A DNA stretch of 64,000 nt from Symbiodinium sp. CCMP2592. Lineage: Eukaryota > Sar > Dinophyceae > Suessiales > Symbiodiniaceae. The translations under genes were made by a program, and so were the position numbers. The stretch is from contig CAJNDT010005713.1 in the NCBI GenBank assembly GCA_905221615.1, positions 1 through 64,000 of the forward strand, written 5' to 3'. Under the pieces are notes generated by a model. The model saw only the letters and a program-made list of their open reading frames with translations, had not been told where the DNA came from and did no database searches. This document shows positions 1 to 64,000 of the stretch, piece after piece. Numbering within the stretch: the first letter of the stretch is position 1; each line of letters begins with the position of its first letter.

Positions 1-1975
1 TCCGGGTTACTTTGCCTTTGCTTCTCCTTTTTCTTGGGATCCTCTGCAGCGTTTCTCTCCGGGCTTTTGCCTTGGCTTCTTCTTCTTCTTCTTGGGACCC
101 TCTGCAGTCTTTCTCCGGGCTACTTTGCCTTTGCTTCTTCTTCGTGGGATCCTCTGTAGTCTTTCTCTCCGGGCTATTTTGCCTTTGCTTCTTCTTCTTC
201 TTGGGATCCTCTGCAGCCTTTCTCTCCGGGCTACTTTATCTTTGCTTCTTCTTCTTGTTGGGATCCTCTGCAATCTTTCTCTCCGTGCTACTTTGCCTTT
301 GCTTCTTCTTCTTCTTGGGATCCTCTGCAGCCTTTCTCTCTGGGCTACTTTGTCTTTGCTTCTTCTTCTTCTTCTTGGGATCTTCTGCCGCCTTTCTCTC
401 CGGGCTATATAGCCTTTGCTTCTTCTTCTTCTTGGGATCCTCCTGCGCTTTTCTCCCTCCGGGCTATTTTGGCCTTTGCTTCTTCTTCTTCTTTCTGGTA
501 ACCTCTGCAGCCTTTCTCATCCCGGCTACTTTGCCTTTGCTTCTTCTTCTTCTTGGGATCGTCTGCAAGCCTTTCTCTCCGGGCTATTTTGCGTCTTCTT
601 CTTGGGATCCTCTGCAACCTTTCTCTCCGGACTTTTTTGTCTTTGCTTCTTCTTTTTCTTGGGATCCTCTGCAGCCTTTCTCTCCGGGCTACTTTATCTT
701 TGCTTCTTCTTCTTCTTCTTCTTGGGATCCTCTGCAATCTTTCTCTCCGGGCTACTTTGCCTTTGCTTCTTCTTCTTCTTGGGATCCTCTGCAATCTTTG
801 TCTCCGGGCTATTTTACTTCTGAGGGATCCTCTACAGGCTTTCTCTCCGGACTATTTTATCTTCGCTTCTTCTTCTTCTTGGGATTTTCTGCCGCCTTTC
901 TCTCCCGGCGTTTTTGCCTTTGCTTCTTCTTCTTCTTGGGATCCTCTGCAGCCTTTCTCTCCGGGCTATTTTACCTTTGCTTCTTCTTCTTCTTGGGATC
1001 CTCTGCAGCCTTTCTCTCCGGGCTACTTTGCCTTTGCTCCTTCTTCTTCTTGGGATCCTCTGCAGCCTTTCTCTCCGGGCTATTTTGCTTTTGCTTCTTC
1101 TTCTTCTTCTTGGGATCCTCTGCAGTCTTTCTCTCCGGGCTACTTTGCCTTTGCTCCTTCTTCTTCTTGGGATCCTCTATAGCCTTTCTCTCCGGGCTAC
1201 TTTGCCTTTGCTTCTTCTTCTTCTTTGGGATCCTCTGCAGCCTTTCTCTCCGGGCTACTTTGCCTTTGTTTCTTCTTCTTGGGATCCTCTGCAGCCTTTC
1301 TCTCCGGGCTACTTTGCCTTTGCTTCTTCTTCTTCTTGGGATCCTCTGCAGCGTTTCTCTCCGGGCTACTTTGCCTTTGCTTCTTCTTCTTGGGATCCTC
1401 TGCAGCGTTTCTCTCCGATCTACTTTGCCTTTGCTTCTTCTTCTTCTTACTGGGATCCTCTGCAGCCTCTCTCCGGGCTACTTTGCCTTTGCTTTTTCTT
1501 CTTGGGATCTTCTGCAGCCTTTCTCTCCGGGCCATTTTACCTTAGCTTCTTCTTCTTCTTGGGATCCTCTGCAATCTTTCTCTCCGGGCTACTTTGCCTT
1601 TACTTCTTCTTCTTCTTCTTGGGATTTTCTGCAGCCTTTCTCTCCGAGCTCTTTTGCCTTTGCTTCTTCTTCTTCTTGGGATCTTCTACAGCCTTTCTCT
1701 CCGGGCTATTTTGCCTTTGTTTTTTCTTCTTCTTGGGATCCTCTGCAGCCTTTCTCCCCGGGCTCATTTACCTTTGCTTCTTCTTCTTGGGATCCTCTAC
1801 AATCTTTCTCTCCGGGCTACTTTGCCTTTGCTTCTTCTTATTCTTGGGATTTTCTGCAGCCTTTCTCTCCGGGCTCTTTTGCCTTTGCTTCTTCTTCTTC
1901 TTGGGATCTTCTGCAGCCTTTCTCTCCGGGCTATTTTGCCTTTGCTTGTTCTTCTTCTTGGGATCCTCACAGATA
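1..1975. repeat. Minisatellite, unit about 57 bp, roughly 35 degenerate copies
   Basis: Head-to-tail copies of a unit that reads GGGATCCTCTGCAGCCTTTC, then TCTCCGGGCTACTTTGCC, then a CTTCTT run of variable length. Length varies mainly in the CTT run, so unit size drifts in steps of three. Because the unit holds no stop in several frames, long reading frames exist on both strands (Leu/Phe/Ser-rich on plus; Arg/Lys-rich, with repeats like RRERLQRIPRRRRSKGK, on minus). I treat them as by-products of the repeat, not genes. Most units carry GGATCC and CTGCAG. The array is already running at base 1, so its left end lies outside the window. Confidence 0.93.
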
Positions 1976-2022
1976 TGAATATATAATTGTATATATATAT
2001 ATATATATAAGTAAATAAATAG
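1976..2022. repeat. AT-rich microsatellite at the end of the minisatellite
   Basis: A (TA)n run with flanking TAAATAAATAG closes the minisatellite. No coding signal. Confidence 0.9.
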
Positions 2023-3726
2023 AGCAGCAGACATGTCCGCAATCGGGAAGTCGTGTCGCAAATCGGCCCTGGCTGAGGCTCCTGAACATCTCGCCCTGTT
2101 TTCGCTTGGCCGCGAGGGCCGTGAACATCTACTCAGTGTGTGTGGCGTTTGGGGCCCCTTGATCCCGGCTGACGCTGATCAGCTGATCCGCCGATTGGCT
2201 GACCGGCTGATGCACAGTTAGCTGCCCGACTTTGCGAGCACAATGTGACAACTGCGTTCTGCTCGTTCTGTACCGATAGCAGCACAGACTCGCTCCGAGT
2301 CATCGGGTGCCGATGCTGCAAGCCAGCGAAGACGCCTCAGGCACAAACCAGACTGAACCCAACCTGTTGCAATGTGCCACCCAGCAAATGCAGTCTTACT
2401 CCTTGCTTGGCTGCTGAACACACTTTCTGCATGCGAACTGAGAATCAAGCTCCCTGCCGGGTGGTGCTCAATCACCTGGCACCAGTAAACCCTGGGCGAG
2501 GCGGGCGAGCCGCCGGAAAGATCCAATGAATTACGAACCAAATCCATTGAAACACCAGCTGCAATACCATTTGATACACTCTGTCCTCACGGAATCACGT
2601 CCAGCAAGAAGCCGGTTCCTCGACGCGCCTCTTCAGAGTCCACTGACCATCGGAGCACAGGAGTTCAACCCGTACCGAAAGGAAAGCGGACTGCAAGTGA
2701 GTCGGACTTGACTGTCCCGTGATCTGGGGCCGATGTTCTTTCGATATGATTTGCGCCTTCTTTCGATGTGATTTAATTAAACTGTAAAACCCTGAGCGGT
2801 CACGCTTTTACTCTTGAACCAAAGGCGCTGCGTCGGTCACATAGTATACAGCTATACAATACTGTGAAAAGCGGAGGATTCCACTCAACTCTCGGTCACA
2901 AAGCCCAAGGCAACCAATCGTAGATCAAAGCAAAGCAGCAAAGCAAAGCAAGGATGATCAGAGATTAAAACCGTAAGTTTGACGCTCAGCGGAAAGGCAA
3001 CACTAGAATACTAGAACCCCCAGGCGCTAGCGGACCTTTTGCTGGACCTGACACAGGGTCGGTCTTGAGCAGTCCAAGCTGCGTAGTGAGACAAAGTTGG
3101 CGTGAATCCTAACCAAGATACAGAAGCACATGTACACATGTCCGTGACAAATCACCCCCCCCTCGACGCGAGCTCACGCGTGAGAAGAGCGGAGTTTAGG
3201 AGAGTCACGTACACTAGTTGTGCCACACCTCTTCCGGTCAGCTAAGCTTAAAGCGAGAAAAACCATTAGATATGGGTCGGTCTCTGCATCCGGATCAAAC
3301 CTATGTTTCACTTCTGTACAGACGCAGCCTTTTGTGTCGTCAGGCGCATAGCGAATTGCCGTGTGATCGTTGGCAATCGGATGTTCCATCGGATCTATGC
3401 GGGGATAACACACTAGACTCAACGCGCTCAGAGTGTAGACTCGGCAGCATCGAGTGTCCGTGAAAAGAGAGGGACACACGAGGAAAATACCATGGCTAGC
3501 CATTGTACCCCTGTGGGTCTTCTCAGCGCGGCGCAGGCAAGGAAGGCTGAGGAAGTAGCGGAAATTGTGCCATAGCCGGGTTTCACCATCAGAATCCGCC
3601 TGACTCCATAAACGCGTGAAGCATGGGTCAGAAAGACTCAACCGGATTCACCTTGCAGTGACACAATACGTCGCCACGTAGGTTGACGGTCGTTATCTAC
3701 GACTTGTGGGGCTGCGGGTGCGGTCC
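2023..3726. other. Intergenic stretch, no gene recognised
   Basis: Only short, mutually overlapping reading frames are present and none resembles a known family. It contains small local repeats (GCTGATCAGCTGATCCGCCG near 2170; CAAAG-rich tract near 2925-2952). It lies downstream of the 3' end of the long minus-strand gene that ends at 3727 and may hold its 3' untranslated region. Confidence 0.6.
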
Positions 3727-5030
3727 TTATTTCCTCGTCCAGGACCGCCCCTTCTTTGTTTCCCTTATCGCCCTTTCCTCGGCCTTTCTCCTGCTTTCCT
3801 TTTCCTTTCTCGGCTTTCCCTTTTCCTTTGCCCTTCGTCGCTGCCTCACGTCATCAGCCTCATCGATGAGGCCTGTCACGTTGGATCCGGTTTGGAACTT
3901 GCCCTTAGCCGTAGTCTCTTTGGCTGGGCCCATCGTTCGAGATCGCGGCTCCGAAGAGACAGTATCGGAAGGAGCTGGCGGAGCAACATCCGTTGCTTTA
4001 GCAGCATACTGTTGCGTGCGTCCCCGTGCTTCTGCACTCTTGATCACCTGAGCAGGTGCTGGTCGCGCAATCGAGGGAGCCCACTTTTCATCGCGCGGCA
4101 ACTTCGATGGCGGATTTGACGCAGTGCAAACGCTAGGTGCAGGAAACTGAGGGTTAATCCGCTCCTGTGTTGCAGCAGGCGTACTTCCGGGCGATGCTGC
4201 TCGCCCCGTCCCCGTATTCTCGGCACAGGGAACAGTAACGCCAGCTGCTCTCATATTGATATTGTCATCGGGATTCGCGCCCATCGCGATGATGACACCC
4301 GCGGCCTTCTTCCTGATGATGGAAAGCGTGCTCGGCGAATGATACATGCGAATGATGTCCTCAATCGTTGGATTATCCAGATCCGGCTCCGGAACCCGAG
4401 TCTTCATTCGCAGCACCGAGGGCAACTGCATTTGATCGGAGTATGCTGCCCTCCCCAACACTCTTAACGGCTCTCCATCAGAATGAGCGACGCTGTAGCC
4501 CGTATGCCGATGTGATTTTCGAGTCGGCAAATTTGATGGCGGCGGCATGTTACGAGGCAGTGGCGGAGTCGTCTCAGGAGCGACGCCTCCGAGATGCTCT
4601 CGTCCGGTGCGTTGTAATGTTGGATCGGGTCGTACCGCTCGATCGAGCTCAGTATCATCCTCATCCTCATCATCTGGAGGAATGGGAATGGCATGAGCCT
4701 CGGGAATCGGCGCTTGTCTTTGTTCGGTGACCTGCACTCTGCGCTGAGGCGTAGGGTCTCGCCGTCGTGCCTGTCGAGCCGCAACATCGAACACTCTCGG
4801 AGGATCATCCAGTTCATCGGGTAGAGCCTCGAAGACATCCTCAGCCCTTTTCATCAGGAGCGGGTCAGTGCTCTTAGCATCGGGAAGCTGATCCTTTACT
4901 CCTTCAACAAGATTGAAGAATGTCTTCTCTGTCGCACGATCATCGTCGAAGCATTCTTTTATCTTGATAGAGTGATCGCGAACGAACTCCTTGAATTCCT
5001 TACGCGTCTCTTCGGCGTTTCGGCTGCATC
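3727..5030 (-). CDS. Long minus-strand gene, C-terminal part
   Basis: Open from about 5030 (after the inferred indel) to a TAA at 3727. It is mostly Pro/Ala/Arg-rich and probably disordered. An ordered patch lies in the middle (DNPTIEDIIRMYHSPSTLSI). The C-terminus is strongly basic with a Lys/Arg/Glu helix (RRRAKEKGKPRKEKESRRK), suggesting nucleic-acid binding or a nuclear signal (inference). A start at the Met encoded at 4854 is possible if this were a separate gene, but the open frame upstream argues that it is the tail of the same polypeptide. Confidence 0.45.
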
Positions 5031-5996
5031 AAGGAGTGCCGTATTCCCCTCAGCAATAATCGTGAATCGGGGATCAGAGTGATGCGGAATAAGTTTCCGT
5101 CCTAAGGGATCCAACTCACGCCAGTTGATGGCTTGGACGTTGGACTCGTCTTCCCCTTTGCCTTTCCCTTTGGGCTTCTCACTTGCCGCTGCGGCTCCTT
5201 CGATCTCTTCTGCTTCATCGTCAGAGATATAGCCAGGCTCACCTTTTGTCGGAATGCCGTAGCATGTGGTAAGGGTAACCTTGGCCAGGAGCGCGGAAAG
5301 GCTCTCACTATCGACACGCATGTAACGCTGATACTTTTGCGTATCCGTGATAGTGGCACGGAATTCATCCAACGTTCCAAACTCGGTGGAGAGTCGAATG
5401 TGCCGCCTCATTGCCAGATTGGCGTTCTGCAAGGGCAGATGTGCAAGTCGGATCTTTTCTGCCATCTCTGGGTCGATGGTGTAATCGACCGTCACACCTG
5501 TGTAAAAGGGGGAGAGATATCCTCGCGACAGGCAGACTCGGTATGCGCGCTGGCAGTGAATCGACCAACGTGCATAGTAGCACAACGGCTTTTCGCGACA
5601 TGTGGCGAAGACCGCTCCAAAGTGCTTGACGAGCGTGGCAGCACATGCGATCGACTGTGAGTTGAAGAAGTCCTCCACTCCACATCGAGCTTCCTTGCCA
5701 GTGATACCGGCAACAAGCCTCTCAATGGAAATGTCTAAGCGAATGGCGCCTTGAATCGTATCGCGCACGCTTCTCTTGAACAGTTCCACTTCCTTCGGCG
5801 ATGTGTCAGCTGCGGTGCATTTGATCGGTGGCACTCCGAAGAATGCGGTTTGCCTATGGTCCTCAGCGAGAGACCTAGACACCGGGAAATTCCTCAGCTG
5901 CTTGATCGCAGGAAACTCGTGGAGCTGGAATTCGGTAAGCTCGTTTCGCTCGATCAGATCGTTGAGCCACTCAGCATGACTTCCGTAATATTCAAC
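4959..5996 (-). CDS. Long minus-strand gene, exon downstream of the intron
   Basis: About 345 codons starting with VEYYGSHAEWLNDL directly at the 3' splice site. It is mostly helical, with a Lys/Glu/Gly-rich tail (EKPKGKGKGEDES near residue 285). No recognised domain. The frame stops at 4959. From about 5020 a neighbouring frame reads on smoothly (ETRKEFKEFVRDHSIKIKEC and so on) into the final segment, so a one-base indel near 5020 separates them. The sequence cannot show whether that is a pseudogene mutation or an assembly error. Confidence 0.5.
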   Translation of the reverse strand, partial: VEYYGSHAEWLNDLIERNELTEFQLHEFPAIKQLRNFPVSRSLAEDHRQTAFFGVPPIKCTAADTSPKEVELFKRSVRDTIQGAIRLDISIERLVAGITGKEARCGVEDFFNSQSIACAATLVKHFGAVFATCREKPLCYYARWSIHCQRAYRVCLSRGYLSPFYTGVTVDYTIDPEMAEKIRLAHLPLQNANLAMRRHIRLSTEFGTLDEFRATITDTQKYQRYMRVDSESLSALLAKVTLTTCYGIPTKGEPGYISDDEAEEIEGAAAASEKPKGKGKGEDESNVQAINWRELDPLGRKLIPHHSDPRFTIIAEGNTALLDAAETPKRRVRNSRSSFAITLSR

Positions 5997-6414
5997 CTGG
6001 AATATGTTTCCAAACACAAACCGTGCTCAAAGTTTCTCGTGCAGATATAAAATTACTTGCAATCGTATTTATGGCAAGCGTGATAATAATCACAATCGCA
6101 ATCTGTGAGATCCAGAAGTCGCTCTTCTTTTTTCTTCACACAAAAGCTTGGTTGCGAGAAGGGGAAACCTTCGTCGAGCCTCCCGGCCGCCTCAAACGGC
6201 CGGGCTAGGCGAAGAAACTTCCCCCAGCGACGAGCCAGTGCTTCAGCGGCTCACAAATCAGAGGCAACTGCAAGCACTACTCTTACACATGTACTGTAAA
6301 ATAAACGACATGTGAGAAAAGCGTGAAGTAGAAAAAAAGAAACTTTCGCAAGCACTATTTCAAAACCAAATGGTTCTTGAAATTTTGTGTTTGGAAAAAT
6401 AAGGTGATTGTCAC
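5997..6414 (-). other. Introner-like spliceosomal intron (418 bp, phase 0, GT-AG)
   Basis: On the minus strand the 5' site reads CCGGAG|GTGACA and the 3' site CATATTCCAG|GTTGAA, with the AGGT direct repeat common at dinoflagellate introns. Removing it joins two long open frames without a shift. Inside are perfect 14-bp terminal inverted repeats, TTTCCAAACACAAA at 6007-6020 and its complement at 6384-6397. Weaker inverted similarity continues inwards (GTGCT and AAAGTTTCT on both arms). Such TIR-bearing introns are thought to be DNA-transposon-derived introners. The intron interior has no coding capacity. Confidence 0.8.
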
Positions 6415-9400
6415 CTCCGGTGAAATAGCACATGGGTTCACAGGATTGGCGTAGAACATCCCATCAGGATAGTGAATCGGCTTAGTGCAAGAGTGACACA
6501 TGTGGAGACCAACCGGGAATGAAGCTCCGCACATGGGGCAGTCGAAGCTAGCGAGTGGCCACGTTTCTCGTTTGTGGTCTCCTCTCTTAGGGCCAGTGCC
6601 AAACTTCGGTCCTCCGATGTATTTGAAGGCCGTGTTGAACACTAGAGATCCCGTATCCATGAAGTATGCGATCGGCATACATGCGAGAGGGATACTGTCC
6701 TTGATCGCATAGTACCCTCTCGGATGGAATGTGATCGGATTGATACCCGCCGCAATCATGTGCAAATCAATCGCAAACACAATCATGCGGTTGGATCCCA
6801 TTCCTTCGGGGAGCATGCTTTGTGATGACGCGGTGTTCGAGAGCGTCTCACGTCCCGGGTTCATTCGGACGTTCATGTATACCTCTTCCCACTCGTTGTT
6901 CTTCCCAGACCCAGGGGCATACGGGAGCAATGTAAGGAAGAGCTGCCCCTTCGGGGGATTGAGCTTGCAATCGTTCATGTATCCGAAGAACTCGCGAATC
7001 GTTGCGCATCCCCATCCATACTGGGGATGGTATCGGGCCACATTTCGTCTCCTCTCGCCATTGACATAATGGTCTTGAGCGAGCTGAGTGAATGGCCCGT
7101 GCTGACACTTGATCAGCAGTCGGAATCGGTTGAAATTATCGGGACCGAAACCATAGGTTGCTCGGATGCCAACAAACTGTGGACTTCCATCGTCGTTGAT
7201 CGTCGAGTAGAAGAACTCAAACATTCGGTTGTTGTCCGTCCGAGCAATCTCCGTAATGCACTGGATGGTGAGCTCACTCGGCTTATCGTTATCATCCAGA
7301 ATGCTAGTCTGGAGAAGCGTCCGGCCGCTGAATTCGCCAGCGTTGGCCTTCATGTATTCCCTCTCGCGTTCCATGTACATCGGAATGACATCGAAAGCGA
7401 TGATGCCACTCTGGTCGAGGAATGAATACAATGGGACGCCCCTCTCTTTATCCTGGGGGCGATTTTGTGCTCCGACGGCAGTCGCGGACGGATACTCCTT
7501 TGTTTGCGTCAGCACTCGGAACAGCAGCTTACGCACCAAACTGATCATGCCTGCGTCCGGAATCCTGGCAGCAGGGATGTTTTGTGCGTCGTCAATGAGC
7601 AATCGGCTGCATGACACAGATGTTCCGCCGATAGATCGGTATTTCGCCTCTTTGGCATTGTAGGCCCGGACAGCTTCATGAATCTCGCGGCAGTCCTCGT
7701 AAGATTCCGGTCGGAGGAAAGAATCGTATTCTCCTTTGAGCGGTTTCTTGTGAAGTGCCACGTCCAAGTACACTGTCTGATTCGAGGACAGCATAGCAAA
7801 TCGGCGCCTCGAATACTTGCGCTGTTCGTCGGTCGGTGGGAGACAGGTCGCGGAGACCAATCGACCATGGACGGAGTCATCGATGCCCATGTCGAGTCCC
7901 GGGACGACGAAATCTGGCAGCGCAATCGGGACAGACGTCATTTCATACTGCACGATCGGCGCAATGGAGTCAATACCCCTTTCGGGCAGCTGATCAGGGC
8001 GATGGATCGTTGTCGCCTTGATACCAGGGCCCTCGATCCGGCAGTTTCTCGGATCATTTGCCGCCTGATCGGCTGTGGTGCTGGCCGGGTCAATATCGAC
8101 TTCCGGTCCCCGAGCACCAGAAAGCATGGCACCCTGAGCAGGCATGACATTCGGAGGACTGGAACGCACGCCGGTTTCCGGAGGGTTCTCAGCGGTTCGG
8201 GCAGCTGGTGGCGGGGCCTTGCCGGGGACCTCGTCATGCAGCTCCTCTCCGCCACCCATATCAGCGTCCTCCTCAGGTTTCTGCTCAGGCAACTGATCGG
8301 CCGTGTCATCATCCATCTTGGTGTCATCGTCATCCTCCTTTGCACTCTCTTCGGACGCCCTTGGAGGTGCTGCCGCTGTAGGCGGAGGAGGAGGAGCCGT
8401 GTTTGGCGGGGACGGCGTTGCCGTGCGCACAGATGCGGCACTGGCCTGCTCGGTGGACGGAAGATCGTTGTCCGCAGCGCCTTCGCCCTGACTACTCAGG
8501 GCGCCTGAGGCGTCACTGCGACGCGAGGAGGAAGCAGCAATAGATCGGGCGTGCCTCTGGAACTCGTTCGCAATGAAACCTGCAGTGTTTCGCAGCTGTA
8601 CCGCGACACTGCGCTGGAGCTGGGACAATCTGTCATCCCCAGTTCGGCCAATAGTGCCATAGCTCAAATCATCGGTGAGCCCCATTAGGCTCTGCACCGG
8701 GTCTTCTTCCGGCTTGCGGAATTCGGTCACTCGTCGTTGCATGGCGAAGCCCGGCGGCAGCTTGAGGTCCTCTCTCGTCAACCTCGCCGCTGTGTTATTC
8801 ACCAGGGCAACTCGCATGGACTGAATGACTTTTCCGGGGGTAGGCGCGATGAGGTCCGGCCAATCATCGGAAGTCGGAACCTCAAGGTCCTCTGGTTTGA
8901 ACACCATCTGTTCAAAGGACATCGCACCCATGCCACGGTGTCGGATGGCAATCTGCAACGACTGGTATGTGTTGAGAAGCGATCGAGCCATACCATACGT
9001 CGAGGGAATGTGCGGATGGAACACAGGGAGGGTTGACATGCTTGCAACCACTGCATCCAGGTTGGAAATGATCGCACCAACCTTAGCTTCAAGCTCCCCC
9101 CTGTTTCCATACTCTGGGGTCCATCGTGCATCGATGGCAGACACAGTCTCACCAGTGTCTCGGTTGACGAGCACAGGCGTGAATCGGTCGCTGGCCATCT
9201 CCCTGATGAGATTGCTGTTCGATTCAACCCGACGTCTGCCTTGAGCCAGTCGGTTCGTGACAGCGTCAAGCGCATAGTCACCCGGAGGATACAAGGCACC
9301 CTGAAACACATTGTCATCGCTCATGTTCGGGTCCAAGACCTTGGCTAGCCCATCGGCAATGGATCGAAGATGTTCGACATTCTCAACACCGGCGGCGCCC

Positions 9401-9750
9401 TTTGCCACTTCAGCGACATGCGCTTTCATTGCCGCAGCTTGCTCGCGGCGAGCTTCAGCTTCACTGACTTGGCTTTCGAAGTGCGCATAAACTTGTCGAT
9501 TCTCGGCAATTGGCTTTGGCTTCTTCATCGTGGAGAGAGGGATCGAGGGCACGGCAGGTGGTCGTGCAGCGTCCCGATTGGCAGCGACAGTTCGCTCGGC
9601 ATCCCGAGGAGTGGGCATTTTCCCGAATGCCTCAGTCATTCCTTCGCCCATTGAACTCCTCATCGGACTCCTCCTTCTTGACTGCGGGCATCGCCGCGTC
9701 ACCATCCCCTTGCTGTTCGTCCTCATCGGAACTGCTGCTAGATTCTCCAT
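6415..9750 (-). CDS. Long minus-strand gene, large exon with C-terminal zinc ribbon
   Basis: About 1110 codons upstream of an intron. Residues about 1-340 are helical and charged. Residues about 410-560 are a Pro/Ala/Glu/Asp-rich disordered stretch. From about residue 600 a long globular part follows. VFAIDLHMIAAGINPITFHP near residue 1000 resembles the end of ART/Tpt1-like folds, at low confidence. Just before the intron two CxxC pairs (CPMCG and CHSC, 15 residues apart) make a likely zinc ribbon. No known family fits the whole. The frame runs through the 5' splice site and would stop at 6355 inside the intron; splicing joins GAG (6415-6417) to GTT (5994-5996) in phase 0. Confidence 0.55.
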
Positions 9751-11488
9751 CGTTCATGGCAGCCGGAGCAAGGCCGGGTGATACTGGCATTGCCTCGCCA
9801 GGCACAGGAGTAGCTGGCAGCTCAATCGGATCCGGATGACGAACACCCGGTAGATCCGCCAATGTTCCCTGTTCCTGTTTGATCGGATTTCCGGGAGCTG
9901 TCGGACCTACGTCGTCAGGCATATCGTCATCGTCGTCATCATCGAAACCAAGCCGAGTCATATCAACAGTCTCTGCGGCTTGATGATCGGCGCCGCGATC
10001 TGCACCATCGATGAGGTCCTGCACAGTGGAGTGCACAATGGCCTTCACCGCGCCCGTCGAATTCTCTTCCGGGACTGGGGTGCGTGCCCACATTTTATCG
10101 GCAGCGATCTGATACTCCCGGCGGGTCCCGTAAGACGGAAACCGTGCGAGAGCCGCAAGAGTGAACATCGAGCAGATACGGGTACACAGGACTCCAATCG
10201 TTTTGGACTCATGCATGATGTGATATCCCTTCAGGTACGGCAGACCTTCCAGGATAGCGTCAAACGACAGGGTAAGGAAGTTGGATCTCCTGATCTCGTC
10301 CCAGATCGATCTCATCTCCTCTCTGTATTTCTCGAAGAGAGGGCCAGGGAGAGTCGGAAGATACACCATGCTCGGTGACACCGGTCCGCAAAGGGACACC
10401 GATCCGTAGATCGTGTTATACTTCTCGAGAGCATCCCGGGCGGTCGTTTTGGCATATTGAGATCGTGCCATGTCGATGTCACCAGTTAGCTTGTTCCAGC
10501 CCTGGTCTATCTTCCACAGATCTTCTCCTCTCCAAAGGATGAGGATGTGCACATTCGATGGCGGGATGGAAGTCTCGCTCTGCATCATCGCGAGAGTGTC
10601 GACCATATCCTTGAGCTTGTTGTCCTCACCAAACGCCTGCACGCGCACCTCGGAATCAGAAAACCCAAAGTTCGTCAGTGCGCTTTTCAGATGGGCGTTC
10701 ATCTCACCATCGTGCCAGGATTTGGCAGACTTGAAGGACAGCAGGCCATCGTGCATGACAACGAATCTCTGCGGTTTGCTGGGCACCGCCGGCTTGATCG
10801 TTGGCGGAGCACCCCCAAATGCAATCGTGGAGGCCATGGTCGTGACCGTTCTGACTCCATGGATCGATACGGCCACAAGTGCATCGGCCGGGCTCCAAAT
10901 CGGCGCGCTAACGATATCCGTTGTTCCTTCTTCGCTGTACGGGATACTCTTGAGGCTCTTGGCGGGCGTGTAGCCGAAGTTTCCAAGCATGACACCGTAA
11001 GCCTTTCGGTAGTGTCTGCACCATGCCTCCCATTCCTTGGAGGGTCCTCCGACAATTGTCTCGAGCCTTGCAGGCTTTGGCAAACCTTGGCTTCCTTCCT
11101 CTCCCAGGATGGGTGCTCGAAGCTGAAAGAATGGAGCAAGCTCGAATCGGTAGCTGGAGGACTGAAGTTCGGATAGCAAGGCATACCTGCCACCGACAGT
11201 GGCGTGCTCACTGGTCTCGTGAGAGTCAGGCATCCAGTGATTGCGGCGAAGCACTGCTGGGTTGACAGTGACTCGCTCCGTCGCCTCACTGCCACCCGCC
11301 GCAGCCTGATCGTCAGCCGCGGTCGCCCCAGATTGTTCTGTCTCGCTAGAAGCAACCTGTTGAGTAGCGTTGCCCCCCTGAATCGTGAGGTCGGCAAACT
11401 CGACACTGTCGCGAGCGACGCTTTCTCCCAACAGCTTCAGAATGCGAGGATCGATCGGGCTCGCCTCCATCCAAGGGTGCCAGGCCAC
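9632..11488 (-). CDS. Long minus-strand gene, middle part, unknown function
   Basis: About 618 codons with no recognised domain. A central block has alternating hydrophobic strands ending in NVHILILWRGEDLW, after VVMHDGLLS about 60 residues earlier. The pattern is faintly like the first and third motifs of SGNH-hydrolase folds, but the catalytic residues are not clear and I do not assign it. The C-terminal 120 residues are acidic and low complexity (FDDDDDDDMPDD, then a Ser/Asp/Glu run), typical of a linker. The frame ends at 9632, but the next frame overlaps it by 119 bases. The protein sequence reads best if the frame shifts near 9650, so this and the next segment are probably one gene. Confidence 0.5.
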   Translation of the reverse strand: MAWHPWMEASPIDPRILKLLGESVARDSVEFADLTIQGGNATQQVASSETEQSGATAADDQAAAGGSEATERVTVNPAVLRRNHWMPDSHETSEHATVGGRYALLSELQSSSYRFELAPFFQLRAPILGEEGSQGLPKPARLETIVGGPSKEWEAWCRHYRKAYGVMLGNFGYTPAKSLKSIPYSEEGTTDIVSAPIWSPADALVAVSIHGVRTVTTMASTIAFGGAPPTIKPAVPSKPQRFVVMHDGLLSFKSAKSWHDGEMNAHLKSALTNFGFSDSEVRVQAFGEDNKLKDMVDTLAMMQSETSIPPSNVHILILWRGEDLWKIDQGWNKLTGDIDMARSQYAKTTARDALEKYNTIYGSVSLCGPVSPSMVYLPTLPGPLFEKYREEMRSIWDEIRRSNFLTLSFDAILEGLPYLKGYHIMHESKTIGVLCTRICSMFTLAALARFPSYGTRREYQIAADKMWARTPVPEENSTGAVKAIVHSTVQDLIDGADRGADHQAAETVDMTRLGFDDDDDDDMPDDVGPTAPGNPIKQEQGTLADLPGVRHPDPIELPATPVPGEAMPVSPGLAPAAMNDGESSSSSDEDEQQGDGDAAMPAVKKEESDEEFNGRRND

Positions 11489-11756
11489 GGCTTTTGTCCC
11501 GTCGGCACTGAGGAATCGATGACCATGGATGACGTATCATCCAGAAGGCGGAAGGGCCTGAACGCGATCCCGCACAGCTCGAGAAATCGAGTTCCGACGC
11601 GAATCGTTTCTGGGATCCTCCCAGCTTCTTCGTCGTGCGACCGTGGCTGTTCACCACAGTCCGGGAGACGCAGATCATCACCTGGAACCAGTATCCTCCG
11701 CCGAGGTATGTGCCAGACGCGTAGCTGCCGGCAGCCTCGGAAGCATGTCCAGTCAC
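11489..11756 (-). pseudogene. Broken bridge between two exon-like frames of the long minus-strand gene
   Basis: Between the TAG at 11757 and the open frame beginning at 11488, protein-like sequence is split over two frames. The first part (GGGYWFQVMICVSRTV, then KKLGGSQ) is in the frame of the upstream segment. The later part (GTRFLELCGIAFRPFRLLDD) is in another frame and leads towards AWHPWMEASPIDPRILKLLG in the downstream frame. At least one indel is needed to join them. I saw no convincing GT/AG pair that would remove both the stop and the shift, so I prefer degeneration or sequence error to an intron. Confidence 0.4.
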
Positions 11757-12395
11757 CTAGACGCAGGGTTTGTGACTTCCATGATCGTCCGTCACGTAAT
11801 CCTCCCCGAACAGACCTCCGTGTGCAAGAATCGACCAGAGGTATCGGAGGTTCGTTCCGTGAAGGAACGTTCCCTGAGGATCGTATATGTCCGAATTCAT
11901 CGCGGGGACATACACCCATCCATCAGTCGGGCGGATGGTAGTCTGCCCCGCACCGTCCTCATAGGTCATAGGGGTGCTGGCTCCCCAGTCGAGCGTGTCA
12001 TCGATGCTAACGCACCGGCCGGGGTAGGCCTCAACCATCGCTTTCATGAACGAGACCCACCCGCGCATCGACGGGGTATTCTCATCGTCGTCTTCGTTGC
12101 GAAAGGCGGCTGCTTCCCCGATCCCATTCGCATCCACGGCAGGAAGATCGTAGCCGTGTTCCTTGCGATCGTTATCGAGGTGAGTCGCTTGCTCTTTCAA
12201 AGAGTCCAGCGTGGGAAATCGGTTAAGAGCCTTGAGTGCCAGAAACGCTCCAGGGATGAAAGAAAGCGTCGATCTGAGCTGCAGAAATCCCTTGAAGAAC
12301 TTCACAGCTTCAACCTGGCTGACCGCCTCCCTTGACAACTCAATGGGCGACAGCTTGGTGAGGTCGTTGTGTTTGATACTCGTATCGGTCCTCAA
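11757..12395 (-). CDS. Long minus-strand gene, N-terminal part: ADP-ribosyltransferase-like HGT motif
   Basis: Open for 212 codons and ended by an in-frame TAG at 11757. Near its C-terminus it has FLHGTNLRYLWSILAHGGLF, which resembles the HGT...SIL..GL strand of PARP/ART-type catalytic folds (family knowledge; my match is by eye). After the TAG the same frame continues with GTYLGGGYWFQVMICVSRTV, which fits the next strand of the same fold. The TAG is therefore probably a disabling mutation or sequence error within one domain rather than the true end. The true N-terminus is not clear; the first Met shown at 12395 may be internal. It is head-to-head with the Copia-1 fragment. Confidence 0.5.
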   Translation of the reverse strand: MRTDTSIKHNDLTKLSPIELSREAVSQVEAVKFFKGFLQLRSTLSFIPGAFLALKALNRFPTLDSLKEQATHLDNDRKEHGYDLPAVDANGIGEAAAFRNEDDDENTPSMRGWVSFMKAMVEAYPGRCVSIDDTLDWGASTPMTYEDGAGQTTIRPTDGWVYVPAMNSDIYDPQGTFLHGTNLRYLWSILAHGGLFGEDYVTDDHGSHKPCV

Positions 12396-12464
12396 CCATC
12401 GCTGTTCCGCAGTCGAACTGCTGTATTCCAGCTCGCAAGAGGCGACGGGATATAACAGGTTCCC

Positions 12465-14085
12465 ATGAGACGGAGCGTATCGTTGCTCAGCGTATCTCGG
12501 GATCCTTTAAAGCTCTGCGCTTGGAAGAGCATACAGTGGCGAGCCAGCGCCATCGTAAGGCCTACGCCTCCGCGAGCCAGAATCGCAGGATTGAGAGCAT
12601 CATCCTTCGGTGATCTCATCTTTGTTGATCACGAAGAGATTAAGTTTGGTACTAAAGCCTATCTGGCTTTGGTTATCATTGATGGTGCGTCGAATCTCCT
12701 GTGGGCTACGGCTCTCACAAGCCTGGAAGCGCCAGAGACTCTGGGAGCTTTCCGACAATGGACAGAGGAGAACAACTGTGTTCCTAAGGGAATCGTAGGA
12801 GATCAAGCATTTTTCACGCCACAGTTCATGTCCTATTACAAGTTCCATGGCATTACTCCTTATCCATGTGGACCGCGAACTCCTTGGCCTAATCGAGCTG
12901 AGACCGCAGTGCGTCTTTTCAAGCGCACGTGGGCCATCATGGCAAAGGCCTTGGCTGATGAAGGTTATGCAGAAAAGGTGACTGTTCGTCAAGCAGTCAA
13001 GAAGGTGGCATGGGCAAGGAATTGCCAGCTGACTGTCTCAGGCTATTCTCCTTTGGAGATAGCTACTGGAAGACGTCCACCAGATTTGTTTGACGTGGAG
13101 AACAGTTCTCCTGAACAGCTTTCTGCTGAACCTGCCGAGGAGGATCGAACCACTCTGGAACTCCAGAGGATTGCCATGCGGGCTCATCAAGAGGCCAGAC
13201 AATCACTTGACTTTCGGAAGGACCTTGCACGAAGAGTTATGCCGTCTGATGGTCCTTACTCGAAGGGTGACTGCGTGTTCGTTTGGCACAAGGATGAGTC
13301 GAAGAAGAAGTCTGAAGGAACCTGGGTCAGAGGTATAGTCGTGTCACAAGAAGGTGCCATGGTGTTGGTTGAAGTTCATCGTGCCGTTCTTCGGGTTAAT
13401 CAGTCGAAGGTCAGGCGTGATGGAGATCCGTGGCATGATGTGGCCATTCCTCTGAAGAAAGATGAGGTCCCGAGACGCTCTTCTCAGGAAGAGGCACTCG
13501 ACCGCATCGGCGACGATATTCTTGATCGTGCCGGTTCTGGGTTCTGCTATGAGCATGAGATCTGTTACCACACTCTCACTTCAGGCAAGAGCGATTTCGT
13601 TGAGATCACACCTCGCCTCACCGGGCTTACTGCGTGCACTGTCCATTCTGGACTTGATGCGAGTGAACCTGTGTTGTTTGGTGAATGGAACGCCAAGTCT
13701 ATTCAATCTTCGATTGAGGCTGCTTGGCAAGTGATCTTGAAGGCCGAGCCTAATCACATTTTTATTCATCCTGTCATTCCTGATGGTTGGCCCAGGAAGG
13801 CCGCCAATGCCTTCTGGCACTTTTGTGCCGAAGTCTGCCGTTGGCAAGATGACAAGGGTGATGGATACTTCGTGACCATCATGTATCCTTCTCATTGTTG
13901 GTTCTGGCTTTCGCAGAGTAGTCGCTCGCTGAAGTGGAGAAGAGGACTTTCATTCCACACCTTCAAGAACCGTGGTGTACTTCCTTCAGGGGGAGATGAC
14001 CACGGTCAGCATCAACATGGTGAGCTTTCTTTTCTCACTAATTTGCCTGATGGATCATTTGGCCGGTTGGAGTCGTTGGAGGAAG
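12465..14085 (+). pseudogene. Copia-1 polyprotein fragment, integrase region (interrupted at 14085)
   Basis: LTR-retrotransposon integrase core. The catalytic triad is visible as FVDHEE (Asp), IVGDQAFF (Asp) and PWPNRAETAVR (Glu). A basic, SH3-like region follows (KGDCVFVWHKDESKKKSEGT), then a long linker. It is a Copia-type order as far as visible (integrase upstream of a linker towards RT). The N-terminal part upstream of about 12600 is not recognisable, and the gag and protease regions are missing. The frame is cut by YR-1 after 14085. Joining 14085 to 40823 restores it as LEE-GYDSANALDPRF, so the element continues at 40823. Confidence 0.85.
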
Positions 14086-14328
14086 TCTAGTGTCTGCGTG
14101 CGGATACTTCTGTCTGTTGTGTGGGGCGTAGGCACGTAGCGAACCCTGAACTGTATGTTTCACCTCGCGGTAGCTCGAGAAAACATTTCTTCAATTTGTC
14201 GTCACACAGTTTGAAATATTTCATTTGTGTTTCGACCCTTTTAATTTACATGCTTTGCACTTTCATGCACGCATGGAATTGTGTGAAGCGACTACATCCG
14301 AAGTCAGGCATCAAGCTTGAATTTTTAG
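14086..14328 (+). repeat. YR-1 repeat A1 (left end)
   Basis: 243-bp sequence starting TCTAGTGTCTGCG and ending GAATTTTTAG. Repeated as A2 at 40280-40522 with one visible difference (14168 versus 40362). It forms the left boundary with the Copia-1 flank. Confidence 0.93.
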
Positions 14329-14349
14329 AAAGGGGCGGCGGACCGGTGC

Positions 14350-14628
14350 ATGGACTCGCCCGCGTGCTCTGAGAGCGGTGCTGCGAGCTGCAGCAGCTCT
14401 ACTGCGGAAGCCATCCACGATCTGATCAGGGCGCACGAGCTCTTACGGCATCGAGTCTTGCACCTGGAGGAGAGGTTGCGCTCTCTAGAAGACAACTCTG
14501 GAAATACGCGCGATACTCTCGGCCGCCTTCAGTCCGAGAATACTCGTACCGAGCATCGCCTGTCTTTTCTCGAAAACCTGCTGCAGAAGTTCCGCCAGCT
14601 ACTTGCTTCTACTGTTCCGCCTGCGTGA
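14350..14628 (+). CDS. Small coiled-coil protein (ORF0a of YR-1)
   Basis: 92 codons starting 21 bases after A1. A Ser/Ala-rich head is followed by heptad-like leucines (LHLEERLRSLEDNSGNTRDT) and a C-terminal RLSFLENLLQKFRQLL. The tail matches the small ORF of YR-3 at 28981-29274 (RLSWLEGLIQSLRSAF), so it is a conserved element gene rather than chance. It stops 3 bases before the next ATG (TGA ACC ATG), suggesting reinitiation or coupled translation. Function unknown; a multimerisation or RNA-binding accessory is a guess. Confidence 0.65.
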   Translation: MDSPACSESGAASCSSSTAEAIHDLIRAHELLRHRVLHLEERLRSLEDNSGNTRDTLGRLQSENTRTEHRLSFLENLLQKFRQLLASTVPPA

Positions 14629-14631
14629 ACC

Positions 14632-15012
14632 ATGTCTCGCTCTGCTTCTGATGAGGAATGGCCTTGCTCAGATTTTGCTACCGATGAGGACTGGCCCTTT
14701 GCTTCCGAGGATTCGTCCGAGAAGGTGGAGGTCTTGGTGGAAGAAGAGCCCTCTGCTGCTCCGGCTTCTCCGTGGCCGCCGCTTACCGTTGCCGATTTGC
14801 AGGCTTTGCAGGTGGAGTGGGGCCGGAAGTTTTCTGCTATGGCTGAGGACCTCGCTAGCCTTCAGTTCCAGGTCCAGATGCTCGAGAAAGCCAACGAGAG
14901 CCTCCGTGCTGAAGTTCAGGATCTTCGTCGCGAGGTCTTCGATCTGAAGTCCACTGAGTGGCCGCTGCTGCGCCGCTTGCATAGCCATCTTCGCTTAGGT
15001 GTGGTGTCCTAG
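14632..15012 (+). CDS. Small acidic/coiled-coil protein (ORF0b of YR-1)
   Basis: 126 codons with an ATG in the context ACCATGT. The N-terminal 60 residues are acidic and Ser-rich (SDEEWPCSDFATDEDWPFAS). Residues 60-115 are a coiled coil with regular Leu/Val spacing (LEKANESLRAEVQDLRREVF). It follows ORF0a almost without a gap. YR-3 has one such upstream ORF rather than two, so this may be a duplicate or a second subunit. No known family. Confidence 0.55.
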   Translation: MSRSASDEEWPCSDFATDEDWPFASEDSSEKVEVLVEEEPSAAPASPWPPLTVADLQALQVEWGRKFSAMAEDLASLQFQVQMLEKANESLRAEVQDLRREVFDLKSTEWPLLRRLHSHLRLGVVS

Positions 15013-15926
15013 AAGGTTTCTCCACACCTCAATTTTGACTTCGTTTTGCGCCATGCAGTCTCGTTTACAGCCTTGCAGCCCAGCCTCTCGGGCTACTTGC
15101 TGCGCATGACCGAGTTGTGCCATGGGAGTCGCAAAAGGACAGACAAGAGTCGTCTCAGCTTCACGCGGATGCCTTGTTCTGCTTGCAGCCCCTAGCCTGA
15201 CCCCTACGGCATGCGAAGTCTATCTTGCCCGTGCCGGCCTTCGGCTGAGTCGCGGAGTCGGGGTAGCTCTCTATTCAGTGATGTCATGTCATGCTTCATG
15301 CAGTCACCACATGCCATTAGTTTTGTGCAACTGCACTTTCCTGCTGGGCCCGCCATGGATGTGCCGCGGCCTCGGGCTGGCTCCAGCCTTCGGGGATCTT
15401 CTTACGACTCGCTTTCGACTTCCAGTTCGGGTTCTTCTTTGCCGAGTGACAGCTCTGGGGATCCGACTGCGTTTGTCATTGTGCGAGTGCGCCCCTACTT
15501 CTTCCACGTTATCCGATTGCGCCGCTTTGCAGCTTGTCGTCGGCCTTTCTGGAATGCTATTGTGCGAGGACATCTGGTCTCCTTCACCGCTAGCTACCGC
15601 TTCGCATGGGTCCTTGTGTACTTGGACATGCAGGCCTGGACTTCATTGCTGGCAGCCGCGCGCACTACTCATGTTCGCTTGAGGCGCTTCTTTAGGTTAC
15701 GCCCCTAGGTGCCGGATGCCCCTGTGTTTCCCGGTCCCCTGGGTTCTTTGTGGTTTAGGCCTTCCCCGCGTTTCGCTCCTCTGCGCGGTCTTCTTGACTG
15801 CATGCGGGGGACAGGAGAGGCCAAGAAGGACCGCGAATCTTCTTGCAAATCAGTGATTTAAAATAATGTCGTCCCGCTTGATCCTTGTGCTCTCCATGTT
15901 GAGACATGTTGCGATGACTCAGATTG
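15013..15926 (+). other. YR-1 leader between ORF0b and recombinase
   Basis: 914 bases, pyrimidine-rich in part. One reading frame with an ATG in good context (GCCATGG, 15355 to stop at 15708, 118 aa) ends in a basic/aromatic stretch, but it has no relative in the other elements here. Another overlapping frame starts at 15122. I do not call either as a gene with confidence. The rest shows no feature. Confidence 0.4.
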
Positions 15927-18002
15927 ATGCCTGCTGCAATTGATACAGATCAGCAGTTTTGTCCGAGCACAGCCATGTTTGGTAGACCTGATGCGTCACA
16001 GGGCTTTGGCCATGACGAGGAACCTTTCGATCAGGACGACTCCGATCGCAAGGACCATGTGAGCTCACCTTGGAACTCTGACTTTGGTGTGGGGTCTAAT
16101 TTTGGAGAGGGTGAGAGAGATGAGTCATGGTCGCATGTGGAGCCGGTGGCATCAGATGAGGCTCGTTGGTATCAGGATGCAAGGGTCGATGATTCGGCTG
16201 AGCCGTGCCAGCCGAGTGCGAGCAAGTGTAGGAGGACCGCTTGGAAAGATCCCGCACCTGTGCACCCGGCAGTGGCACAGGCTCTCTTTGAGGAGAAGAG
16301 GAAGTCTTCGATCAGACTCCCTTGGGAGTCGGATTTTGGCAAAGCAATTTTTGGGAGCGTCGGGAATCCGCTCGTGGCCATCCCATTCCATCTCCCCACG
16401 ATTGGGCGATCAGACATGTTTGCTCAGATTGCGGTGTCTTCGTCTTCAGGTTCTGATCCAACTTGGTACAAAGAAAACCCCTTTAGAGCCAGACGACTTT
16501 TCGCCACGAGGATGGCGAGGTCGGAGGATCAGCTTCGTTCGGCTGCTCTGGCCCGAATTAAGGAGATCGTCCTGTACGATCCCAATGACTCTAAGCTGGG
16601 GCGGTCATTGTTGGAGACCAGTGGAATGCTTGTTCCTGAACACCAACTTGCCATGACCTTCATGGATGCCTTTGCCAGGAAGTCTACGAGTACTCTTTCC
16701 AAGAGGTCATGTGATTACTTGAGGTTCTCCCGCTGGCAGGTCCAGGACAATCATGCTAGACCATTGAATGCTGTTGAGAATGACCTGTACCTCTATGTTT
16801 GTTATCTGCGAGACGCTGAGTGTGCTCCCACGGCGCCTGCTGCATTCATTTCGTCATGGAGGTTCTTTCACTACATGACCGGCAGCAACGCTGTCCCTGA
16901 CATCATTTCGCAGCGAGTTGAGGGTGCCGCGCACTCCTGCTATCTCAAGAAGGCTCCATTGAGACAGGCGCCGCCTCTGAAAGTTCCCATTGTCATGAGA
17001 ATGGAGGTGATTGTCTTCGAGGGATCGGACTTACACGCTACCATAGCGGGGTTCGCACTGTTCTGCTTGTTCTCGGTTGCCCGATGGTCCGATGCGGCCA
17101 AGGCTACCGATCTCACCATCGAGAACCACGGGGCTATGTGTCTTGTGGAGGCTGTTATGTTGGGCCACAAAACAGCCAAGCTTGCAGACGATCGGGCCAC
17201 TTTCATGCCCCTCATTGCCCTTGGGCACACCTTCTCTTCGGAGCCGTGGGCCTCAGCATGGATGTCGGCGCGAACCCGATCAGGAGCTGACGCCAAAACC
17301 ATCCTTATGCCAGCGTGGTCGGAGCAAGCTGAGATGTGGTTGGACAGGCCCATGACTTCAGCGGAAGGGTGTGCGTGGCTTCAAGAGATTCTTGCAGTCG
17401 ATGCTGATGAGTCATGGAACCTCGACAGGGTCACGACTCATGCCTTGAAATCCACCCCGTTGTCATGGGCCACAAAGAGCGGTCGATTTGATAAGCATGA
17501 AAAGCGCATTCTGGGGCACCACTCCGCCCCCGACGAGCGGATGATCATCACATACGGGAGAGACGTGATGGCCCCAGTCTTGTCGAAGCTCCAGCATCTG
17601 ATTGACCTAATCCGTACAGACAGGTTTGATCCAGACCTGTCCAGGTCTGAAAGGATGGCGAACCTTGTGGAACGACTCCACGATGAGGATCGTCGGGTCG
17701 AAGACCTGAAAAGGTTTGACGACTCTGAACAGTCAGATGTATCATTTGCAGACCACGTCGGCATCGATGAGCGCCCCAGCCTGGTGCCAGGGATGTCTGA
17801 TCGCCCTGAGCCGCCAGAGACGGGCACCTTCGTCCGGCATCGGATCTCATCCATTGTGCACGCTGTCATGGTCCCTGCCTCGTTGTTGAGATGCGGGAGA
17901 CCCTTGAACAGCAACTATGATGCGTGCAGTTTCGACCCCCAGCAGCCGCGTGAGGATATCTTCTGCGAACAGTGCAGATTGGCGCGAGTCCTGGGGGATT
18001 AG
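15927..18002 (+). CDS. YR-1 tyrosine recombinase with C-terminal zinc-binding module
   Basis: 691 codons from the ATG at 15927. Residues about 1-180 are acidic and poorly conserved. A core-binding region (SKRSCDYLRFSRW) is followed by the catalytic domain, with Arg in FSVARWSDA, the His box THALKSTPLSW, LGHH, and a putative nucleophile Tyr in IITYGRD. The His box is HxxK rather than the usual HxxR. Downstream of the catalytic domain a tail with FVRHRISSIVHAV, LRCGRP and FCEQC gives a His/Cys pattern shared by the other recombinases in this window. Predicted role: integration of the element without target duplication. It lies first in the gene order, 5' of Gag. Confidence 0.87.
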   Translation: MPAAIDTDQQFCPSTAMFGRPDASQGFGHDEEPFDQDDSDRKDHVSSPWNSDFGVGSNFGEGERDESWSHVEPVASDEARWYQDARVDDSAEPCQPSASKCRRTAWKDPAPVHPAVAQALFEEKRKSSIRLPWESDFGKAIFGSVGNPLVAIPFHLPTIGRSDMFAQIAVSSSSGSDPTWYKENPFRARRLFATRMARSEDQLRSAALARIKEIVLYDPNDSKLGRSLLETSGMLVPEHQLAMTFMDAFARKSTSTLSKRSCDYLRFSRWQVQDNHARPLNAVENDLYLYVCYLRDAECAPTAPAAFISSWRFFHYMTGSNAVPDIISQRVEGAAHSCYLKKAPLRQAPPLKVPIVMRMEVIVFEGSDLHATIAGFALFCLFSVARWSDAAKATDLTIENHGAMCLVEAVMLGHKTAKLADDRATFMPLIALGHTFSSEPWASAWMSARTRSGADAKTILMPAWSEQAEMWLDRPMTSAEGCAWLQEILAVDADESWNLDRVTTHALKSTPLSWATKSGRFDKHEKRILGHHSAPDERMIITYGRDVMAPVLSKLQHLIDLIRTDRFDPDLSRSERMANLVERLHDEDRRVEDLKRFDDSEQSDVSFADHVGIDERPSLVPGMSDRPEPPETGTFVRHRISSIVHAVMVPASLLRCGRPLNSNYDACSFDPQQPREDIFCEQCRLARVLGD

Positions 18003-18135
18003 ACACGGAAAGGTCGAGCAGAGACGCAAACATCGATGCAGCGCATCTGTGTTATAGCCATGCTTGCTGCCTCCGTCGTGAGCCTTTGCCTGGAGTGACA
18101 CGTTTTTGTTCAAGCCTGATCCTCGGACGGACGCC

Positions 18136-19401
18136 ATGACTTCCACTCTGCTTGAGTCGGAAGCCGAGTTCTTGGCCAGAGCCCGAGAAATCGGTATGGA
18201 TGATGGTTTCGTCAAGTCGCTTCAAGCCGCAGGGATCAAAACCTTTGGAAAGCTGGCGTACATCTGTGCTGTCAGCCCGCAGAGTGGTGATGACACCCCT
18301 CTCATTCAGGCGGTGCAGAAGCTCTTGTCTCGCGACCTCACCCCGGGCGAGCTTCCTGACCTTCGACGATTGTGGTTTGAGGCCAACACGTTTGCCCTTT
18401 CTGATCTCAAGTCACGGGTGGAACGTTCTTCTCTTGATCCACCTCGAGAGCTTCCTTTGGCCGAGCGCCTGACTCGCCTACAGAATCAAAAGGCTCGGCT
18501 ATCAGGGATAGTGTTCACCGAACGGGTGGAACCGGCGCACAGCCTCATCGACAAAATCCAATCCATGGTCGATTCCGGGACGCTCACATACCTACCGCCG
18601 CATAAGTGCCCATCAAGAGCTTTGGAAATTTCCAGTGACAAACCTTCTCAACAAGTTACGCTTGATGCTCAAGGAGGCTTGAAAATATCGAAGAAACACT
18701 CCGACCTGGAATGCGACGTTCGAGGAGAACTTCGGCTTCGGGAGGCCTTCACCAGACGGGCGCTGGCCTTCGACCAAATCGGTCTCATGTCGTTTGCTGC
18801 CCAAGAGGCGTGGCACACCTACTTGTTTGACTCAGTGACTCGTGACCCTCCACCGGGTCACAAGTTCACCAGCATTGCCCAGGCTCTGAACGCTGACCGC
18901 GAGCTGTGGCAGATTCTTGCTCAGGAAAGTCGTGGCTCCATCAAGGTCATCGGGGGCGTCAAGCCCCCCCTGGATGTCTTCATCGAGCGCCTGCAGACCC
19001 ATACTCGTGTCAATGTTTGCTTGGCCAACCTTCCGCAGGCCACCGGTGGAGGCAAAGGCGACAAGGGCGATCGCGGTGGCAAGGCCGATGGCAAAGGTGA
19101 CCGCGAAGGCAAAGGCCGTGGTGGTCGCGGCAAAGGTCGTGGCGACAAAGGCGGTCAGAAGTGCAAGTGGGATGATGCTCAGGTGGACCCCAAGCGTGCC
19201 GAGATCTTGCAGTTGCTCAAGGAGATGCCTAAGGACTGTGTCTCGCGCATGCCCAAGACTCGTCAGTTCTTATGCGTGCTGTTTCAGCACGGCAAGTGCC
19301 CTGATCAGTCCAAAGCCCGATGCGACCGCGGCTTGCACAATTGCTGGCATAAGGACTGCCTCAAGAAAGGAGTGCCGTACTGCGAGTGCCGTCACTCTTG
19401 A
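18136..19401 (+). CDS. YR-1 Gag-like protein with CCCH zinc finger
   Basis: 421 codons from the ATG at 18136 (context GCCATGA; an upstream in-frame TTG is ignored). The N-terminal domain (GIKTFGKLAYICAVSPQSGD, then LRRLWFEANTFAL) is shared with all Gag proteins in this window. Residues about 310-350 are a Gly/Lys/Arg-rich RNA-binding-type region. The C-terminus has a zinc motif CPDQSKARCDRGLHNCWHKD and ends CECRHS. Likely the nucleocapsid/capsid protein (inference). It ends in TGA CTA G and Pol continues in the same frame. Confidence 0.82.
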   Translation: MTSTLLESEAEFLARAREIGMDDGFVKSLQAAGIKTFGKLAYICAVSPQSGDDTPLIQAVQKLLSRDLTPGELPDLRRLWFEANTFALSDLKSRVERSSLDPPRELPLAERLTRLQNQKARLSGIVFTERVEPAHSLIDKIQSMVDSGTLTYLPPHKCPSRALEISSDKPSQQVTLDAQGGLKISKKHSDLECDVRGELRLREAFTRRALAFDQIGLMSFAAQEAWHTYLFDSVTRDPPPGHKFTSIAQALNADRELWQILAQESRGSIKVIGGVKPPLDVFIERLQTHTRVNVCLANLPQATGGGKGDKGDRGGKADGKGDREGKGRGGRGKGRGDKGGQKCKWDDAQVDPKRAEILQLLKEMPKDCVSRMPKTRQFLCVLFQHGKCPDQSKARCDRGLHNCWHKDCLKKGVPYCECRHS

Positions 19402-19404
19402 CTA
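19399..19404 (+). promoter_or_regulatory. Leaky stop TGA-CTA between Gag and Pol (YR-1)
   Basis: The stop is followed by CTA G, the classic readthrough context UGA-CUA. After removal of YR-2 (19419-36254) the frame stays open as LGRSGLLCCGSAS into Pol, which has no ATG of its own at its start. Confidence 0.7.
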
Positions 19405-19419
19405 GGCCGCTCAGGCCTG

Positions 19420-19584
19420 CTTATTTCCGAAGCACCGTGCAAACTTCAAAAGGAATATGTGAAAGTCGAATATCATAAAGTATGAATTCAACAATCCACT
19501 CTTTCCAATGTATAAAAATTTGGGACTCTCTGCAATCGGACTCTTTCTTTCGCAACTGGGGCAAGGTGCTGGCAGTCTGAGTCA
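19420..19584 (-). repeat. YR-2 repeat B2 (terminal)
   Basis: 165-bp copy of B1 (19861-20025), beginning CTTATTTCCGAAG on the plus strand. It forms the left edge of the element in YR-1. Confidence 0.92.
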
Positions 19585-19663
19585 TAGGCTCAGGGATAGG
19601 CTCTCCTTGTCTTGGCATTCGTTGGCACTTGCCCAAGGGGAGGGAGGGCGGGACAAAAATTTT
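19585..19663 (+). other. YR-2 A2-B2 spacer with G-quadruplex motif
   Basis: 79 bp between B2 and A2. GGGGAGGGAGGGCGGG at 19637-19652 on the plus strand (non-coding strand of YR-2) fits a G-quadruplex with one-base loops. On the coding strand it reads AATTTTTGTCCCGCCC followed by further C-tracts, comparable to the spacers of YR-1 and YR-3. Confidence 0.85.
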
Positions 19664-19859
19664 CCTGCTCGCAAAGCTTGAGGGTTCATGCACGGCAACA
19701 AAGACATCGCGCAAACCTTCATGCTAAACTTGGCATGTACTGAAAAAGGGTTCGTGCCGAACAGCAGGAAAAATTTTACAGTAAAAGTTTTCACTAATTT
19801 CGTTTCAAACGAAATTTGCTTTTGGAAATAAAGGTTTCATCCTTGTTAGAGGAGTTCGA
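19664..19859 (-). repeat. YR-2 repeat A2
   Basis: 196-bp copy of A1. Contains a perfect 10-bp inverted repeat with a one-base spacer, AATTTCGTTT-C-AAACGAAATT, at 19796-19816. Confidence 0.92.
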
Positions 19860-19860
19860 C

Positions 19861-20025
19861 CTTATTTCCGAAGCACCGTGCAAACTTCAAAAGGAATATG
19901 TGAAAGTCGAATATCATAAAGTATGAATTCAACAATCCACTCTTTCCAATGTATAAAAATTTGGGACTCTCTGCAATCGGACTCTTTCTTTCGCAACTGG
20001 GGCAAGGTGCTGGCAGTCTGAGTCA
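19861..20025 (-). repeat. YR-2 repeat B1
   Basis: 165 bp. On the minus strand it starts with TGA, which is the stop codon of YR-2 Pol, preceded by a G4 run. One extra base (19860) lies between it and A2. Confidence 0.9.
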
Positions 20026-20826
20026 CCCCAATGGAAAATACTGCCGTGCCACCGCATCCCAGTCAACGCGAAGTCTCGAGCATCCAATATTCAAGAGACC
20101 CTCGTACTCACCCCTGCTGGGGGAGTCCGCAATGTTGCTGTGCGTAGGTACACGAGCGTACCATGCGTGGATTTGAAGGGATGTCTCCTTTGAGAGGATG
20201 CCATCGATAATCACACGAGCGAGTGCAGCGCCTCCGCCCGCGGCTATTATCGAATGGCGAGCACCTTCGTTGTCCACATAAAAAACAGCTTGAGAAAATC
20301 TGCACCACTGGCCCCAGAGCCTGTACGCAAGTAGGACAGGCAGAAGCTCAAGCTCGAAAATGGGGTTTTGCGAGTCTCGCAGCAAGATCCTCATGATGTC
20401 CTGTGGGACTTGCTCACTGAAGAAGGATATCGGACGGCCATTAAGGCCCACGATCACTCCTCCAATGGATCCCAGCTTTTTCCCGCCTTCGCAGGCTCCA
20501 TCTGTGAATATGATCCAAGACTGATGGTTCTTTGTAGCAATGGTCACAGGCTCAGCAACCCTCAGCCTCTCGCGAATGACAACAAGACTCTTCCTAACAT
20601 CTTCAGGCAAACTCTTCGTAGTCAGCCCCGCTCTGGCTGCACGGTCCACCGTTCGGATGGACGAGTTCGACATTCGCCCGAAAACAAACCCCTCGAAGAA
20701 CACCAACCTGCCTCGGAGCCTTTCAGCAGTTTTGAGGTCGAGACAATTGGCGCTCAAGATGCTTTCGATGAACACACTCAGCTCTTCTCGGCGCTCGGCA
20801 GTGTTCCCGATCCTCACAATTCCCCG
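20023..20826 (-). CDS. YR-2 Pol, C-terminal part: RT thumb and RNase H
   Basis: Continues Pol after the YR-3 insertion. Joining 29704 to 20826 reads LNDAP-RGIVRIGNTAERRE without a shift. RNase H motifs are IIFTDGACEGG (first Asp), ELELLPVLLA (Glu), VFYVDNEGA (Asp) and ARVPTHSNIADSPSRG. The stop codon coincides with the first three bases of B1. Confidence 0.87.
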   Translation of the reverse strand, partial: RGIVRIGNTAERREELSVFIESILSANCLDLKTAERLRGRLVFFEGFVFGRMSNSSIRTVDRAARAGLTTKSLPEDVRKSLVVIRERLRVAEPVTIATKNHQSWIIFTDGACEGGKKLGSIGGVIVGLNGRPISFFSEQVPQDIMRILLRDSQNPIFELELLPVLLAYRLWGQWCRFSQAVFYVDNEGARHSIIAAGGGAALARVIIDGILSKETSLQIHAWYARVPTHSNIADSPSRGEYEGLLNIGCSRLRVDWDAVARQYFPLG

Positions 20827-21154
20827 TTATAGATCCGGTCATCCATGACAATCACATATTTGAATCAAGTATAAGAGTCTTGATCAAATATCGCAGCTTC
20901 CATCATATAAAGAATTGTTGACCAAATATATTGGTCCGATCCAAATATATACAAAAGGATATGAAATTGAAGCAAAGACGCTCACACTTCTTTTCACGGC
21001 ACAGCCGAGAGTCGTGGGGAGTTTTCAAGGAAAACGAAGGTGCACAGGGCGTGCACCGGGCACTAAGAGTGCCCCTCCACTTAAGCAGAGGCACTGGGGT
21101 GCCCCCCAGCGTCCAGTCGCACGATGGAGTGCAACGTGACCACAATCTTCCCCC
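20827..21154 (-). repeat. YR-3 repeat B2 (terminal)
   Basis: 328-bp copy of B1. It carries three adjacent perfect hairpins: 21039-21057 (7-bp stem GGTGCAC/GTGCACC), 21058-21074 (GGGCACT/AGTGCCC) and 21090-21103 (GGCAC/GTGCC). Confidence 0.92.
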
Positions 21155-21169
21155 GGGCGGGTGGGCGGG
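21155..21169 (+). other. YR-3 A2-B2 spacer: perfect G-quadruplex motif
   Basis: The whole 15-bp spacer is GGGCGGGTGGGCGGG on the plus strand, the non-coding strand of the element. All loops are one base, which favours a very stable parallel quadruplex. Confidence 0.9.
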
Positions 21170-21496
21170 ATCAAAAATTCTCTGGCTCGATGACGAGACA
21201 GCTTCAGTGGCCACAATTCCGAGCATGAACAAAAGGATGTTTGCCGACAAAGTCAAAAATTCGTCGGTTGCTCAGAGAGTGGGTTCGCAAATCACAATAC
21301 AAAATTGTGAAAACTTGAACTGCAAAGCACTACTACGAGTAGCGCAGAGGATCACGATTGAAAGTTGTGAAAGCTGAAATGAAAAGCACTACTAAGAGTA
21401 GCGCGAGGGATTGTCATGGCCCAAAATTTTGTTGCTAACAAAATTTCGTTTGACCTAGGATCTATAAAACATCGACACGCACGCGTGAAGAGATGC
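21170..21496 (-). repeat. YR-3 repeat A2
   Basis: 327-bp copy of A1. It contains two tandem units of about 60 bp (21291-21350 and 21351-21410), each with a CACAAT/ATTGTG-type hairpin and a CTACT/AGTAG hairpin. It also has a perfect inverted repeat AAATTTTGTT-GCT-AACAAAATTT at 21424-21446. Confidence 0.92.
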
Positions 21497-21824
21497 TTAT
21501 AGATCCGGTCATCCATGACAATCACATATTTGAATCAAGTATAAGAGTCTTGATCAAATATCGCAGCTTCCATCATATAAAGAATTGTTGACCAAATATA
21601 TTGGTCCGATCCAAATATATACAAAAAGATATGAAATTGAAGCAAAGACGCTCACACTTCTTTTCACGGCACAGCCGAGAGTCGTGGGGAGTTTTCAAGG
21701 AAAACGAAGGTGCACAGGGCGTGCACCGGGCACTAAGAGTGCCCCTCCACTTAAGCAGAGGCACTGGAGTGCCCCCCAGCGTCCAGTCGCACGATGGAGT
21801 GCAACGTGACCACAATCTTCCCCC
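21497..21824 (-). repeat. YR-3 repeat B1
   Basis: 328 bp, beginning on the minus strand with GGGGAAGATTG, 13 bases after the Pol stop. Joined directly to A2. Confidence 0.92.
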
Positions 21825-21837
21825 TCTCGACTATGCG

Positions 21838-24800
21838 TTACGTTGCTTCAAGAGTGGCACCTGTGACAAAGCAAGTCGGCACGTCACGAGTAACAGGACC
21901 AAGGAATGCCAGCTCCTCCCATCTGCCTCGGGATGGCGGGTCCGCGATGTTGCTCTGGCTCGGTACACGATGAAACCACGGCAGGCACGGGCGTGCTTCA
22001 TCGGCGGCCTCCAAGTGAAGGAGGAGACTCCTCCAAGATGCATCGATCGAGTTCGAGTTGATGCAAGCACTCAAGACGCCGGAATGGTCGACGAAAAATA
22101 TGCATCGCTCGCCATCAATGTAACTCGACCACAGGATCCTGGCGAGCACGACCGCGTAAAGCTCGACCTGCCCTATAATGTGTTTCCTACCCTCGGCCCA
22201 TTGTCTGACGAGCTTGCTAGGAACCCTGCAACCGAAAGCCCTAGCAACACCCTCGCCGGGGACAAAGAGAACCCCACCGACACCAGTACTGAAGCTGCCC
22301 TCGCAAGGGTCGCATGCGCCATCTGTGAAGATGAGGACTGGGTTCGAGGCAGGGCTCGTCACAATGGCACGCGGCCTGCTCGCAAGAAGTCTTGCCCTCA
22401 GAACAGCCAAGGCATTCGATTGTGTATCCGTCAGGTTCAAGACACCCCCTCTGTCACCGAAGAGCCTGAGGTCGGCCAGGGCCAATCGCCCTGTGCGACC
22501 AAGCAGCTGAGCATCTGCGAAGCGAAGCTTTCCAAGAAGGGATGGCAACTCCCGCGTGTCTACCTGGCCCTTTTCAAGGATGCGGCCCAAGGACTGTTCA
22601 AGCATGGCAGCTCGTTCAGGCTTGTTCGATACGAAGATGCGGCCCATGTCAGGATCGGAGGTATCCAGCACGACACCCAGCGTTTCTGCAGTGCACGAGA
22701 ACGGCTTTTCTTTCTCGGACAAGGAGAAGCCAAACAGGTCCATGAGGGCATGAACTGCATTGTCAGTCCCGCCAGACAAGAACGAAGGGGTCATCGTCGG
22801 GAAATCGTCATAGTAGCAAGTCACGGCCACCCTCAAATCCCAAAGAACCCTCTGCAGGAATAATGCAACCCTGTTAAACTGCATGACCGAGGCTGAAGCT
22901 CCGAAAGGAAGAGTGTTACACACAAAGGCCTTGACGGCGCGGGAGCCCGGCTCCTTGAGCAGGATAATGGATTTCGGCCGCTCGCTAGGGTGCAGTGCGA
23001 GCTGCTTGTAGGCAGCTTGAAGATCGTAAGTTTTGCAGTGAGGGCGGACACGGTCAGGGTCCTTCCAAGCCTTATGGAGGGGTCCCTTGAGTCTCTCACC
23101 GGTGCTGAGCTCAAGATCGAGGGATCCTGAAGATTTTGCCGCACGGCAAACTTGCATGCACAGCCAGCAGATCTCATCGAGGGCCTTGAGAGTAACACGT
23201 TCAAAGCATCCGAAACAAGAGTTCACAGCGGCTTCCGAGAAGTCATCGATCGCACGCCACTTGCCCTGCCAGACTGCAAAACGCCGGCAGGCGTTCCAAC
23301 CTTCAGGGAAGTTGTCCCCCAAAGAGTCAACGTCGATCGGGCCGTCAAGCCAGCACTTCCCCGATCTGTTAGACTCCTCAAGCGTCATGTTCCAGAGCTC
23401 TTCGGCATAGTCATGGTCCTTCTGGGCTCTGACTTTTTCAAGCAGGGTTTCCCTCCGGAGGGGAGCACTTGCCCAGAAATCGTCAAGGTCCATCGTGGCA
23501 GGTTTGACATCACTAGCGAATACCCCCGTACGCCCCAAGTACCCCGTTAGCTTAAAGCCGGCAGCCAGGTCATCGAAGAGGGCCGTGTCAGGCCACGACA
23601 AGTCGGCGGCGATCCTCTTCATGAGTGCGATGCGCTTACAACCAAGGACCTTCCGCACACAAGGGTCCATCGCCGATCTGATTTTCTCTTCGTCGGGATC
23701 AAGCTGCTTGGCGAGGGCTCGCCACTGTTGTAGCTTCAAAAGGCGGTGCTTCATGGTGTCAACTGGGCTCTTCGTAAGAGTGTCAAACAAGACTCGCAAA
23801 AGTTCATCTGGAAGTGATTTGGCAGAATCGAAGGGGTGCACAACCAACTTTGCCTCGTTCAAGAAAGCTTGCATGGATCGATAAACGCCGAAAGTGTAGA
23901 ACTTGTTCCCCTCTGGGAGTCGCGAACCTCCCCTTTCAACTGACTCCCGGAGGAGCTTGGCGCCTGCAGGGACGCCTTGCCAAGAAGCCGAAAGGCAGTG
24001 CTTGGAGTTGAGAGTGGGAGCTGCAGCACTGGCGACTGACATAGTGTAAGCAAATTCAGAAATGATTGGCGGAAACTTGCGGCCACGAGGTTGCACCTGA
24101 CCTGCGGCACGCGCAGCAGAAACTTTGGAGGCCACTAGGCGTTCAGGCGCAATCCCTCGTGATGCAGCTGACCTATCCACGCATGAGACAATCCTTTCAC
24201 AAAGAAGTTTGGGATAGCCCGTCTCCTCAGCTGTTGCAAAAGAATTGCCCTGCTTACCCCACGGCAAGTGCGAGGAGCATCCCGGGCATGGTCCCGAAAG
24301 GCAGTGTAGAAGCTCCGAGTTTGTGAGGAGGGCTGTGGCCTTCTTGCGTTGTGACCCGTGGCGGCACGAGTCGAATGTGACGAAGGAGTGCTTGGCGACC
24401 AGCTCGGCCCACCTCGGGAGCTGCCACAGGTAACTGTGAAGAGGGTTTTCAACGGAGAAGGGAACATGCGGCATGGCATGCAGCAGCCAGTCACAGAAGG
24501 CGGCCATGCTATCATAAATGGTGTTTGCACTGTCCACTCTCGCCTGCTCCACTGGTGGGAGGCCGGGCAGGCCGCGCACATGACGGACCGAACGCAATGG
24601 CTTAGGGCCGGGACCGCACTCCCGAGCCCGGCTAGCGGTGCCGCATGGAGGAGCCATGTGCACCCAAGCAACATCGTACTCGGAGCAAATGCGTCGCAAG
24701 AAAGACCAAGTGCTGGCCAGGCGCAAGTCGAGCTGTAAAGTGTGCACACACGCCCGCTGTTTGTTGTGATGCCAGTCGATGGGCACGGCTGTGTATCCGG

Positions 24801-25761
24801 CCTCTTTGGCAACATAAGACAGCATAGCAGACCCACTACAGATTTCCAGAAACAGCGGTTTCTCATGCCTGGGAGTCCGCTCGGCTTGAGCTTGCGATTT
24901 CAAGCGTTTACAAGGAGGGTCGGCGGGTGAGGCGGGACTAGAACCCAAGGGAGCGGGGGCAGTAGGGCTAGACCCAGAAGGTGCACTCTCGACTGGCAAA
25001 ACAGGCTGAAGAGGCGGAGGGAGCTGTTGCGCTGCGGCAGCAGGAGCACACGGAAAACCCAATGGGAGCAACGTGGCGGGTTGCCCACCTGAAAGAGTGT
25101 AAAGTGTTACGACCCACCTCTCACCTGTGAAGGGCATCGTCTTATGCCACAAGTTGCACGGAAAACTAGTGGGGCAACAAAACGTGTCTACGATTTTACC
25201 CCTGATGTGCTTATCGCCCGCGACAGTGGCTTGAGAAGTGCCCGACGCATCTTCGAGCCAAAGTTGGCCCCCAGTGAAGGTGCCAAGCGTGAAAGTGTGG
25301 TTCAGCGAACCCGCTTGGTTCCCTGAGTCCCTGTGGAAATCTGACAAAGTATTCCTGCCCACGCAGATTGCATTCCAGGAAGCTTGAGGCAGAAGCTCCT
25401 TGAAAACGGAGTTCAGGCGCAATACGAAGTCCTGCATGGCAAGGGTGGCATGTGTCAAATGTTGCGGACTGCTGGCCCTGGGCCCAAAGTTGTAATACCC
25501 CGACTGCGTGGAGTTCACGGACGAAACAGACTTACGTTGCAACACAGAGTTGGGCCATTCAGCATTCTGAAGCAATTGCAAAAGTGAAGAAAATTTTCTT
25601 GTATCCACACTAGCACTCTGCTGACACGGATCAAGATGCTCTAAAGGAGAATCTGTCGGCGCAGGGAAGGCCTGCGGCGATGCAAAACTGTGCCCAGCCA
25701 AGCCTGGGCAATCCCGACTCTGAGTCGAGTGCTGCGAGCTGCAGGGCTCGCGTTCCGACTG
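21838..25761 (-). CDS. YR-3 Pol: 2OG-Fe(II) oxygenase, C5-methyltransferase-like, reverse transcriptase, RNase H
   Basis: 1307 codons in the same frame as Gag, directly after its TGA; the first internal ATG lies about 105 codons in, so it is most likely made as a Gag-Pol fusion. Residues below count from codon 25701. Oxygenase about 85-205: HxD in DFHRDS, FTGGQLWLE, distal His and Arg in NLWHKTMPFTGERWV. Methyltransferase-like about 283-505: LEICSGSAMLS, catalytic-type Cys in APPCGTASRAR, SVENPLHSY, SQRKKATA. RT about 810-1060: TYDLQAAYKQ, LPFGASASV, YYDD. RNase H about 1122-1265: IFTDGACD, VELYAVV, FFVDHSG, RVPSQSNIADPPSRG. All key residues are present. Substrates of the first two domains are unknown. 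Confidence 0.9.
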   Translation of the reverse strand, partial: QSEREPCSSQHSTQSRDCPGLAGHSFASPQAFPAPTDSPLEHLDPCQQSASVDTRKFSSLLQLLQNAEWPNSVLQRKSVSSVNSTQSGYYNFGPRASSPQHLTHATLAMQDFVLRLNSVFKELLPQASWNAICVGRNTLSDFHRDSGNQAGSLNHTFTLGTFTGGQLWLEDASGTSQATVAGDKHIRGKIVDTFCCPTSFPCNLWHKTMPFTGERWVVTLYTLSGGQPATLLPLGFPCAPAAAAQQLPPPLQPVLPVESAPSGSSPTAPAPLGSSPASPADPPCKRLKSQAQAERTPRHEKPLFLEICSGSAMLSYVAKEAGYTAVPIDWHHNKQRACVHTLQLDLRLASTWSFLRRICSEYDVAWVHMAPPCGTASRARECGPGPKPLRSVRHVRGLPGLPPVEQARVDSANTIYDSMAAFCDWLLHAMPHVPFSVENPLHSYLWQLPRWAELVAKHSFVTFDSCRHGSQRKKATALLTNSELLHCLSGPCPGCSSHLPWGKQGNSFATAEETGYPKLLCERIVSCVDRSAASRGIAPERLVASKVSAARAAGQVQPRGRKFPPIISEFAYTMSVASAAAPTLNSKHCLSASWQGVPAGAKLLRESVERGGSRLPEGNKFYTFGVYRSMQAFLNEAKLVVHPFDSAKSLPDELLRVLFDTLTKSPVDTMKHRLLKLQQWRALAKQLDPDEEKIRSAMDPCVRKVLGCKRIALMKRIAADLSWPDTALFDDLAAGFKLTGYLGRTGVFASDVKPATMDLDDFWASAPLRRETLLEKVRAQKDHDYAEELWNMTLEESNRSGKCWLDGPIDVDSLGDNFPEGWNACRRFAVWQGKWRAIDDFSEAAVNSCFGCFERVTLKALDEICWLCMQVCRAAKSSGSLDLELSTGERLKGPLHKAWKDPDRVRPHCKTYDLQAAYKQLALHPSERPKSIILLKEPGSRAVKAFVCNTLPFGASASVMQFNRVALFLQRVLWDLRVAVTCYYDDFPTMTPSFLSGGTDNAVHALMDLFGFSLSEKEKPFSCTAETLGVVLDTSDPDMGRIFVSNKPERAAMLEQSLGRILEKGQVDTRELPSLLGKLRFADAQLLGRTGRLALADLRLFGDRGGVLNLTDTQSNALAVLRARLLASRPRAIVTSPASNPVLIFTDGACDPCEGSFSTGVGGVLFVPGEGVARAFGCRVPSKLVRQWAEGRKHIIGQVELYAVVLARILWSSYIDGERCIFFVDHSGVLSACINSNSIDASWRSLLLHLEAADEARPCLPWFHRVPSQSNIADPPSRGRWEELAFLGPVTRDVPTCFVTGATLEAT

Positions 25762-25764
25762 TCA
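25759..25764 (-). promoter_or_regulatory. Leaky stop TGA-CAG between Gag and Pol (YR-3)
   Basis: Gag ends KQE-TGA; the next codon is CAG and the frame stays open for 1307 codons with no ATG in the first hundred. Confidence 0.7.
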
Positions 25765-27000
25765 CTCCTGCTTTTGGCCTAGAGCCTCAGCACGCAGCGG
25801 ACAGTCCAATGCAGGGTGCGACTTGCCGCACTTGGGCCATGCGCAAATGTGCAGGCCACGCACGCATCGACCACGAGTCACGGTTTCTCTGCATGTTTTG
25901 AGTCCATACCCAAAACATATGTTTTCACCAGCATTGGTGCATGATCTGCAGCCCGCCAGAGCGGCGGGAACCTTCCCGGATCCTTTGGTGCCCTTGGCAC
26001 CCTTCCCTGTGCCCTTCCGGCCTTTGCCCGGACGATCATACGGGCCCGGCCCGTGCGGCCTCGGCGGCGGTGCCACCTGCTGCGTGACTGAAGCGCCTGC
26101 TGCCCGAGGCATCGGCTGAAGCAGATGAAGCACCTCTGGTGACTGCCATGTGTCCTCGAAGATGGTGTCCAATGGACGCCCCCCAGCTTTGAGCTGGATG
26201 CCTGAGCGAGTCGCTTCTCCGAGAAGCTGCCAAAGCTTCCTGTCAGCCTGCTGACACTGATCAAGCGTGGGCTGCATGTGCGTCGACGGAGGTGCGTCGA
26301 GGCGCGCCGCAAGAAGGCGCTCAACCCACATGTGGTGACGATGGTAGTCAAGGATGTTCGCCATTTCCATAGCGATGCCGCGCCTTTGAAGCGCGAGCTG
26401 CAAGAGCAGCTCCGTGCTTGTATCGGCACGGACCTCAACCTTCGTCTCCGACCTGAGCTTGCCCGTACTGTCCAGCGAGAAGAAAGGCTCTCGCTTTGCC
26501 CCTGTTGAGGCCTCTTGTTCTTTGGAAACAAGCTTTTCCCACGGGACAAACTGCAGCTTGTCCTGTTCATACTGGGACACGAAGGAGTCGACGAGGCTAT
26601 CGGCAGGCTCAAGACGGTTCTTGATTGAAAGGCCCACAAGGCGTTTGCTCACTACCTCGAACCTCTCAGATCTCTCCGGGACGCTCAATTTTCTAGGGAT
26701 GGATTCATCCGTCCGCTCCACAAGCATCTTCATTTCCGAAGTGGTAACAGCATATGCTTCATGAAATAACCTTCGGAAGGAGCTTTTCTGCCTTACAGAG
26801 GGCGGCGTACCGAGGGCCGACTCGAACGCCGCAATGAGGTCCTTGTCATCGCCAGAGCCCGGCGTGTAGCTCGTCATGAAAGCGACCTTTGCGAGTGAAT
26901 CCACACCCACCTTCTCGAGTTTTTCGACATCCGCAGATGCCAAACCGACCTGGGCACATCGTGATTTGAATACTGGCCCCGACTCGGAGAAGGCCGCCAT
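25762..27000 (-). CDS. YR-3 Gag-like protein with CCCH zinc finger
   Basis: 412 codons; ATG at 27000 in GCCATGG-type context on the plus strand reading (CAT at 26998-27000). N-terminal conserved domain with VGLASADVEKLEKVGVDSLA and SFRRLFHEAYAVTTSEMKML. Central part charged, then a Gly/Lys/Pro-rich segment (RPGKGRKGTGKGAKGTKGSG). C-terminal zinc motif CFGYGLKTCRETVTRGRC followed by GLHICAWPKCGKSHPALDC. The same layout occurs in the Gag of YR-1, -2, -4 and -5. Confidence 0.84.
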   Translation of the reverse strand: MAAFSESGPVFKSRCAQVGLASADVEKLEKVGVDSLAKVAFMTSYTPGSGDDKDLIAAFESALGTPPSVRQKSSFRRLFHEAYAVTTSEMKMLVERTDESIPRKLSVPERSERFEVVSKRLVGLSIKNRLEPADSLVDSFVSQYEQDKLQFVPWEKLVSKEQEASTGAKREPFFSLDSTGKLRSETKVEVRADTSTELLLQLALQRRGIAMEMANILDYHRHHMWVERLLAARLDAPPSTHMQPTLDQCQQADRKLWQLLGEATRSGIQLKAGGRPLDTIFEDTWQSPEVLHLLQPMPRAAGASVTQQVAPPPRPHGPGPYDRPGKGRKGTGKGAKGTKGSGKVPAALAGCRSCTNAGENICFGYGLKTCRETVTRGRCVRGLHICAWPKCGKSHPALDCPLRAEALGQKQE

Positions 27001-27198
27001 GGTGTGCTGCTTGGACCACTACGAGCTAAAAGCAGCTGCAGGAGGGCTTTGCTCTTCATCAAATCACTCATCTTGCAGGACACGACATCCGCCAGATCTC
27101 TGCTCTTGCACAAATGACAACACTTGACCGGCTTGCGGAGCGCACGTGCACGACATCACCCTTTTGCACAAAATTGCAGGCACGAGCCGGATGCAGAG

Positions 27199-28965
27199 TC
27201 ATGTGCCCTGCTGCACAATCAAGTATCTCCTGAAGCACTGCTTGCACCTTGGATGCAAAACTGCGGGTCGCGCCTCCAGCTTCCTGTACTGACCCGAAAT
27301 GGTCCTACCGCAGCCTAGGTTGGCACCGGCTTCGTCGGCAGTGATGTGCACTACCCTGGATTGGCGATGCCGAAAGAAAACACACGAGGGATCAATCTTG
27401 TCAAGGTCGACCTTCCCATGCCAGTCCAAAGCCTCGGCAACACAAGCTTCATCCCCTGAGTGGTCGATCTCCTCCTCGTCCTCGGAGCCCTCGGAGTCTG
27501 ACGACTCGATCTCGTCGCCAGGGGGATCGGCATGCGCCGACAGCTCGGAAGCAAGCTGCTGCCCCCTTGGTTTGTCGGGCTTGAAGGCCCCGGACGACAC
27601 CTCGTCGATCATAGATGACAAAGCCCTGAGCGGAGCCGACTGGGCGTCGGACTCATAGATCAGCTCTGATCCCGCACCCGAGGCTCGGGACGTATGATAC
27701 CCCAAGAGGGCCCTCTGTTCTCTGGGCAGACCACGCTTGCTTGCCCAGCTCAGCAAAGTTCTCTTAAGGCTATGTGTCCCTACATTTGCAAGGTAGGGAT
27801 CGCTCTGAGCGTTCCCCAGCAGGCTCCTGAGCCACGAGCAAGCCTGATCGCACGGAAGCGGGATCATCTTCCACGAACCATTCGAAGAAGGGCAGGGGAG
27901 CAACGGGTCGTTCGGCTTGATCGCAAGACCCGCCTCTGCCAAAGCCTCAAGCCACGCATCGGCCCATGCACACTTGATGCCCACTTTCCTGGCAGCCATT
28001 GGCAAGTACCTGGTCTTGCGTTCCAAAGTGAAACTAGTCTTGGACCTGCCCACACTGCACTCCAAGTAGAGCGGCGAATCATTCAGCGATGCTACGTTTT
28101 GCCCGTCACTGTATCTAGCCCTTGCATAAATCAAGAAAAGAAAGAAGCCTGCAGCGATACGGTCCTGCAAAGACCTGTCTTCAAGCTTGCAACAAATCCT
28201 TTCAAGAAGAATGACATCGGAGACCCTCAGAGGATTCCGTTGCTTGAGCTTCCTCTTCTGCATGTAAAGCTTCGACGCGAGGCCGCGGACGCGACCCGAA
28301 GTGTAAACCTTGTCACACCCTTCCAGACCTACCACATGCTGAGCGAAAGCAACGGAAGAAAGAAGGCTCCTGAACGAAGTTGCCGCTGCTGTGGACTTCT
28401 TCTCCTCGAAGTATGCGTAGACAGCATGCTCGGTCAAGGGAAAAACAAACGGCATGTTCCCCTTTGCCCAAGAAACAAACCGCAACAAGCAATTCGCCCT
28501 GGCATTGATCGTCGAAGTGGCCTTGGCAGCAAGGCAATCCGAAATGCTGTCTGCAAGTGATCCTGAAGAGATCCCTGACGCCTTGCCGGCGTAGAAGTTC
28601 CTAGCTACACCGAAGGTCAAGGGCTCGACCATGACCAGGCTGAGCCACTTATTCACGGCAAGATTTCTCTCCTCATTGATCATAACCTCCCAAGAAGTAT
28701 GTTTGAACTTGGCCATTTTAGCACACACTTGTTCAAGCCCTTCCGACCTGACGAAGCGAGGGTTCGGCACGGCAGGCTGATCGGCAGAAGGGTTCACTGG
28801 GACTACAAGGGGGAGAGGTCCAAGAGGAGGCGGCAAGCGGGGCCTAGGGTCGTGGGCTAACAGCGTATTACCCCAGGGAGTCTTCCACACTGACTTGGAG
28901 TCCCGCAGGCAGGATCTGAGGTGAAGGCCAAAACTGGAAGCTAGGGAGCCTCCTTCGTCCCCCAT
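27199..28965 (-). CDS. YR-3 tyrosine recombinase
   Basis: 588 codons from the ATG at 28965. Core-binding part (TSTINARANCLLRFVSWAKG), then the catalytic domain: Arg in YARARYSDGQ, His box GTHSLKRTLLSWASKRG (HxxK), LGYH, and putative nucleophile Tyr in ELIYESD. An acidic linker (ESSDSEGSEDEEEIDHSGDE) leads to the C-terminal module FFRHRQSRVVH, LGCGRTISG, RCKQC. The start lies 15 bases after the stop of the coiled-coil ORF, so both are probably translated from one RNA. Integration enzyme of the element. Confidence 0.88.
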   Translation of the reverse strand: MGDEGGSLASSFGLHLRSCLRDSKSVWKTPWGNTLLAHDPRPRLPPPLGPLPLVVPVNPSADQPAVPNPRFVRSEGLEQVCAKMAKFKHTSWEVMINEERNLAVNKWLSLVMVEPLTFGVARNFYAGKASGISSGSLADSISDCLAAKATSTINARANCLLRFVSWAKGNMPFVFPLTEHAVYAYFEEKKSTAAATSFRSLLSSVAFAQHVVGLEGCDKVYTSGRVRGLASKLYMQKRKLKQRNPLRVSDVILLERICCKLEDRSLQDRIAAGFFLFLIYARARYSDGQNVASLNDSPLYLECSVGRSKTSFTLERKTRYLPMAARKVGIKCAWADAWLEALAEAGLAIKPNDPLLPCPSSNGSWKMIPLPCDQACSWLRSLLGNAQSDPYLANVGTHSLKRTLLSWASKRGLPREQRALLGYHTSRASGAGSELIYESDAQSAPLRALSSMIDEVSSGAFKPDKPRGQQLASELSAHADPPGDEIESSDSEGSEDEEEIDHSGDEACVAEALDWHGKVDLDKIDPSCVFFRHRQSRVVHITADEAGANLGCGRTISGQYRKLEARPAVLHPRCKQCFRRYLIVQQGT

Positions 28966-28980
28966 TTCACTACGGCTCCC

Positions 28981-29274
28981 TCAAGCAGACTGCAAAGGCG
29001 GCTCGAGAAACGACCTGAAGGCAGAGCGCAGGCTCTGAATGAGACCCTCAAGCCACGACAGGCGCTGATGATGGCCCGTCTGGTTCACCCAGACGCGAGA
29101 GAGGCTGTCCTCTAGTGCTTGCACCTGGGACCTGAGAGCTTGCACCTGAGGCCTTAGTTCGTTAACCTCCAGCTGGAGCTCGTAGATATGCCGACTCAAA
29201 ATCTCCTGCGTGCTCTCAGAGCTTGGCTCGGAACGATGGGACGAACCTGCGGCGAGCGCGTCGCCGAAGTCCAT
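28981..29274 (-). CDS. Small coiled-coil protein (ORF0 of YR-3)
   Basis: 97 codons, first gene after A1. Strong heptad pattern through the middle (LQLEVNELRPQVQALRSQVQ). C-terminus RLSWLEGLIQSLRSAF matches ORF0a of YR-1. Conservation between two divergent elements supports a real gene. Function unknown. Confidence 0.7.
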   Translation of the reverse strand: MDFGDALAAGSSHRSEPSSESTQEILSRHIYELQLEVNELRPQVQALRSQVQALEDSLSRVWVNQTGHHQRLSWLEGLIQSLRSAFRSFLEPPLQSA

Positions 29275-29376
29275 CTGACACCCCGCGCCAGGGCGGGGAG
29301 TCGTGACGCCCTAAAGCCTTGAGATAAAGGGCCTGGAACCTGCTAGGACGCCGTTACAAGCCCCTAGCGGAGTCCC

Positions 29377-29703
29377 ATCAAAAATTCTCTGGCTCGATGA
29401 CGAGACAGCTTCAGTGGCCACAATTCCGAGCATGAACAAAAGGATGTTTGCCGACAAAGTCAAAAATTCGTCGGTTGCTCAGAGAGTGGGTTCGCAAATC
29501 ACAATACAAAATTGTGAAAACTTGAACTGCAAAGCACTACTACGAGTAGCGCAGAGGATCACGATTGAAAGTTGTGAAAGCTGAAATGAAAAGCACTACT
29601 AAGAGTAGCGCGAGGGATTGTCATGGCCCAAAATTTTGTTGCTAACAAAATTTCGTTTGACCTAGGATCTATAAAACATCGACACGCACGCGTGAAGAGA
29701 TGC
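29377..29703 (-). repeat. YR-3 repeat A1
   Basis: 327 bp, right edge of YR-3 inside the YR-2 reverse transcriptase. Same hairpin content as A2. Starts on the minus strand with GCATCTCTTCACG. Confidence 0.92.
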
Positions 29704-32214
29704 AGGGGCATCATTCAAATCCACTTTGACTCCCAACAGCTTAAATTCTCGAGAGAACGGTGGTGCTTTCTTGCCTTCCCGAGCAAAGTCAACTCCGAGG
29801 AGATCGAAGATGGCACATATGCAGGAGTCGGTGTTGGCAACAAGTTCATCTCGAGTCGTGACTCCGAAGTCGTCGAAAAAGGCTGTCCAGAAGATGCTGA
29901 ACAGCCTCATGCCTATCAGCCATATGCTCAACGAGATGCGTAGGAAAGCCGCAACACTGCCCACCGCACCGAACGGCAAGGAGTTCGCACCCATGATCAT
30001 GGGCTCCGCCTCGCCCGGTTTGTTCACCGCAAATCGAAAGAGCTCCCGGTCTGTAGGGTGGATTCCAAACTGTTTGTATGCACTTTTAAGATCGTACACG
30101 CGACCCTTGCACGCAGGCAACTTGCCATCGTTGATGCGTAGCGCCTTGGAAATCCAAGCGGCATACCTATCAATCGAGTGCATTTGGAAACCATACTTCA
30201 AGCCAACAGTTGCGTTGATACCGCAGATACTGGCGTCATCTATGACGCGCACCTTGTCAAGCTGTCTGATTCCAAATCTACGGGCCAAAGCGCACAACTC
30301 TATGCAACTTTTTGTGTCAGCAAAAATCCACCCTTTTTGCAGTTCCTTCTCAGTTTCTTGCCATGTTGCCTTTTCCAAGTCTTCATCCTGCCGGACGCGC
30401 ATTTTCTCGGCCGTCGACTGATTTAGACCTTTTGCCAAGCATCTAAGGGTGGAAACCGAAAAAGAAGGGGGCCTAACCTTTGGAGGGAAAAGCCCTCCTT
30501 GCGACAACCAACCCGACAACCTAAATCCCTCACACATGTGGGAGATGAGCTGGTCGTCTGGTGATCCAGCCGCTTTGTGCATTTCCTGCCACAAGAGTAG
30601 CCGCTTGCCCTCCAGCAGCGAACGCAGGTGCTCTGGCAAACTCTGGTGTAACTCCTCTTCTTTTTGCTCTAACTGTTTGGCTCTGGCAGTCCAATGCTTT
30701 AGAGCAGCAACCCTAGAGGTCACGGTTTGCGCTGGCGGATCGCTAAAGTTTGCTTTGATTGACTGTATGACCAGCTTTGACACATGTGCACTTCCGTCCC
30801 TAGGATGGCCGGCTTGCACTGCTCGTTGCACGAATGCCTCGGGCTCGGAAGGTAGGCCAATTTTTACCAACTCACCCTCAAGCAACTCTGATTTGCCATC
30901 CGCCAATGTAACTTCACTAGAGGAAATGCTTAGGGTCTTACAAGCCTCTTCATAACCCCTATCAAAGGTCAGGCGAGACAAGACCCGAGACCCTTTAGGC
31001 AGTCCATCGAGGAAAGATGCATCGGTTGAAGGAGGGTCAGCAGGCACAGCCACAAACTTGAAAGACACAAATTCATGCACCAAAGGTGGGTTGCGCCGTC
31101 CGCGCGGCAATGCGTTCAAAGCCAGTCGTCCATCGAAGGTGGAATCGGACTCTCGGGTTTGAGAGACCGTGGCGAATTCTTGAACCCCCGACTGGAGAAG
31201 GGAAGCTTTGACTTTGGCTATGACCCGCTGACAGAAAAGACCGGGCAAACCTGGAGGCGGGTCACCAGTCTTTCGAGGCACCCACGGTGCATGGGAATGC
31301 AGGCCCGAGCACTTGAGAGCCAGGGGTGACCAATCACCCTGTGCTGTGGCCATCTGATAAGGCCGAGGGCGGCCGTCACCATGACAACACAGGTCACATC
31401 GATGCAGTTGCAAAGGGAGACTTTGAATCAGCTGAAGGATGAAAGGATCATCCCAGAACTGAGATTTTGGAGAACCCGCAATAACAAAGGGAATCCCAAG
31501 GTTCGCGGCAAGTTCACCGAAGGTGCAAAGATTTGCAGCCCAAGAGGAACACGGTTGCGATGGCAGCTCACACCAGACAAGAGCAAGTCGATTTTTCTCG
31601 GCTTCGACAAGTTTTTGGAAGCTTTCAAAGTCGCTGCCCAAGTCAAGTGGTAGGCATCTGACCCCATGCACAAACGCTGGGGGAGCACTGCACAGTATAT
31701 GTCGCATGCCTGCAGCAAGAGCCGTGCGATGCAGATCAGCAGTGCGACCATTCACCTCAAGAAACAGGTATTCTCCGACATGTCCCAGATTTACCGGAGC
31801 ATCGGCGGGCACCGGGCTTCTGGATCGATCCTGCAAGAGATCACGCTTGATCGGCGTCCACACATGCGGAGCCACGGGCTTAGTGGGATTAGGGCTAAAC
31901 CTTATCTCAGGCGGTATGGCTCGCTCCTCGGCAGCATAGCTGGTTGTAGCACCGGACGGTGCAGTACGGGAATCATCCGAAGGGGGGGGACTAAACCCAA
32001 AGGCATTATCTGGGAGAGACACGGTTTGTGATGCACACTGGAAGCCGAGATCAAGCAGCCTCTGCCGATCATCGCTTGACACTTTTTGGAAGTCCCTGAC
32101 AGTGTATCCGACCAGCACTAGACGCCGCCCCGTCCAGGGGAGCGTAGCATGAAATAAGTTCCTTGCATCCAAAGTGATTTTATCATCCTCCCAGGGAATC
32201 GCATGACCCTTCAA
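29704..32214 (-). CDS. YR-2 Pol, middle part: oxygenase C-half, degenerate methyltransferase-like domain, RT palm
   Basis: 837 codons up to the YR-3 insertion. It begins with the second half of the oxygenase (distal His and Arg in NLFHATLPWTGRRLVLVG). The methyltransferase-like domain keeps the fold pattern (GEYLFLEVNGRTADL, RCLPLDLGSD) but has CELPSQPCSSWA where others have PPCGT, and VIAGSPKSQ in place of VENP, so catalysis is unlikely. RT follows: RVIDDASICG, RVYDLKSAYKQ, LPFGAVGSV and FFDD. The frame starts one base off the preceding segment (shift at about 32211). Confidence 0.86.
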
Positions 32215-32645
32215 GACACATCACCTTCAACCCACACGGCCCCTCCTTGGAATTCGGACAACTTCAGCAGGATGTTGCAGCAGCAGTCGTCGTTGTTGGA
32301 ATCGCGATGCACCTCGGAAGAACAGTCATCTAGGATAATAAAGCTTGTAAAGAACTCGCCCGGAGCAAACCTCCGGAGGTGCGCCGCGAAGACAGCACAC
32401 ACGTTTGGAAAAAGGTTCGTATTGGAATGAAGGCCGTAAAGGCCCCCTTGTGCATACGCCCCAGCACCGAAGGAGCGTCCAACGTTCCCCCGTGGAGGGT
32501 TTTGCATGGGTAGCAGCTCAATCAGCTGCAACAGCGAAGATTGGTCGAAAGGACCGGTCATTTGCAAAATGGACGCGGCAAGAGACTCCACATCACTCGA
32601 GGCTCGCGAAGCTTCACTCGAGGCAGCGGGAGTCGCCTCTACCCG
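32211..32645 (-). CDS. YR-2 Pol, N-terminal part: first half of the 2OG-Fe(II) oxygenase
   Basis: In frame with Gag after its TGA (no ATG needed). Carries the HxD motif (SSEVHRDSNN) and FQGGAVWVEGD, then runs into a stop at 32211 while the rest of the domain continues one base out of frame. Total YR-2 Pol length is one base short of a multiple of three, consistent with a single-base deletion near 32211. That makes this copy defective unless a programmed shift is used, for which I see no slippery site. Confidence 0.8.
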   Translation of the reverse strand, partial: RVEATPAASSEASRASSDVESLAASILQMTGPFDQSSLLQLIELLPMQNPPRGNVGRSFGAGAYAQGGLYGLHSNTNLFPNVCAVFAAHLRRFAPGEFFTSFIILDDCSSEVHRDSNNDDCCCNILLKLSEFQGGAVWVEGDVS

Positions 32646-32648
32646 TCA
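32643..32648 (-). promoter_or_regulatory. Leaky stop TGA-CGG between Gag and Pol (YR-2)
   Basis: Gag ends HSFS-TGA; CGG follows and the frame remains open into the oxygenase domain. UGA-C context as in the other four elements. Confidence 0.65.
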
Positions 32649-33845
32649 CGAGAAGCTGTGGCCGGCCTTGTGGCATCCGGCACAAACATGATATCCCTTC
32701 GCACACCTAACTCCGTGAGCATCCTTCTTTGTTTCAAGAGAACACCCCTCAGCGAGGTTGAAGGACCAACAGATAGGCCCCGCCTTGATCTTGGTGACAC
32801 ATCCTTTCAAAGACTCTGGCACAAGGTTTGTGAGACGCTTGCGCTTTTTCTTCTTGTTAGCCTTCTCAGCCAATGCTGCGGCAGCAGCTGCATCGGAAGG
32901 GATGGAAGGAGGTGGAGCGACTCTCTGAGGTTGTGGTGCCGTGACAAGGTGAACGACTACGCGAGGGTCTTTGGCCAGCCGCCTCAAAGCAGCCGCCATC
33001 ACCAGCTCGCCAGCCGCATCTTTTACCCCGATCGGTCCCTCAATCTCACGGCTCATCAATGTCCAAGCCTCCCGGTCTGCCCTGATGACTTGGGCAATCG
33101 CGGGCCTGGCCCCGGACACTGGCTCTCCATGAGGATAGGACATAAGGCTCTGTACGTACCACTCATGGTCCGACCAGCCGATGAGGCTACACTGATCCAA
33201 AGCCAAACCTCGCCTCTGGAAACAGTAAAGAAGTTGCAAGGCAGTGGTGGTATCAGCATCAGGTAACTTGTTGCTGGCACTAACTTTCAAGGTGCCTGCT
33301 TCAATTTGGACCAACGATGTTTTCTCCTTCCCTAGCTGTTGCACCTCAGCATCACGCTTTGTGCAACGCGAGGGGCTGATCCAAGTGATGCTGTTGGATT
33401 CGGCCATGAGGGCACAAGCATCCACCAGCGCGTAGCTGGGCTGCAGCTCCCCCTCTATCAGAAGCCCGGGCAGTCGGGACTTTTGCGAAGTCAAACGTGC
33501 CTGCTTCTCAACATGTGGCAACTTACGACCAGCAAGATCTGAATCATCCGCTGTCGCCTGGGCTCGCAACTGTGCCACCACCAGTGTAGAGGCTTCAAAG
33601 ATAAGCATGCGAACGTTCGCAATCTGTCCGATCGTCGGTTGAGTACCTTCGGCACATTTGTAGACTTTAGCCGCAAGGTTCTTTAGATCATGATCCGATG
33701 GGGGCGTTTGGGGGCTCCCAAGTGCAAATGCTAACTGACGCAGCGTCTTCACTCCATTGGCCTTCAGAGACTCGAAAAGTGAGTCGTCCCCCTCGATGGG
33801 CAGGCACCTCTGTTTGAGCGAAGCCTCACTGTCAATTAGAGCCAT
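32646..33845 (-). CDS. YR-2 Gag-like protein with CCCH zinc finger
   Basis: 399 codons from the ATG at 33845 (GCGCAATGGCTC). Conserved N-terminal domain (ESLKANGVKTLRQLAFALGS, then VRMLIFEASTLVVAQL). C-terminal zinc motif CWSFNLAEGCSLETKK, then VRCAKGYHVCAGCHKAGHS. A basic run KANKKKKRKR lies before it. Same architecture as the other Gag proteins here, with a poorer Gly/Lys tract. Confidence 0.82.
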   Translation of the reverse strand: MALIDSEASLKQRCLPIEGDDSLFESLKANGVKTLRQLAFALGSPQTPPSDHDLKNLAAKVYKCAEGTQPTIGQIANVRMLIFEASTLVVAQLRAQATADDSDLAGRKLPHVEKQARLTSQKSRLPGLLIEGELQPSYALVDACALMAESNSITWISPSRCTKRDAEVQQLGKEKTSLVQIEAGTLKVSASNKLPDADTTTALQLLYCFQRRGLALDQCSLIGWSDHEWYVQSLMSYPHGEPVSGARPAIAQVIRADREAWTLMSREIEGPIGVKDAAGELVMAAALRRLAKDPRVVVHLVTAPQPQRVAPPPSIPSDAAAAAALAEKANKKKKRKRLTNLVPESLKGCVTKIKAGPICWSFNLAEGCSLETKKDAHGVRCAKGYHVCAGCHKAGHSFS

Positions 33846-34050
33846 TGCGCAGAGAAATCGAAAAGATGCCGACACAAAATTGGAGTGCACTCACCTGACA
33901 AATTAACTCATGAGTGTCCTACCACAAAGAGCTCGCAACAGGCTTCAGATTGAACCGCACGCGCGCTCAAGACAGCTCACACAGTGACTTCACCTGACGC
34001 CCTCAGCTCAAACGAAGCAGCTCAGCTCACTCACTGGAGAACAGATTTTC

Positions 34051-35961
34051 TCAGTTACCAGCAGCAGCAGACCTCATACACTGGCTACACACTCCTGTAT
34101 CATACCTCATTATGCCAGGGGCGACATATGCTTGCGAGATCGGCCTTCCACACATCAGACGCCGAACATACCCGTCCTTCTTCAAGTGACAGATCCTGGA
34201 CTTTGTATGCCTGATGAAGCTGGTCCCCTCAGGCGCTGAAGGAGGATGCAAAAGACGCGGCGGTCTGGGGCCCGCCCCACTTCCGTCGCTCTCCGATGAA
34301 CTGGAGGCCCCTTCTGCCGAAGAGTCCGGATTTTCGTCGTCGGTGACTCTGGGCTCATCACCGCCCAAGTCTGCCAAATCGCCCAAGCCCCCTGCTGCAG
34401 AAAGCCGCTCCTCGGGGTCATCAGCCTCGAAGTCAAACTCTCCGCCGAAGCCCTGAAAATCAGCGGTTTCAATCTGCAAATCTCCCTGATGCACGATTTC
34501 CTGATCGCGGTTCTGCCCCTCACTCGGGGCTGAGACGTCCCTCACTTGATCCCACCAAGCCTGCTCAAGCTCTTCTGAAGAGGTAAATCTTCCCGAACGA
34601 GTGTTGTCTGGGTGAAAGCGTCCATCCCTCACCCACTGCAACATCCGGCTTAACTCAAAGAGCGGACCTGCGGCTGCGTCACGGCTGTAGCGGAAAACAG
34701 TCTTGCTGGTCCCTACATGATATCCCAGACACGCCCTGACATCTTGAGATGCTCCAAATTTCGCCATCCAAGAAAGGAGCGTGCATTTCGCAGAGTGACT
34801 GGACAGCTTCCTGTTGGCCTCCGCCGCACCTGGAAGGAGCTTCCTGATCCAAGCTGACATTTCACCTGACGAAAGCGGGCGCACTGTGGGACGCCCTGTA
34901 ACGTCTGGTGCTGGCATAGCGGGCCAACCACTTGTGCAAGGCTTGAAACCCAAAGACTCGCACCGGCTAATCCAACGTTCAACCCACTGGCTTGATGTAA
35001 CCCCAATGCACGGGCCGGTCATCGTCAAGAACTGGTGTCGATGCTGTCTCGACTGCATTGATTTGTGATGGCCAGTGATCAGATCGATGTAGCACAAACG
35101 ACCTAAAGCATCCCGATCCAATTGCAAATCCTCGCAGCACTGCAAGTCAGCCCATCTAGACCTCAAGTAGATGGCGGTCAATACGGCTCCAGCAAAAGCT
35201 GCATCCCAGTCGTCAGGAGCCTGGTGCACAATCTCATGCAACTCCAAAACTTCCTCTAGGGAGAAAGGCGAAGCTTGATTGACCCGTGCTCGCGGCTCGA
35301 CATAACATACTCCTTGGCACCTTCTGCTAAAAACCAGCTCCTCACACTCTTCAATGTTCAAGACGTAGTAGCAAAAGTTCAAAGCTTCAAGGATGCCCTT
35401 CCGCCCGGACTGGGCCTTACCTTTGGCACGTAGCTTGCACAAAGCGTCATACAGATGTTGCTCACCTGGAGGGAAAAGGAGCCCTTCCTCCGAGAGCAGT
35501 TTGTCAAGCAAGAAAAGAGATGAAGCCCTCTTGTTCAAAGTACTAGGGGCCTTTGGTCTCAAGTAATCAGCCAGGATGTCCATGCCTTCCACCACAGTGG
35601 CGCTAGAGACTTGCTTCACCACCAGAAGCTCTGACTTCCAAAGCAAGACCAAATTATACCACCTCTTTATAGCTTTCTGTGTTTGACAATCCAAAGCTTC
35701 CTTCCAAGACAAAACTTCGATGTTTTGCACACACTGCAGATACAGCCTCCTACCAGCAATAGTCGGCTGCAGGATCTTACGAAGTTCCACATCCATAGGG
35801 CGATCTGTAGCAGCGGGTCTGCAGAGGGCCGAAGCACTGAAATCTTTGAATAAGTCACATGATGGCAACAAAGTACTCAACGGGTCTTCGGGCTCTTGGG
35901 GCCGCAAGGAATTCCAGGCCGCACGAACCTCCTCCGCGAAGTCGTGCTTATTCTCCCCCAT
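34051..35961 (-). CDS. YR-2 tyrosine recombinase
   Basis: About 636 codons from the ATG at 35961 (MGENKHDF), only about 100 bases after A1, so this element lacks an upstream coiled-coil ORF. Catalytic Arg in YLRSRWADLQ, His box SSHSAKCTLLSWMAKFG (HxxK), LGYH, Tyr in VFRYSRDAA. The C-terminal module is SFIRHTKSRICHL, LMCGRPISQ and VCSQC. An acidic Glu/Asp/Ser linker separates it from the catalytic domain. Intact frame. Confidence 0.87.
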   Translation of the reverse strand: MGENKHDFAEEVRAAWNSLRPQEPEDPLSTLLPSCDLFKDFSASALCRPAATDRPMDVELRKILQPTIAGRRLYLQCVQNIEVLSWKEALDCQTQKAIKRWYNLVLLWKSELLVVKQVSSATVVEGMDILADYLRPKAPSTLNKRASSLFLLDKLLSEEGLLFPPGEQHLYDALCKLRAKGKAQSGRKGILEALNFCYYVLNIEECEELVFSRRCQGVCYVEPRARVNQASPFSLEEVLELHEIVHQAPDDWDAAFAGAVLTAIYLRSRWADLQCCEDLQLDRDALGRLCYIDLITGHHKSMQSRQHRHQFLTMTGPCIGVTSSQWVERWISRCESLGFKPCTSGWPAMPAPDVTGRPTVRPLSSGEMSAWIRKLLPGAAEANRKLSSHSAKCTLLSWMAKFGASQDVRACLGYHVGTSKTVFRYSRDAAAGPLFELSRMLQWVRDGRFHPDNTRSGRFTSSEELEQAWWDQVRDVSAPSEGQNRDQEIVHQGDLQIETADFQGFGGEFDFEADDPEERLSAAGGLGDLADLGGDEPRVTDDENPDSSAEGASSSSESDGSGAGPRPPRLLHPPSAPEGTSFIRHTKSRICHLKKDGYVRRLMCGRPISQAYVAPGIMRYDTGVCSQCMRSAAAGN

Positions 35962-36058
35962 AGCAACCACACGACGCAGCAAGGACTATTTCTCAAGGCA
36001 GGGGCCGCAGACCAGCGTTCACATCAAGAATGTCCTCGTATCCATGCGACGCCCCGCC

Positions 36059-36254
36059 CCTGCTCGCAAAGCTTGAGGGTTCATGCACGGCAACAAAGAC
36101 ATCGCGCAAACCTTCATGCTAAACTTGGCATGTACTGAAAAAGGGTTCGTGCCGAACAGCAGGAAAAATTTTACAGTAAAAGTTTTCACTAATTTCGTTT
36201 CAAACGAAATTTGCTTTTGGAAATAAAGGTTTCATCCTTGTTAGAGGAGTTCGA
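36059..36254 (-). repeat. YR-2 repeat A1
   Basis: 196 bp identical by eye to A2 (19664-19859). Right edge of YR-2 in YR-1; the next base (36255) resumes YR-1 Pol. The perfect AT-rich inverted repeat is at 36191-36211. Confidence 0.92.
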
Positions 36255-39200
36255 GCTGTGTTGTGGCTCGGCCTCTCTTTCGCATGCCGCCGCATCTCAA
36301 GGATGGCAGGTTTTTCCTATTGATCATCATGGAAACCGTTTTGAGCCCAAAGTGTCGTGCTTGCCCATCGATTTGGGCGCACTTTCTTCGCACCGCTTGA
36401 TTGACGACATGATTCATCAGCTCAGGCCCCTTTGGCTCCATTTTGGACTGCCGTGTGGCACTGGAAGTCGCGCTCGTCAGCTGCCCATCAGCTCTGCGTT
36501 GCGGGCGCAGGGCGTGCCACAGCCTCGACCGCTCCGATCGGCCAAGTTCCCTTTGGGTTTACCTGATCTTAAGCCCCATGAACGTCTCAGGGTCGAGGCT
36601 GCCAACGCTGTGTACGGCACTTGCGTGCGGGCCTTGTTTGCTGCTTGGAAGGTCAACGCACTGGTGACCATCGAAAACCCTGCGCGGGCATGGACATGGG
36701 CCGCTCTCGCTGCCTTGATCTGCCGATTTGCGCGTGACAATTCTTGTCCCGCCTTCGCTGATTGGTACTTCGAGCTTCAGGATGTGTCCCTCTCCCTGTG
36801 CATGTTCGGCGGGAGTCGCCGCAAGGACACCCGCCTTCGATGTACGCCCAAGGTCTTCGAGGTTCTTTCGGTCCCCTGCGACGGGAGGCATTCTCATGTT
36901 CCTTATGGGCAAAAGATGCGTATGGGCACTTGGGTCTTCGATACCTCGTCTGAGGCTCAATACCCTCGTGTCTTCTGCCGAAAGCTCGTGCAGGCGGCAT
37001 CTGCTGCTGTGAGTCCGGCTTTGTTCCGTGAGACCACTCGGAAATTTAGATTGGACACGCTTGCTGCTGCAGGAGCCCAGACCCTAAAGCATGCCGCCCT
37101 AATCCCTGAGTTCCGGCAGATTGTTTGGGCCGACCGCGCGCCCAATCCCGATGCCAAGCATTTGCCCGACATGGTGCCTCCCAAGGATACGGATACTGCC
37201 TCGGCCGAAGGCGCTGCTAGACCTTCCTGGCCTGTGTGCACTGGCCCGGCTCCTGTGAACTCTCCCGCTCCTCTTGATGCCCATGCGGTCGAGAAGCTTG
37301 CTTGGTCGTTGCTCCAGCAGAAGACCTGCGCGCAGGATGATGTTCTGCAACTTGTCAACCTCTTGGAGCCCTCTCAGCGCTCCCGTCGTGGGGCCACTGC
37401 TGACGGATTGGCATGGACCTGTGGTGCCTATGTTTTCTCTTCCCAGGCGGGCCTTCACAGTGTGTCTCGATCTATGCCACACGTGTGCCGCCTTCTGGCG
37501 GCTATTGTTCAGCACTTCGCCCCAGGTGCCGTGTACTCTTCATTGGCCATCTTCGACGACTTCTACGGCCCTGAACATGTTGATGCTCACAACGACCACA
37601 AGTTCTACAACGTCATCATTCCGCTCTCCCGCTTTTCCAATGGCGGCGTGCGTGTGAAGGGTCAAACCCTGCCTGTTCATGCAGAGCCATGCTTTCTTCA
37701 GACACGCTTCACGCATCAGGTTATGCCGGCCCAGGGTCGACGCACAGTCTTGGTGGCATTCACGGTTCGTGACTGGCACCGTCTTCCGCCCCAGGATCTG
37801 GCGGCTCTTCGTGACATGCACTTTGCTTGGCCCGGCCTCTCTGACTGCCCCTCCAATTTGGCGGGGGAAGGCAAGGTTGGAGGACCAGTCTTCTCCCCGA
37901 ATCCCAGTAAGGCTTGGGGAGTGTATCACACGATGCAGGAACACTTTGATCTGGCAACCAAACTGGAGCATCCCGCTGAGTCGGCAAGCACCGTCCCTGA
38001 TTGCATAAGAAGGGCGATCTTCGACTTGGCTACCAAGGGCCCAAAGGAGATTGCGAAGATGAGGCATGAGACCCTCTCGAGCATTGAGGCGAGGGCAAAC
38101 GAGCTTGGGACCGGCGAAGACCACCCCATCACGGGGGGCAAGTGTCTTCAGCTCTTTCGGGAGCTGATCGAGGAAACTGGTTTTCCGGACAAGGAGGTTT
38201 GCCGCTTCATGGAAGAGGGAGTGTCTCTTGTGGGGGCCGAGGCTCCGTCTCCTTTGTTTCCGACCAGGCCCAAGCCCATGAGGGCCACTCCCGAGCAGCT
38301 TGACTCACAGGCCATTTGGAGGCGCCGTGAGCTCCTCTCAAAGCCGCCTCAAAAGTTGTCCCAGGAGGAGCTGACCATCTTGAATGATGAGACAGACGAA
38401 GAATGCCGATTGGGTTTTCTCGAGGGGCCGTTCGATTGCGAGGAGAAAGTGACTGAGAGGTTGGGAACCAGCCAGTGGACTCCAAGTCAAAGATTTCTGC
38501 TCTTGCAGGGAGAAGCAAGAAAGCCGCGTGTCATTGACAACTTGAGGGACTCTGGCGTCAATGCATCGTTCGGATCCACATCCCTGCTGCAGCTTCACGA
38601 CCTGGATTTCGTCGCCTCCATGGCTCTCTTCGTTGCGAAGGTTTGGAGCGACAAGGAGAAGGTGCGTGTTTCCCTTCAATCGGGTGAGGTCCTCGAAGGC
38701 GAGTGGCACCCTAAGAGCAGAGATGCGCATTGGGTTGGGAGATGTCTTGACCTATCTAAAGCCTACAAGCAAGTGCCGGTGGCTACATGTTCGCTGAAAT
38801 ACGCTGTCATTGCCATGCCATCACGAGAATCAAAATGGACCTTTTACCTGGCCCGGGGTCTACCATTTGGTGGGTCGGGTTCGGTTTTCTCCTTCAACAA
38901 GATTTCCCGTGCATTGTGGCACGTAGCAGTGGTGAAGCTGGGACTTATCACCTCAGTCTATGTGGACGATTACCCGACCTTCGAGATTGTTCCGTTGGCC
39001 GCTAACGCTTCGGATTCGTTCTCCCGGCTGCTCAACGCTCTGGGGTGGAGTCACGCCACCACCGGGAAGAAGGCTGTGGATTTCGCGAGCCAGTGGGTTG
39101 CCTTGGGGGCGGAGTTCGACTTCTCCAGTCTCCACCAAGGATCTCTTGAGGTTAGAAACAAAGAAGGCAGAGTTGACCGCATCAAGTCGATTGCTCAGCA

Positions 39201-39996
39201 ACTGACCAAGCAGGACTCCAACGTTAAGCAGCTTGCCACTTCGCTTCATGGACTCTTGAACTTTGCCAGCGGTTTCGTCCTGGGCTCCGCTCTGAAGCCT
39301 ATTGCGAGGGAGTATTCGAAGTTGGCTGCGAGGCCGGCAACGTTTTCTTCGGAGGCCATTGTTCGCCTCAACGATATGCTGTGCTCGGTCTTCTGTGCGA
39401 TGAAGCCCAGGACTCTGCGAGTGACCGATCCTCGTGAACCTGTGGTCTTGTATACTGACGGTTCTCTTGAAGGCGATCAGGCCCTCTGGGGAGTCTTCTT
39501 ATGTGACCTTGAGACGCAGGAGAGGTTCGCACTGTCTGGATGCATCCCTGAGGACATCCGGCAACATTGGCTTCTGACCGTTGGGGAACAGATCATATGT
39601 GAGATAGAGCTCTTCGCTGTCTTGTGCGCTAGATGGCATTTCGGAAAGCGGTTATGCGCTCGAAAGGGCTTCGTCTTTGTGGACAACAACTCCGCCTTGG
39701 CCACGCTCATCAAGAGATCGAGCCAATCAGAGGCCATGTTTAGGATTATGGCAGTGATCAATGCGATGGACGCAGTTCTTCCGTTCGGTGCTTGGTACGA
39801 CAGGGTGCCATCAAAATCGAACCCGGCCGATCTGCCCTCCAGGGGCGAATCGAAGAAGCTATGCGAATCCTTCAGTGCAGTTGACCAGGGAGGCGTTACA
39901 TTCCCTGATGAGCTCTTGCGATTCATCAAGGACCCATGTTTCTCCTTTGCTGCTCTCGATGATCTGATGAAGGTGTATGCTCAGCATCACAGTTGA
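36255..39996 (+). CDS. YR-1 Pol: methyltransferase-like, 2OG-Fe(II) oxygenase, reverse transcriptase, RNase H
   Basis: Continues the Gag frame (19402-19418 plus 36255-39993 makes exactly 1252 codons). Order: C5-methyltransferase-like domain first (LCCGSASLSHAA; catalytic-type Cys in FGLPCGTGSRAR; TIENPARAW), then a 2OG-Fe(II) oxygenase domain (HxD as DAHNDHK, distal His in RFTHQVMP, Arg in GRRTVLVAF). Reverse transcriptase follows (RCLDLSKAYKQ, LPFGGSGSV, YVDD), then RNase H (LYTDGSLEG, ELFAVLC, FVDNNSA, RVPSKSNPADLPSRG). The other elements here have the oxygenase before the methyltransferase. The stop TGA is one base before B1. No frameshift apart from the nested insertion. Confidence 0.88.
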
Positions 39997-39997
39997 C

Positions 39998-40279
39998 GGG
40001 GGAAATGGTGTGATGCCTTCGGGTGTGGATGAGACGGAGAGTGTTGCCTCTGCCATCCATCGATTTACCCCCGACGTCCAAGATCCGAGCAGTGCGAGGG
40101 AGGTGTGAAAAACATGCGCGATCCTTTGGTGAGCAGTTGCGGAATTATATTATGCAATATATTCCGATTGAGATTTCCATCGAGATTTTATTACCTATAT
40201 GTTTCGATGAGATTCCAACGGAATACCGTTCAAATATCTTTCAAATGATTTTAACAGTTCTGGGACCACACGACAGACG
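39998..40279 (+). repeat. YR-1 repeat B1
   Basis: 282 bp starting GGGGGAAATGG directly after the Pol stop and ending CACGACAGACG. Identical by eye to B2 at 40541-40822. Confidence 0.93.
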
Positions 40280-40522
40280 TCTAGTGTCTGCGTGCGGATA
40301 CTTCTGTCTGTTGTGTGGGGCGTAGGCACGTAGCGAACCCTGAACTGTATGTTTCACCTCGTGGTAGCTCGAGAAAACATTTCTTCAATTTGTCGTCACA
40401 CAGTTTGAAATATTTCATTTGTGTTTCGACCCTTTTAATTTACATGCTTTGCACTTTCATGCACGCATGGAATTGTGTGAAGCGACTACATCCGAAGTCA
40501 GGCATCAAGCTTGAATTTTTAG
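40280..40522 (+). repeat. YR-1 repeat A2
   Basis: 243-bp copy of A1, joined directly to B1. The B1-A2 joint creates AGACGTCT, a palindrome. Confidence 0.93.
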
Positions 40523-40540
40523 CCCACCCGCCCTACCCTG
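40523..40540 (-). other. YR-1 A2-B2 spacer with four C-tracts (G-quadruplex motif on minus strand)
   Basis: CCCACCCGCCCTACCC on the coding strand; the complement is a G3N2G3N1G3N1G3 quadruplex pattern. It follows AATTTTTAG and precedes the G5 start of B2. Comparable spacers lie at 19585-19663 and 21155-21169. Confidence 0.85.
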
Positions 40541-40822
40541 GGGGGAAATGGTGTGATGCCTTCGGGTGTGGATGAGACGGAGAGTGTTGCCTCTGCCATC
40601 CATCGATTTACCCCCGACGTCCAAGATCCGAGCAGTGCGAGGGAGGTGTGAAAAACATGCGCGATCCTTTGGTGAGCAGTTGCGGAATTATATTATGCAA
40701 TATATTCCGATTGAGATTTCCATCGAGATTTTATTACCTATATGTTTCGATGAGATTCCAACGGAATACCGTTCAAATATCTTTCAAATGATTTTAACAG
40801 TTCTGGGACCACACGACAGACG
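40541..40822 (+). repeat. YR-1 repeat B2 (right end)
   Basis: 282-bp copy of B1. Its last base abuts the continuing Copia-1 frame (GCTATGACTCTGC). Confidence 0.93.
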
Positions 40823-41772
40823 GCTATGACTCTGCTAACGCACTTGATCCGAGGTTTGCTGTGCTGCTTTCGCAGTGTCTTGTGGGTGATGAACGATCAG
40901 ATCTCCGACAATCTTATTTGTTCGATGATATCTTTGAGGATTTTGATGACGGAACACTGTGCGCGCTGTGTTTGCGATCAGACCGCAATTCAGAGGCTTT
41001 ACCGGTTCTTCCTTCGGAAGCAGAGTACTCGTTACTCTCAAACAATGACAAAGGGAAGCTTCCGACACCTCTGAGGTTTGTTGCGCCGCAGCGTTTTGTT
41101 ACGTCGTCTTTGGTCCAGACTCTGTCGTATGTTGACAGTCTCCTTCCAGGTACTGAGCTGGAAGTTCACACGACCACATCGGCTGACGCGGTCGCCTTGC
41201 GGCCGATGATTAAGAATGTGCGCGTGCTGACTCTCCCGTACCTGGAGTTTGAGTACTGTAACGTCTACAGGGGGACTCAAGGGAAAACACTCCCGTTGGT
41301 TCATCGTCATCCTGATGCTGTTGTCATTTTGTGGCAGAAGGGTGATATGGATCATGTGTTTTTCGTGACGATGGCACAGTTGCTTCCTTGCCTGAAGGAT
41401 ATACAATCAACTCATTGGTCCATGATAGTGTTCTGGAACGAGTCTCAGAACAACAGTTCCAGACGCGGGCCTGATGTTGGTTTGGACTTCACGGACCAGC
41501 CAGCGCCAGCCCCGGTTGCACCGCAACCGCCAGCCGCGGACGACGATGTGGACTATCCAGGATATGATGATCCACACGGTGATATGCCTGTGGATGATGA
41601 GGATATGCCACTACAGCATCCAGAGCAGGATTTGGATGATACTCCTGTTGAGTTGCATGTTGGTGGTGACCCTCCGTCACAACCTCCTGGAGGCGGTACT
41701 CATGTACCGGTACCAGGGGGAGATGATGATTCCGACCTGGATCACGATCCGGACAAGGATGCAAGGAGCTGA
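40823..41772 (+). pseudogene. Copia-1 polyprotein fragment, integrase-RT linker
   Basis: Continues the frame interrupted at 14085. A globular part (YVDSLLPGTELEVH, VVILWQKGDMDHVFFV) precedes an acidic linker (DDDVDYPGYDDPHGDMP and similar), typical of the stretch between integrase and RT in dinoflagellate Copia polyproteins. It ends at a TGA (41770-41772) next to the junction with Copia-2; RT and RNase H of this copy are missing. The exact junction lies between about 41745 and 41790. Confidence 0.8.
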
Positions 41773-41785
41773 TTGATTGCATTTG

Positions 41786-43572
41786 CGGGCCACAATGTCT
41801 GCTTTGATAGACTCGGGAACTGCCGCCATAAGCATACTACAGATCCTAAAGTTGACACGTGCCCATCGCCCTTGAAGCAACTCAGCCGGTACAACGGGCT
41901 CAACCTTTAGCCTATCCAAGGGTGATGACGAAATCCAAACCCCATAGGCCGTACCAACCACATCCAAAACCTGACGCCACCACTCTGCTGCTGTGTCCGA
42001 AACATCACCGACCAAACCCCCAATCACAACTAACCAATCTTGGTACAGAAGAGACCCTTCATCCGAAGTGAGCTCTGCCAAAGCTGGGAAACTCGAGATG
42101 CCTGGCTTAACAGCTTCAGGGTTGGTGGGAGAATTGCCGCCATCGCGTTCGGCGCGAGATCCCTTGAGCATCTCTGACATGGCATCTTGAAGTTGATGCA
42201 TCCCAGCAATCAGTATCTCACGATCTGTGGGTCCTGATGCACTCGCGGCTCCTGCTGGCAGTGTGCCTCTGGGTTCTGCTTGTGGCCTCTGCGGTGCAGG
42301 GCTGGAAGACCGCGCACCGGAACCAAGGAGCCCTGAGAACAAACCAGCGAAGCCCTGAGGCTCGGGAGCGGAAGGAAGCGGAGGAGGAGGCGGTGAGGAT
42401 GAAGAAGGGGCAAATCCAACCCCAGTGCTGGCGACAGGATGCGAACCGAACCCACTATCACCAAACCCACTAAGGCCAACCTCCCTAGTACCCACCTGCT
42501 GCAACGCCGTAGCCTCAACTTCACCAGCCTGCTGAGACCGAATCCTCAAGAGTTCGGCCTCAGCACGACCAGCTCTCTCTTGCTCAGCTCGCAGTTGCTG
42601 CTTCAACCCATCAAGCTGTCGCGCGACTTCTGCCTGAATCGCATCATGCGGAATAGATGAGGACTCGGTGTGCGGAGGCCTGTCCGGAGACCCGGACCCG
42701 TAGAGCAAGGGAGCTCTTTGCTCCATGGCAGCAAGCTGCTGCGCGTTGGCACCAGTGAACAACGGCATCGGCACTTGACACTCATCTTGCAGGACGCGGC
42801 CTCCTCTCTCGAGGGGCTGTAGTGGTCGCGACGGCCTTGGAGGAGAAGTCAGTGGACTGGGAGCCCACCCTTGCGGCAGTGGCTGTACGTTCGCCGCGCC
42901 ACCAAACAGAGACTGCACTCTTCCTAGCAACTGACTAGCAAAAGCCTGAGCCCCAGTCTGCATGACCGCTGACGCCCCGTACGCCGTTGATCTGGGCGTT
43001 TCAAAGCCCTCAGCACTACTTCCAGGATTCGCTGCAGATGGGTTGTACCCTGAGACGCCTGCGGCAACATTGATCTGAGCGCTAGCCATTCCACTTTCGG
43101 TGGCCACACTGAAACCCTGAGTCACTGCAGTTGCATCTCCATGCACCCCACTCGCATCAGCGACCTCCGTGGTAGATACTGCTTCATACGTAACGCCAGC
43201 TGTGCCCAAGCCTCCAACCTGGCCTAGTGTTCCATCGCCTCCTGTCCTACCGACTGCTGAAACTCTCGGTTGGCCGGCTGTTCCAACAGTTTCTTGTGGC
43301 AGCTGAGGGGATGGCACTGGACCAGCTGTGGAAGTCGATGGCCCCGACGACGCATCCATCATAGTTTGCTGGATTCCATCCCCAATAGGCTGCGCAAGCC
43401 CAGAGGGCGATGGCACTCCAACTCCGGCGGTTGTACCATTCACTGTAGTCTGCGGTGCATCCCCGCCTCCCCGCACTCCAGGCAGAGAGGCCGGAGAAGC
43501 CACCGCTCCGGTTGCTTCTGGCCCAGGCGTTGGGCTCATCACCTGTTGAAGGTGTTCACCCTGGGTGGCCAT
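41786..43572 (-). CDS. Copia-2 Gag fragment
   Basis: About 595 codons from the ATG at 43572. Residues 1-300 are Gly/Ala/Pro/Thr-rich low complexity. A coiled coil follows (RQLDGLKQQLRAEQERAGRA), then Pro-rich sequence. A conserved block (LYQDWLVVIGGLVGDVSDTA, EWWRQVLDVV, SPLDRLKVEP) matches the Gag region of dinoflagellate Copia elements as I know it. It breaks off after ESIKADIVARK, where the sequence passes into the Copia-1 fragment; everything downstream (protease onwards) is absent. Its family differs from Copia-3. Confidence 0.72.
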
Positions 43573-43858
43573 ACCCTGCAGCGAAGCTCACGCAGAATGT
43601 TTTCTATGGCTGGGCGCAGAGGCGACTCACGATCTCAACGAAGCAACAAGAGAACCGACAAACCAACAAACGACCTGTACAGCTTTACAAGTTGTTGGTT
43701 ACAGTACACATGGCTCAAGAGGCTTTCCTACGCAGCCTTCCCCTAAGCCAAAGGATACAGGAAACACACATGTACAAGCCTACCTGAAGGAAACTATACA
43801 AGTGCCGGCAATCCCTTCAAGCAGACTACACACCTGTCTAACCTGATACCTGGGCATG
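43573..43858. other. Copia-2 leader or LTR remnant
   Basis: 286 bases upstream of the Copia-2 Gag start and up to the first recognisable recombinase codons of YR-4. No second copy in the window, so an LTR cannot be proved. The minus strand has AGGTATCAGG near 43840, weakly like a primer-binding site. Nothing else seen. Confidence 0.4.
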
Positions 43859-44780
43859 CAGTGAGAAGCATTTCAACAATCTCCCTTTCTTCGGAGGTCA
43901 CTTCACCGGCCACACAGCGAAGTCTACCTTACTTCCTTGGTTGGCCAAATGGGGTGGCTCTGAGGATGACAGGGCCATTCTTGGGCATCACATGCCTAAG
44001 AGCAAAAGCGTAGCCACTTACAGCAGAGATCTTCAGGCTGGGCCTTTGAGAGTGCTGTGGTCTCTTCTATGTGACGTTCGGTCTGGAGCTTTCCTTCCTG
44101 ATTGCACACGCTCTGGCCGCTTTGTCCGTCAAGTCGGTGATCCAGGAATGAATCCGGCCCTTGACGTTCCTCCTGGTCTCCCTGATGGGGCCCTCAGCCC
44201 TGACCTTGGCCTCGGCATCTTAGGTGAGGGCCAAGGGCCTGTGAACATGGGCAGCGAGGTTGGCCCTGATGAGGAGTTGGCGTGGTACCGCAACCAAGAG
44301 CTGGAGGATGCTGACATCGATGCTTTCCTCAACGCGAGCCGTGGCAGTGAGCTTGAGCCCTGGGGTCTCTCAGACCCTCCGCCCGAGCCGGGGGCTTCTG
44401 ATGATCCCCATGCGGAGGGGGATCGAGATAGCAGCGGTTCAGACTCTGAATCGAGTTCGAGTTCCAGCTCTTCTTCAAGCTCTTCAAGTGCTGATGAAAA
44501 GGTCCAGGCAGCAAGCGACTTAGCATGCAGATTGAGGCATCACGTCGTGGAGGGATGCAAGCTTTACCAGCATTGCAGGACAAAGACTGTGCATCGCATG
44601 CTTGAAAACTCGAGCGACGATAAGTTTGTCTGTGGCAGGCCTCTCACCAAAGACCATCGCCCCTTCAGGACCTTGGTCAAGATCACTGCTTGGGATTGCA
44701 AGCAATGTGCTCAGAGAAAGCCGATTAGCAACACCGGCGCCCTTGTCGGCGCGCTTGATGCTGCCTTGGGCAAGCGGTGA
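43859..44780 (+). pseudogene. YR-4 tyrosine recombinase, C-terminal half
   Basis: Open from the junction with no start. It retains the His box GHTAKSTLLPWLAKWGG (HxxK), LGHH and the putative nucleophile Tyr in VATYSRDLQAG; the catalytic Arg region is missing. A long acidic/Ser linker (including a run of about 13 Ser) leads to the C-terminal module YQHCRTKTVHRM, FVCGRPLT, CKQC. Non-functional because of the truncation. Confidence 0.85.
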
Positions 44781-45122
44781 CATCCCAGCGCGCTGGGCCT
44801 TCGGCGTCAAAATTCTTTTAACGTGCTATGCTAACTTTCCTTCAGAAGGAAAAAATGGCAATGTGTTGGGCACCTCACTGCCTAAACCTGACGCGCCTTG
44901 TCGGCTGCTGAGAAAAGAGATCCGTGACTGGGTTTGTCACTCATCTGCCTCCGCATGCTGACTGTTGCGCGCGGCTTTCCGCCGCTTCCACTGACTGGTG
45001 CGACTTCATAAATCGGGTTTGTCACCCCTCTTCTTGTACGAAGTGTTACTTCACTTGAATCCTGAAGAGATCTTCTTATGAGCGGCTTCCCGCTGCATGG
45101 GTTTGACACCCATCTTTCAGAA
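44781..45122 (+). other. YR-4 leader between recombinase and Gag, first part: hairpin array
   Basis: Contains two kinds of small hairpin in alternation. Type 1: GCGGC-TTTCC-GCCGC at 44971-44985 and a wobble version at 45082-45096. Type 2: GGGT-TTGTC-ACCC at 45015-45027 and ATGGGT-TTGAC-ACCCAT at 45097-45113. The array continues after Copia-3 at 53441. The last five bases, CAGAA (45118-45122), are duplicated after Copia-3. Confidence 0.7.
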
Positions 45123-45276
45123 TGCTAAACTTTTCCTGTGGTTCACACGCCTGCGGAGTCACTCAGTCAGTATTGGGCTCTAAACTACAGTGGAGCAAAA
45201 CAAAACATACAGCATGCAAATTAGTTCAGTACGGCAGCATACAAATGTGGTACACGTGTGGGTACAAACTTTAGCA
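45123..45276 (-). repeat. Copia-3 3' LTR
   Basis: 154 bp, TG...CA with 7-bp terminal inverted repeats (TGCTAAA/TTTAGCA). On the minus strand it is preceded by AGGCGGGG, a short polypurine tract suited to plus-strand priming. Confidence 0.94.
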
Positions 45277-45817
45277 CCCCGCCTAAAGAGCGAGCTACTT
45301 CGAGAAGCTCTTTACACAAAGTTTGTTGCTGCCTTTCCGTAAGACGAAACACAAAGTTTACACGCTCCACAGACTCCTACAGCTTCAGACGTTTGTCAGT
45401 TTCAGCGCTCTGCCTCAAAAGGTCTTTGGCGCAAAGCTACACTGTACACGTAGCTACAACTAGTTACCGCCACCTCCACAGGCACGGGCTGCCTGCGAAG
45501 TGACTGCTTGACTCACCCAAGCGGAGGCCTTTCCAAGAATCAAGATAAGCTCAGCATTCAAGTTCAAGGAGACGTAAGATTTGGATGCCTAAATGCATCG
45601 GGCGGTCTCAACCTGCCCCTTCGGACTCTTCAACCGCTCCACGGTTGCGACATTGCGATTGTTCAGTGATTCCAAGTATTGACACGCCAAAATGGCATGT
45701 GTAAGATGCCTTGCATATTTGCTGTTCCACACCAAGTCTATGTACAAGGTTAACCCGCAGCCACTGTACAAGCTCCATCACCGCGCCAATCCATCCGATC
45801 AGTGAGCAGCGCAAGCG
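45277..45817 (-). other. Copia-3 3' untranslated region
   Basis: 541 bases between the polyprotein stop and the 3' LTR. No gene recognised; several short GAAGCTCTTT-like inverted pieces (near 45300) only. Confidence 0.6.
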
Positions 45818-48800
45818 CTACCCACTCAAGGAATGGGCATCATGAGCATTATACACAAGTGGTCCAAGTCTCAAGGATTGCAAATGCGGCATCCGCGGTA
45901 TCTCAGCCAACCGCCTGGTAGTCGATGTAACACTGTTGCTCTGGTTCAACTTTCCGCATCCTGCTTTGTGATAGCAGTAGCCCTGGGCACCGGAAACCCA
46001 CACTTCATCATCATCGCTGTTCCTGGCCTTGGGCTTGGGCCTTGCTGGTGGACGCCTTGCACGCGGGACATCGGCATCTCCTGTGCTGCTCGTGCTTGCT
46101 GCACTGCTTGACGGCTTATCGCTTGCACTGCCACTCGACACTTCAAGCTTGACCGAGGCTCCCGGGGTCAACGGCACGTTGAAGTTCAAGCGACCTGGCG
46201 ATTCATGGCTGCTCATTGGCACGTCACCAGCATTGGCACTTTCACCACGTGCCCCTTCATCATCGGTGTCACCGCAACTGCGCCTGGGCGGTTTGGTCAT
46301 TCGCTTACTCCTGGCACCGCGTGGCGATGCAGGAGACATGCCATCATCTCCTGACGCATCACCTCGCATGCTCAAGATCACATTGCGCCTTCGGCACACA
46401 CACCATCCCAAGCACATCAGAATCATCCACATGAACCCTTGCATGAAGCTTGTGGCTGCAATCGGATACAGCTGGGCATACTCACCTGCAAAAGTGAACA
46501 CAAGCATGATCATCTCCAGCACCTGCTGGACGATGCTGTGCATTCCATCTGTGCCATCATCGGCACCGACATCTTGTTCCTCGCTGTCCGCTGCGGCTGC
46601 AACGGCATGCTGGCTCAAGGCGTGCGATAAGACAATCATTGCAACTTGCAATCCAACGGAATTGCCAGCATTGCCCTGCTGCTTGACCAATCGCACCAGC
46701 TTGCGCACTGTGTTGCCATCAAGAAGGTTCTGAAACTCTTCACTCCCCACAAGCGCATAGTCATCATTGGCATCCCGGATCCCAACCTTGTGCAGCAATG
46801 CTTTGATCCGGGGTCCTTGAAGGCTTTTCGTTCCAAGGTCGGACACATTGTGCTTGCCATCAACAGGGTGCACCTGGAGGCTTTCACGGGCGTACTGCTG
46901 CAGCCATAACATCTTCGCTTCCAAGTGTCTGATTCGGCCTGCGCCCTGTCGGGCGATCACACCTCGGGCTGCCGCTGAGTCCAAAAGCAAATGCGACTCC
47001 ACCTTTGTTCCAAGGACAAACTCGACGGCATTGCGGATGAACACTTGATCACACGTTCCTGAAACGGCACTGGCATATTCGGATTCTCCTGAGCTTAACG
47101 CTATGGATTTCTGTGTCCGGCTGCTGCTGCTTAGCAGGTGGCTGTTCAAGGTTATGACGCATCCTGACACCGACTTCCGATGCACCTTATCTCCAGCCCA
47201 GTCGGCGTCGGTGTGTGTCTCCAGCACATCGTGCCCCGCCTTGCTTTGCACACTGACTCCTATGCCTATGGTGGGCACTGGGAAACCTATGGCATAACCG
47301 CTAGTGTCCCGAAGGTAAAGGATCATGTGCTTCAGCACGCGCAGTGCCCCAGTGGTGGGGCGACTCATGTGTTGAGCCAACCAGCGGATCCCAAATTGCG
47401 CTTCAATCACATCGGCCTGCAGGTACAAGAGTACCCCAACCGCAGTACGAAACATCGAACTCTGCTCCCCAGTCAACTCTTCATCATCCGTTGGAAGAGT
47501 GGTCGGCAGGGGGCTCGACTTGCTCCTCGCACGTGTGAGATTGAACATTTCAACCAGCTTCTCAACATGGCGCGGGTGAGGTTGGATAATCAAGAGGTCA
47601 TCACGAACCAACCGATATGCTTTCTTGAGAAATGAAACCTCATCCCCATGCTCACAAAGCCAGCTCACCGTACACTTGTATTTGTCCTGCACACATGACA
47701 CCATCACATTCAAGCCTTTGCGCTGTCCTTCACTGAACAAGTCGTCCACATGCAACAATCCAGCAACTGCAACATTCTTCAGCTTGAAGAGTGCCGGGCA
47801 TGGCACATATGGTTCCAATCCAAGCTTGCTGTCAAGATACTCAGTGAACGATTCATGCCACCGGATCGTTCCATCGCGCTGCCCCGGCAGGAGCTTCAGT
47901 AGACGGAAATGTTGCACATGTGATTGCTGATCCCCGAGGCTTGCCTTGACAACCGTTGGTATGCGCTGGTCGACGGTGAGAAACGCGTCTGCCACATCAA
48001 GCACACAGCATGCATGCCCTTCACCTTTGGACCTCATAAAGGCTGATGGCAACAACCTCGTCAGCAGACTACTAGAAGCAGGAGCGAACAGCTCGGTCCT
48101 ATCCTTATCCATCCAAGCGTACTCACGCCCTACAAACCTGGACCGCCTCAAGTATTGCTGCTGTTCAGTTCCATCGCCAAGTTTGCGCATCTTGATTCTC
48201 CAGCTCCTGACAAATTTCGTTGACAACAGTCTGGATCCCTCAGTCTGTGCTTGCTCAGCTGCGTCACAAGTGAGGGCCTCAAGCACATGCATGGCCAACA
48301 GCCTACGGATCTCAAAATCATCGGCTGCACTGTCAATTATCAGCATCTCGGCTTCTGAAAGGCTTGGCTCTGTGGGCCCAAATGGCCTCCACAGCTCATC
48401 GGGCGGCGCATCAAATCCGCCAGCTTCCTCACTAAAATAGTAATCAGCCAGCCCATAATCATAGCCCTCTAGCTCATCAAGCTCGGCATCTTCAAAATTA
48501 AAATCAATTGATGCATCATTGTGGTAAAATTCGTTTTGTGTCACAGCACGCAACTTGGCTGCCTTTGCCGGGCGTTCCTCAGCATTCGCATCCCCGCCTG
48601 CGCTAGGCACTCCTGCAACACCTTGTGGCACCTCAGCCTCGACACCTTGCATAGCAGCATCAGGCTGCTCGGCTGGCGCATTGCCAGCGGCCGCACCACT
48701 GCCATCATCATCACTCGAGCTGCTGCTGCTTGTGCTGCTGCCTGCGCTTCCATCTGGGCCATTGCTTTTGTGCTCTGAAGCAGGGAGGCTTGGCGAGTAG

Positions 48801-51800
48801 TTCAAGCTGGTCTCAGGATCCGAAGCAGCTTCATCACCGGGCCCTGCAAGCAAAGGGCTCACAGGCCCAAGCACACCAACTTCATCAGCCGTTGGTTCCG
48901 CAACAGCTTCAACAGGTTTGGCCTCACGCTGCTTGCGCATCTTGCCAAGTCCACCTGCAACAAATCCCGGGTGGTCCCAAGGAAAATCCTTGATGCAGTC
49001 ATGCAAGCTGGGATCCCATCGCTCGGGCGTTCGGCGGATGGAACGTGTGATGAGAAGTTTCCCACCTGCTGTGACAACCAGGTGGCCATCACTCGCATTG
49101 GCCTTGCCCAACCACAGCGAGCGGACCCATTTGGCGGATCCTTTCACAGGCTTGTTGGTCATCGCTGTGCGGCACATAGCCATCACACACTCACCGAACT
49201 CGACAAGCTTGCCTGTATAAGGCGACTGGAAAGTGCATTCAAACGGGGTCTGCTGATCTCGAGCAACGACATACCTGTTCAGCAACCACGACCCATGGCG
49301 AGCAGCCCACGCGTGAAGTGGGTGCAAACTGCCTACTTGCTTGCCGGTGTTGTGCTCGTAAGCACTCAACAGCACACATGCTTGCTGTCTGGTGGATTCC
49401 ACTGCTTCTTCCGCGGCACCGTTCGAGGCCTTTTCCTCTTCACCTGACTGCTCCAGCCTCGTCCTTTGACCCAGGCGACCTCGGGCCTTCTGAACCTCCT
49501 GCTGGAGGGTCTTGCAACTGGGCTCAGGGTCGCAACGTATGGTCACATCATTGTATCCCAGCACATTGCACAGTCTGACGATCTCGCTGGTGAGAAATTT
49601 GGTGCTTTCCGGACCGCCTTTGCGCTTGGTGGGAATGGCCTCTCTCCAACCTGTTGCACGGTCCTTCACGCACAGGGTAATAAGCTTGTTCTCAGGATCA
49701 AGCTCGCGACCCGTGAACCCAAAGTCGAAGGAGAGAACCGAAACGGCCCGCTTAGGTTCAACGGTGGCGCTGGCACGATCACTTCGCGCCTTGTGCATCA
49801 CGCAGTGTTCGCACCACTCACGGTACGGGGCGTGCGTCAGATTGTGTTGCAACCGCTCATGCAGCGTTGGCTCCTTCACAAGCGGAACCTCACGAGGCTC
49901 ACGGCTCTCGCCTTGTGCACGCTCCTGTTTCTGGCGCACACCTTCTGCAAGTTCAAGACGCTTCAAGTGATCGCACAACCTTTTGTACACCTTGGCTTTG
50001 CCACCTGAACGGCCTATATTCAGATACTCGCAGGCTTTGCGCATGACACTCAACGCCGAGTCGCCGGTCACTCTGACACCATTCACTTCAATGAAATCAC
50101 CGGTCATTTCATCATCTCGGGTTGCAGCCTCCAAAGCTGCTTGCTGGGCCGCGGGCACATTTGCACCATCATGATGCTGCTTCTCACCCTCAACATCACT
50201 TGCAAACAAAGCTTCAAGATCAGGGGTGCCCGGAACAGTAGACTCAAAAGGAGGAGGAGAACCGATGCCTCCAACCTCCTGTGCAACACCTGCAGGCTCA
50301 CCTTCGCCTTCATGCATTGGCACATCTGTAGCACCATCTGGCGCCTCTGGCACGTCACCTTGCATCACGATCCCAAGCTGCTCTGCTGTCAAAGCTTCTC
50401 TGGAGGCAATGGTTAACACCGTGCGCTCTACCCCATCGGCAAATTGCTCATCAAGCACATCCAAAGTTGTGACATCGCGGCACAGCTCCCAAAGCTCCCA
50501 AATGCGCATTACAGGATCAACGCAAATCAAAGTGGTGCGGTACTGCATACCTTCCATCGGCAAATACAAGCTCACATCAAGGTAGGCATCGGACTCGCAT
50601 TTAAGCCCTTGCACTCCTGGGATCAGCTCCTCAAAGAACTCGTTGCCCTTGTTAACCATACTTTCAAGAACAGGGTTCAAGCTGACAGCACGAACGAAGC
50701 CATCACATGGCTTGCTGGTCACAGTCCTGATGCTTCCATCCACAACAAGGCTGTTATGCCTAAACCGCACGGGCACCTTCCGAGAACCCTTGGACAGCAC
50801 CAGCTCATTGTTCTCATGTTGCACACTCCATCCAGCCTTGTACAACTTTCCGCATGCAAGCAGGGGTGACGTCACATCAGTCACCAAGAAGCGCTCACGA
50901 AAGGTGACGCCATTTTCAAGGATGACCTGAGCATAGCGCCATCCGTAAGCCCGCAACGGGTTTCCTTGGGCATCCGAAAAGTTTGCCCTCTGATTTGTGC
51001 TTGCCTTGCAACCTACACCTGCATATGCATACGGCAGACACGACTCGTCGGCTCCAGAGTCGAGCACCACTTCTGTGACCTCCTCAACCACGGGCAACGG
51101 CTCAGTCTCAGGACGAAACCCAGCTACCCTGATGACACCTCTCACTGGGGCTGCTATGGCCTCACAGGACATGTCACTTGCACACTCATCTGAGCAACGG
51201 GTCCACTGTGCATCATCATCAGTACACGACATGTCGTACCAACTTGCACTTGCTGCACTGGCTGGCGCCTGACCTGACCTGGGACCTGTGCATGACGCCA
51301 TGTTGCACACCTCCTGGCCTGTGACCTCGACGGAACCTGATTGCACCTGCGTGGGACCTGATTGCACCTGCACTGGACCTGATTGCACCTGCACTGGACC
51401 TGATTGCACCTGCGTGGGACCTGATTGCACCTGCATGGAACCTGATTGCACCTGCATGGAACCTGATTGCACTTGCGTGGCACCTGATTGCACTTGCGCG
51501 AAACTTGATTGCACCTGCACACCTACGCAAAGCTGAACAGCCCTGACATAAGAGCTGCTTCCCACTGAAAACACACTCAAATCAATCTCATCATCACTCT
51601 CGAAAACGGTCTGCACTGCTTCAACGCGATTCACCTGGCGGGCTCCGACCGTGGGGGCTCGAGTGCTCGCAGTAGCTTGCGAAACCGTGGACGCAGCAGA
51701 AGACGGGATGGCCTGGCTCGGCACTTCTTCGGCCACCTGTTGCACACGCCCCTGCTGTGGAGGGAACCAGCACTCATTCTTCCAATGCCCTCTTCGCCCA

Positions 51801-53020
51801 CAGTTCCCACACACATCTGGATCAAGCCTGCCCTTTCCTCCACCTTTGCCCTTGCCTTTGCCGCCTTTTGCGTCTTTGCCCTTGGATCCCTTCGCGTTGC
51901 CCTTCCAATCCTGGGCACTCCATGCTTTGCCCTTGCCTCCTCCTTTGCCTTTGCCTTTGTTAGCCTTGCCACCTTTGCCATCCTTGCCTTTGCCCTTTCC
52001 ACCTCCTTTGCCTTTTCCTTTCTGAAGACGATCTATCTCCATTGGGGTGGCATCATCATGATTGTGCTTGGTTCCCAGAAGTATGCTATCTTGCGCAAAC
52101 ACATTGCCAACACCCCACTTGAACTGCACACGCTCATACCGCAGCACTGCTTCTCTCAGCACACTATAGGAGGCATCCTCAGGCAGTGACGCGCAGATGT
52201 GTTGGCGCATCACTCCTGACAAAGAACGCAAAAGCAAGGCGCTCTTGAGGCTTGGTTGCACATCTTCGCCACTGGCAAGGGAATACTGTTCAAAAGCTCG
52301 TTCCAACTCCAAGATTTGCGGCAAGTATGGCTCTCTAGGATTGAACCCTTTGATCTGGGTCAACGCACTAAGGATTCCAAGCGACCGAACTTTGCTAGGC
52401 GGTTGAAACTGCAACAACAGCATTCTCAAAGCTTCATAGCCCTGCTGGTGGTTGATCTGTTTCACAGTTTGGAAGGCCCTTCCTTTGATCAAGGTACTCA
52501 AGAGAGCATACAGCTGAAAGCTCCGGGCTTGCTGCTCTGCACTGACAATCAAGACTGGGTTGTTCAAGGATCGCTCCACTTCAGAAATTTCCGCATCGAA
52601 ATTTTGATCTACTGCCACCAAGAACTGTCTAAACACCCAGTACCAACTATGCCAGCGGCTGTGCTCATCTTCGGCCTTGTCAACCTTAAAGGGTTCGGGC
52701 TTAGGGAGGATTTTCAGCAAGTCACGGCCCTCAAGTCCAGCTTTGGCACCTGCCGCACTCTGTGCATTGTGCATCGACTGCACAGCTGTAGCAGCAATCG
52801 AAGCAGCATTCGTTGACGCTTCCACCATGGATGCCATGCGATTTAGCATTGCTTCAAGTGCCATACCCATATTGCTAGGGCTTGCTGCAGGACTAAAGGG
52901 ATTCTGCTGGGCTGCTTGCAACTCGGGCCCATCCTCATCAATCTCTGGCATCGGGATTGCGGCTGCCTGTGCTTGCGCTTGTGCTAGCGCCTGTGCAGCA
53001 GCTTGTGCATTCTGATCCAT
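45818..53020 (-). CDS. Copia-3 Gag-Pol polyprotein
   Basis: 2400 codons from the ATG at 53020. Gag about 1-330; Lys/Gly-rich tract; zinc knuckle CGNCGRRGHWKNEC about 403-416; about eight QVQSGPT-type heptapeptides about 505-565; protease LDSGADESCLP about 653. A SAP-like helix pair (LNIGRSGGKAKVYKRLCDHL) about 1000. Integrase HHCC (LHERLQHNLTH, CEHC) about 1053-1075, with Asp in SFDFGF, Asp in IRCDPEP and Glu in NGAAEEAV. RT about 1600-1860 (VLDVADAFL, LLHVDDLF). RNase H about 1935-2090 (HTDADWAGD, SSGESEY, LLLDSAAA). Two hydrophobic segments about 2163-2209. The last about 30 residues look frame-shifted: another frame reads GCRICNP and stops at 45871, which would complete a CYH...C...C...C module. 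Confidence 0.93.
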   Translation of the reverse strand: MDQNAQAAAQALAQAQAQAAAIPMPEIDEDGPELQAAQQNPFSPAASPSNMGMALEAMLNRMASMVEASTNAASIAATAVQSMHNAQSAAGAKAGLEGRDLLKILPKPEPFKVDKAEDEHSRWHSWYWVFRQFLVAVDQNFDAEISEVERSLNNPVLIVSAEQQARSFQLYALLSTLIKGRAFQTVKQINHQQGYEALRMLLLQFQPPSKVRSLGILSALTQIKGFNPREPYLPQILELERAFEQYSLASGEDVQPSLKSALLLRSLSGVMRQHICASLPEDASYSVLREAVLRYERVQFKWGVGNVFAQDSILLGTKHNHDDATPMEIDRLQKGKGKGGGKGKGKDGKGGKANKGKGKGGGKGKAWSAQDWKGNAKGSKGKDAKGGKGKGKGGGKGRLDPDVCGNCGRRGHWKNECWFPPQQGRVQQVAEEVPSQAIPSSAASTVSQATASTRAPTVGARQVNRVEAVQTVFESDDEIDLSVFSVGSSSYVRAVQLCVGVQVQSSFAQVQSGATQVQSGSMQVQSGSMQVQSGPTQVQSGPVQVQSGPVQVQSGPTQVQSGSVEVTGQEVCNMASCTGPRSGQAPASAASASWYDMSCTDDDAQWTRCSDECASDMSCEAIAAPVRGVIRVAGFRPETEPLPVVEEVTEVVLDSGADESCLPYAYAGVGCKASTNQRANFSDAQGNPLRAYGWRYAQVILENGVTFRERFLVTDVTSPLLACGKLYKAGWSVQHENNELVLSKGSRKVPVRFRHNSLVVDGSIRTVTSKPCDGFVRAVSLNPVLESMVNKGNEFFEELIPGVQGLKCESDAYLDVSLYLPMEGMQYRTTLICVDPVMRIWELWELCRDVTTLDVLDEQFADGVERTVLTIASREALTAEQLGIVMQGDVPEAPDGATDVPMHEGEGEPAGVAQEVGGIGSPPPFESTVPGTPDLEALFASDVEGEKQHHDGANVPAAQQAALEAATRDDEMTGDFIEVNGVRVTGDSALSVMRKACEYLNIGRSGGKAKVYKRLCDHLKRLELAEGVRQKQERAQGESREPREVPLVKEPTLHERLQHNLTHAPYREWCEHCVMHKARSDRASATVEPKRAVSVLSFDFGFTGRELDPENKLITLCVKDRATGWREAIPTKRKGGPESTKFLTSEIVRLCNVLGYNDVTIRCDPEPSCKTLQQEVQKARGRLGQRTRLEQSGEEEKASNGAAEEAVESTRQQACVLLSAYEHNTGKQVGSLHPLHAWAARHGSWLLNRYVVARDQQTPFECTFQSPYTGKLVEFGECVMAMCRTAMTNKPVKGSAKWVRSLWLGKANASDGHLVVTAGGKLLITRSIRRTPERWDPSLHDCIKDFPWDHPGFVAGGLGKMRKQREAKPVEAVAEPTADEVGVLGPVSPLLAGPGDEAASDPETSLNYSPSLPASEHKSNGPDGSAGSSTSSSSSSDDDGSGAAAGNAPAEQPDAAMQGVEAEVPQGVAGVPSAGGDANAEERPAKAAKLRAVTQNEFYHNDASIDFNFEDAELDELEGYDYGLADYYFSEEAGGFDAPPDELWRPFGPTEPSLSEAEMLIIDSAADDFEIRRLLAMHVLEALTCDAAEQAQTEGSRLLSTKFVRSWRIKMRKLGDGTEQQQYLRRSRFVGREYAWMDKDRTELFAPASSSLLTRLLPSAFMRSKGEGHACCVLDVADAFLTVDQRIPTVVKASLGDQQSHVQHFRLLKLLPGQRDGTIRWHESFTEYLDSKLGLEPYVPCPALFKLKNVAVAGLLHVDDLFSEGQRKGLNVMVSCVQDKYKCTVSWLCEHGDEVSFLKKAYRLVRDDLLIIQPHPRHVEKLVEMFNLTRARSKSSPLPTTLPTDDEELTGEQSSMFRTAVGVLLYLQADVIEAQFGIRWLAQHMSRPTTGALRVLKHMILYLRDTSGYAIGFPVPTIGIGVSVQSKAGHDVLETHTDADWAGDKVHRKSVSGCVITLNSHLLSSSSRTQKSIALSSGESEYASAVSGTCDQVFIRNAVEFVLGTKVESHLLLDSAAARGVIARQGAGRIRHLEAKMLWLQQYARESLQVHPVDGKHNVSDLGTKSLQGPRIKALLHKVGIRDANDDYALVGSEEFQNLLDGNTVRKLVRLVKQQGNAGNSVGLQVAMIVLSHALSQHAVAAAADSEEQDVGADDGTDGMHSIVQQVLEMIMLVFTFAGEYAQLYPIAATSFMQGFMWMILMCLGWCVCRRRNVILSMRGDASGDDGMSPASPRGARSKRMTKPPRRSCGDTDDEGARGESANAGDVPMSSHESPGRLNFNVPLTPGASVKLEVSSGSASDKPSSSAASTSSTGDADVPRARRPPARPKPKARNSDDDEVWVSGAQGYCYHKAGCGKLNQSNSVTSTTRRLAEIPRMPHLQSLRLGPLVYNAHDAHSLSG

Positions 53021-53286
53021 GGCACTACTGCCGGTCGGCCCCGACGTCTGCAGCTACCCGCCGCGCTTATTTCACCGAACTGTCCACAAGAAAATCCTGG
53101 ATCCCTTTTCCCTTTGGACAATGGCACACAGTTGGTCCTTAAAGGGCTCTCTCACCAAAAGAACCCGAGAACCTAACCGTGACGTGTCAAAGTCCCTCTC
53201 ACTACCACTACTCTGGGGTCTGGGTCCTGCCCCGAGCAGCGGTTCGCCAAACACACGGGAGTGGCTTACCAGCTGCTCCGCTACCA
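53021..53286 (-). other. Copia-3 5' leader with primer-binding site
   Basis: On the minus strand the leader begins directly after the LTR with TGGTAGCGGAGCAGC; TGG is the expected complement of a tRNA CCA end. The stretch also resembles a tRNA D-arm, so the priming tRNA is not identified. No coding capacity. Confidence 0.6.
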
Positions 53287-53440
53287 TGCTAAACTTTTCC
53301 TGTGGTTCACACGCCTGCGGAGTCACTCAGTCAGTATTGGGCTCTAAACTACAGTGGAGCAAAACAAAACATACAGCATGCAAATTAGTTCAGTACGGCA
53401 GCATACAAATGTGGTACACGTGTGGGTACAAACTTTAGCA
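53287..53440 (-). repeat. Copia-3 5' LTR
   Basis: Second 154-bp LTR, followed on the plus strand by CAGAA (53441-53445), the target-site duplication. Confidence 0.94.
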
Positions 53441-53445
53441 CAGAA

Positions 53446-53634
53446 GCAGTCTCGAGAGTTGCTTCTAAAGTGCGTGGCTTTCCGCCACTTCCTCTTTGGA
53501 GCATGGGTTTGTCACCCATTACTCGGGAGCAGTCTCAAGAGTTGCTGCTGATTTGTGTGGCTTTTCGCCACTTCCTCTTCGGAGCCATCGCATCGTTCAC
53601 GAAGCTTGGGCTCTAGGACTGTGTAGTATCAGCC
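53446..53634 (+). other. YR-4 leader, second part: hairpin array
   Basis: Continues the array seen at 44781-45122. Type 1 hairpins GTGGC-TTTCC-GCCAC (53474-53488) and GTGGC-TTTTC-GCCAC (53557-53571); type 2 ATGGGT-TTGTC-ACCCAT (53513-53529). Each type 1 hairpin is followed by CTTCC. The GCGGC/GCCGC to GTGGC/GCCAC change is a compensated base pair. Confidence 0.75.
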
Positions 53635-54834
53635 ATGTCCCTGCTGAAATCTGAGGCGGCATTTGAAGAACTTGCCACGGAATGTGGTCTTTCAAGTGCT
53701 CAGCTGCTGATCCTGAAAGGGAAAGGTGTCTCGACAATGTCGTCATTGGCCTATGCTGTCACCACCCCGGGTGTGCAACCTACGGAGCTTGCCCTTCGTC
53801 AGCTTTTGGATACTGCCACTCCTGAAGCTGTTTCAGTTGGCGCCTTATCATCCATTAGGCGGTGTGTGTTTGAGTGCCAGACTTGTGTTGTGCAGCAACT
53901 CAAGCTCTCAGTTGAAGGGCATGAGGGAGACAAGAAATACGACCTCCCACCTGCTGAACGCACCAGCCGCATTGCGGCTCAAAAGACCAGGCTTGTCGGT
54001 TTTGAGTTAACCGGCGCGATGGAGTGCGCATATTCCTGCTACACTCTTGTGGGCTCCATGCTTGAAGCCGACTCGCCAATTTATTTGGAGCCCCATAGGT
54101 TCATCACCAGGCAACAGGAGGTTTGCAGAGAAAAACCCAAGCGTGAGATCGTGCTCGATGGGGGCACCAAGCTCACTGTTCGTGATCAGCAGAGTCGTGA
54201 TCGTTGCCAGATCACCAATGAACTTCAGCTCTGGCAGGCTCTTACACGTCGGAGCTTAGCCTGTGACCTTATGGGTGCCATCAGCTTCCAGGTGCAAGAA
54301 TCTTGGCACCGCTTTCTGTTCGATCGCATGGCTCAGCCTCCCCCTCCGAGGTGCAGCAAAGTTTCCATGGAGCAATTGTTGAGGGCTGATCGTCAGGCTT
54401 GGGTTCAGTTGGCTGAGACGGTTAAGACGCTTAAGAGGGATAGTGCCGGCGTGTTGCCTCTTGATGCTGCCTTCCCGGGTCTTCGCACTGACCCTGCTGT
54501 CCTGTTCAACCTCCTTCCTTTGAGGTCGCCTGATCCTCCTCAGAAGATCCCGAATCCGGATAGGGGCAATGGTAAGGGCCTTGATAAAGGTATCAAGAGG
54601 GACTCTGAAGGCCAGCCTCGAAAAGAGTCCCAGCTTCCTGATGCCCTCAAGAACATTCCAAACCTTAAGAAGAAGACCTCGAAAGGCAAGCGACTTTGTT
54701 GGGCATACAACATCAAAGACAGGGGGTGCAGCCATGCTGAGGCTGGCAAAGCTTGTCGCTTCGGTCTTCACTTGTGCATGCGCTGCGAGAAGCCTCACCC
54801 CCAGTTCGAATGCCCTGCAGCTTCTGCTTCTTGA
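53635..54834 (+). CDS. YR-4 Gag-like protein with CCCH zinc finger
   Basis: 399 codons from the ATG at 53635 (CAGCCATGTCC). N-terminal domain (LLILKGKGVSTMSSLAYAVT, then SSIRRCVFECQTCVV), a short basic stretch (RGNGKGLDKGIKRDSEGQPR), and a C-terminal zinc motif CWAYNIKDRGCSHAE, then ACRFGLHLCMRCEKPHPQFE. Ends TCT-TGA-CTC. Intact. Confidence 0.84.
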   Translation: MSLLKSEAAFEELATECGLSSAQLLILKGKGVSTMSSLAYAVTTPGVQPTELALRQLLDTATPEAVSVGALSSIRRCVFECQTCVVQQLKLSVEGHEGDKKYDLPPAERTSRIAAQKTRLVGFELTGAMECAYSCYTLVGSMLEADSPIYLEPHRFITRQQEVCREKPKREIVLDGGTKLTVRDQQSRDRCQITNELQLWQALTRRSLACDLMGAISFQVQESWHRFLFDRMAQPPPPRCSKVSMEQLLRADRQAWVQLAETVKTLKRDSAGVLPLDAAFPGLRTDPAVLFNLLPLRSPDPPQKIPNPDRGNGKGLDKGIKRDSEGQPRKESQLPDALKNIPNLKKKTSKGKRLCWAYNIKDRGCSHAEAGKACRFGLHLCMRCEKPHPQFECPAASAS

Positions 54835-54837
54835 CTC
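54832..54837 (+). promoter_or_regulatory. Leaky stop TGA-CTC between Gag and Pol (YR-4)
   Basis: After the stop the frame reads LSRESGETCTDEAPQ and stays open through Pol without an ATG near its start. Confidence 0.7.
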
Positions 54838-57328
54838 TCGCGCGAGTCCGGGGAGACCTGCACTGACGAGGCACCTCAGGTACCGGCTCCTTGTGCAAGC
54901 TCCCCTATCCCCATTTTAGATGACATTTTTCCTTTGCTGCCTGACAAGGTTGATGCTTCTGCCGAGGTTAAACATCCGGCCGAGGAATTTTCGCTGGGTG
55001 TATTGACATCTGGCACCGCTCCTTCGCGCAAGGACGTTTTGCATCTTTCCACACTTCTTCCCTTCGATGCTCCTCAGCCTTCTCGGGATTTAGGTAGTGC
55101 CGGTCAATCGTGGACCACGGGTCTGTACACCAAAGGTGGTATCACGGCCCTTCGATCTAATGTGAAATCCTTTCCATTTTCGTCTTCTCTGCTTTTTGCT
55201 TTCATCAGAGCCATCAGTCCTTCCTTCGAGTGCACCAGTGCTGCTCTCTTTGTCGACTCGCAGACAGCTCTGCATCGCGACAGCTACAATGCGCACCTAC
55301 CCAATCTGTTGATTGGGGTCAACTCCTTCTCAGGTGGCCAACTTTGGCTCGAGGGAGAGGGACCTCATCCAATGACCGATCCTTCAGGTGCCCAGCTTCA
55401 TGGACAGCTGCACGAAGTCTCCCTCAGTCATCTCACTTTCGAGGCTTGGAAAAACAGACACTGCACAATGCCTTTTTTGGGGTCTCGAGTAGTGGTAGTC
55501 GGGTTTTCGGTTGCTAGACACGAGTCGATGCCTCTGGCTTGTCGCAGTGCTCTTGTATCCTTGGGTGTGCCCTTGCCTTCCATTGAGTGTGGTACTGATG
55601 GTGCTCCTGTGCTGGAGCCTCTCCCGCCAACTGTGCAACCCTTCTTGGACAGAGTTAAACTGCGTATCTCTGGTCGTCCCTCGAGTGACATAGCATTCCT
55701 TGAAATCTTTGCCAGGCATGGTGGTGTGTGTGCGGCTGTGCGCAGCCTCGGCATGCAAGGTTTTGCAATCAATCGTCATCCCCGAAACACTCGGGCTCCT
55801 GTCGTTCCGCTGGACCTTTCCACTGACAGCGGCATTTCGCTTTTGCGAGACATCCTTTCGAAGGATAATGTTGTTGCTGTGCACATGTCACCTCCTTCCA
55901 ACTTCAGTGACCTTGCAGTAAGCATTTACACGGAGTGTTGTGCCAATGGTCTTCTTTGCTGCCTCGACGCCCCGTGCAGCTCCAACCTTTGGAAACTTCG
56001 TGACCTCCGGGGTGCCTGTCCGCAAATCTCCACCCACTACAGTCCTTGCTTCGTGCACGACGGGCTGTGTCAGCATCGGCGCCTGATTCATAACTTCCCT
56101 GCACTGTCAAGCCTTAGCTTTCCGTGTGGAGGGGGATGCAAACCACCAAATCCGGCGTTGCCTTTGTCTTCGTCCCCTGGTCAGCTTTGTGCCATGGTAG
56201 CAAGGGCCTTTGCTGTTGAATTGCAACACCAGGGTGCTCAGTTTCCTGCAGCAGAACTTCAGGAGCTTGGGCTCCCGTTGGCACGAGCCGCTCAGGTTGC
56301 CTCCGGAAAGCAACCCAAAGGCAAACGTGTTCCGCCTTTGGTCTCTGAGTACAAGTCCATCATCACTGTCACTGGCCCCTCTTGTGCTATGCCCCCGAAG
56401 CAACTCTCAGAAGATTGGGCCATTCCTGATAAAGTCTTGTGCAAGCCCTCCTTAAAGCGGCTACCCAAGACCGCCAAGCTGATTCGCACTGTGCCGTCTG
56501 CTGGGGGTCCCTGCAGTGCTACTCGAGAACTTGGTTCTGATAGTTCGGGTTTAGCCCCTTCCTCCCCTGTGGACGACTCCTTAAAGCCTGGCGCCCTACT
56601 TGATGCCTGTTCGAAGCCTGGCGATGGCCACTCTCTTGCCGCAGTCCCGCATGAGGAGCGAACATATGGTATCGCGTGGACCCCAGAAGAGTTCGTCAAA
56701 CAGGCTCGCGGAGCCCTACACCCCAAGCGTATCGAAAATGGTGTGCCAAAGATTTTAAAGGAGACCATTGTGCGATGCGCCCAGGAGTCACCTGCCGACC
56801 TTGCCAGGGAACGCACTGCTACGTTGAGGAGGTGGATGCTTACCTCCGAGGAGGCGGCATCCCGTGCAGATCCCTCCGACATGCCCGACCACTGCGCCGC
56901 AGTTCTTGGTAAGAAATCCATGAAAGTCTTCAAATCCCTCTTGACTGAGGCCGAGTACCCGGACACAACCTTGACCAAGGACATCTCAACTGGGTTTAAC
57001 CTTCTAGGCCCCATACCCGCATCTGGAGTCCTTCCCTCTAAGGTTTCCGCTGCCTCGCTTACCGTTGAGGACGTTCGTGCAGCCACTCCCCTTGCCAGGA
57101 AGGCCATCCTGACCTCTACCAGAGAAGGTTTCGACCGCGAGGTGGCTGAAAGTGTTTACCAGCTTACGAAAGATGAGCTTGCGAAAGGGTGGCTTAAGGG
57201 ACCTTTTAAGGAGTCGGACATCCCCCCGGATGCCATAGTCACTAGAAGGTTTGGGATAGTGCAATCCTCCACCGATGCCAAGCTAGGGTCAATCAAGAAG
57301 GTGAGACCAATAGATGATTACACGGAAT
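54835..57328 (+). pseudogene. YR-4 Pol: oxygenase, degenerate methyltransferase-like domain, start of RT (cut by YR-5)
   Basis: In frame with Gag. Oxygenase: HxD in TALHRDSYN, FSGGQLWLEGE, distal His and Arg in NRHCTMPFLGSRVVVVG. Methyltransferase-like: AFLEIFARHGGVCAAV, RAPVVPLDLS, but MSPPSNFSDLA replaces APPCGT, so the catalytic-type Cys is Ser, and DAPCSSNLW stands where VENP is expected. The RT N-terminal region reaches KKVRPIDDYTE, where the sequence changes to the spliced leader at 57329. RT palm and RNase H are missing here. Confidence 0.85.
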
Positions 57329-57350
57329 TCCGTAGCCATTTTGGCTCAAG
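57329..57350 (+). other. Dinoflagellate spliced-leader (DinoSL) relic at the start of YR-5
   Basis: The 22 bases match the DinoSL consensus completely as I recall it, ending GTAGCCATTTTGGCTCAAG, with T at the variable first base. DinoSL is added to the 5' end of mRNAs by trans-splicing, so its presence in genomic DNA marks reverse-transcribed mRNA. It lies exactly where YR-4 RT homology stops and YR-5 begins. Confidence 0.92.
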
Positions 57351-57463
57351 TTTCCTCAATCAGTGTGAATGAGGAAAACAAATTTTGTTGGGGCCTTTGA
57401 GGTTCAGGACCCTGCATTGAACCAGGGCCCCTCTCTCGACGTTGGGCTTAGCCCACCGTGCAC

Positions 57464-57484
57464 GCCGCTGTCGCCGACAGCGGC
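57464..57484 (+). other. Strong hairpin in the YR-5 leader
   Basis: GCCGCTGTC-GCC-GACAGCGGC, a perfect 9-bp stem with a 3-base loop, 21 bases upstream of the recombinase ATG. A smaller GGGC-TTA-GCCC hairpin lies about 20 bases before it. Confidence 0.7.
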
Positions 57485-57505
57485 AGATGGCAGCAGAGCT
57501 GAAAG

Positions 57506-58537
57506 ATGGGCGAAGGTGATGAATCTGCCCCGTTCGACAGTCGGGCAGTGGCCTTTCATGCAGCTCATACTTGGAATGCTTATAAGAGATCGGTAGGCAT
57601 CTTCCCGAGCCCTCCAGAACAAATGCATTCGCTCTTCAGGAGAAGCTGCCTCTTGCCTAGGCCGACAGGGCTCTTGCCCCCAGCGCCGGGTCCAGGGCCG
57701 ATGGCCGCTTCTTCCAGCTCCGGCCCAGATCTTGGAGCTTCGCAGTCAGCATTCCTTGCAGCGGGACTGAAGCCATTGTCAGCCCGAGATGCTCACTTAA
57801 GGTCTAAGGCCCTGGATGCTAATAGGAAGTGTGCCTTGAAGAAGTGGGTTACGCTTGTTTCCTTGGATTTTAACGCCTGGGGTGTAGCCAAGCAAGCCAT
57901 GGGGCCTTTCGATCCTAAATTTGCCACAGGAGGCTTGGTGGAAAGTGTGCAGGATTGTCTTGCAGACAAAGCCACAGCTACCTTGCACCAACGCGTGGGA
58001 CCCATCTTCAGATACGTGCACTTCTGGAAGCTTCAGTTCGTAGTGTGCCTGCCTGTGAGAGAGCACCAGCTCTACGATTACTTCAAGGCAAATCCGAATG
58101 CGGCCCCGACTTCATTCAGGTCGCTGCTTATCGCTTTCAGCTTCGCCAAACATTTGCTAGGCTTGATCGTGTTGGACGAAGCCCTGAGCAGCGGGAGAAT
58201 CGTAGGGCTTGCAAATGCTCATTACTCGACGAGGTGTGCAGTTAAGCGCAGGCCTGCTCTAACCGTGGAGCAAGTCAAGCGACTTGAAGCTCTCGTGCTC
58301 AGCCTCCTCCTAGCGCGGCCAATGGACCGAATCGCAGCTGGGTGTTTTCTGCTTATGATATATGGTCGCCTACGGTTTTCGGACATGCAACGCTCTTCAG
58401 GTTTCGCGATTGATTCAGCTTTGATTGATGGCGTGGAATCAGGGTACCTTGAAGGGCAAGCCGAGAGGACCAAGACATCGGTGTCGCTTGAAAGGAAGAT
58501 CCGCTCTCTTCCCATCGCTGAAATGTGTAGGAGGTAG
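57506..58537 (+). pseudogene. YR-5 tyrosine recombinase, N-terminal part
   Basis: 343 codons from the ATG at 57506. Core-binding region (ATLHQRVGPIFRYVHFWKL), then the catalytic Arg in MIYGRLRFSDMQ. The frame ends at RSLPIAEMCRR just as the conserved region continues one frame over (VGGRPWIRAWLEL), so an indel lies near 58526. YR-3 has an uninterrupted counterpart (RYLPMAARKVGIKCAWADAW). Confidence 0.83.
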
Positions 58538-59273
58538 GCCTTGGATCAGAGCATGGCTTGAGCTTCGAGAGGCAGAGGGTCTCGATAGTTCGTATCCTAC
58601 ACTTCCGTGCCCCGCAACCGGAGGCGGGTGGACAAGACTTCCGCTTAAGGTCTCAAGTGGAGGCGCCTGGCTGAGAAGTTTGATTCCTGGCGCGAGTGCA
58701 GCATCTGGCGACGTCCAGATCGCGACCCACTCTTGTAAGAGTACACCGCTCTCCTGGATGGCGAAAAGAGGCGTGCCGGCCGGCCCTCGTCGCACTCTGG
58801 GTTACCACGTACCGCGTAAGGACAAGTCGTTGATCATTTATGCCAGGGATTCACCAGCGGCTCCATTGCGCGAGCTGGACCGGGTCATCGACGAGATTGC
58901 TGCCGGTAGATTCAAGCCGGATCTCACTCGAAGTGGGATGATAGCCAATCTTGTAGATCCACAGCTTCCACCTGAGCATGAGGAGGAGGCTGACGCCATA
59001 TCATCGAGCTCTAGCGAGGCGTCCGATGATGAGGAAGAGGCTCCCGTGAGTGACGAGGAGCAGGCCTTGGAGCAGATTGCCGGTCAGTGGGGCCCCGAGC
59101 CCGGCGACGGGCCTTGGGCTCGTCACAAACAGACTAGGTTTTTGCACAAGGTGAGAGATGAGGCCGGGACCCACTTGAAGTGCGGTAGAGCGATCTCAGT
59201 GCGTTTTGAGATTTTAAGTGAGGCGCCAAGATTTATGTATCCTACGTGCGCCACCTGCTTTCCGAACTCCTGA
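58520..59273 (+). pseudogene. YR-5 tyrosine recombinase, C-terminal part
   Basis: Continues after the frameshift: His box ATHSCKSTPLSWMAKRG (HxxK), LGYH, putative nucleophile Tyr in SLIIYARDSP. Acidic linker, then the C-terminal module WARHKQTRFLHKV, LKCGRAISV, TCATC. The open frame extends back to 58425, but only the part from about 58520 is homologous. Confidence 0.84.
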
Positions 59274-59548
59274 GGTTCAAAAGCCGTGTCAGGAGTCAAC
59301 GCCACGCGTAGGCGAAAATCGCGGGGTCTGAGAAAAGGCAACATGCAAATGTCACCTTGGTCGTGGATGATTAACCCGCGCGATCTCGTAGTGACTGCTT
59401 ATGTCTTGGAAGTGCAGAACTACAAGTGCTGTTTGAGCGATGCTTGTCACGTGAATTGTGTGGTGCACTAGGGAGCTGCCGATGACAAAAGTGATTGCAA
59501 GGCGTGCTGGGCCCTAGACTGAGCTTGACAATCTAGAAAGAAAGAGCC

Positions 59549-60190
59549 ATGTCGTTTGGAGAGAGTGCGGCTGTCTTCAAGGCGCGAGCCAAGGACATTG
59601 GAGTTTCAGATCAGAGCTTCGCGAAGCTTGAGGCGGAGGGGCTGACAACGATGGCAACTTTCGCCTTCTGTTGTCATTTCAACCCGTCTGCGACAGACGA
59701 GAAGCCTCTCACCGACCTGGTGACCAAGGTTCTCGGTGCTGCGCCTTCCCTTAAGGAGATGAGTTGCTTTCGGCGTCTGTTCGCCGAGGCATACGCAACT
59801 GTTGCATCCGACATACGAGCTCAAGTGGAAGCAACGGAGGATTCATCGATCAAGAAATTAGCTCCGGCCGACAGGGCTGAGCGTTTGCGGGAGCAACAGG
59901 CCAGGCTCAAAGGTCTTGACTTGAGGGGCAACATGGAGCCAGGCGATTCCTTGATAGATCGTGCTGTGGCGATCTACGAATCTGACAGACTCCAATATGT
60001 GGAGTGGCAGCATTCTGTCAGCAGGCAGCATGAGCTTCTTACCGGGCTCAAGAAGGATGCATCGCTTACTTTGGATTCTGCAGGCGGCCTGAAAATTGCC
60101 AGCAAGCCCAATGTAACTCCTTGCGATGTGTCAAATGACATGATGGTTCGCTACGCTTTAGTGCGAAGGGGCCTAGCGCCTAGCCTTTGA
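59549..60190 (+). pseudogene. YR-5 Gag-like protein, N-terminal part
   Basis: 213 codons from the ATG at 59549. Conserved N-terminal domain (FAKLEAEGLTTMATFAFCCH, then SCFRRLFAEAYATVASDI). It ends prematurely after RRGLAPSL because GCCTAGC is duplicated in tandem (60171-60177 and 60178-60184). Removing one copy would give an uninterrupted RGLAFEQASIM reading. Confidence 0.85.
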
Positions 60191-60794
60191 ACAGGCGAGC
60201 ATCATGGCATACCATTTGCACGATGAGTTGCTTGAAAAGTACATGTCGTTCAGGCTTACCGACCCTCCTCCGAATCATGCAAGGGTGAGCTTGAAACAGA
60301 TTGAGCAAGCTGACCGACAATTTACCTTGTTGCTCGCGGAACACACTCGCAGCGGCATCAAGGTGAAGGCGGGAGGATCGCGGCCATGCGATGATGCATT
60401 CCGCAAAGTGTTCGAGAGCACTGAGTTCCTCTCGATGCTAACCCCGAGGCCTCTTGCAGCGGGATCAGGAGCTAGCCGTGACGCTTCCTCTGGTGATGAG
60501 CCCCCGATCAAGCGCCATAAGGGCAATGGCAAGGGCGTAGGTCGTGGGCGCGGGGGTAAGGGCGCCGGCAAAGGATCCACCAATGCCAGGGTCCCGGCAG
60601 AGCTCCTCGCACTCGGGTGCGTGGCCGCCATGCCTAAAGGACATGCCTTATGCTTCGATTACTCGCTAGGGAAATGCTCCCGAGCAGTGGCCAACCAAAG
60701 GTGTGAAAGGGGATTGCATTTGTGTGCAGTCAAAGGATGCCACAGAGGGCACCCAGCCAAGGAATGCCCTGCGAAAAAGGCGCCTTCGTCGTGA
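60191..60794 (+). pseudogene. YR-5 Gag-like protein, C-terminal part with CCCH zinc finger
   Basis: Resumes after the 7-bp duplication. Gly/Lys/Arg-rich stretch (KGNGKGVGRGRGGKGAGKG), then zinc motif CFDYSLGKCSRAVANQRC and GLHLCAVKGCHRGHPAKEC. Ends TCG-TGA-CTA. Confidence 0.85.
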
Positions 60795-60797
60795 CTA
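60792..60797 (+). promoter_or_regulatory. Leaky stop TGA-CTA between Gag and Pol (YR-5)
   Basis: UGA-CUA context as in YR-1. Here the next in-frame codon after CTA is ATG (60798), so internal initiation is also possible in this copy. Confidence 0.65.
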
Positions 60798-61715
60798 ATG
60801 AGTCCGACGAGCGCGCGCGCCCCACCATCGCCATTGGCGCACGGTGGGAGCGATGTCACAGAGAGCCATGGCTCAACTGCCGGTGTGGAGCCAGCAGATG
60901 ATCAATCGCTCAACGATTCTTCTTGTTTTCCCCCTGAGCCACCCTGTAAGGCGGCTAAATTAGACGATGCATATGCCTTTTGCGAATCTTTGGCAAGCCA
61001 CTTTTTGCAATCTTCCGACTTCAGTGCGACTAACATAGCGTCCATTTTGGACGCATTTCCTTCGGAGGACCACACTCGGACTTGGCTGGAAGCCGATGGA
61101 GACTCTAAAGCCATTACGGTAGGTGCGTGCAACCGAGGCGGGGTCACGGCAGTTCGCAGCAACACACGCCGCATGCCGGCGGTGGCAAAGTATCTTGCAG
61201 CTTGTGTCAAGTTGGTTGCACCGAAATGCGAGTTCACATCCGTGTCTGTGCACCGGAACCTACAAGCCCCAATGCATCAGGACTCCTTCAACAGCAGCGT
61301 GCCTAACGTCATTGTCCCACTATCCTCCTTTGCTGGAGGACACATCTTCGTCGTGCATCCTGAGGGCCCAGACCAAACAACCTACGAAGATGTGCCGTGG
61401 ACAGGTTTCAAACTCGATTGTGCTTCTCATGCTTGGGCGTTTGATGCTAAGCACTGCAAACACTTTACTTTGCCGTGGAAAGGCTCCAGATCCCTTCTCG
61501 TTGCCTTTACCGTGGGTCACCTCTCGGGTTTAGCTCCCGGTGACAGGGATTTCTTGACCTCCCTAGGGTTTAGGGTCCCCTGCCACGATGTGCAACAGGG
61601 CCCCACCAGGTTACGATTTGCGGTGTCCACAAGCGTCCACCGATTCGGCGCCACTGGCTCAGCCGAGTCCGGCCTTCGCCTTCTGCTGAGTTGCCCGCCG
61701 ACGGGCCTTTGGTGA
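60795..61715 (+). pseudogene. YR-5 Pol, N-terminal part: 2OG-Fe(II) oxygenase
   Basis: In frame with the Gag stop. About 300 codons: HxD in APMHQDSFN, FAGGHIFVV, distal His and Arg in KHFTLPWKGSRSLLVAF, all intact. After about residue 280 the frame drifts to SCPPTGLW and stops, while the methyltransferase-like domain begins in another frame, so an indel lies between about 61620 and 61700. Confidence 0.85.
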
Positions 61716-64000
61716 TCGAGCTCTGCGCCGGGTCCGCCATTCTCAGTCAGACGGCCGCATGCCGCGGCTTTGCAATCATGCCAGTGGATCATGCACACAA
61801 TCGCCACGCTCCCATGTGCAAGATCGTGAATCTCGACTTGACAAAAAGCCACTCCTGGGAGGTCCTCAAATTTGTAATCAAGTCCCGGCGGGTGGTGATG
61901 GTGTTTGCTGCTCCGCCTTGCGGCACCTGCAGTGCTGCTCGCAACTACCGCCCGGGACCCCCAGTGCTCCGCACCACTTCACATCCGTGGGGTGTCCCGT
62001 GGGCCTCTACCAGAGACTGTGTCAAGCTTAAAGCTGCCAATGCCATATACAAACACCTTTGTGCTTTTCTTGCAATGTGCGATCAGCACTCCGTGCCTTG
62101 GTGCGTGGAGAACCCTACCAACAGCATGTTCTGGGAACTGCCATGTCTCGCGTACCCTTTGGCTCATGGTTTCTTCGCACATTGTCAGGCATGCGCTTTC
62201 GGCAGCGAACGCGACAAGAAGACCTCCTTTTTGTGCAACAGCTCGTGTATCTCTCGCATGGCTCTCATGTGCCCAGGCTGCAAACAACATGCATCATGGG
62301 GCCAGACCTCTTCTGCCACCTTCGCCACGGCGGAGGAAGCAGCCTACCCACCGGCCATGTGTCAGGCCTTGTGTGACGTCTTTGAGTCTGAGGCTGCGCG
62401 CCTCAACTACACGTTGGGCTCGGCTCATCCAGTCCTGGCCCGAGCCCACAAGCAGCCTCGCGGGCGCCTACACCCGCAACTCCTGTCGGAACATAGTGCA
62501 ATCCTCTCCCGTCTGCTGCCCCAGGCCCCGACCCTTAATTACAAGCGCTGCCTCAAGCATGATGTTCACGGCGTCCCGGCCGGCAGCAAACTCTTGCGTT
62601 CCGAGAATAGGGGAAGTAAAGGTGTCTTCTGTGTCTTTGGAGTCTTCAGGAGCCCAGAGTCTTTCGTCAGAGAGGCTAAGCTGCTGCACCACCCGTTTGA
62701 TTCCCTGGCACAGCTACCAGACTACTTGATCAAATCCCTGTTTGAGCAGATAACAAAATCCCCTGCGGAGATCTGCAAGCTCAGACTTCTTCGTCTTCAA
62801 AGATGGAGAGCCAGAGCGACGGAGCTGGCGCCAGTCGAGCATGCACACCGTGCCAAGATGCAGCCTTCCGTGAGGGAAATCCTCGCCAACAAGCGTACGG
62901 CTCTCCTGGAGGAGATGGCGGCCGAAATTGATTGGCCGGACAAGGGTCTCTTCTCAGAAATGCGCCAGGGCTTCCGACTCGTTGGCTGCCTGAGCCCTTC
63001 TGGTGTGTTCAGGGAAGGAGGGTACCTCGCCTCCATCAGCGAATCGGAGTTGATGGAAAACGCTGATAGCATCAAAGATTCTCTCTTGTCACGTGTGTCA
63101 TCTGACCCTCTTGACGAGAACGCTGACGAGCTGTACGATGTGACTCTTCAAGAGTCAACCCAGAAAAAGTGGCTAGAAGGGCCGATGTCTCCCGAAGACA
63201 TTGGAAAGCGACTTGGGGCATGGATCCCAGTGCGCCGCTTCTGTGTTGTGCAAAAAGGACGCTTGAGACCGATCCACGACTTCAAGGAGAATCTTGTAAA
63301 CCAAGCCTGCTCTACAAGCGAACGGATCGTGCTTCAGGCGATGGACCATCTTTTATGGTCTCTTTCTGTGTTGTGCCATTTCTACCGGAAGCGAGGAGCC
63401 GTCGATTTCACTTTGTCCTCTGGAGAGAGGTTGACGGGGCACGTCCACCCTGACTGGCAGAAATCGGGGGCGAGCATGCAAGTCGCCACCTTGGACTTGA
63501 AATCCGCATACAAACAGCTACCTTTGAGTCCCTGCGATTTCGACAAAAGTGTGGTGACCTTGAAGGATCCGAAAACGGGATCCATCTCTTGCTTTGTCAT
63601 GCGCACGCTCCCATTCGGAGCGCTTGCATCAGTATACCACTTTCTGCGCGTCAGCTTGCTGTTGCATGCCCTCGGGTGCCACCTAGGAGCATGCTGGTCA
63701 GCATACTTCGACGATTTCCCCATGGCAACGCATTCGCTTGTGGCCACGTCAACTTCGGCTCTAGTTAAGGGGTTCCTTAAGTTAGCGGGGTTCGACTTTG
63801 CAGATGAGAAGTGCACGCCTTTCTCTGCCGATGTCGAAGTCTTGGGAGTTACTCTGGATGTATCCCAGAGCACGGAGGGACTTATCAATATCCGAAACAA
63901 GCCTTCCAGGTGCGAGGAGCTGAATGCTGTGATTGAGGAGGTTCTTAGGGATAAGTCCATAGTCCCCTGCCGGTTACCCTCCTTCATAGGCAAACTTCAG
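61574..64000 (+). CDS. YR-5 Pol, main part: methyltransferase-like domain and reverse transcriptase (incomplete at window end)
   Basis: Open from 61574 to the end of the window (809 codons, no stop). Homology begins near 61680. Methyltransferase-like: LVIELCAGSAILSQ (about 61709), catalytic-type Cys in FAAPPCGTCSAAR, CVENPTNSMFW, SERDKKTS. RT: RPIHDFKENLVNQ, ATLDLKSAYKQLPL, LPFGALASVYHF and YFDD (about 63707). It ends in the RT thumb region (LPSFIGKLQ); RNase H would follow outside the window. Key residues are present. Confidence 0.88.

Follow-up and report, generated by a model that had tools for sequence, protein, structure and literature searches.

SymbioDIRS-Dnmt3 of Symbiodinium (PMC5890265) has in common with the elements studied here a dinoflagellate host, split repeats arranged A-coding-B-A-B, a Pol with a cytosine-methyltransferase domain and reverse transcriptase (RT), a separate tyrosine-recombinase ORF, and two domain orders. 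Its main text does not contain the word gag, and the available part of the report describes no stop between Gag and Pol. Unlike SymbioDIRS-Dnmt3, the present elements reach no Pfam DNMT match and add an AlkB-like domain, and they also differ from DIRS elements, whose methyltransferases are described as Dam-like (PMC5890265). DIRS1-like, PAT/Kangaroo, and VIPER elements share the tyrosine recombinase; the split direct repeats are those of PAT/Kangaroo, and the lack of a target duplication at the YR-3 insertion is a further likeness. YR lies upstream of Gag here, which sets the present elements apart, and neither main text (PMC3266345, PMC6681497) uses the word readthrough.

Readthrough of type II involves a UGA with CUA or CGG, or a less leaky CNN, directly after it; many examples, though not every one, have a stem-loop 6-12 nt further on (PMC11166343). 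Viral UGA readthrough of this type resembles the junctions described below in context, common frame, lack of a conserved AUG, and a coding signature after the stop, whereas here Gag and Pol of a retrotransposon are concerned, no general 3' stem-loop was found, and the C is missing in 6 of 33 sequence clusters. Murine leukaemia virus also has Gag and Pol in one frame separated by one stop, and makes Gag-Pol by readthrough (PMC4178896), but it is an LTR retrovirus using UAG and a pseudoknot (PMC11166343), as opposed to UGA without a common structure. In Tca2 of Candida albicans, likewise a retrotransposon, a UGA separates gag from pol; Tca2 is, however, one LTR element, and its junction by itself failed to cause readthrough in yeast (PMC2194720), in contrast to a whole clan with enriched CUA.

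The window, a stretch of 64,000 nucleotides from Symbiodinium sp. CCMP2592, holds five elements with the gene order YR - Gag - stop - Pol:

14082..40826, + strand: YR-1, whole element; split direct repeats A1 14082-14328, B1 39998-40283, A2 40276-40522, B2 40541-40826
15918..18002, + strand: YR-1 tyrosine recombinase ORF, upstream of Gag
18082..19401, + strand: YR-1 Gag ORF, zinc-finger-like C-terminus
19399..19401, + strand: YR-1 Gag stop TGA, then CTA G (relatives L069-L074)
36258..39996, + strand: YR-1 Pol (DNMT-like, AlkB-like, RT, RNase H), lacking its start, which was lost where YR-2 inserted
19420..36257, - strand: YR-2, whole element, inserted in YR-1; A1 36059-36257, B1 19861-20025, A2 19664-19862, B2 19420-19584
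34051..35985, - strand: YR-2 tyrosine recombinase ORF
32646..33890, - strand: YR-2 Gag ORF
32646..32648, - strand: YR-2 Gag stop TGA, then CGG (relatives L109, CGG, and L110, CAG)
29704..32645, - strand: YR-2 Pol, 5' part, frameshift near 32220
20023..20826, - strand: YR-2 Pol, 3' part (RT end, RNase H), beyond the nested YR-3
20827..29703, - strand: YR-3, whole element, inserted in YR-2; A1 29377-29703, B1 21497-21824, A2 21170-21496, B2 20827-21154
27199..28980, - strand: YR-3 tyrosine recombinase ORF
25762..27018, - strand: YR-3 Gag ORF
25762..25764, - strand: YR-3 Gag stop TGA, then CAG (own cluster of 19 fetched copies, all TGA CAG)
21838..25761, - strand: YR-3 Pol (AlkB-like, DNMT-like, RT, RNase H), in Gag's frame
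43842..44780, + strand: tyrosine recombinase ORF, C-terminal part, put to YR-4 by position
53617..54834, + strand: YR-4 Gag ORF
54832..54834, + strand: YR-4 Gag stop TGA, then CTC (relatives L089, L090)
54835..57372, + strand: YR-4 Pol, ending before or within RT
57503..59273, + strand: YR-5 tyrosine recombinase ORF, one frameshift
59552..60794, + strand: YR-5 Gag, one frameshift near 60178
60792..60794, + strand: YR-5 Gag stop TGA, then CTA ATG
60795..64000, + strand: YR-5 Pol, frameshift near 61580, running off the window

There is a frameshift in YR-2 Pol, and there are frameshifts in YR, Gag, and Pol of YR-5. A copia-like element separates the putative YR-4 recombinase part from YR-4 Gag. 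The split direct repeats (A1 - B1 A2 B2) are present at 99-100% identity in YR-1, YR-2, and YR-3, to which the repeat test was limited, YR-4 and YR-5 being cut copies, and the YR-3 insertion is clean.

Comparison of ORFs in the window places homologous ORFs named YR next to Gag and Pol. A Pfam scan of four of them gave no match, and we take them to be tyrosine recombinases from motifs of the H..GHH..Y type. The label also follows the earlier note and PMC5890265. The elements, with DIRS order and PAT-like repeats, are best explained as dinoflagellate tyrosine-recombinase (DIRS/PAT-like) retrotransposons. The RT scored below the Pfam cut-off for RVT_1 and gave a profile match to MMLV RT. Pol is predicted to carry a C5-methyltransferase-like domain, as the structural model of YR-3 Pol (mean pLDDT 67) matches DNMT1 and DNMT3 in Foldseek, while PF00145 found no match in Pfam scans. 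The ORF before the stop is called Gag, putatively, from its position and zinc-finger-like C-terminus; sequence searches of Pfam and PDB with it returned weak matches only. No relatives turned up in the viral and GTDB collections at the sensitivity used.

Re-reading of the sequence bore out the earlier note's observation that Gag of all five elements closes on TGA-C. TGA-C also ends 4/8 other ORFs of the same elements, compared with 5/5 (two-sided Fisher p = 0.10), and the window alone is thus weak evidence that we rejected as proof of readthrough. That Pol lies in Gag's frame held for YR-2, YR-3, YR-4, and YR-5; the frame of YR-1 is unreadable in the window because YR-2 interrupts it some 20 nt after the stop, where a little sequence has also been lost. 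Its relatives without the interruption (L069-L074) have Pol in frame. An initial statement that the YR-1 methyltransferase starts 7 codons after the stop, derived from an empty-site join, was dropped since intact relatives have 20 codons.

The earlier note had also called for a comparison of many copies, and this was run on hand-picked copies from one genome. From the window's own genome (1.1 Gb), 108 junctions were fetched (L001-L048 and L069-L128; L049-L068 repeat 20 of these copies and were counted once), chosen for diversity among the 402 best-scored places (lists of 100, 97, 103, and 102, with overlap possible). Unreadable junctions were dropped, either because no recognisable Gag end was in frame or because they were frameshifted (L017, L080, L099, L111, and L122), or because of a deletion (L127), which left 102. 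All 102 have TGA and none TAA or TAG, a pattern well removed from chance, while the +4 base is C in 92 and another base in 10. After grouping into 33 sequence clusters (three window copies included), which lessens but does not abolish the dependence among copies of one genome, TGA was found in 33/33, TGA-C in 27/33, and CTA or CGG after TGA in 19/33. The claim that the stop is always TGA-C therefore stands for the window and fails for 6/33 clusters and one further copy (L073). Enrichment of the type II context (CTA or CGG) is a clan-wide tendency and does not extend to every family.

Control stops, taken one per family, were TGA in 11/17 (one-sided Fisher test, p = 8e-4) and TGA-C in 4/17 (p = 9e-5). 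These were 10 YR-ORF ends and 7 Pol ends, identified manually in the window elements and 20 stretches, the YR end of L065 being assigned by position. Frameshifted, cut, or unassigned ends were left out, for example YR of L052 and L061, the unassigned ORF of L058 and L064, and Pol of L054, L056 (first part), L065, and L066, the last of which is TGA-C.

Pol homology appeared in the post-TGA frame in 73/102 junctions, and no different frame was seen; the 29 without a Pol match have short or cut stretches (60-114 codons). The two longest open frames among the places listed were rejected as fused copies, as C753 (1139 aa) appears to be a deletion across the junction (L127) and C4936 (827 aa) contains the TGA (L082). 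The position of the stop is conserved, a few to about 30 residues after the last zinc-finger-like Cys of Gag. In a protein collection, a pattern search found the C-terminal motif in 29/56 Gag matches, and 29/29 of these proteins terminate 14-27 residues after GLHxC.

The statement that Pol has no ATG near its start applies to YR-1, YR-3, and YR-4 and fits YR-2 less well, the first in-frame ATG being at codon 29 in YR-2, 109 in YR-3, and 180, after the HRDS motif, in YR-4. YR-5, which the earlier note had excepted, reads TGACTAATG, with ATG at codon 2 after the stop. The YR-1 relatives L069-L073 have their first ATG at codon 71 (none in the L074 stretch), downstream of the methyltransferase motif CCGSA, which begins at codon 21, and in L030-L032 it comes only at codon 492. 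Several families are thus ATG-free for 109-492 codons and conserved over that part, which in these families speaks against a start codon of Pol's own. Across 15 within-family pairs, dN/dS was 0.24-1.53 in the weakly constrained first 50 codons after the stop, 0.09-0.57 in a segment starting at codon 51 and ending at 108 or 150, and 0.08-0.23 between that point and codon 490; L060 and L061, both without ATG before 492, differ over codons 51-491 by dS 0.056 and dN 0.022. The region beyond about codon 50 is under purifying selection. Six between-family pairs were largely saturated and carry little information, and codon usage gave weak coding support in YR-3, where one antisense frame scores higher.

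Among representatives of 27 junctions no common 3' stem-loop was found (the mean z ranged from -0.2 to -1.1, and at most 8 fell below -2), and covariation was slight. Since z is below -2 in some families, what was rejected is a 3' RNA structure general to the clan. Nor did the window's five elements share a hairpin around the stop. YR-5, alone among the five, has one (z -3.8).

Splicing across the stop is the main rival to readthrough: a weak intron would remove the Gag end and the UGA, giving a Gag-Pol mRNA, while unspliced RNA would encode Gag. NCBI gene models, mostly of Symbiodinium sp. CCMP2592, do draw introns joining Gag and Pol, P0002 and P0003 have one modelled junction in common, and dinoflagellate introns allow non-GT donors. 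Near-identical copies are nevertheless modelled differently, with Pol resuming at residue 30 (P0001), 103 (P0002, P0003), 137 (P0006), or 323 (P0004), and the model that maps exactly to the window fuses two nested elements and excises the methyltransferase stretch PPCGTASRARE. We rejected these introns as probable artefacts and consider splicing improbable, as it also leaves the TGA in 102/102, the CTA/CGG, and the common frame without a reason. Neither TGA nor the same frame is needed if Pol is started separately, through trans-splicing, an internal start, or re-initiation after the stop. Dinoflagellate mRNAs are trans-spliced, YR-5 has its early ATG, and an ATG occurs within 10 codons of the stop in 12/102 copies and within 50 in another 20 (32/102 together); the first ATG nevertheless lies beyond codon 50 in 43/102, 27 have none in the stretch examined, and conserved sequence precedes it, which makes a separate start very improbable. 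The ATG counts bear on AUG starts, and Pol may conceivably begin at a non-AUG codon.

The remaining alternatives concern the UGA itself. Its invariance (102/102) beside a variable +4 base would suit dedicated decoding by selenocysteine or a suppressor tRNA rather than near-cognate misreading. In the window, however, Rfam gave no match at gathering score, SECIS included, ARAGORN with the bacterial code found no tRNA, and the CTA/CGG enrichment favours ordinary context-driven readthrough; we regard such decoding as highly unlikely. That editing of nuclear RNA removes the UGA, say by an A-to-G change to UGG, is scarcely credible: although Symbiodinium microadriaticum is reported to have nuclear editing and, contentiously, ADAR-like candidates, a table in the available part of that report (PMC5357065) lists no stop-loss edit in one column and a single one in the other, the five stops have no shared hairpin, and the context after the stop would be left unexplained.

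Programmed UGA readthrough is thus the earlier note's reading that we support, given the invariant UGA, its conserved position, the common frame, the lack of upstream starts in many families, selection, and enriched type II context, and on this sequence evidence it probably yields Gag-Pol. Ribosomes on Gag would mostly terminate at the conserved UGA and release Gag, while in a minority a near-cognate tRNA would insert an amino acid, aided in most families by a 3' context beginning with C (mostly CUA, also CGG, CUC, and CAG). Ribosomes passing the UGA would remain in frame and make a fusion predicted to bring the AlkB-like dioxygenase, the C5-methyltransferase-like domain, RT, and RNase H into the particle at a low ratio. 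The event, its rate, the amino acid inserted, and the packaging are inferred from sequence.

Because the sample shows an invariant UGA but a variable base at +4, the elements may exploit some feature of dinoflagellate translation that is specific to UGA and decisive here, such as a release factor that leaks or a tRNA that reads UGA efficiently, a tentative and rather doubtful proposal; the literature searched held no description of UGA-specific recoding in dinoflagellate nuclear genes. If true, a whole superfamily, with hundreds of listed copies in one dinoflagellate, would depend on UGA-specific decoding, and host proteins with UGA-CUA stops would be predicted to be extended too.

Stop readthrough is known from some viruses and, as the earlier note supposed, apparently undescribed for tyrosine-recombinase retroelements as far as the literature was searched. 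If it occurs here, programmed UGA readthrough would extend to tyrosine-recombinase retrotransposons, and their missing Gag-Pol step would become testable. It would also explain the broken or mis-spliced public models of these abundant genes, including names such as SLC24A2, and provide about 100 natural UGA contexts from one genome for studies of termination in dinoflagellates.

The five Gag stops of the window lie where the earlier note placed them, and each is a TGA followed by C (5/5). Gags of these elements are roughly 24–42% identical, so they do not owe their common stop to a single recent event. The census of further copies covered the window's own genome only (1,098 Mb). Gag queries from YR-3, YR-1, YR-4, and YR-2 yielded 100, 97, 103, and 102 best-scored places, respectively, among which 108 junctions were picked for diversity and fetched; 102 were readable (47/48, 19/20, 19/20, and 17/20 by batch). 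TGA stands at the Gag-Pol junction in all 102 of these diversity-picked copies from one genome. The stricter claim, that the stop is always TGA-C, holds for the stop itself and not for the next base, which is C in 92 copies and A (n = 5), G (n = 4), or T (n = 1) in the others. The codon behind TGA is CTA (n = 43), CAG (n = 25), CTC (n = 12), CGG (n = 9), CAA (n = 3), or another (n = 10). When the census junctions and those of window YR-2, YR-4, and YR-5 were clustered (≥75% identity across ≥120 nt), the commonest context per cluster was TGA in 33/33 clusters, TGA-C in 27/33, and TGA followed by CTA or CGG in 19/33.

As a control, one terminal stop per family was taken from the window and 20 longer copies, comprising 10 recombinase ORFs and seven Pol ORFs. 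Eleven of these 17 stops are TGA, four are TGA-C, and one is followed by CTA or CGG. The Gag stops differ from them in all three respects (one-sided Fisher, p = 8e-4, 9e-5, and 3e-4, respectively), and TGA-C is thus not simply used everywhere in these elements. Within the window alone, the TGA-C contrast between Gag stops and other ORF ends is not significant.

Pol had been described as lying in the Gag frame, and this is borne out by Pol homology (E <1e-3) directly in frame behind TGA in 73/102 copies. The remaining 29 are linker stretches of 60–114 codons, 26 of which contain no stop. Overall, the frame behind TGA exceeds both other forward frames in length in 101/102 junctions and stays open to the stretch end in 91/102. 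The longest open frame among the places listed (C753, 1139 aa) belongs to a copy that seems to carry a deletion spanning the junction (L127).

In the window, YR-3 is nested within YR-2 and YR-2 within YR-1, which it breaks about 20 nt 3' of the YR-1 Gag stop. Joining the YR-1 flanks gave an in-frame reading that was overturned by intact relatives (P0075, P0071, L069–L072); these carry *LGRSGL or a near variant followed by PTTDAAPFAIFVELCCGSASLSHAA, so about 13 codons are absent from the window copy. The same-frame Pol of YR-1 is therefore supported by the relatives L069–L074 and not by the interrupted window copy itself. Unlike this insertion with its missing target codons, that of YR-3 into YR-2 (20826/29704) is clean, without target duplication and with the RT frame kept. 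Split direct repeats (A1 - B1 A2 B2) of 99–100% identity are found in YR-1, YR-2, and YR-3, and the order tyrosine recombinase, Gag, stop, Pol in YR-1, YR-2, YR-3, and YR-5. YR-4 has the identical order if the following recombinase fragment belongs to it:

43842–44780: recombinase fragment, separated from the YR-4 Gag by the copia-like element
45122–53441: copia-like element (labeled from reading its ORF), minus-strand ORF of 2411 aa, 156-bp repeats

A 21-nt tandem repeat lies inside the copia-like ORF (51324–51533). Elsewhere, the window contains an array of 57-bp tandem repeats whose plus strand is rich in pyrimidines (1–2076), four long minus-strand ORFs (3727–11536), and a plus-strand ORF (12456–14090) with a weak integrase-core match below the cut-off (E 0.01). 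A Pfam scan of the minus-strand ORFs 3727–5028, 6355–9753, and 9632–11536 gave no match.

The stop also has a steady position relative to the Gag tail. A pattern search found the C-terminal motif in 29 of 56 Gag proteins from a protein collection; the other 27 are incomplete, wrongly modelled, or escaped the pattern, as did P0034, in which the motif can be seen by eye. All 29 end 14–27 residues past GLHxC, proteins in which the identity of the stop is not visible; some distant families of the genome (L120–L126) have a longer tail of up to about 30 residues past the last Cys. Positions 13–42 of the Gag profile are weakly similar to the N-terminal part of RAD51 (E 0.15), a stretch which we take to be perhaps a helix-hairpin-helix.

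An ATG is often far behind the stop: the first occurs at codon 109 in YR-3, 180 in YR-4, and 492 in L030, L031, and L032. Across the 102 copies, it lies within 10 codons in 12, at codons 11–50 in 20, and beyond codon 50 in 43, with none in the stretch in 27. In the Pol N-terminal alignment, a common helix and an AlkB-like core precede the late ATGs, YR-4 has a conserved HRDS motif upstream of its first ATG, and YR-1 relatives have a methyltransferase motif at codon 21 and the first ATG at 71. An AlphaFold model of YR-3 Pol residues 1–531 (mean pLDDT 67, pTM 0.44) has low confidence up to about residue 51 and a fold that begins with helix 54–66, so that translation starting at codon 109 would lack part of this fold. 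In 4/4 elements tested (YR-2 to YR-5), codon usage scores higher in the Gag frame than in either of the remaining forward frames; support in YR-3 is weak, with one antisense frame scoring above the Gag frame, and in the first 50 codons behind the YR-5 stop the Gag frame is not favored. In 15 within-family comparisons, dN/dS is 0.24–1.53 for codons 1–50, 0.09–0.57 in a segment that starts at codon 51 and ends at 108 or 150, and 0.08–0.23 in the next segment to codon 490; six between-family pairs were largely saturated. Codons 1–50 look like a loose linker. L060 and L061, neither with an ATG before codon 492, differ over codons 51–491 with dS 0.056 and dN 0.022.

Among the longer copies (L049–L068), dS in codons 1–25 and 26–50 is lower than in codons 351–800 in 10/12 family pairs (exceptions L060/L062 and L055/L056), which could reflect RNA-level constraint and is confounded by Gag/Pol module recombination. 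The Gag proteins of L049 and L051 are about 99% identical, yet their Pol dS reaches 1.3, which points to families having swapped modules close to the junction.

Introns across the stop would be another way to join Gag and Pol, and public gene models do draw the junction across it. Models of near-identical YR-3 family copies, however, resume Pol at residue 30, 103 (two models), 137, or 323, and the model of the window, where the exons of NCBI protein P0002 map exactly, removes the methyltransferase PPCGTASRARE stretch and spans two nested elements. We take these introns to be probable artefacts, produced when an open frame is forced. The cellular gene names SLC24A2 and F25B4.6 on NCBI Gag/Pol models (P0001–P0008, P0071, P0075) are probable annotation errors.

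Programmed UGA readthrough is known in a type II form, UGA with CGG or CUA and often a stem-loop (PMC11166343, in part). Behind the stop of 27 junction representatives, mean folding z was −0.5 (3–63), −0.2 (9–69), −0.9 (9–109), and −1.1 (9–159), with 2, 2, 8, and 6 representatives below −2, respectively. No common 3' structure is visible across these 27, covariation is scant, and an Rfam scan of the window gave nothing at gathering score, SECIS included. Single families (YR-3, L024/L027, L045/L046, L087) may have a stem-loop. L087, with no C after TGA, is a single case of a very stable hairpin directly behind the stop (z −5.5, 3–63).

In Foldseek, the matches of the YR-3 Pol model include human ABH2 (E 5e-6, TM-score 0.49 over the target) as well as DNMT1 at E 3e-5; with these modest scores, they point to two domains:

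21838–25761: YR-3 Pol, AlkB-like dioxygenase (residues 54–235) and DNMT-like domain (residues 300–530)

H143, D145, H206, and R215 of the AlkB-like domain are nearly invariant. The two domains are in reverse order in YR-1 Pol. Ty3/gypsy elements of orchids reportedly carry AlkB domains (PMC9289625); among the open-access papers listed for dinoflagellate DIRS elements with AlkB, none dealt with such elements, judged by titles and abstract openings.

The Gag-UGA-Pol arrangement is real, and UGA is without exception in our sample. From the sequences, it is best explained by programmed UGA readthrough. Readthrough was argued likewise for viruses in which 8/8 sequences have UGA-C, four of them UGA-CUA, and an AUG is not conserved (PMC11166343). 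Gag-Pol readthrough is already known in gammaretroviruses (PMC4178896). In Tca2, UGA lies between gag and pol, and the mechanism stayed open there (PMC2194720); the main text describing SymbioDIRS-Dnmt3 elements does not use the word gag (PMC5890265). Among the top open-access papers listed, and in passages of PMC8226300, readthrough was not described for YR retroelements, for retrotransposons, or for dinoflagellates. These elements would thus bring a viral-type signal to a retrotransposon order without an earlier description found there, and one retrotransposon Pol would pair a writer of methyl marks with a possible eraser.
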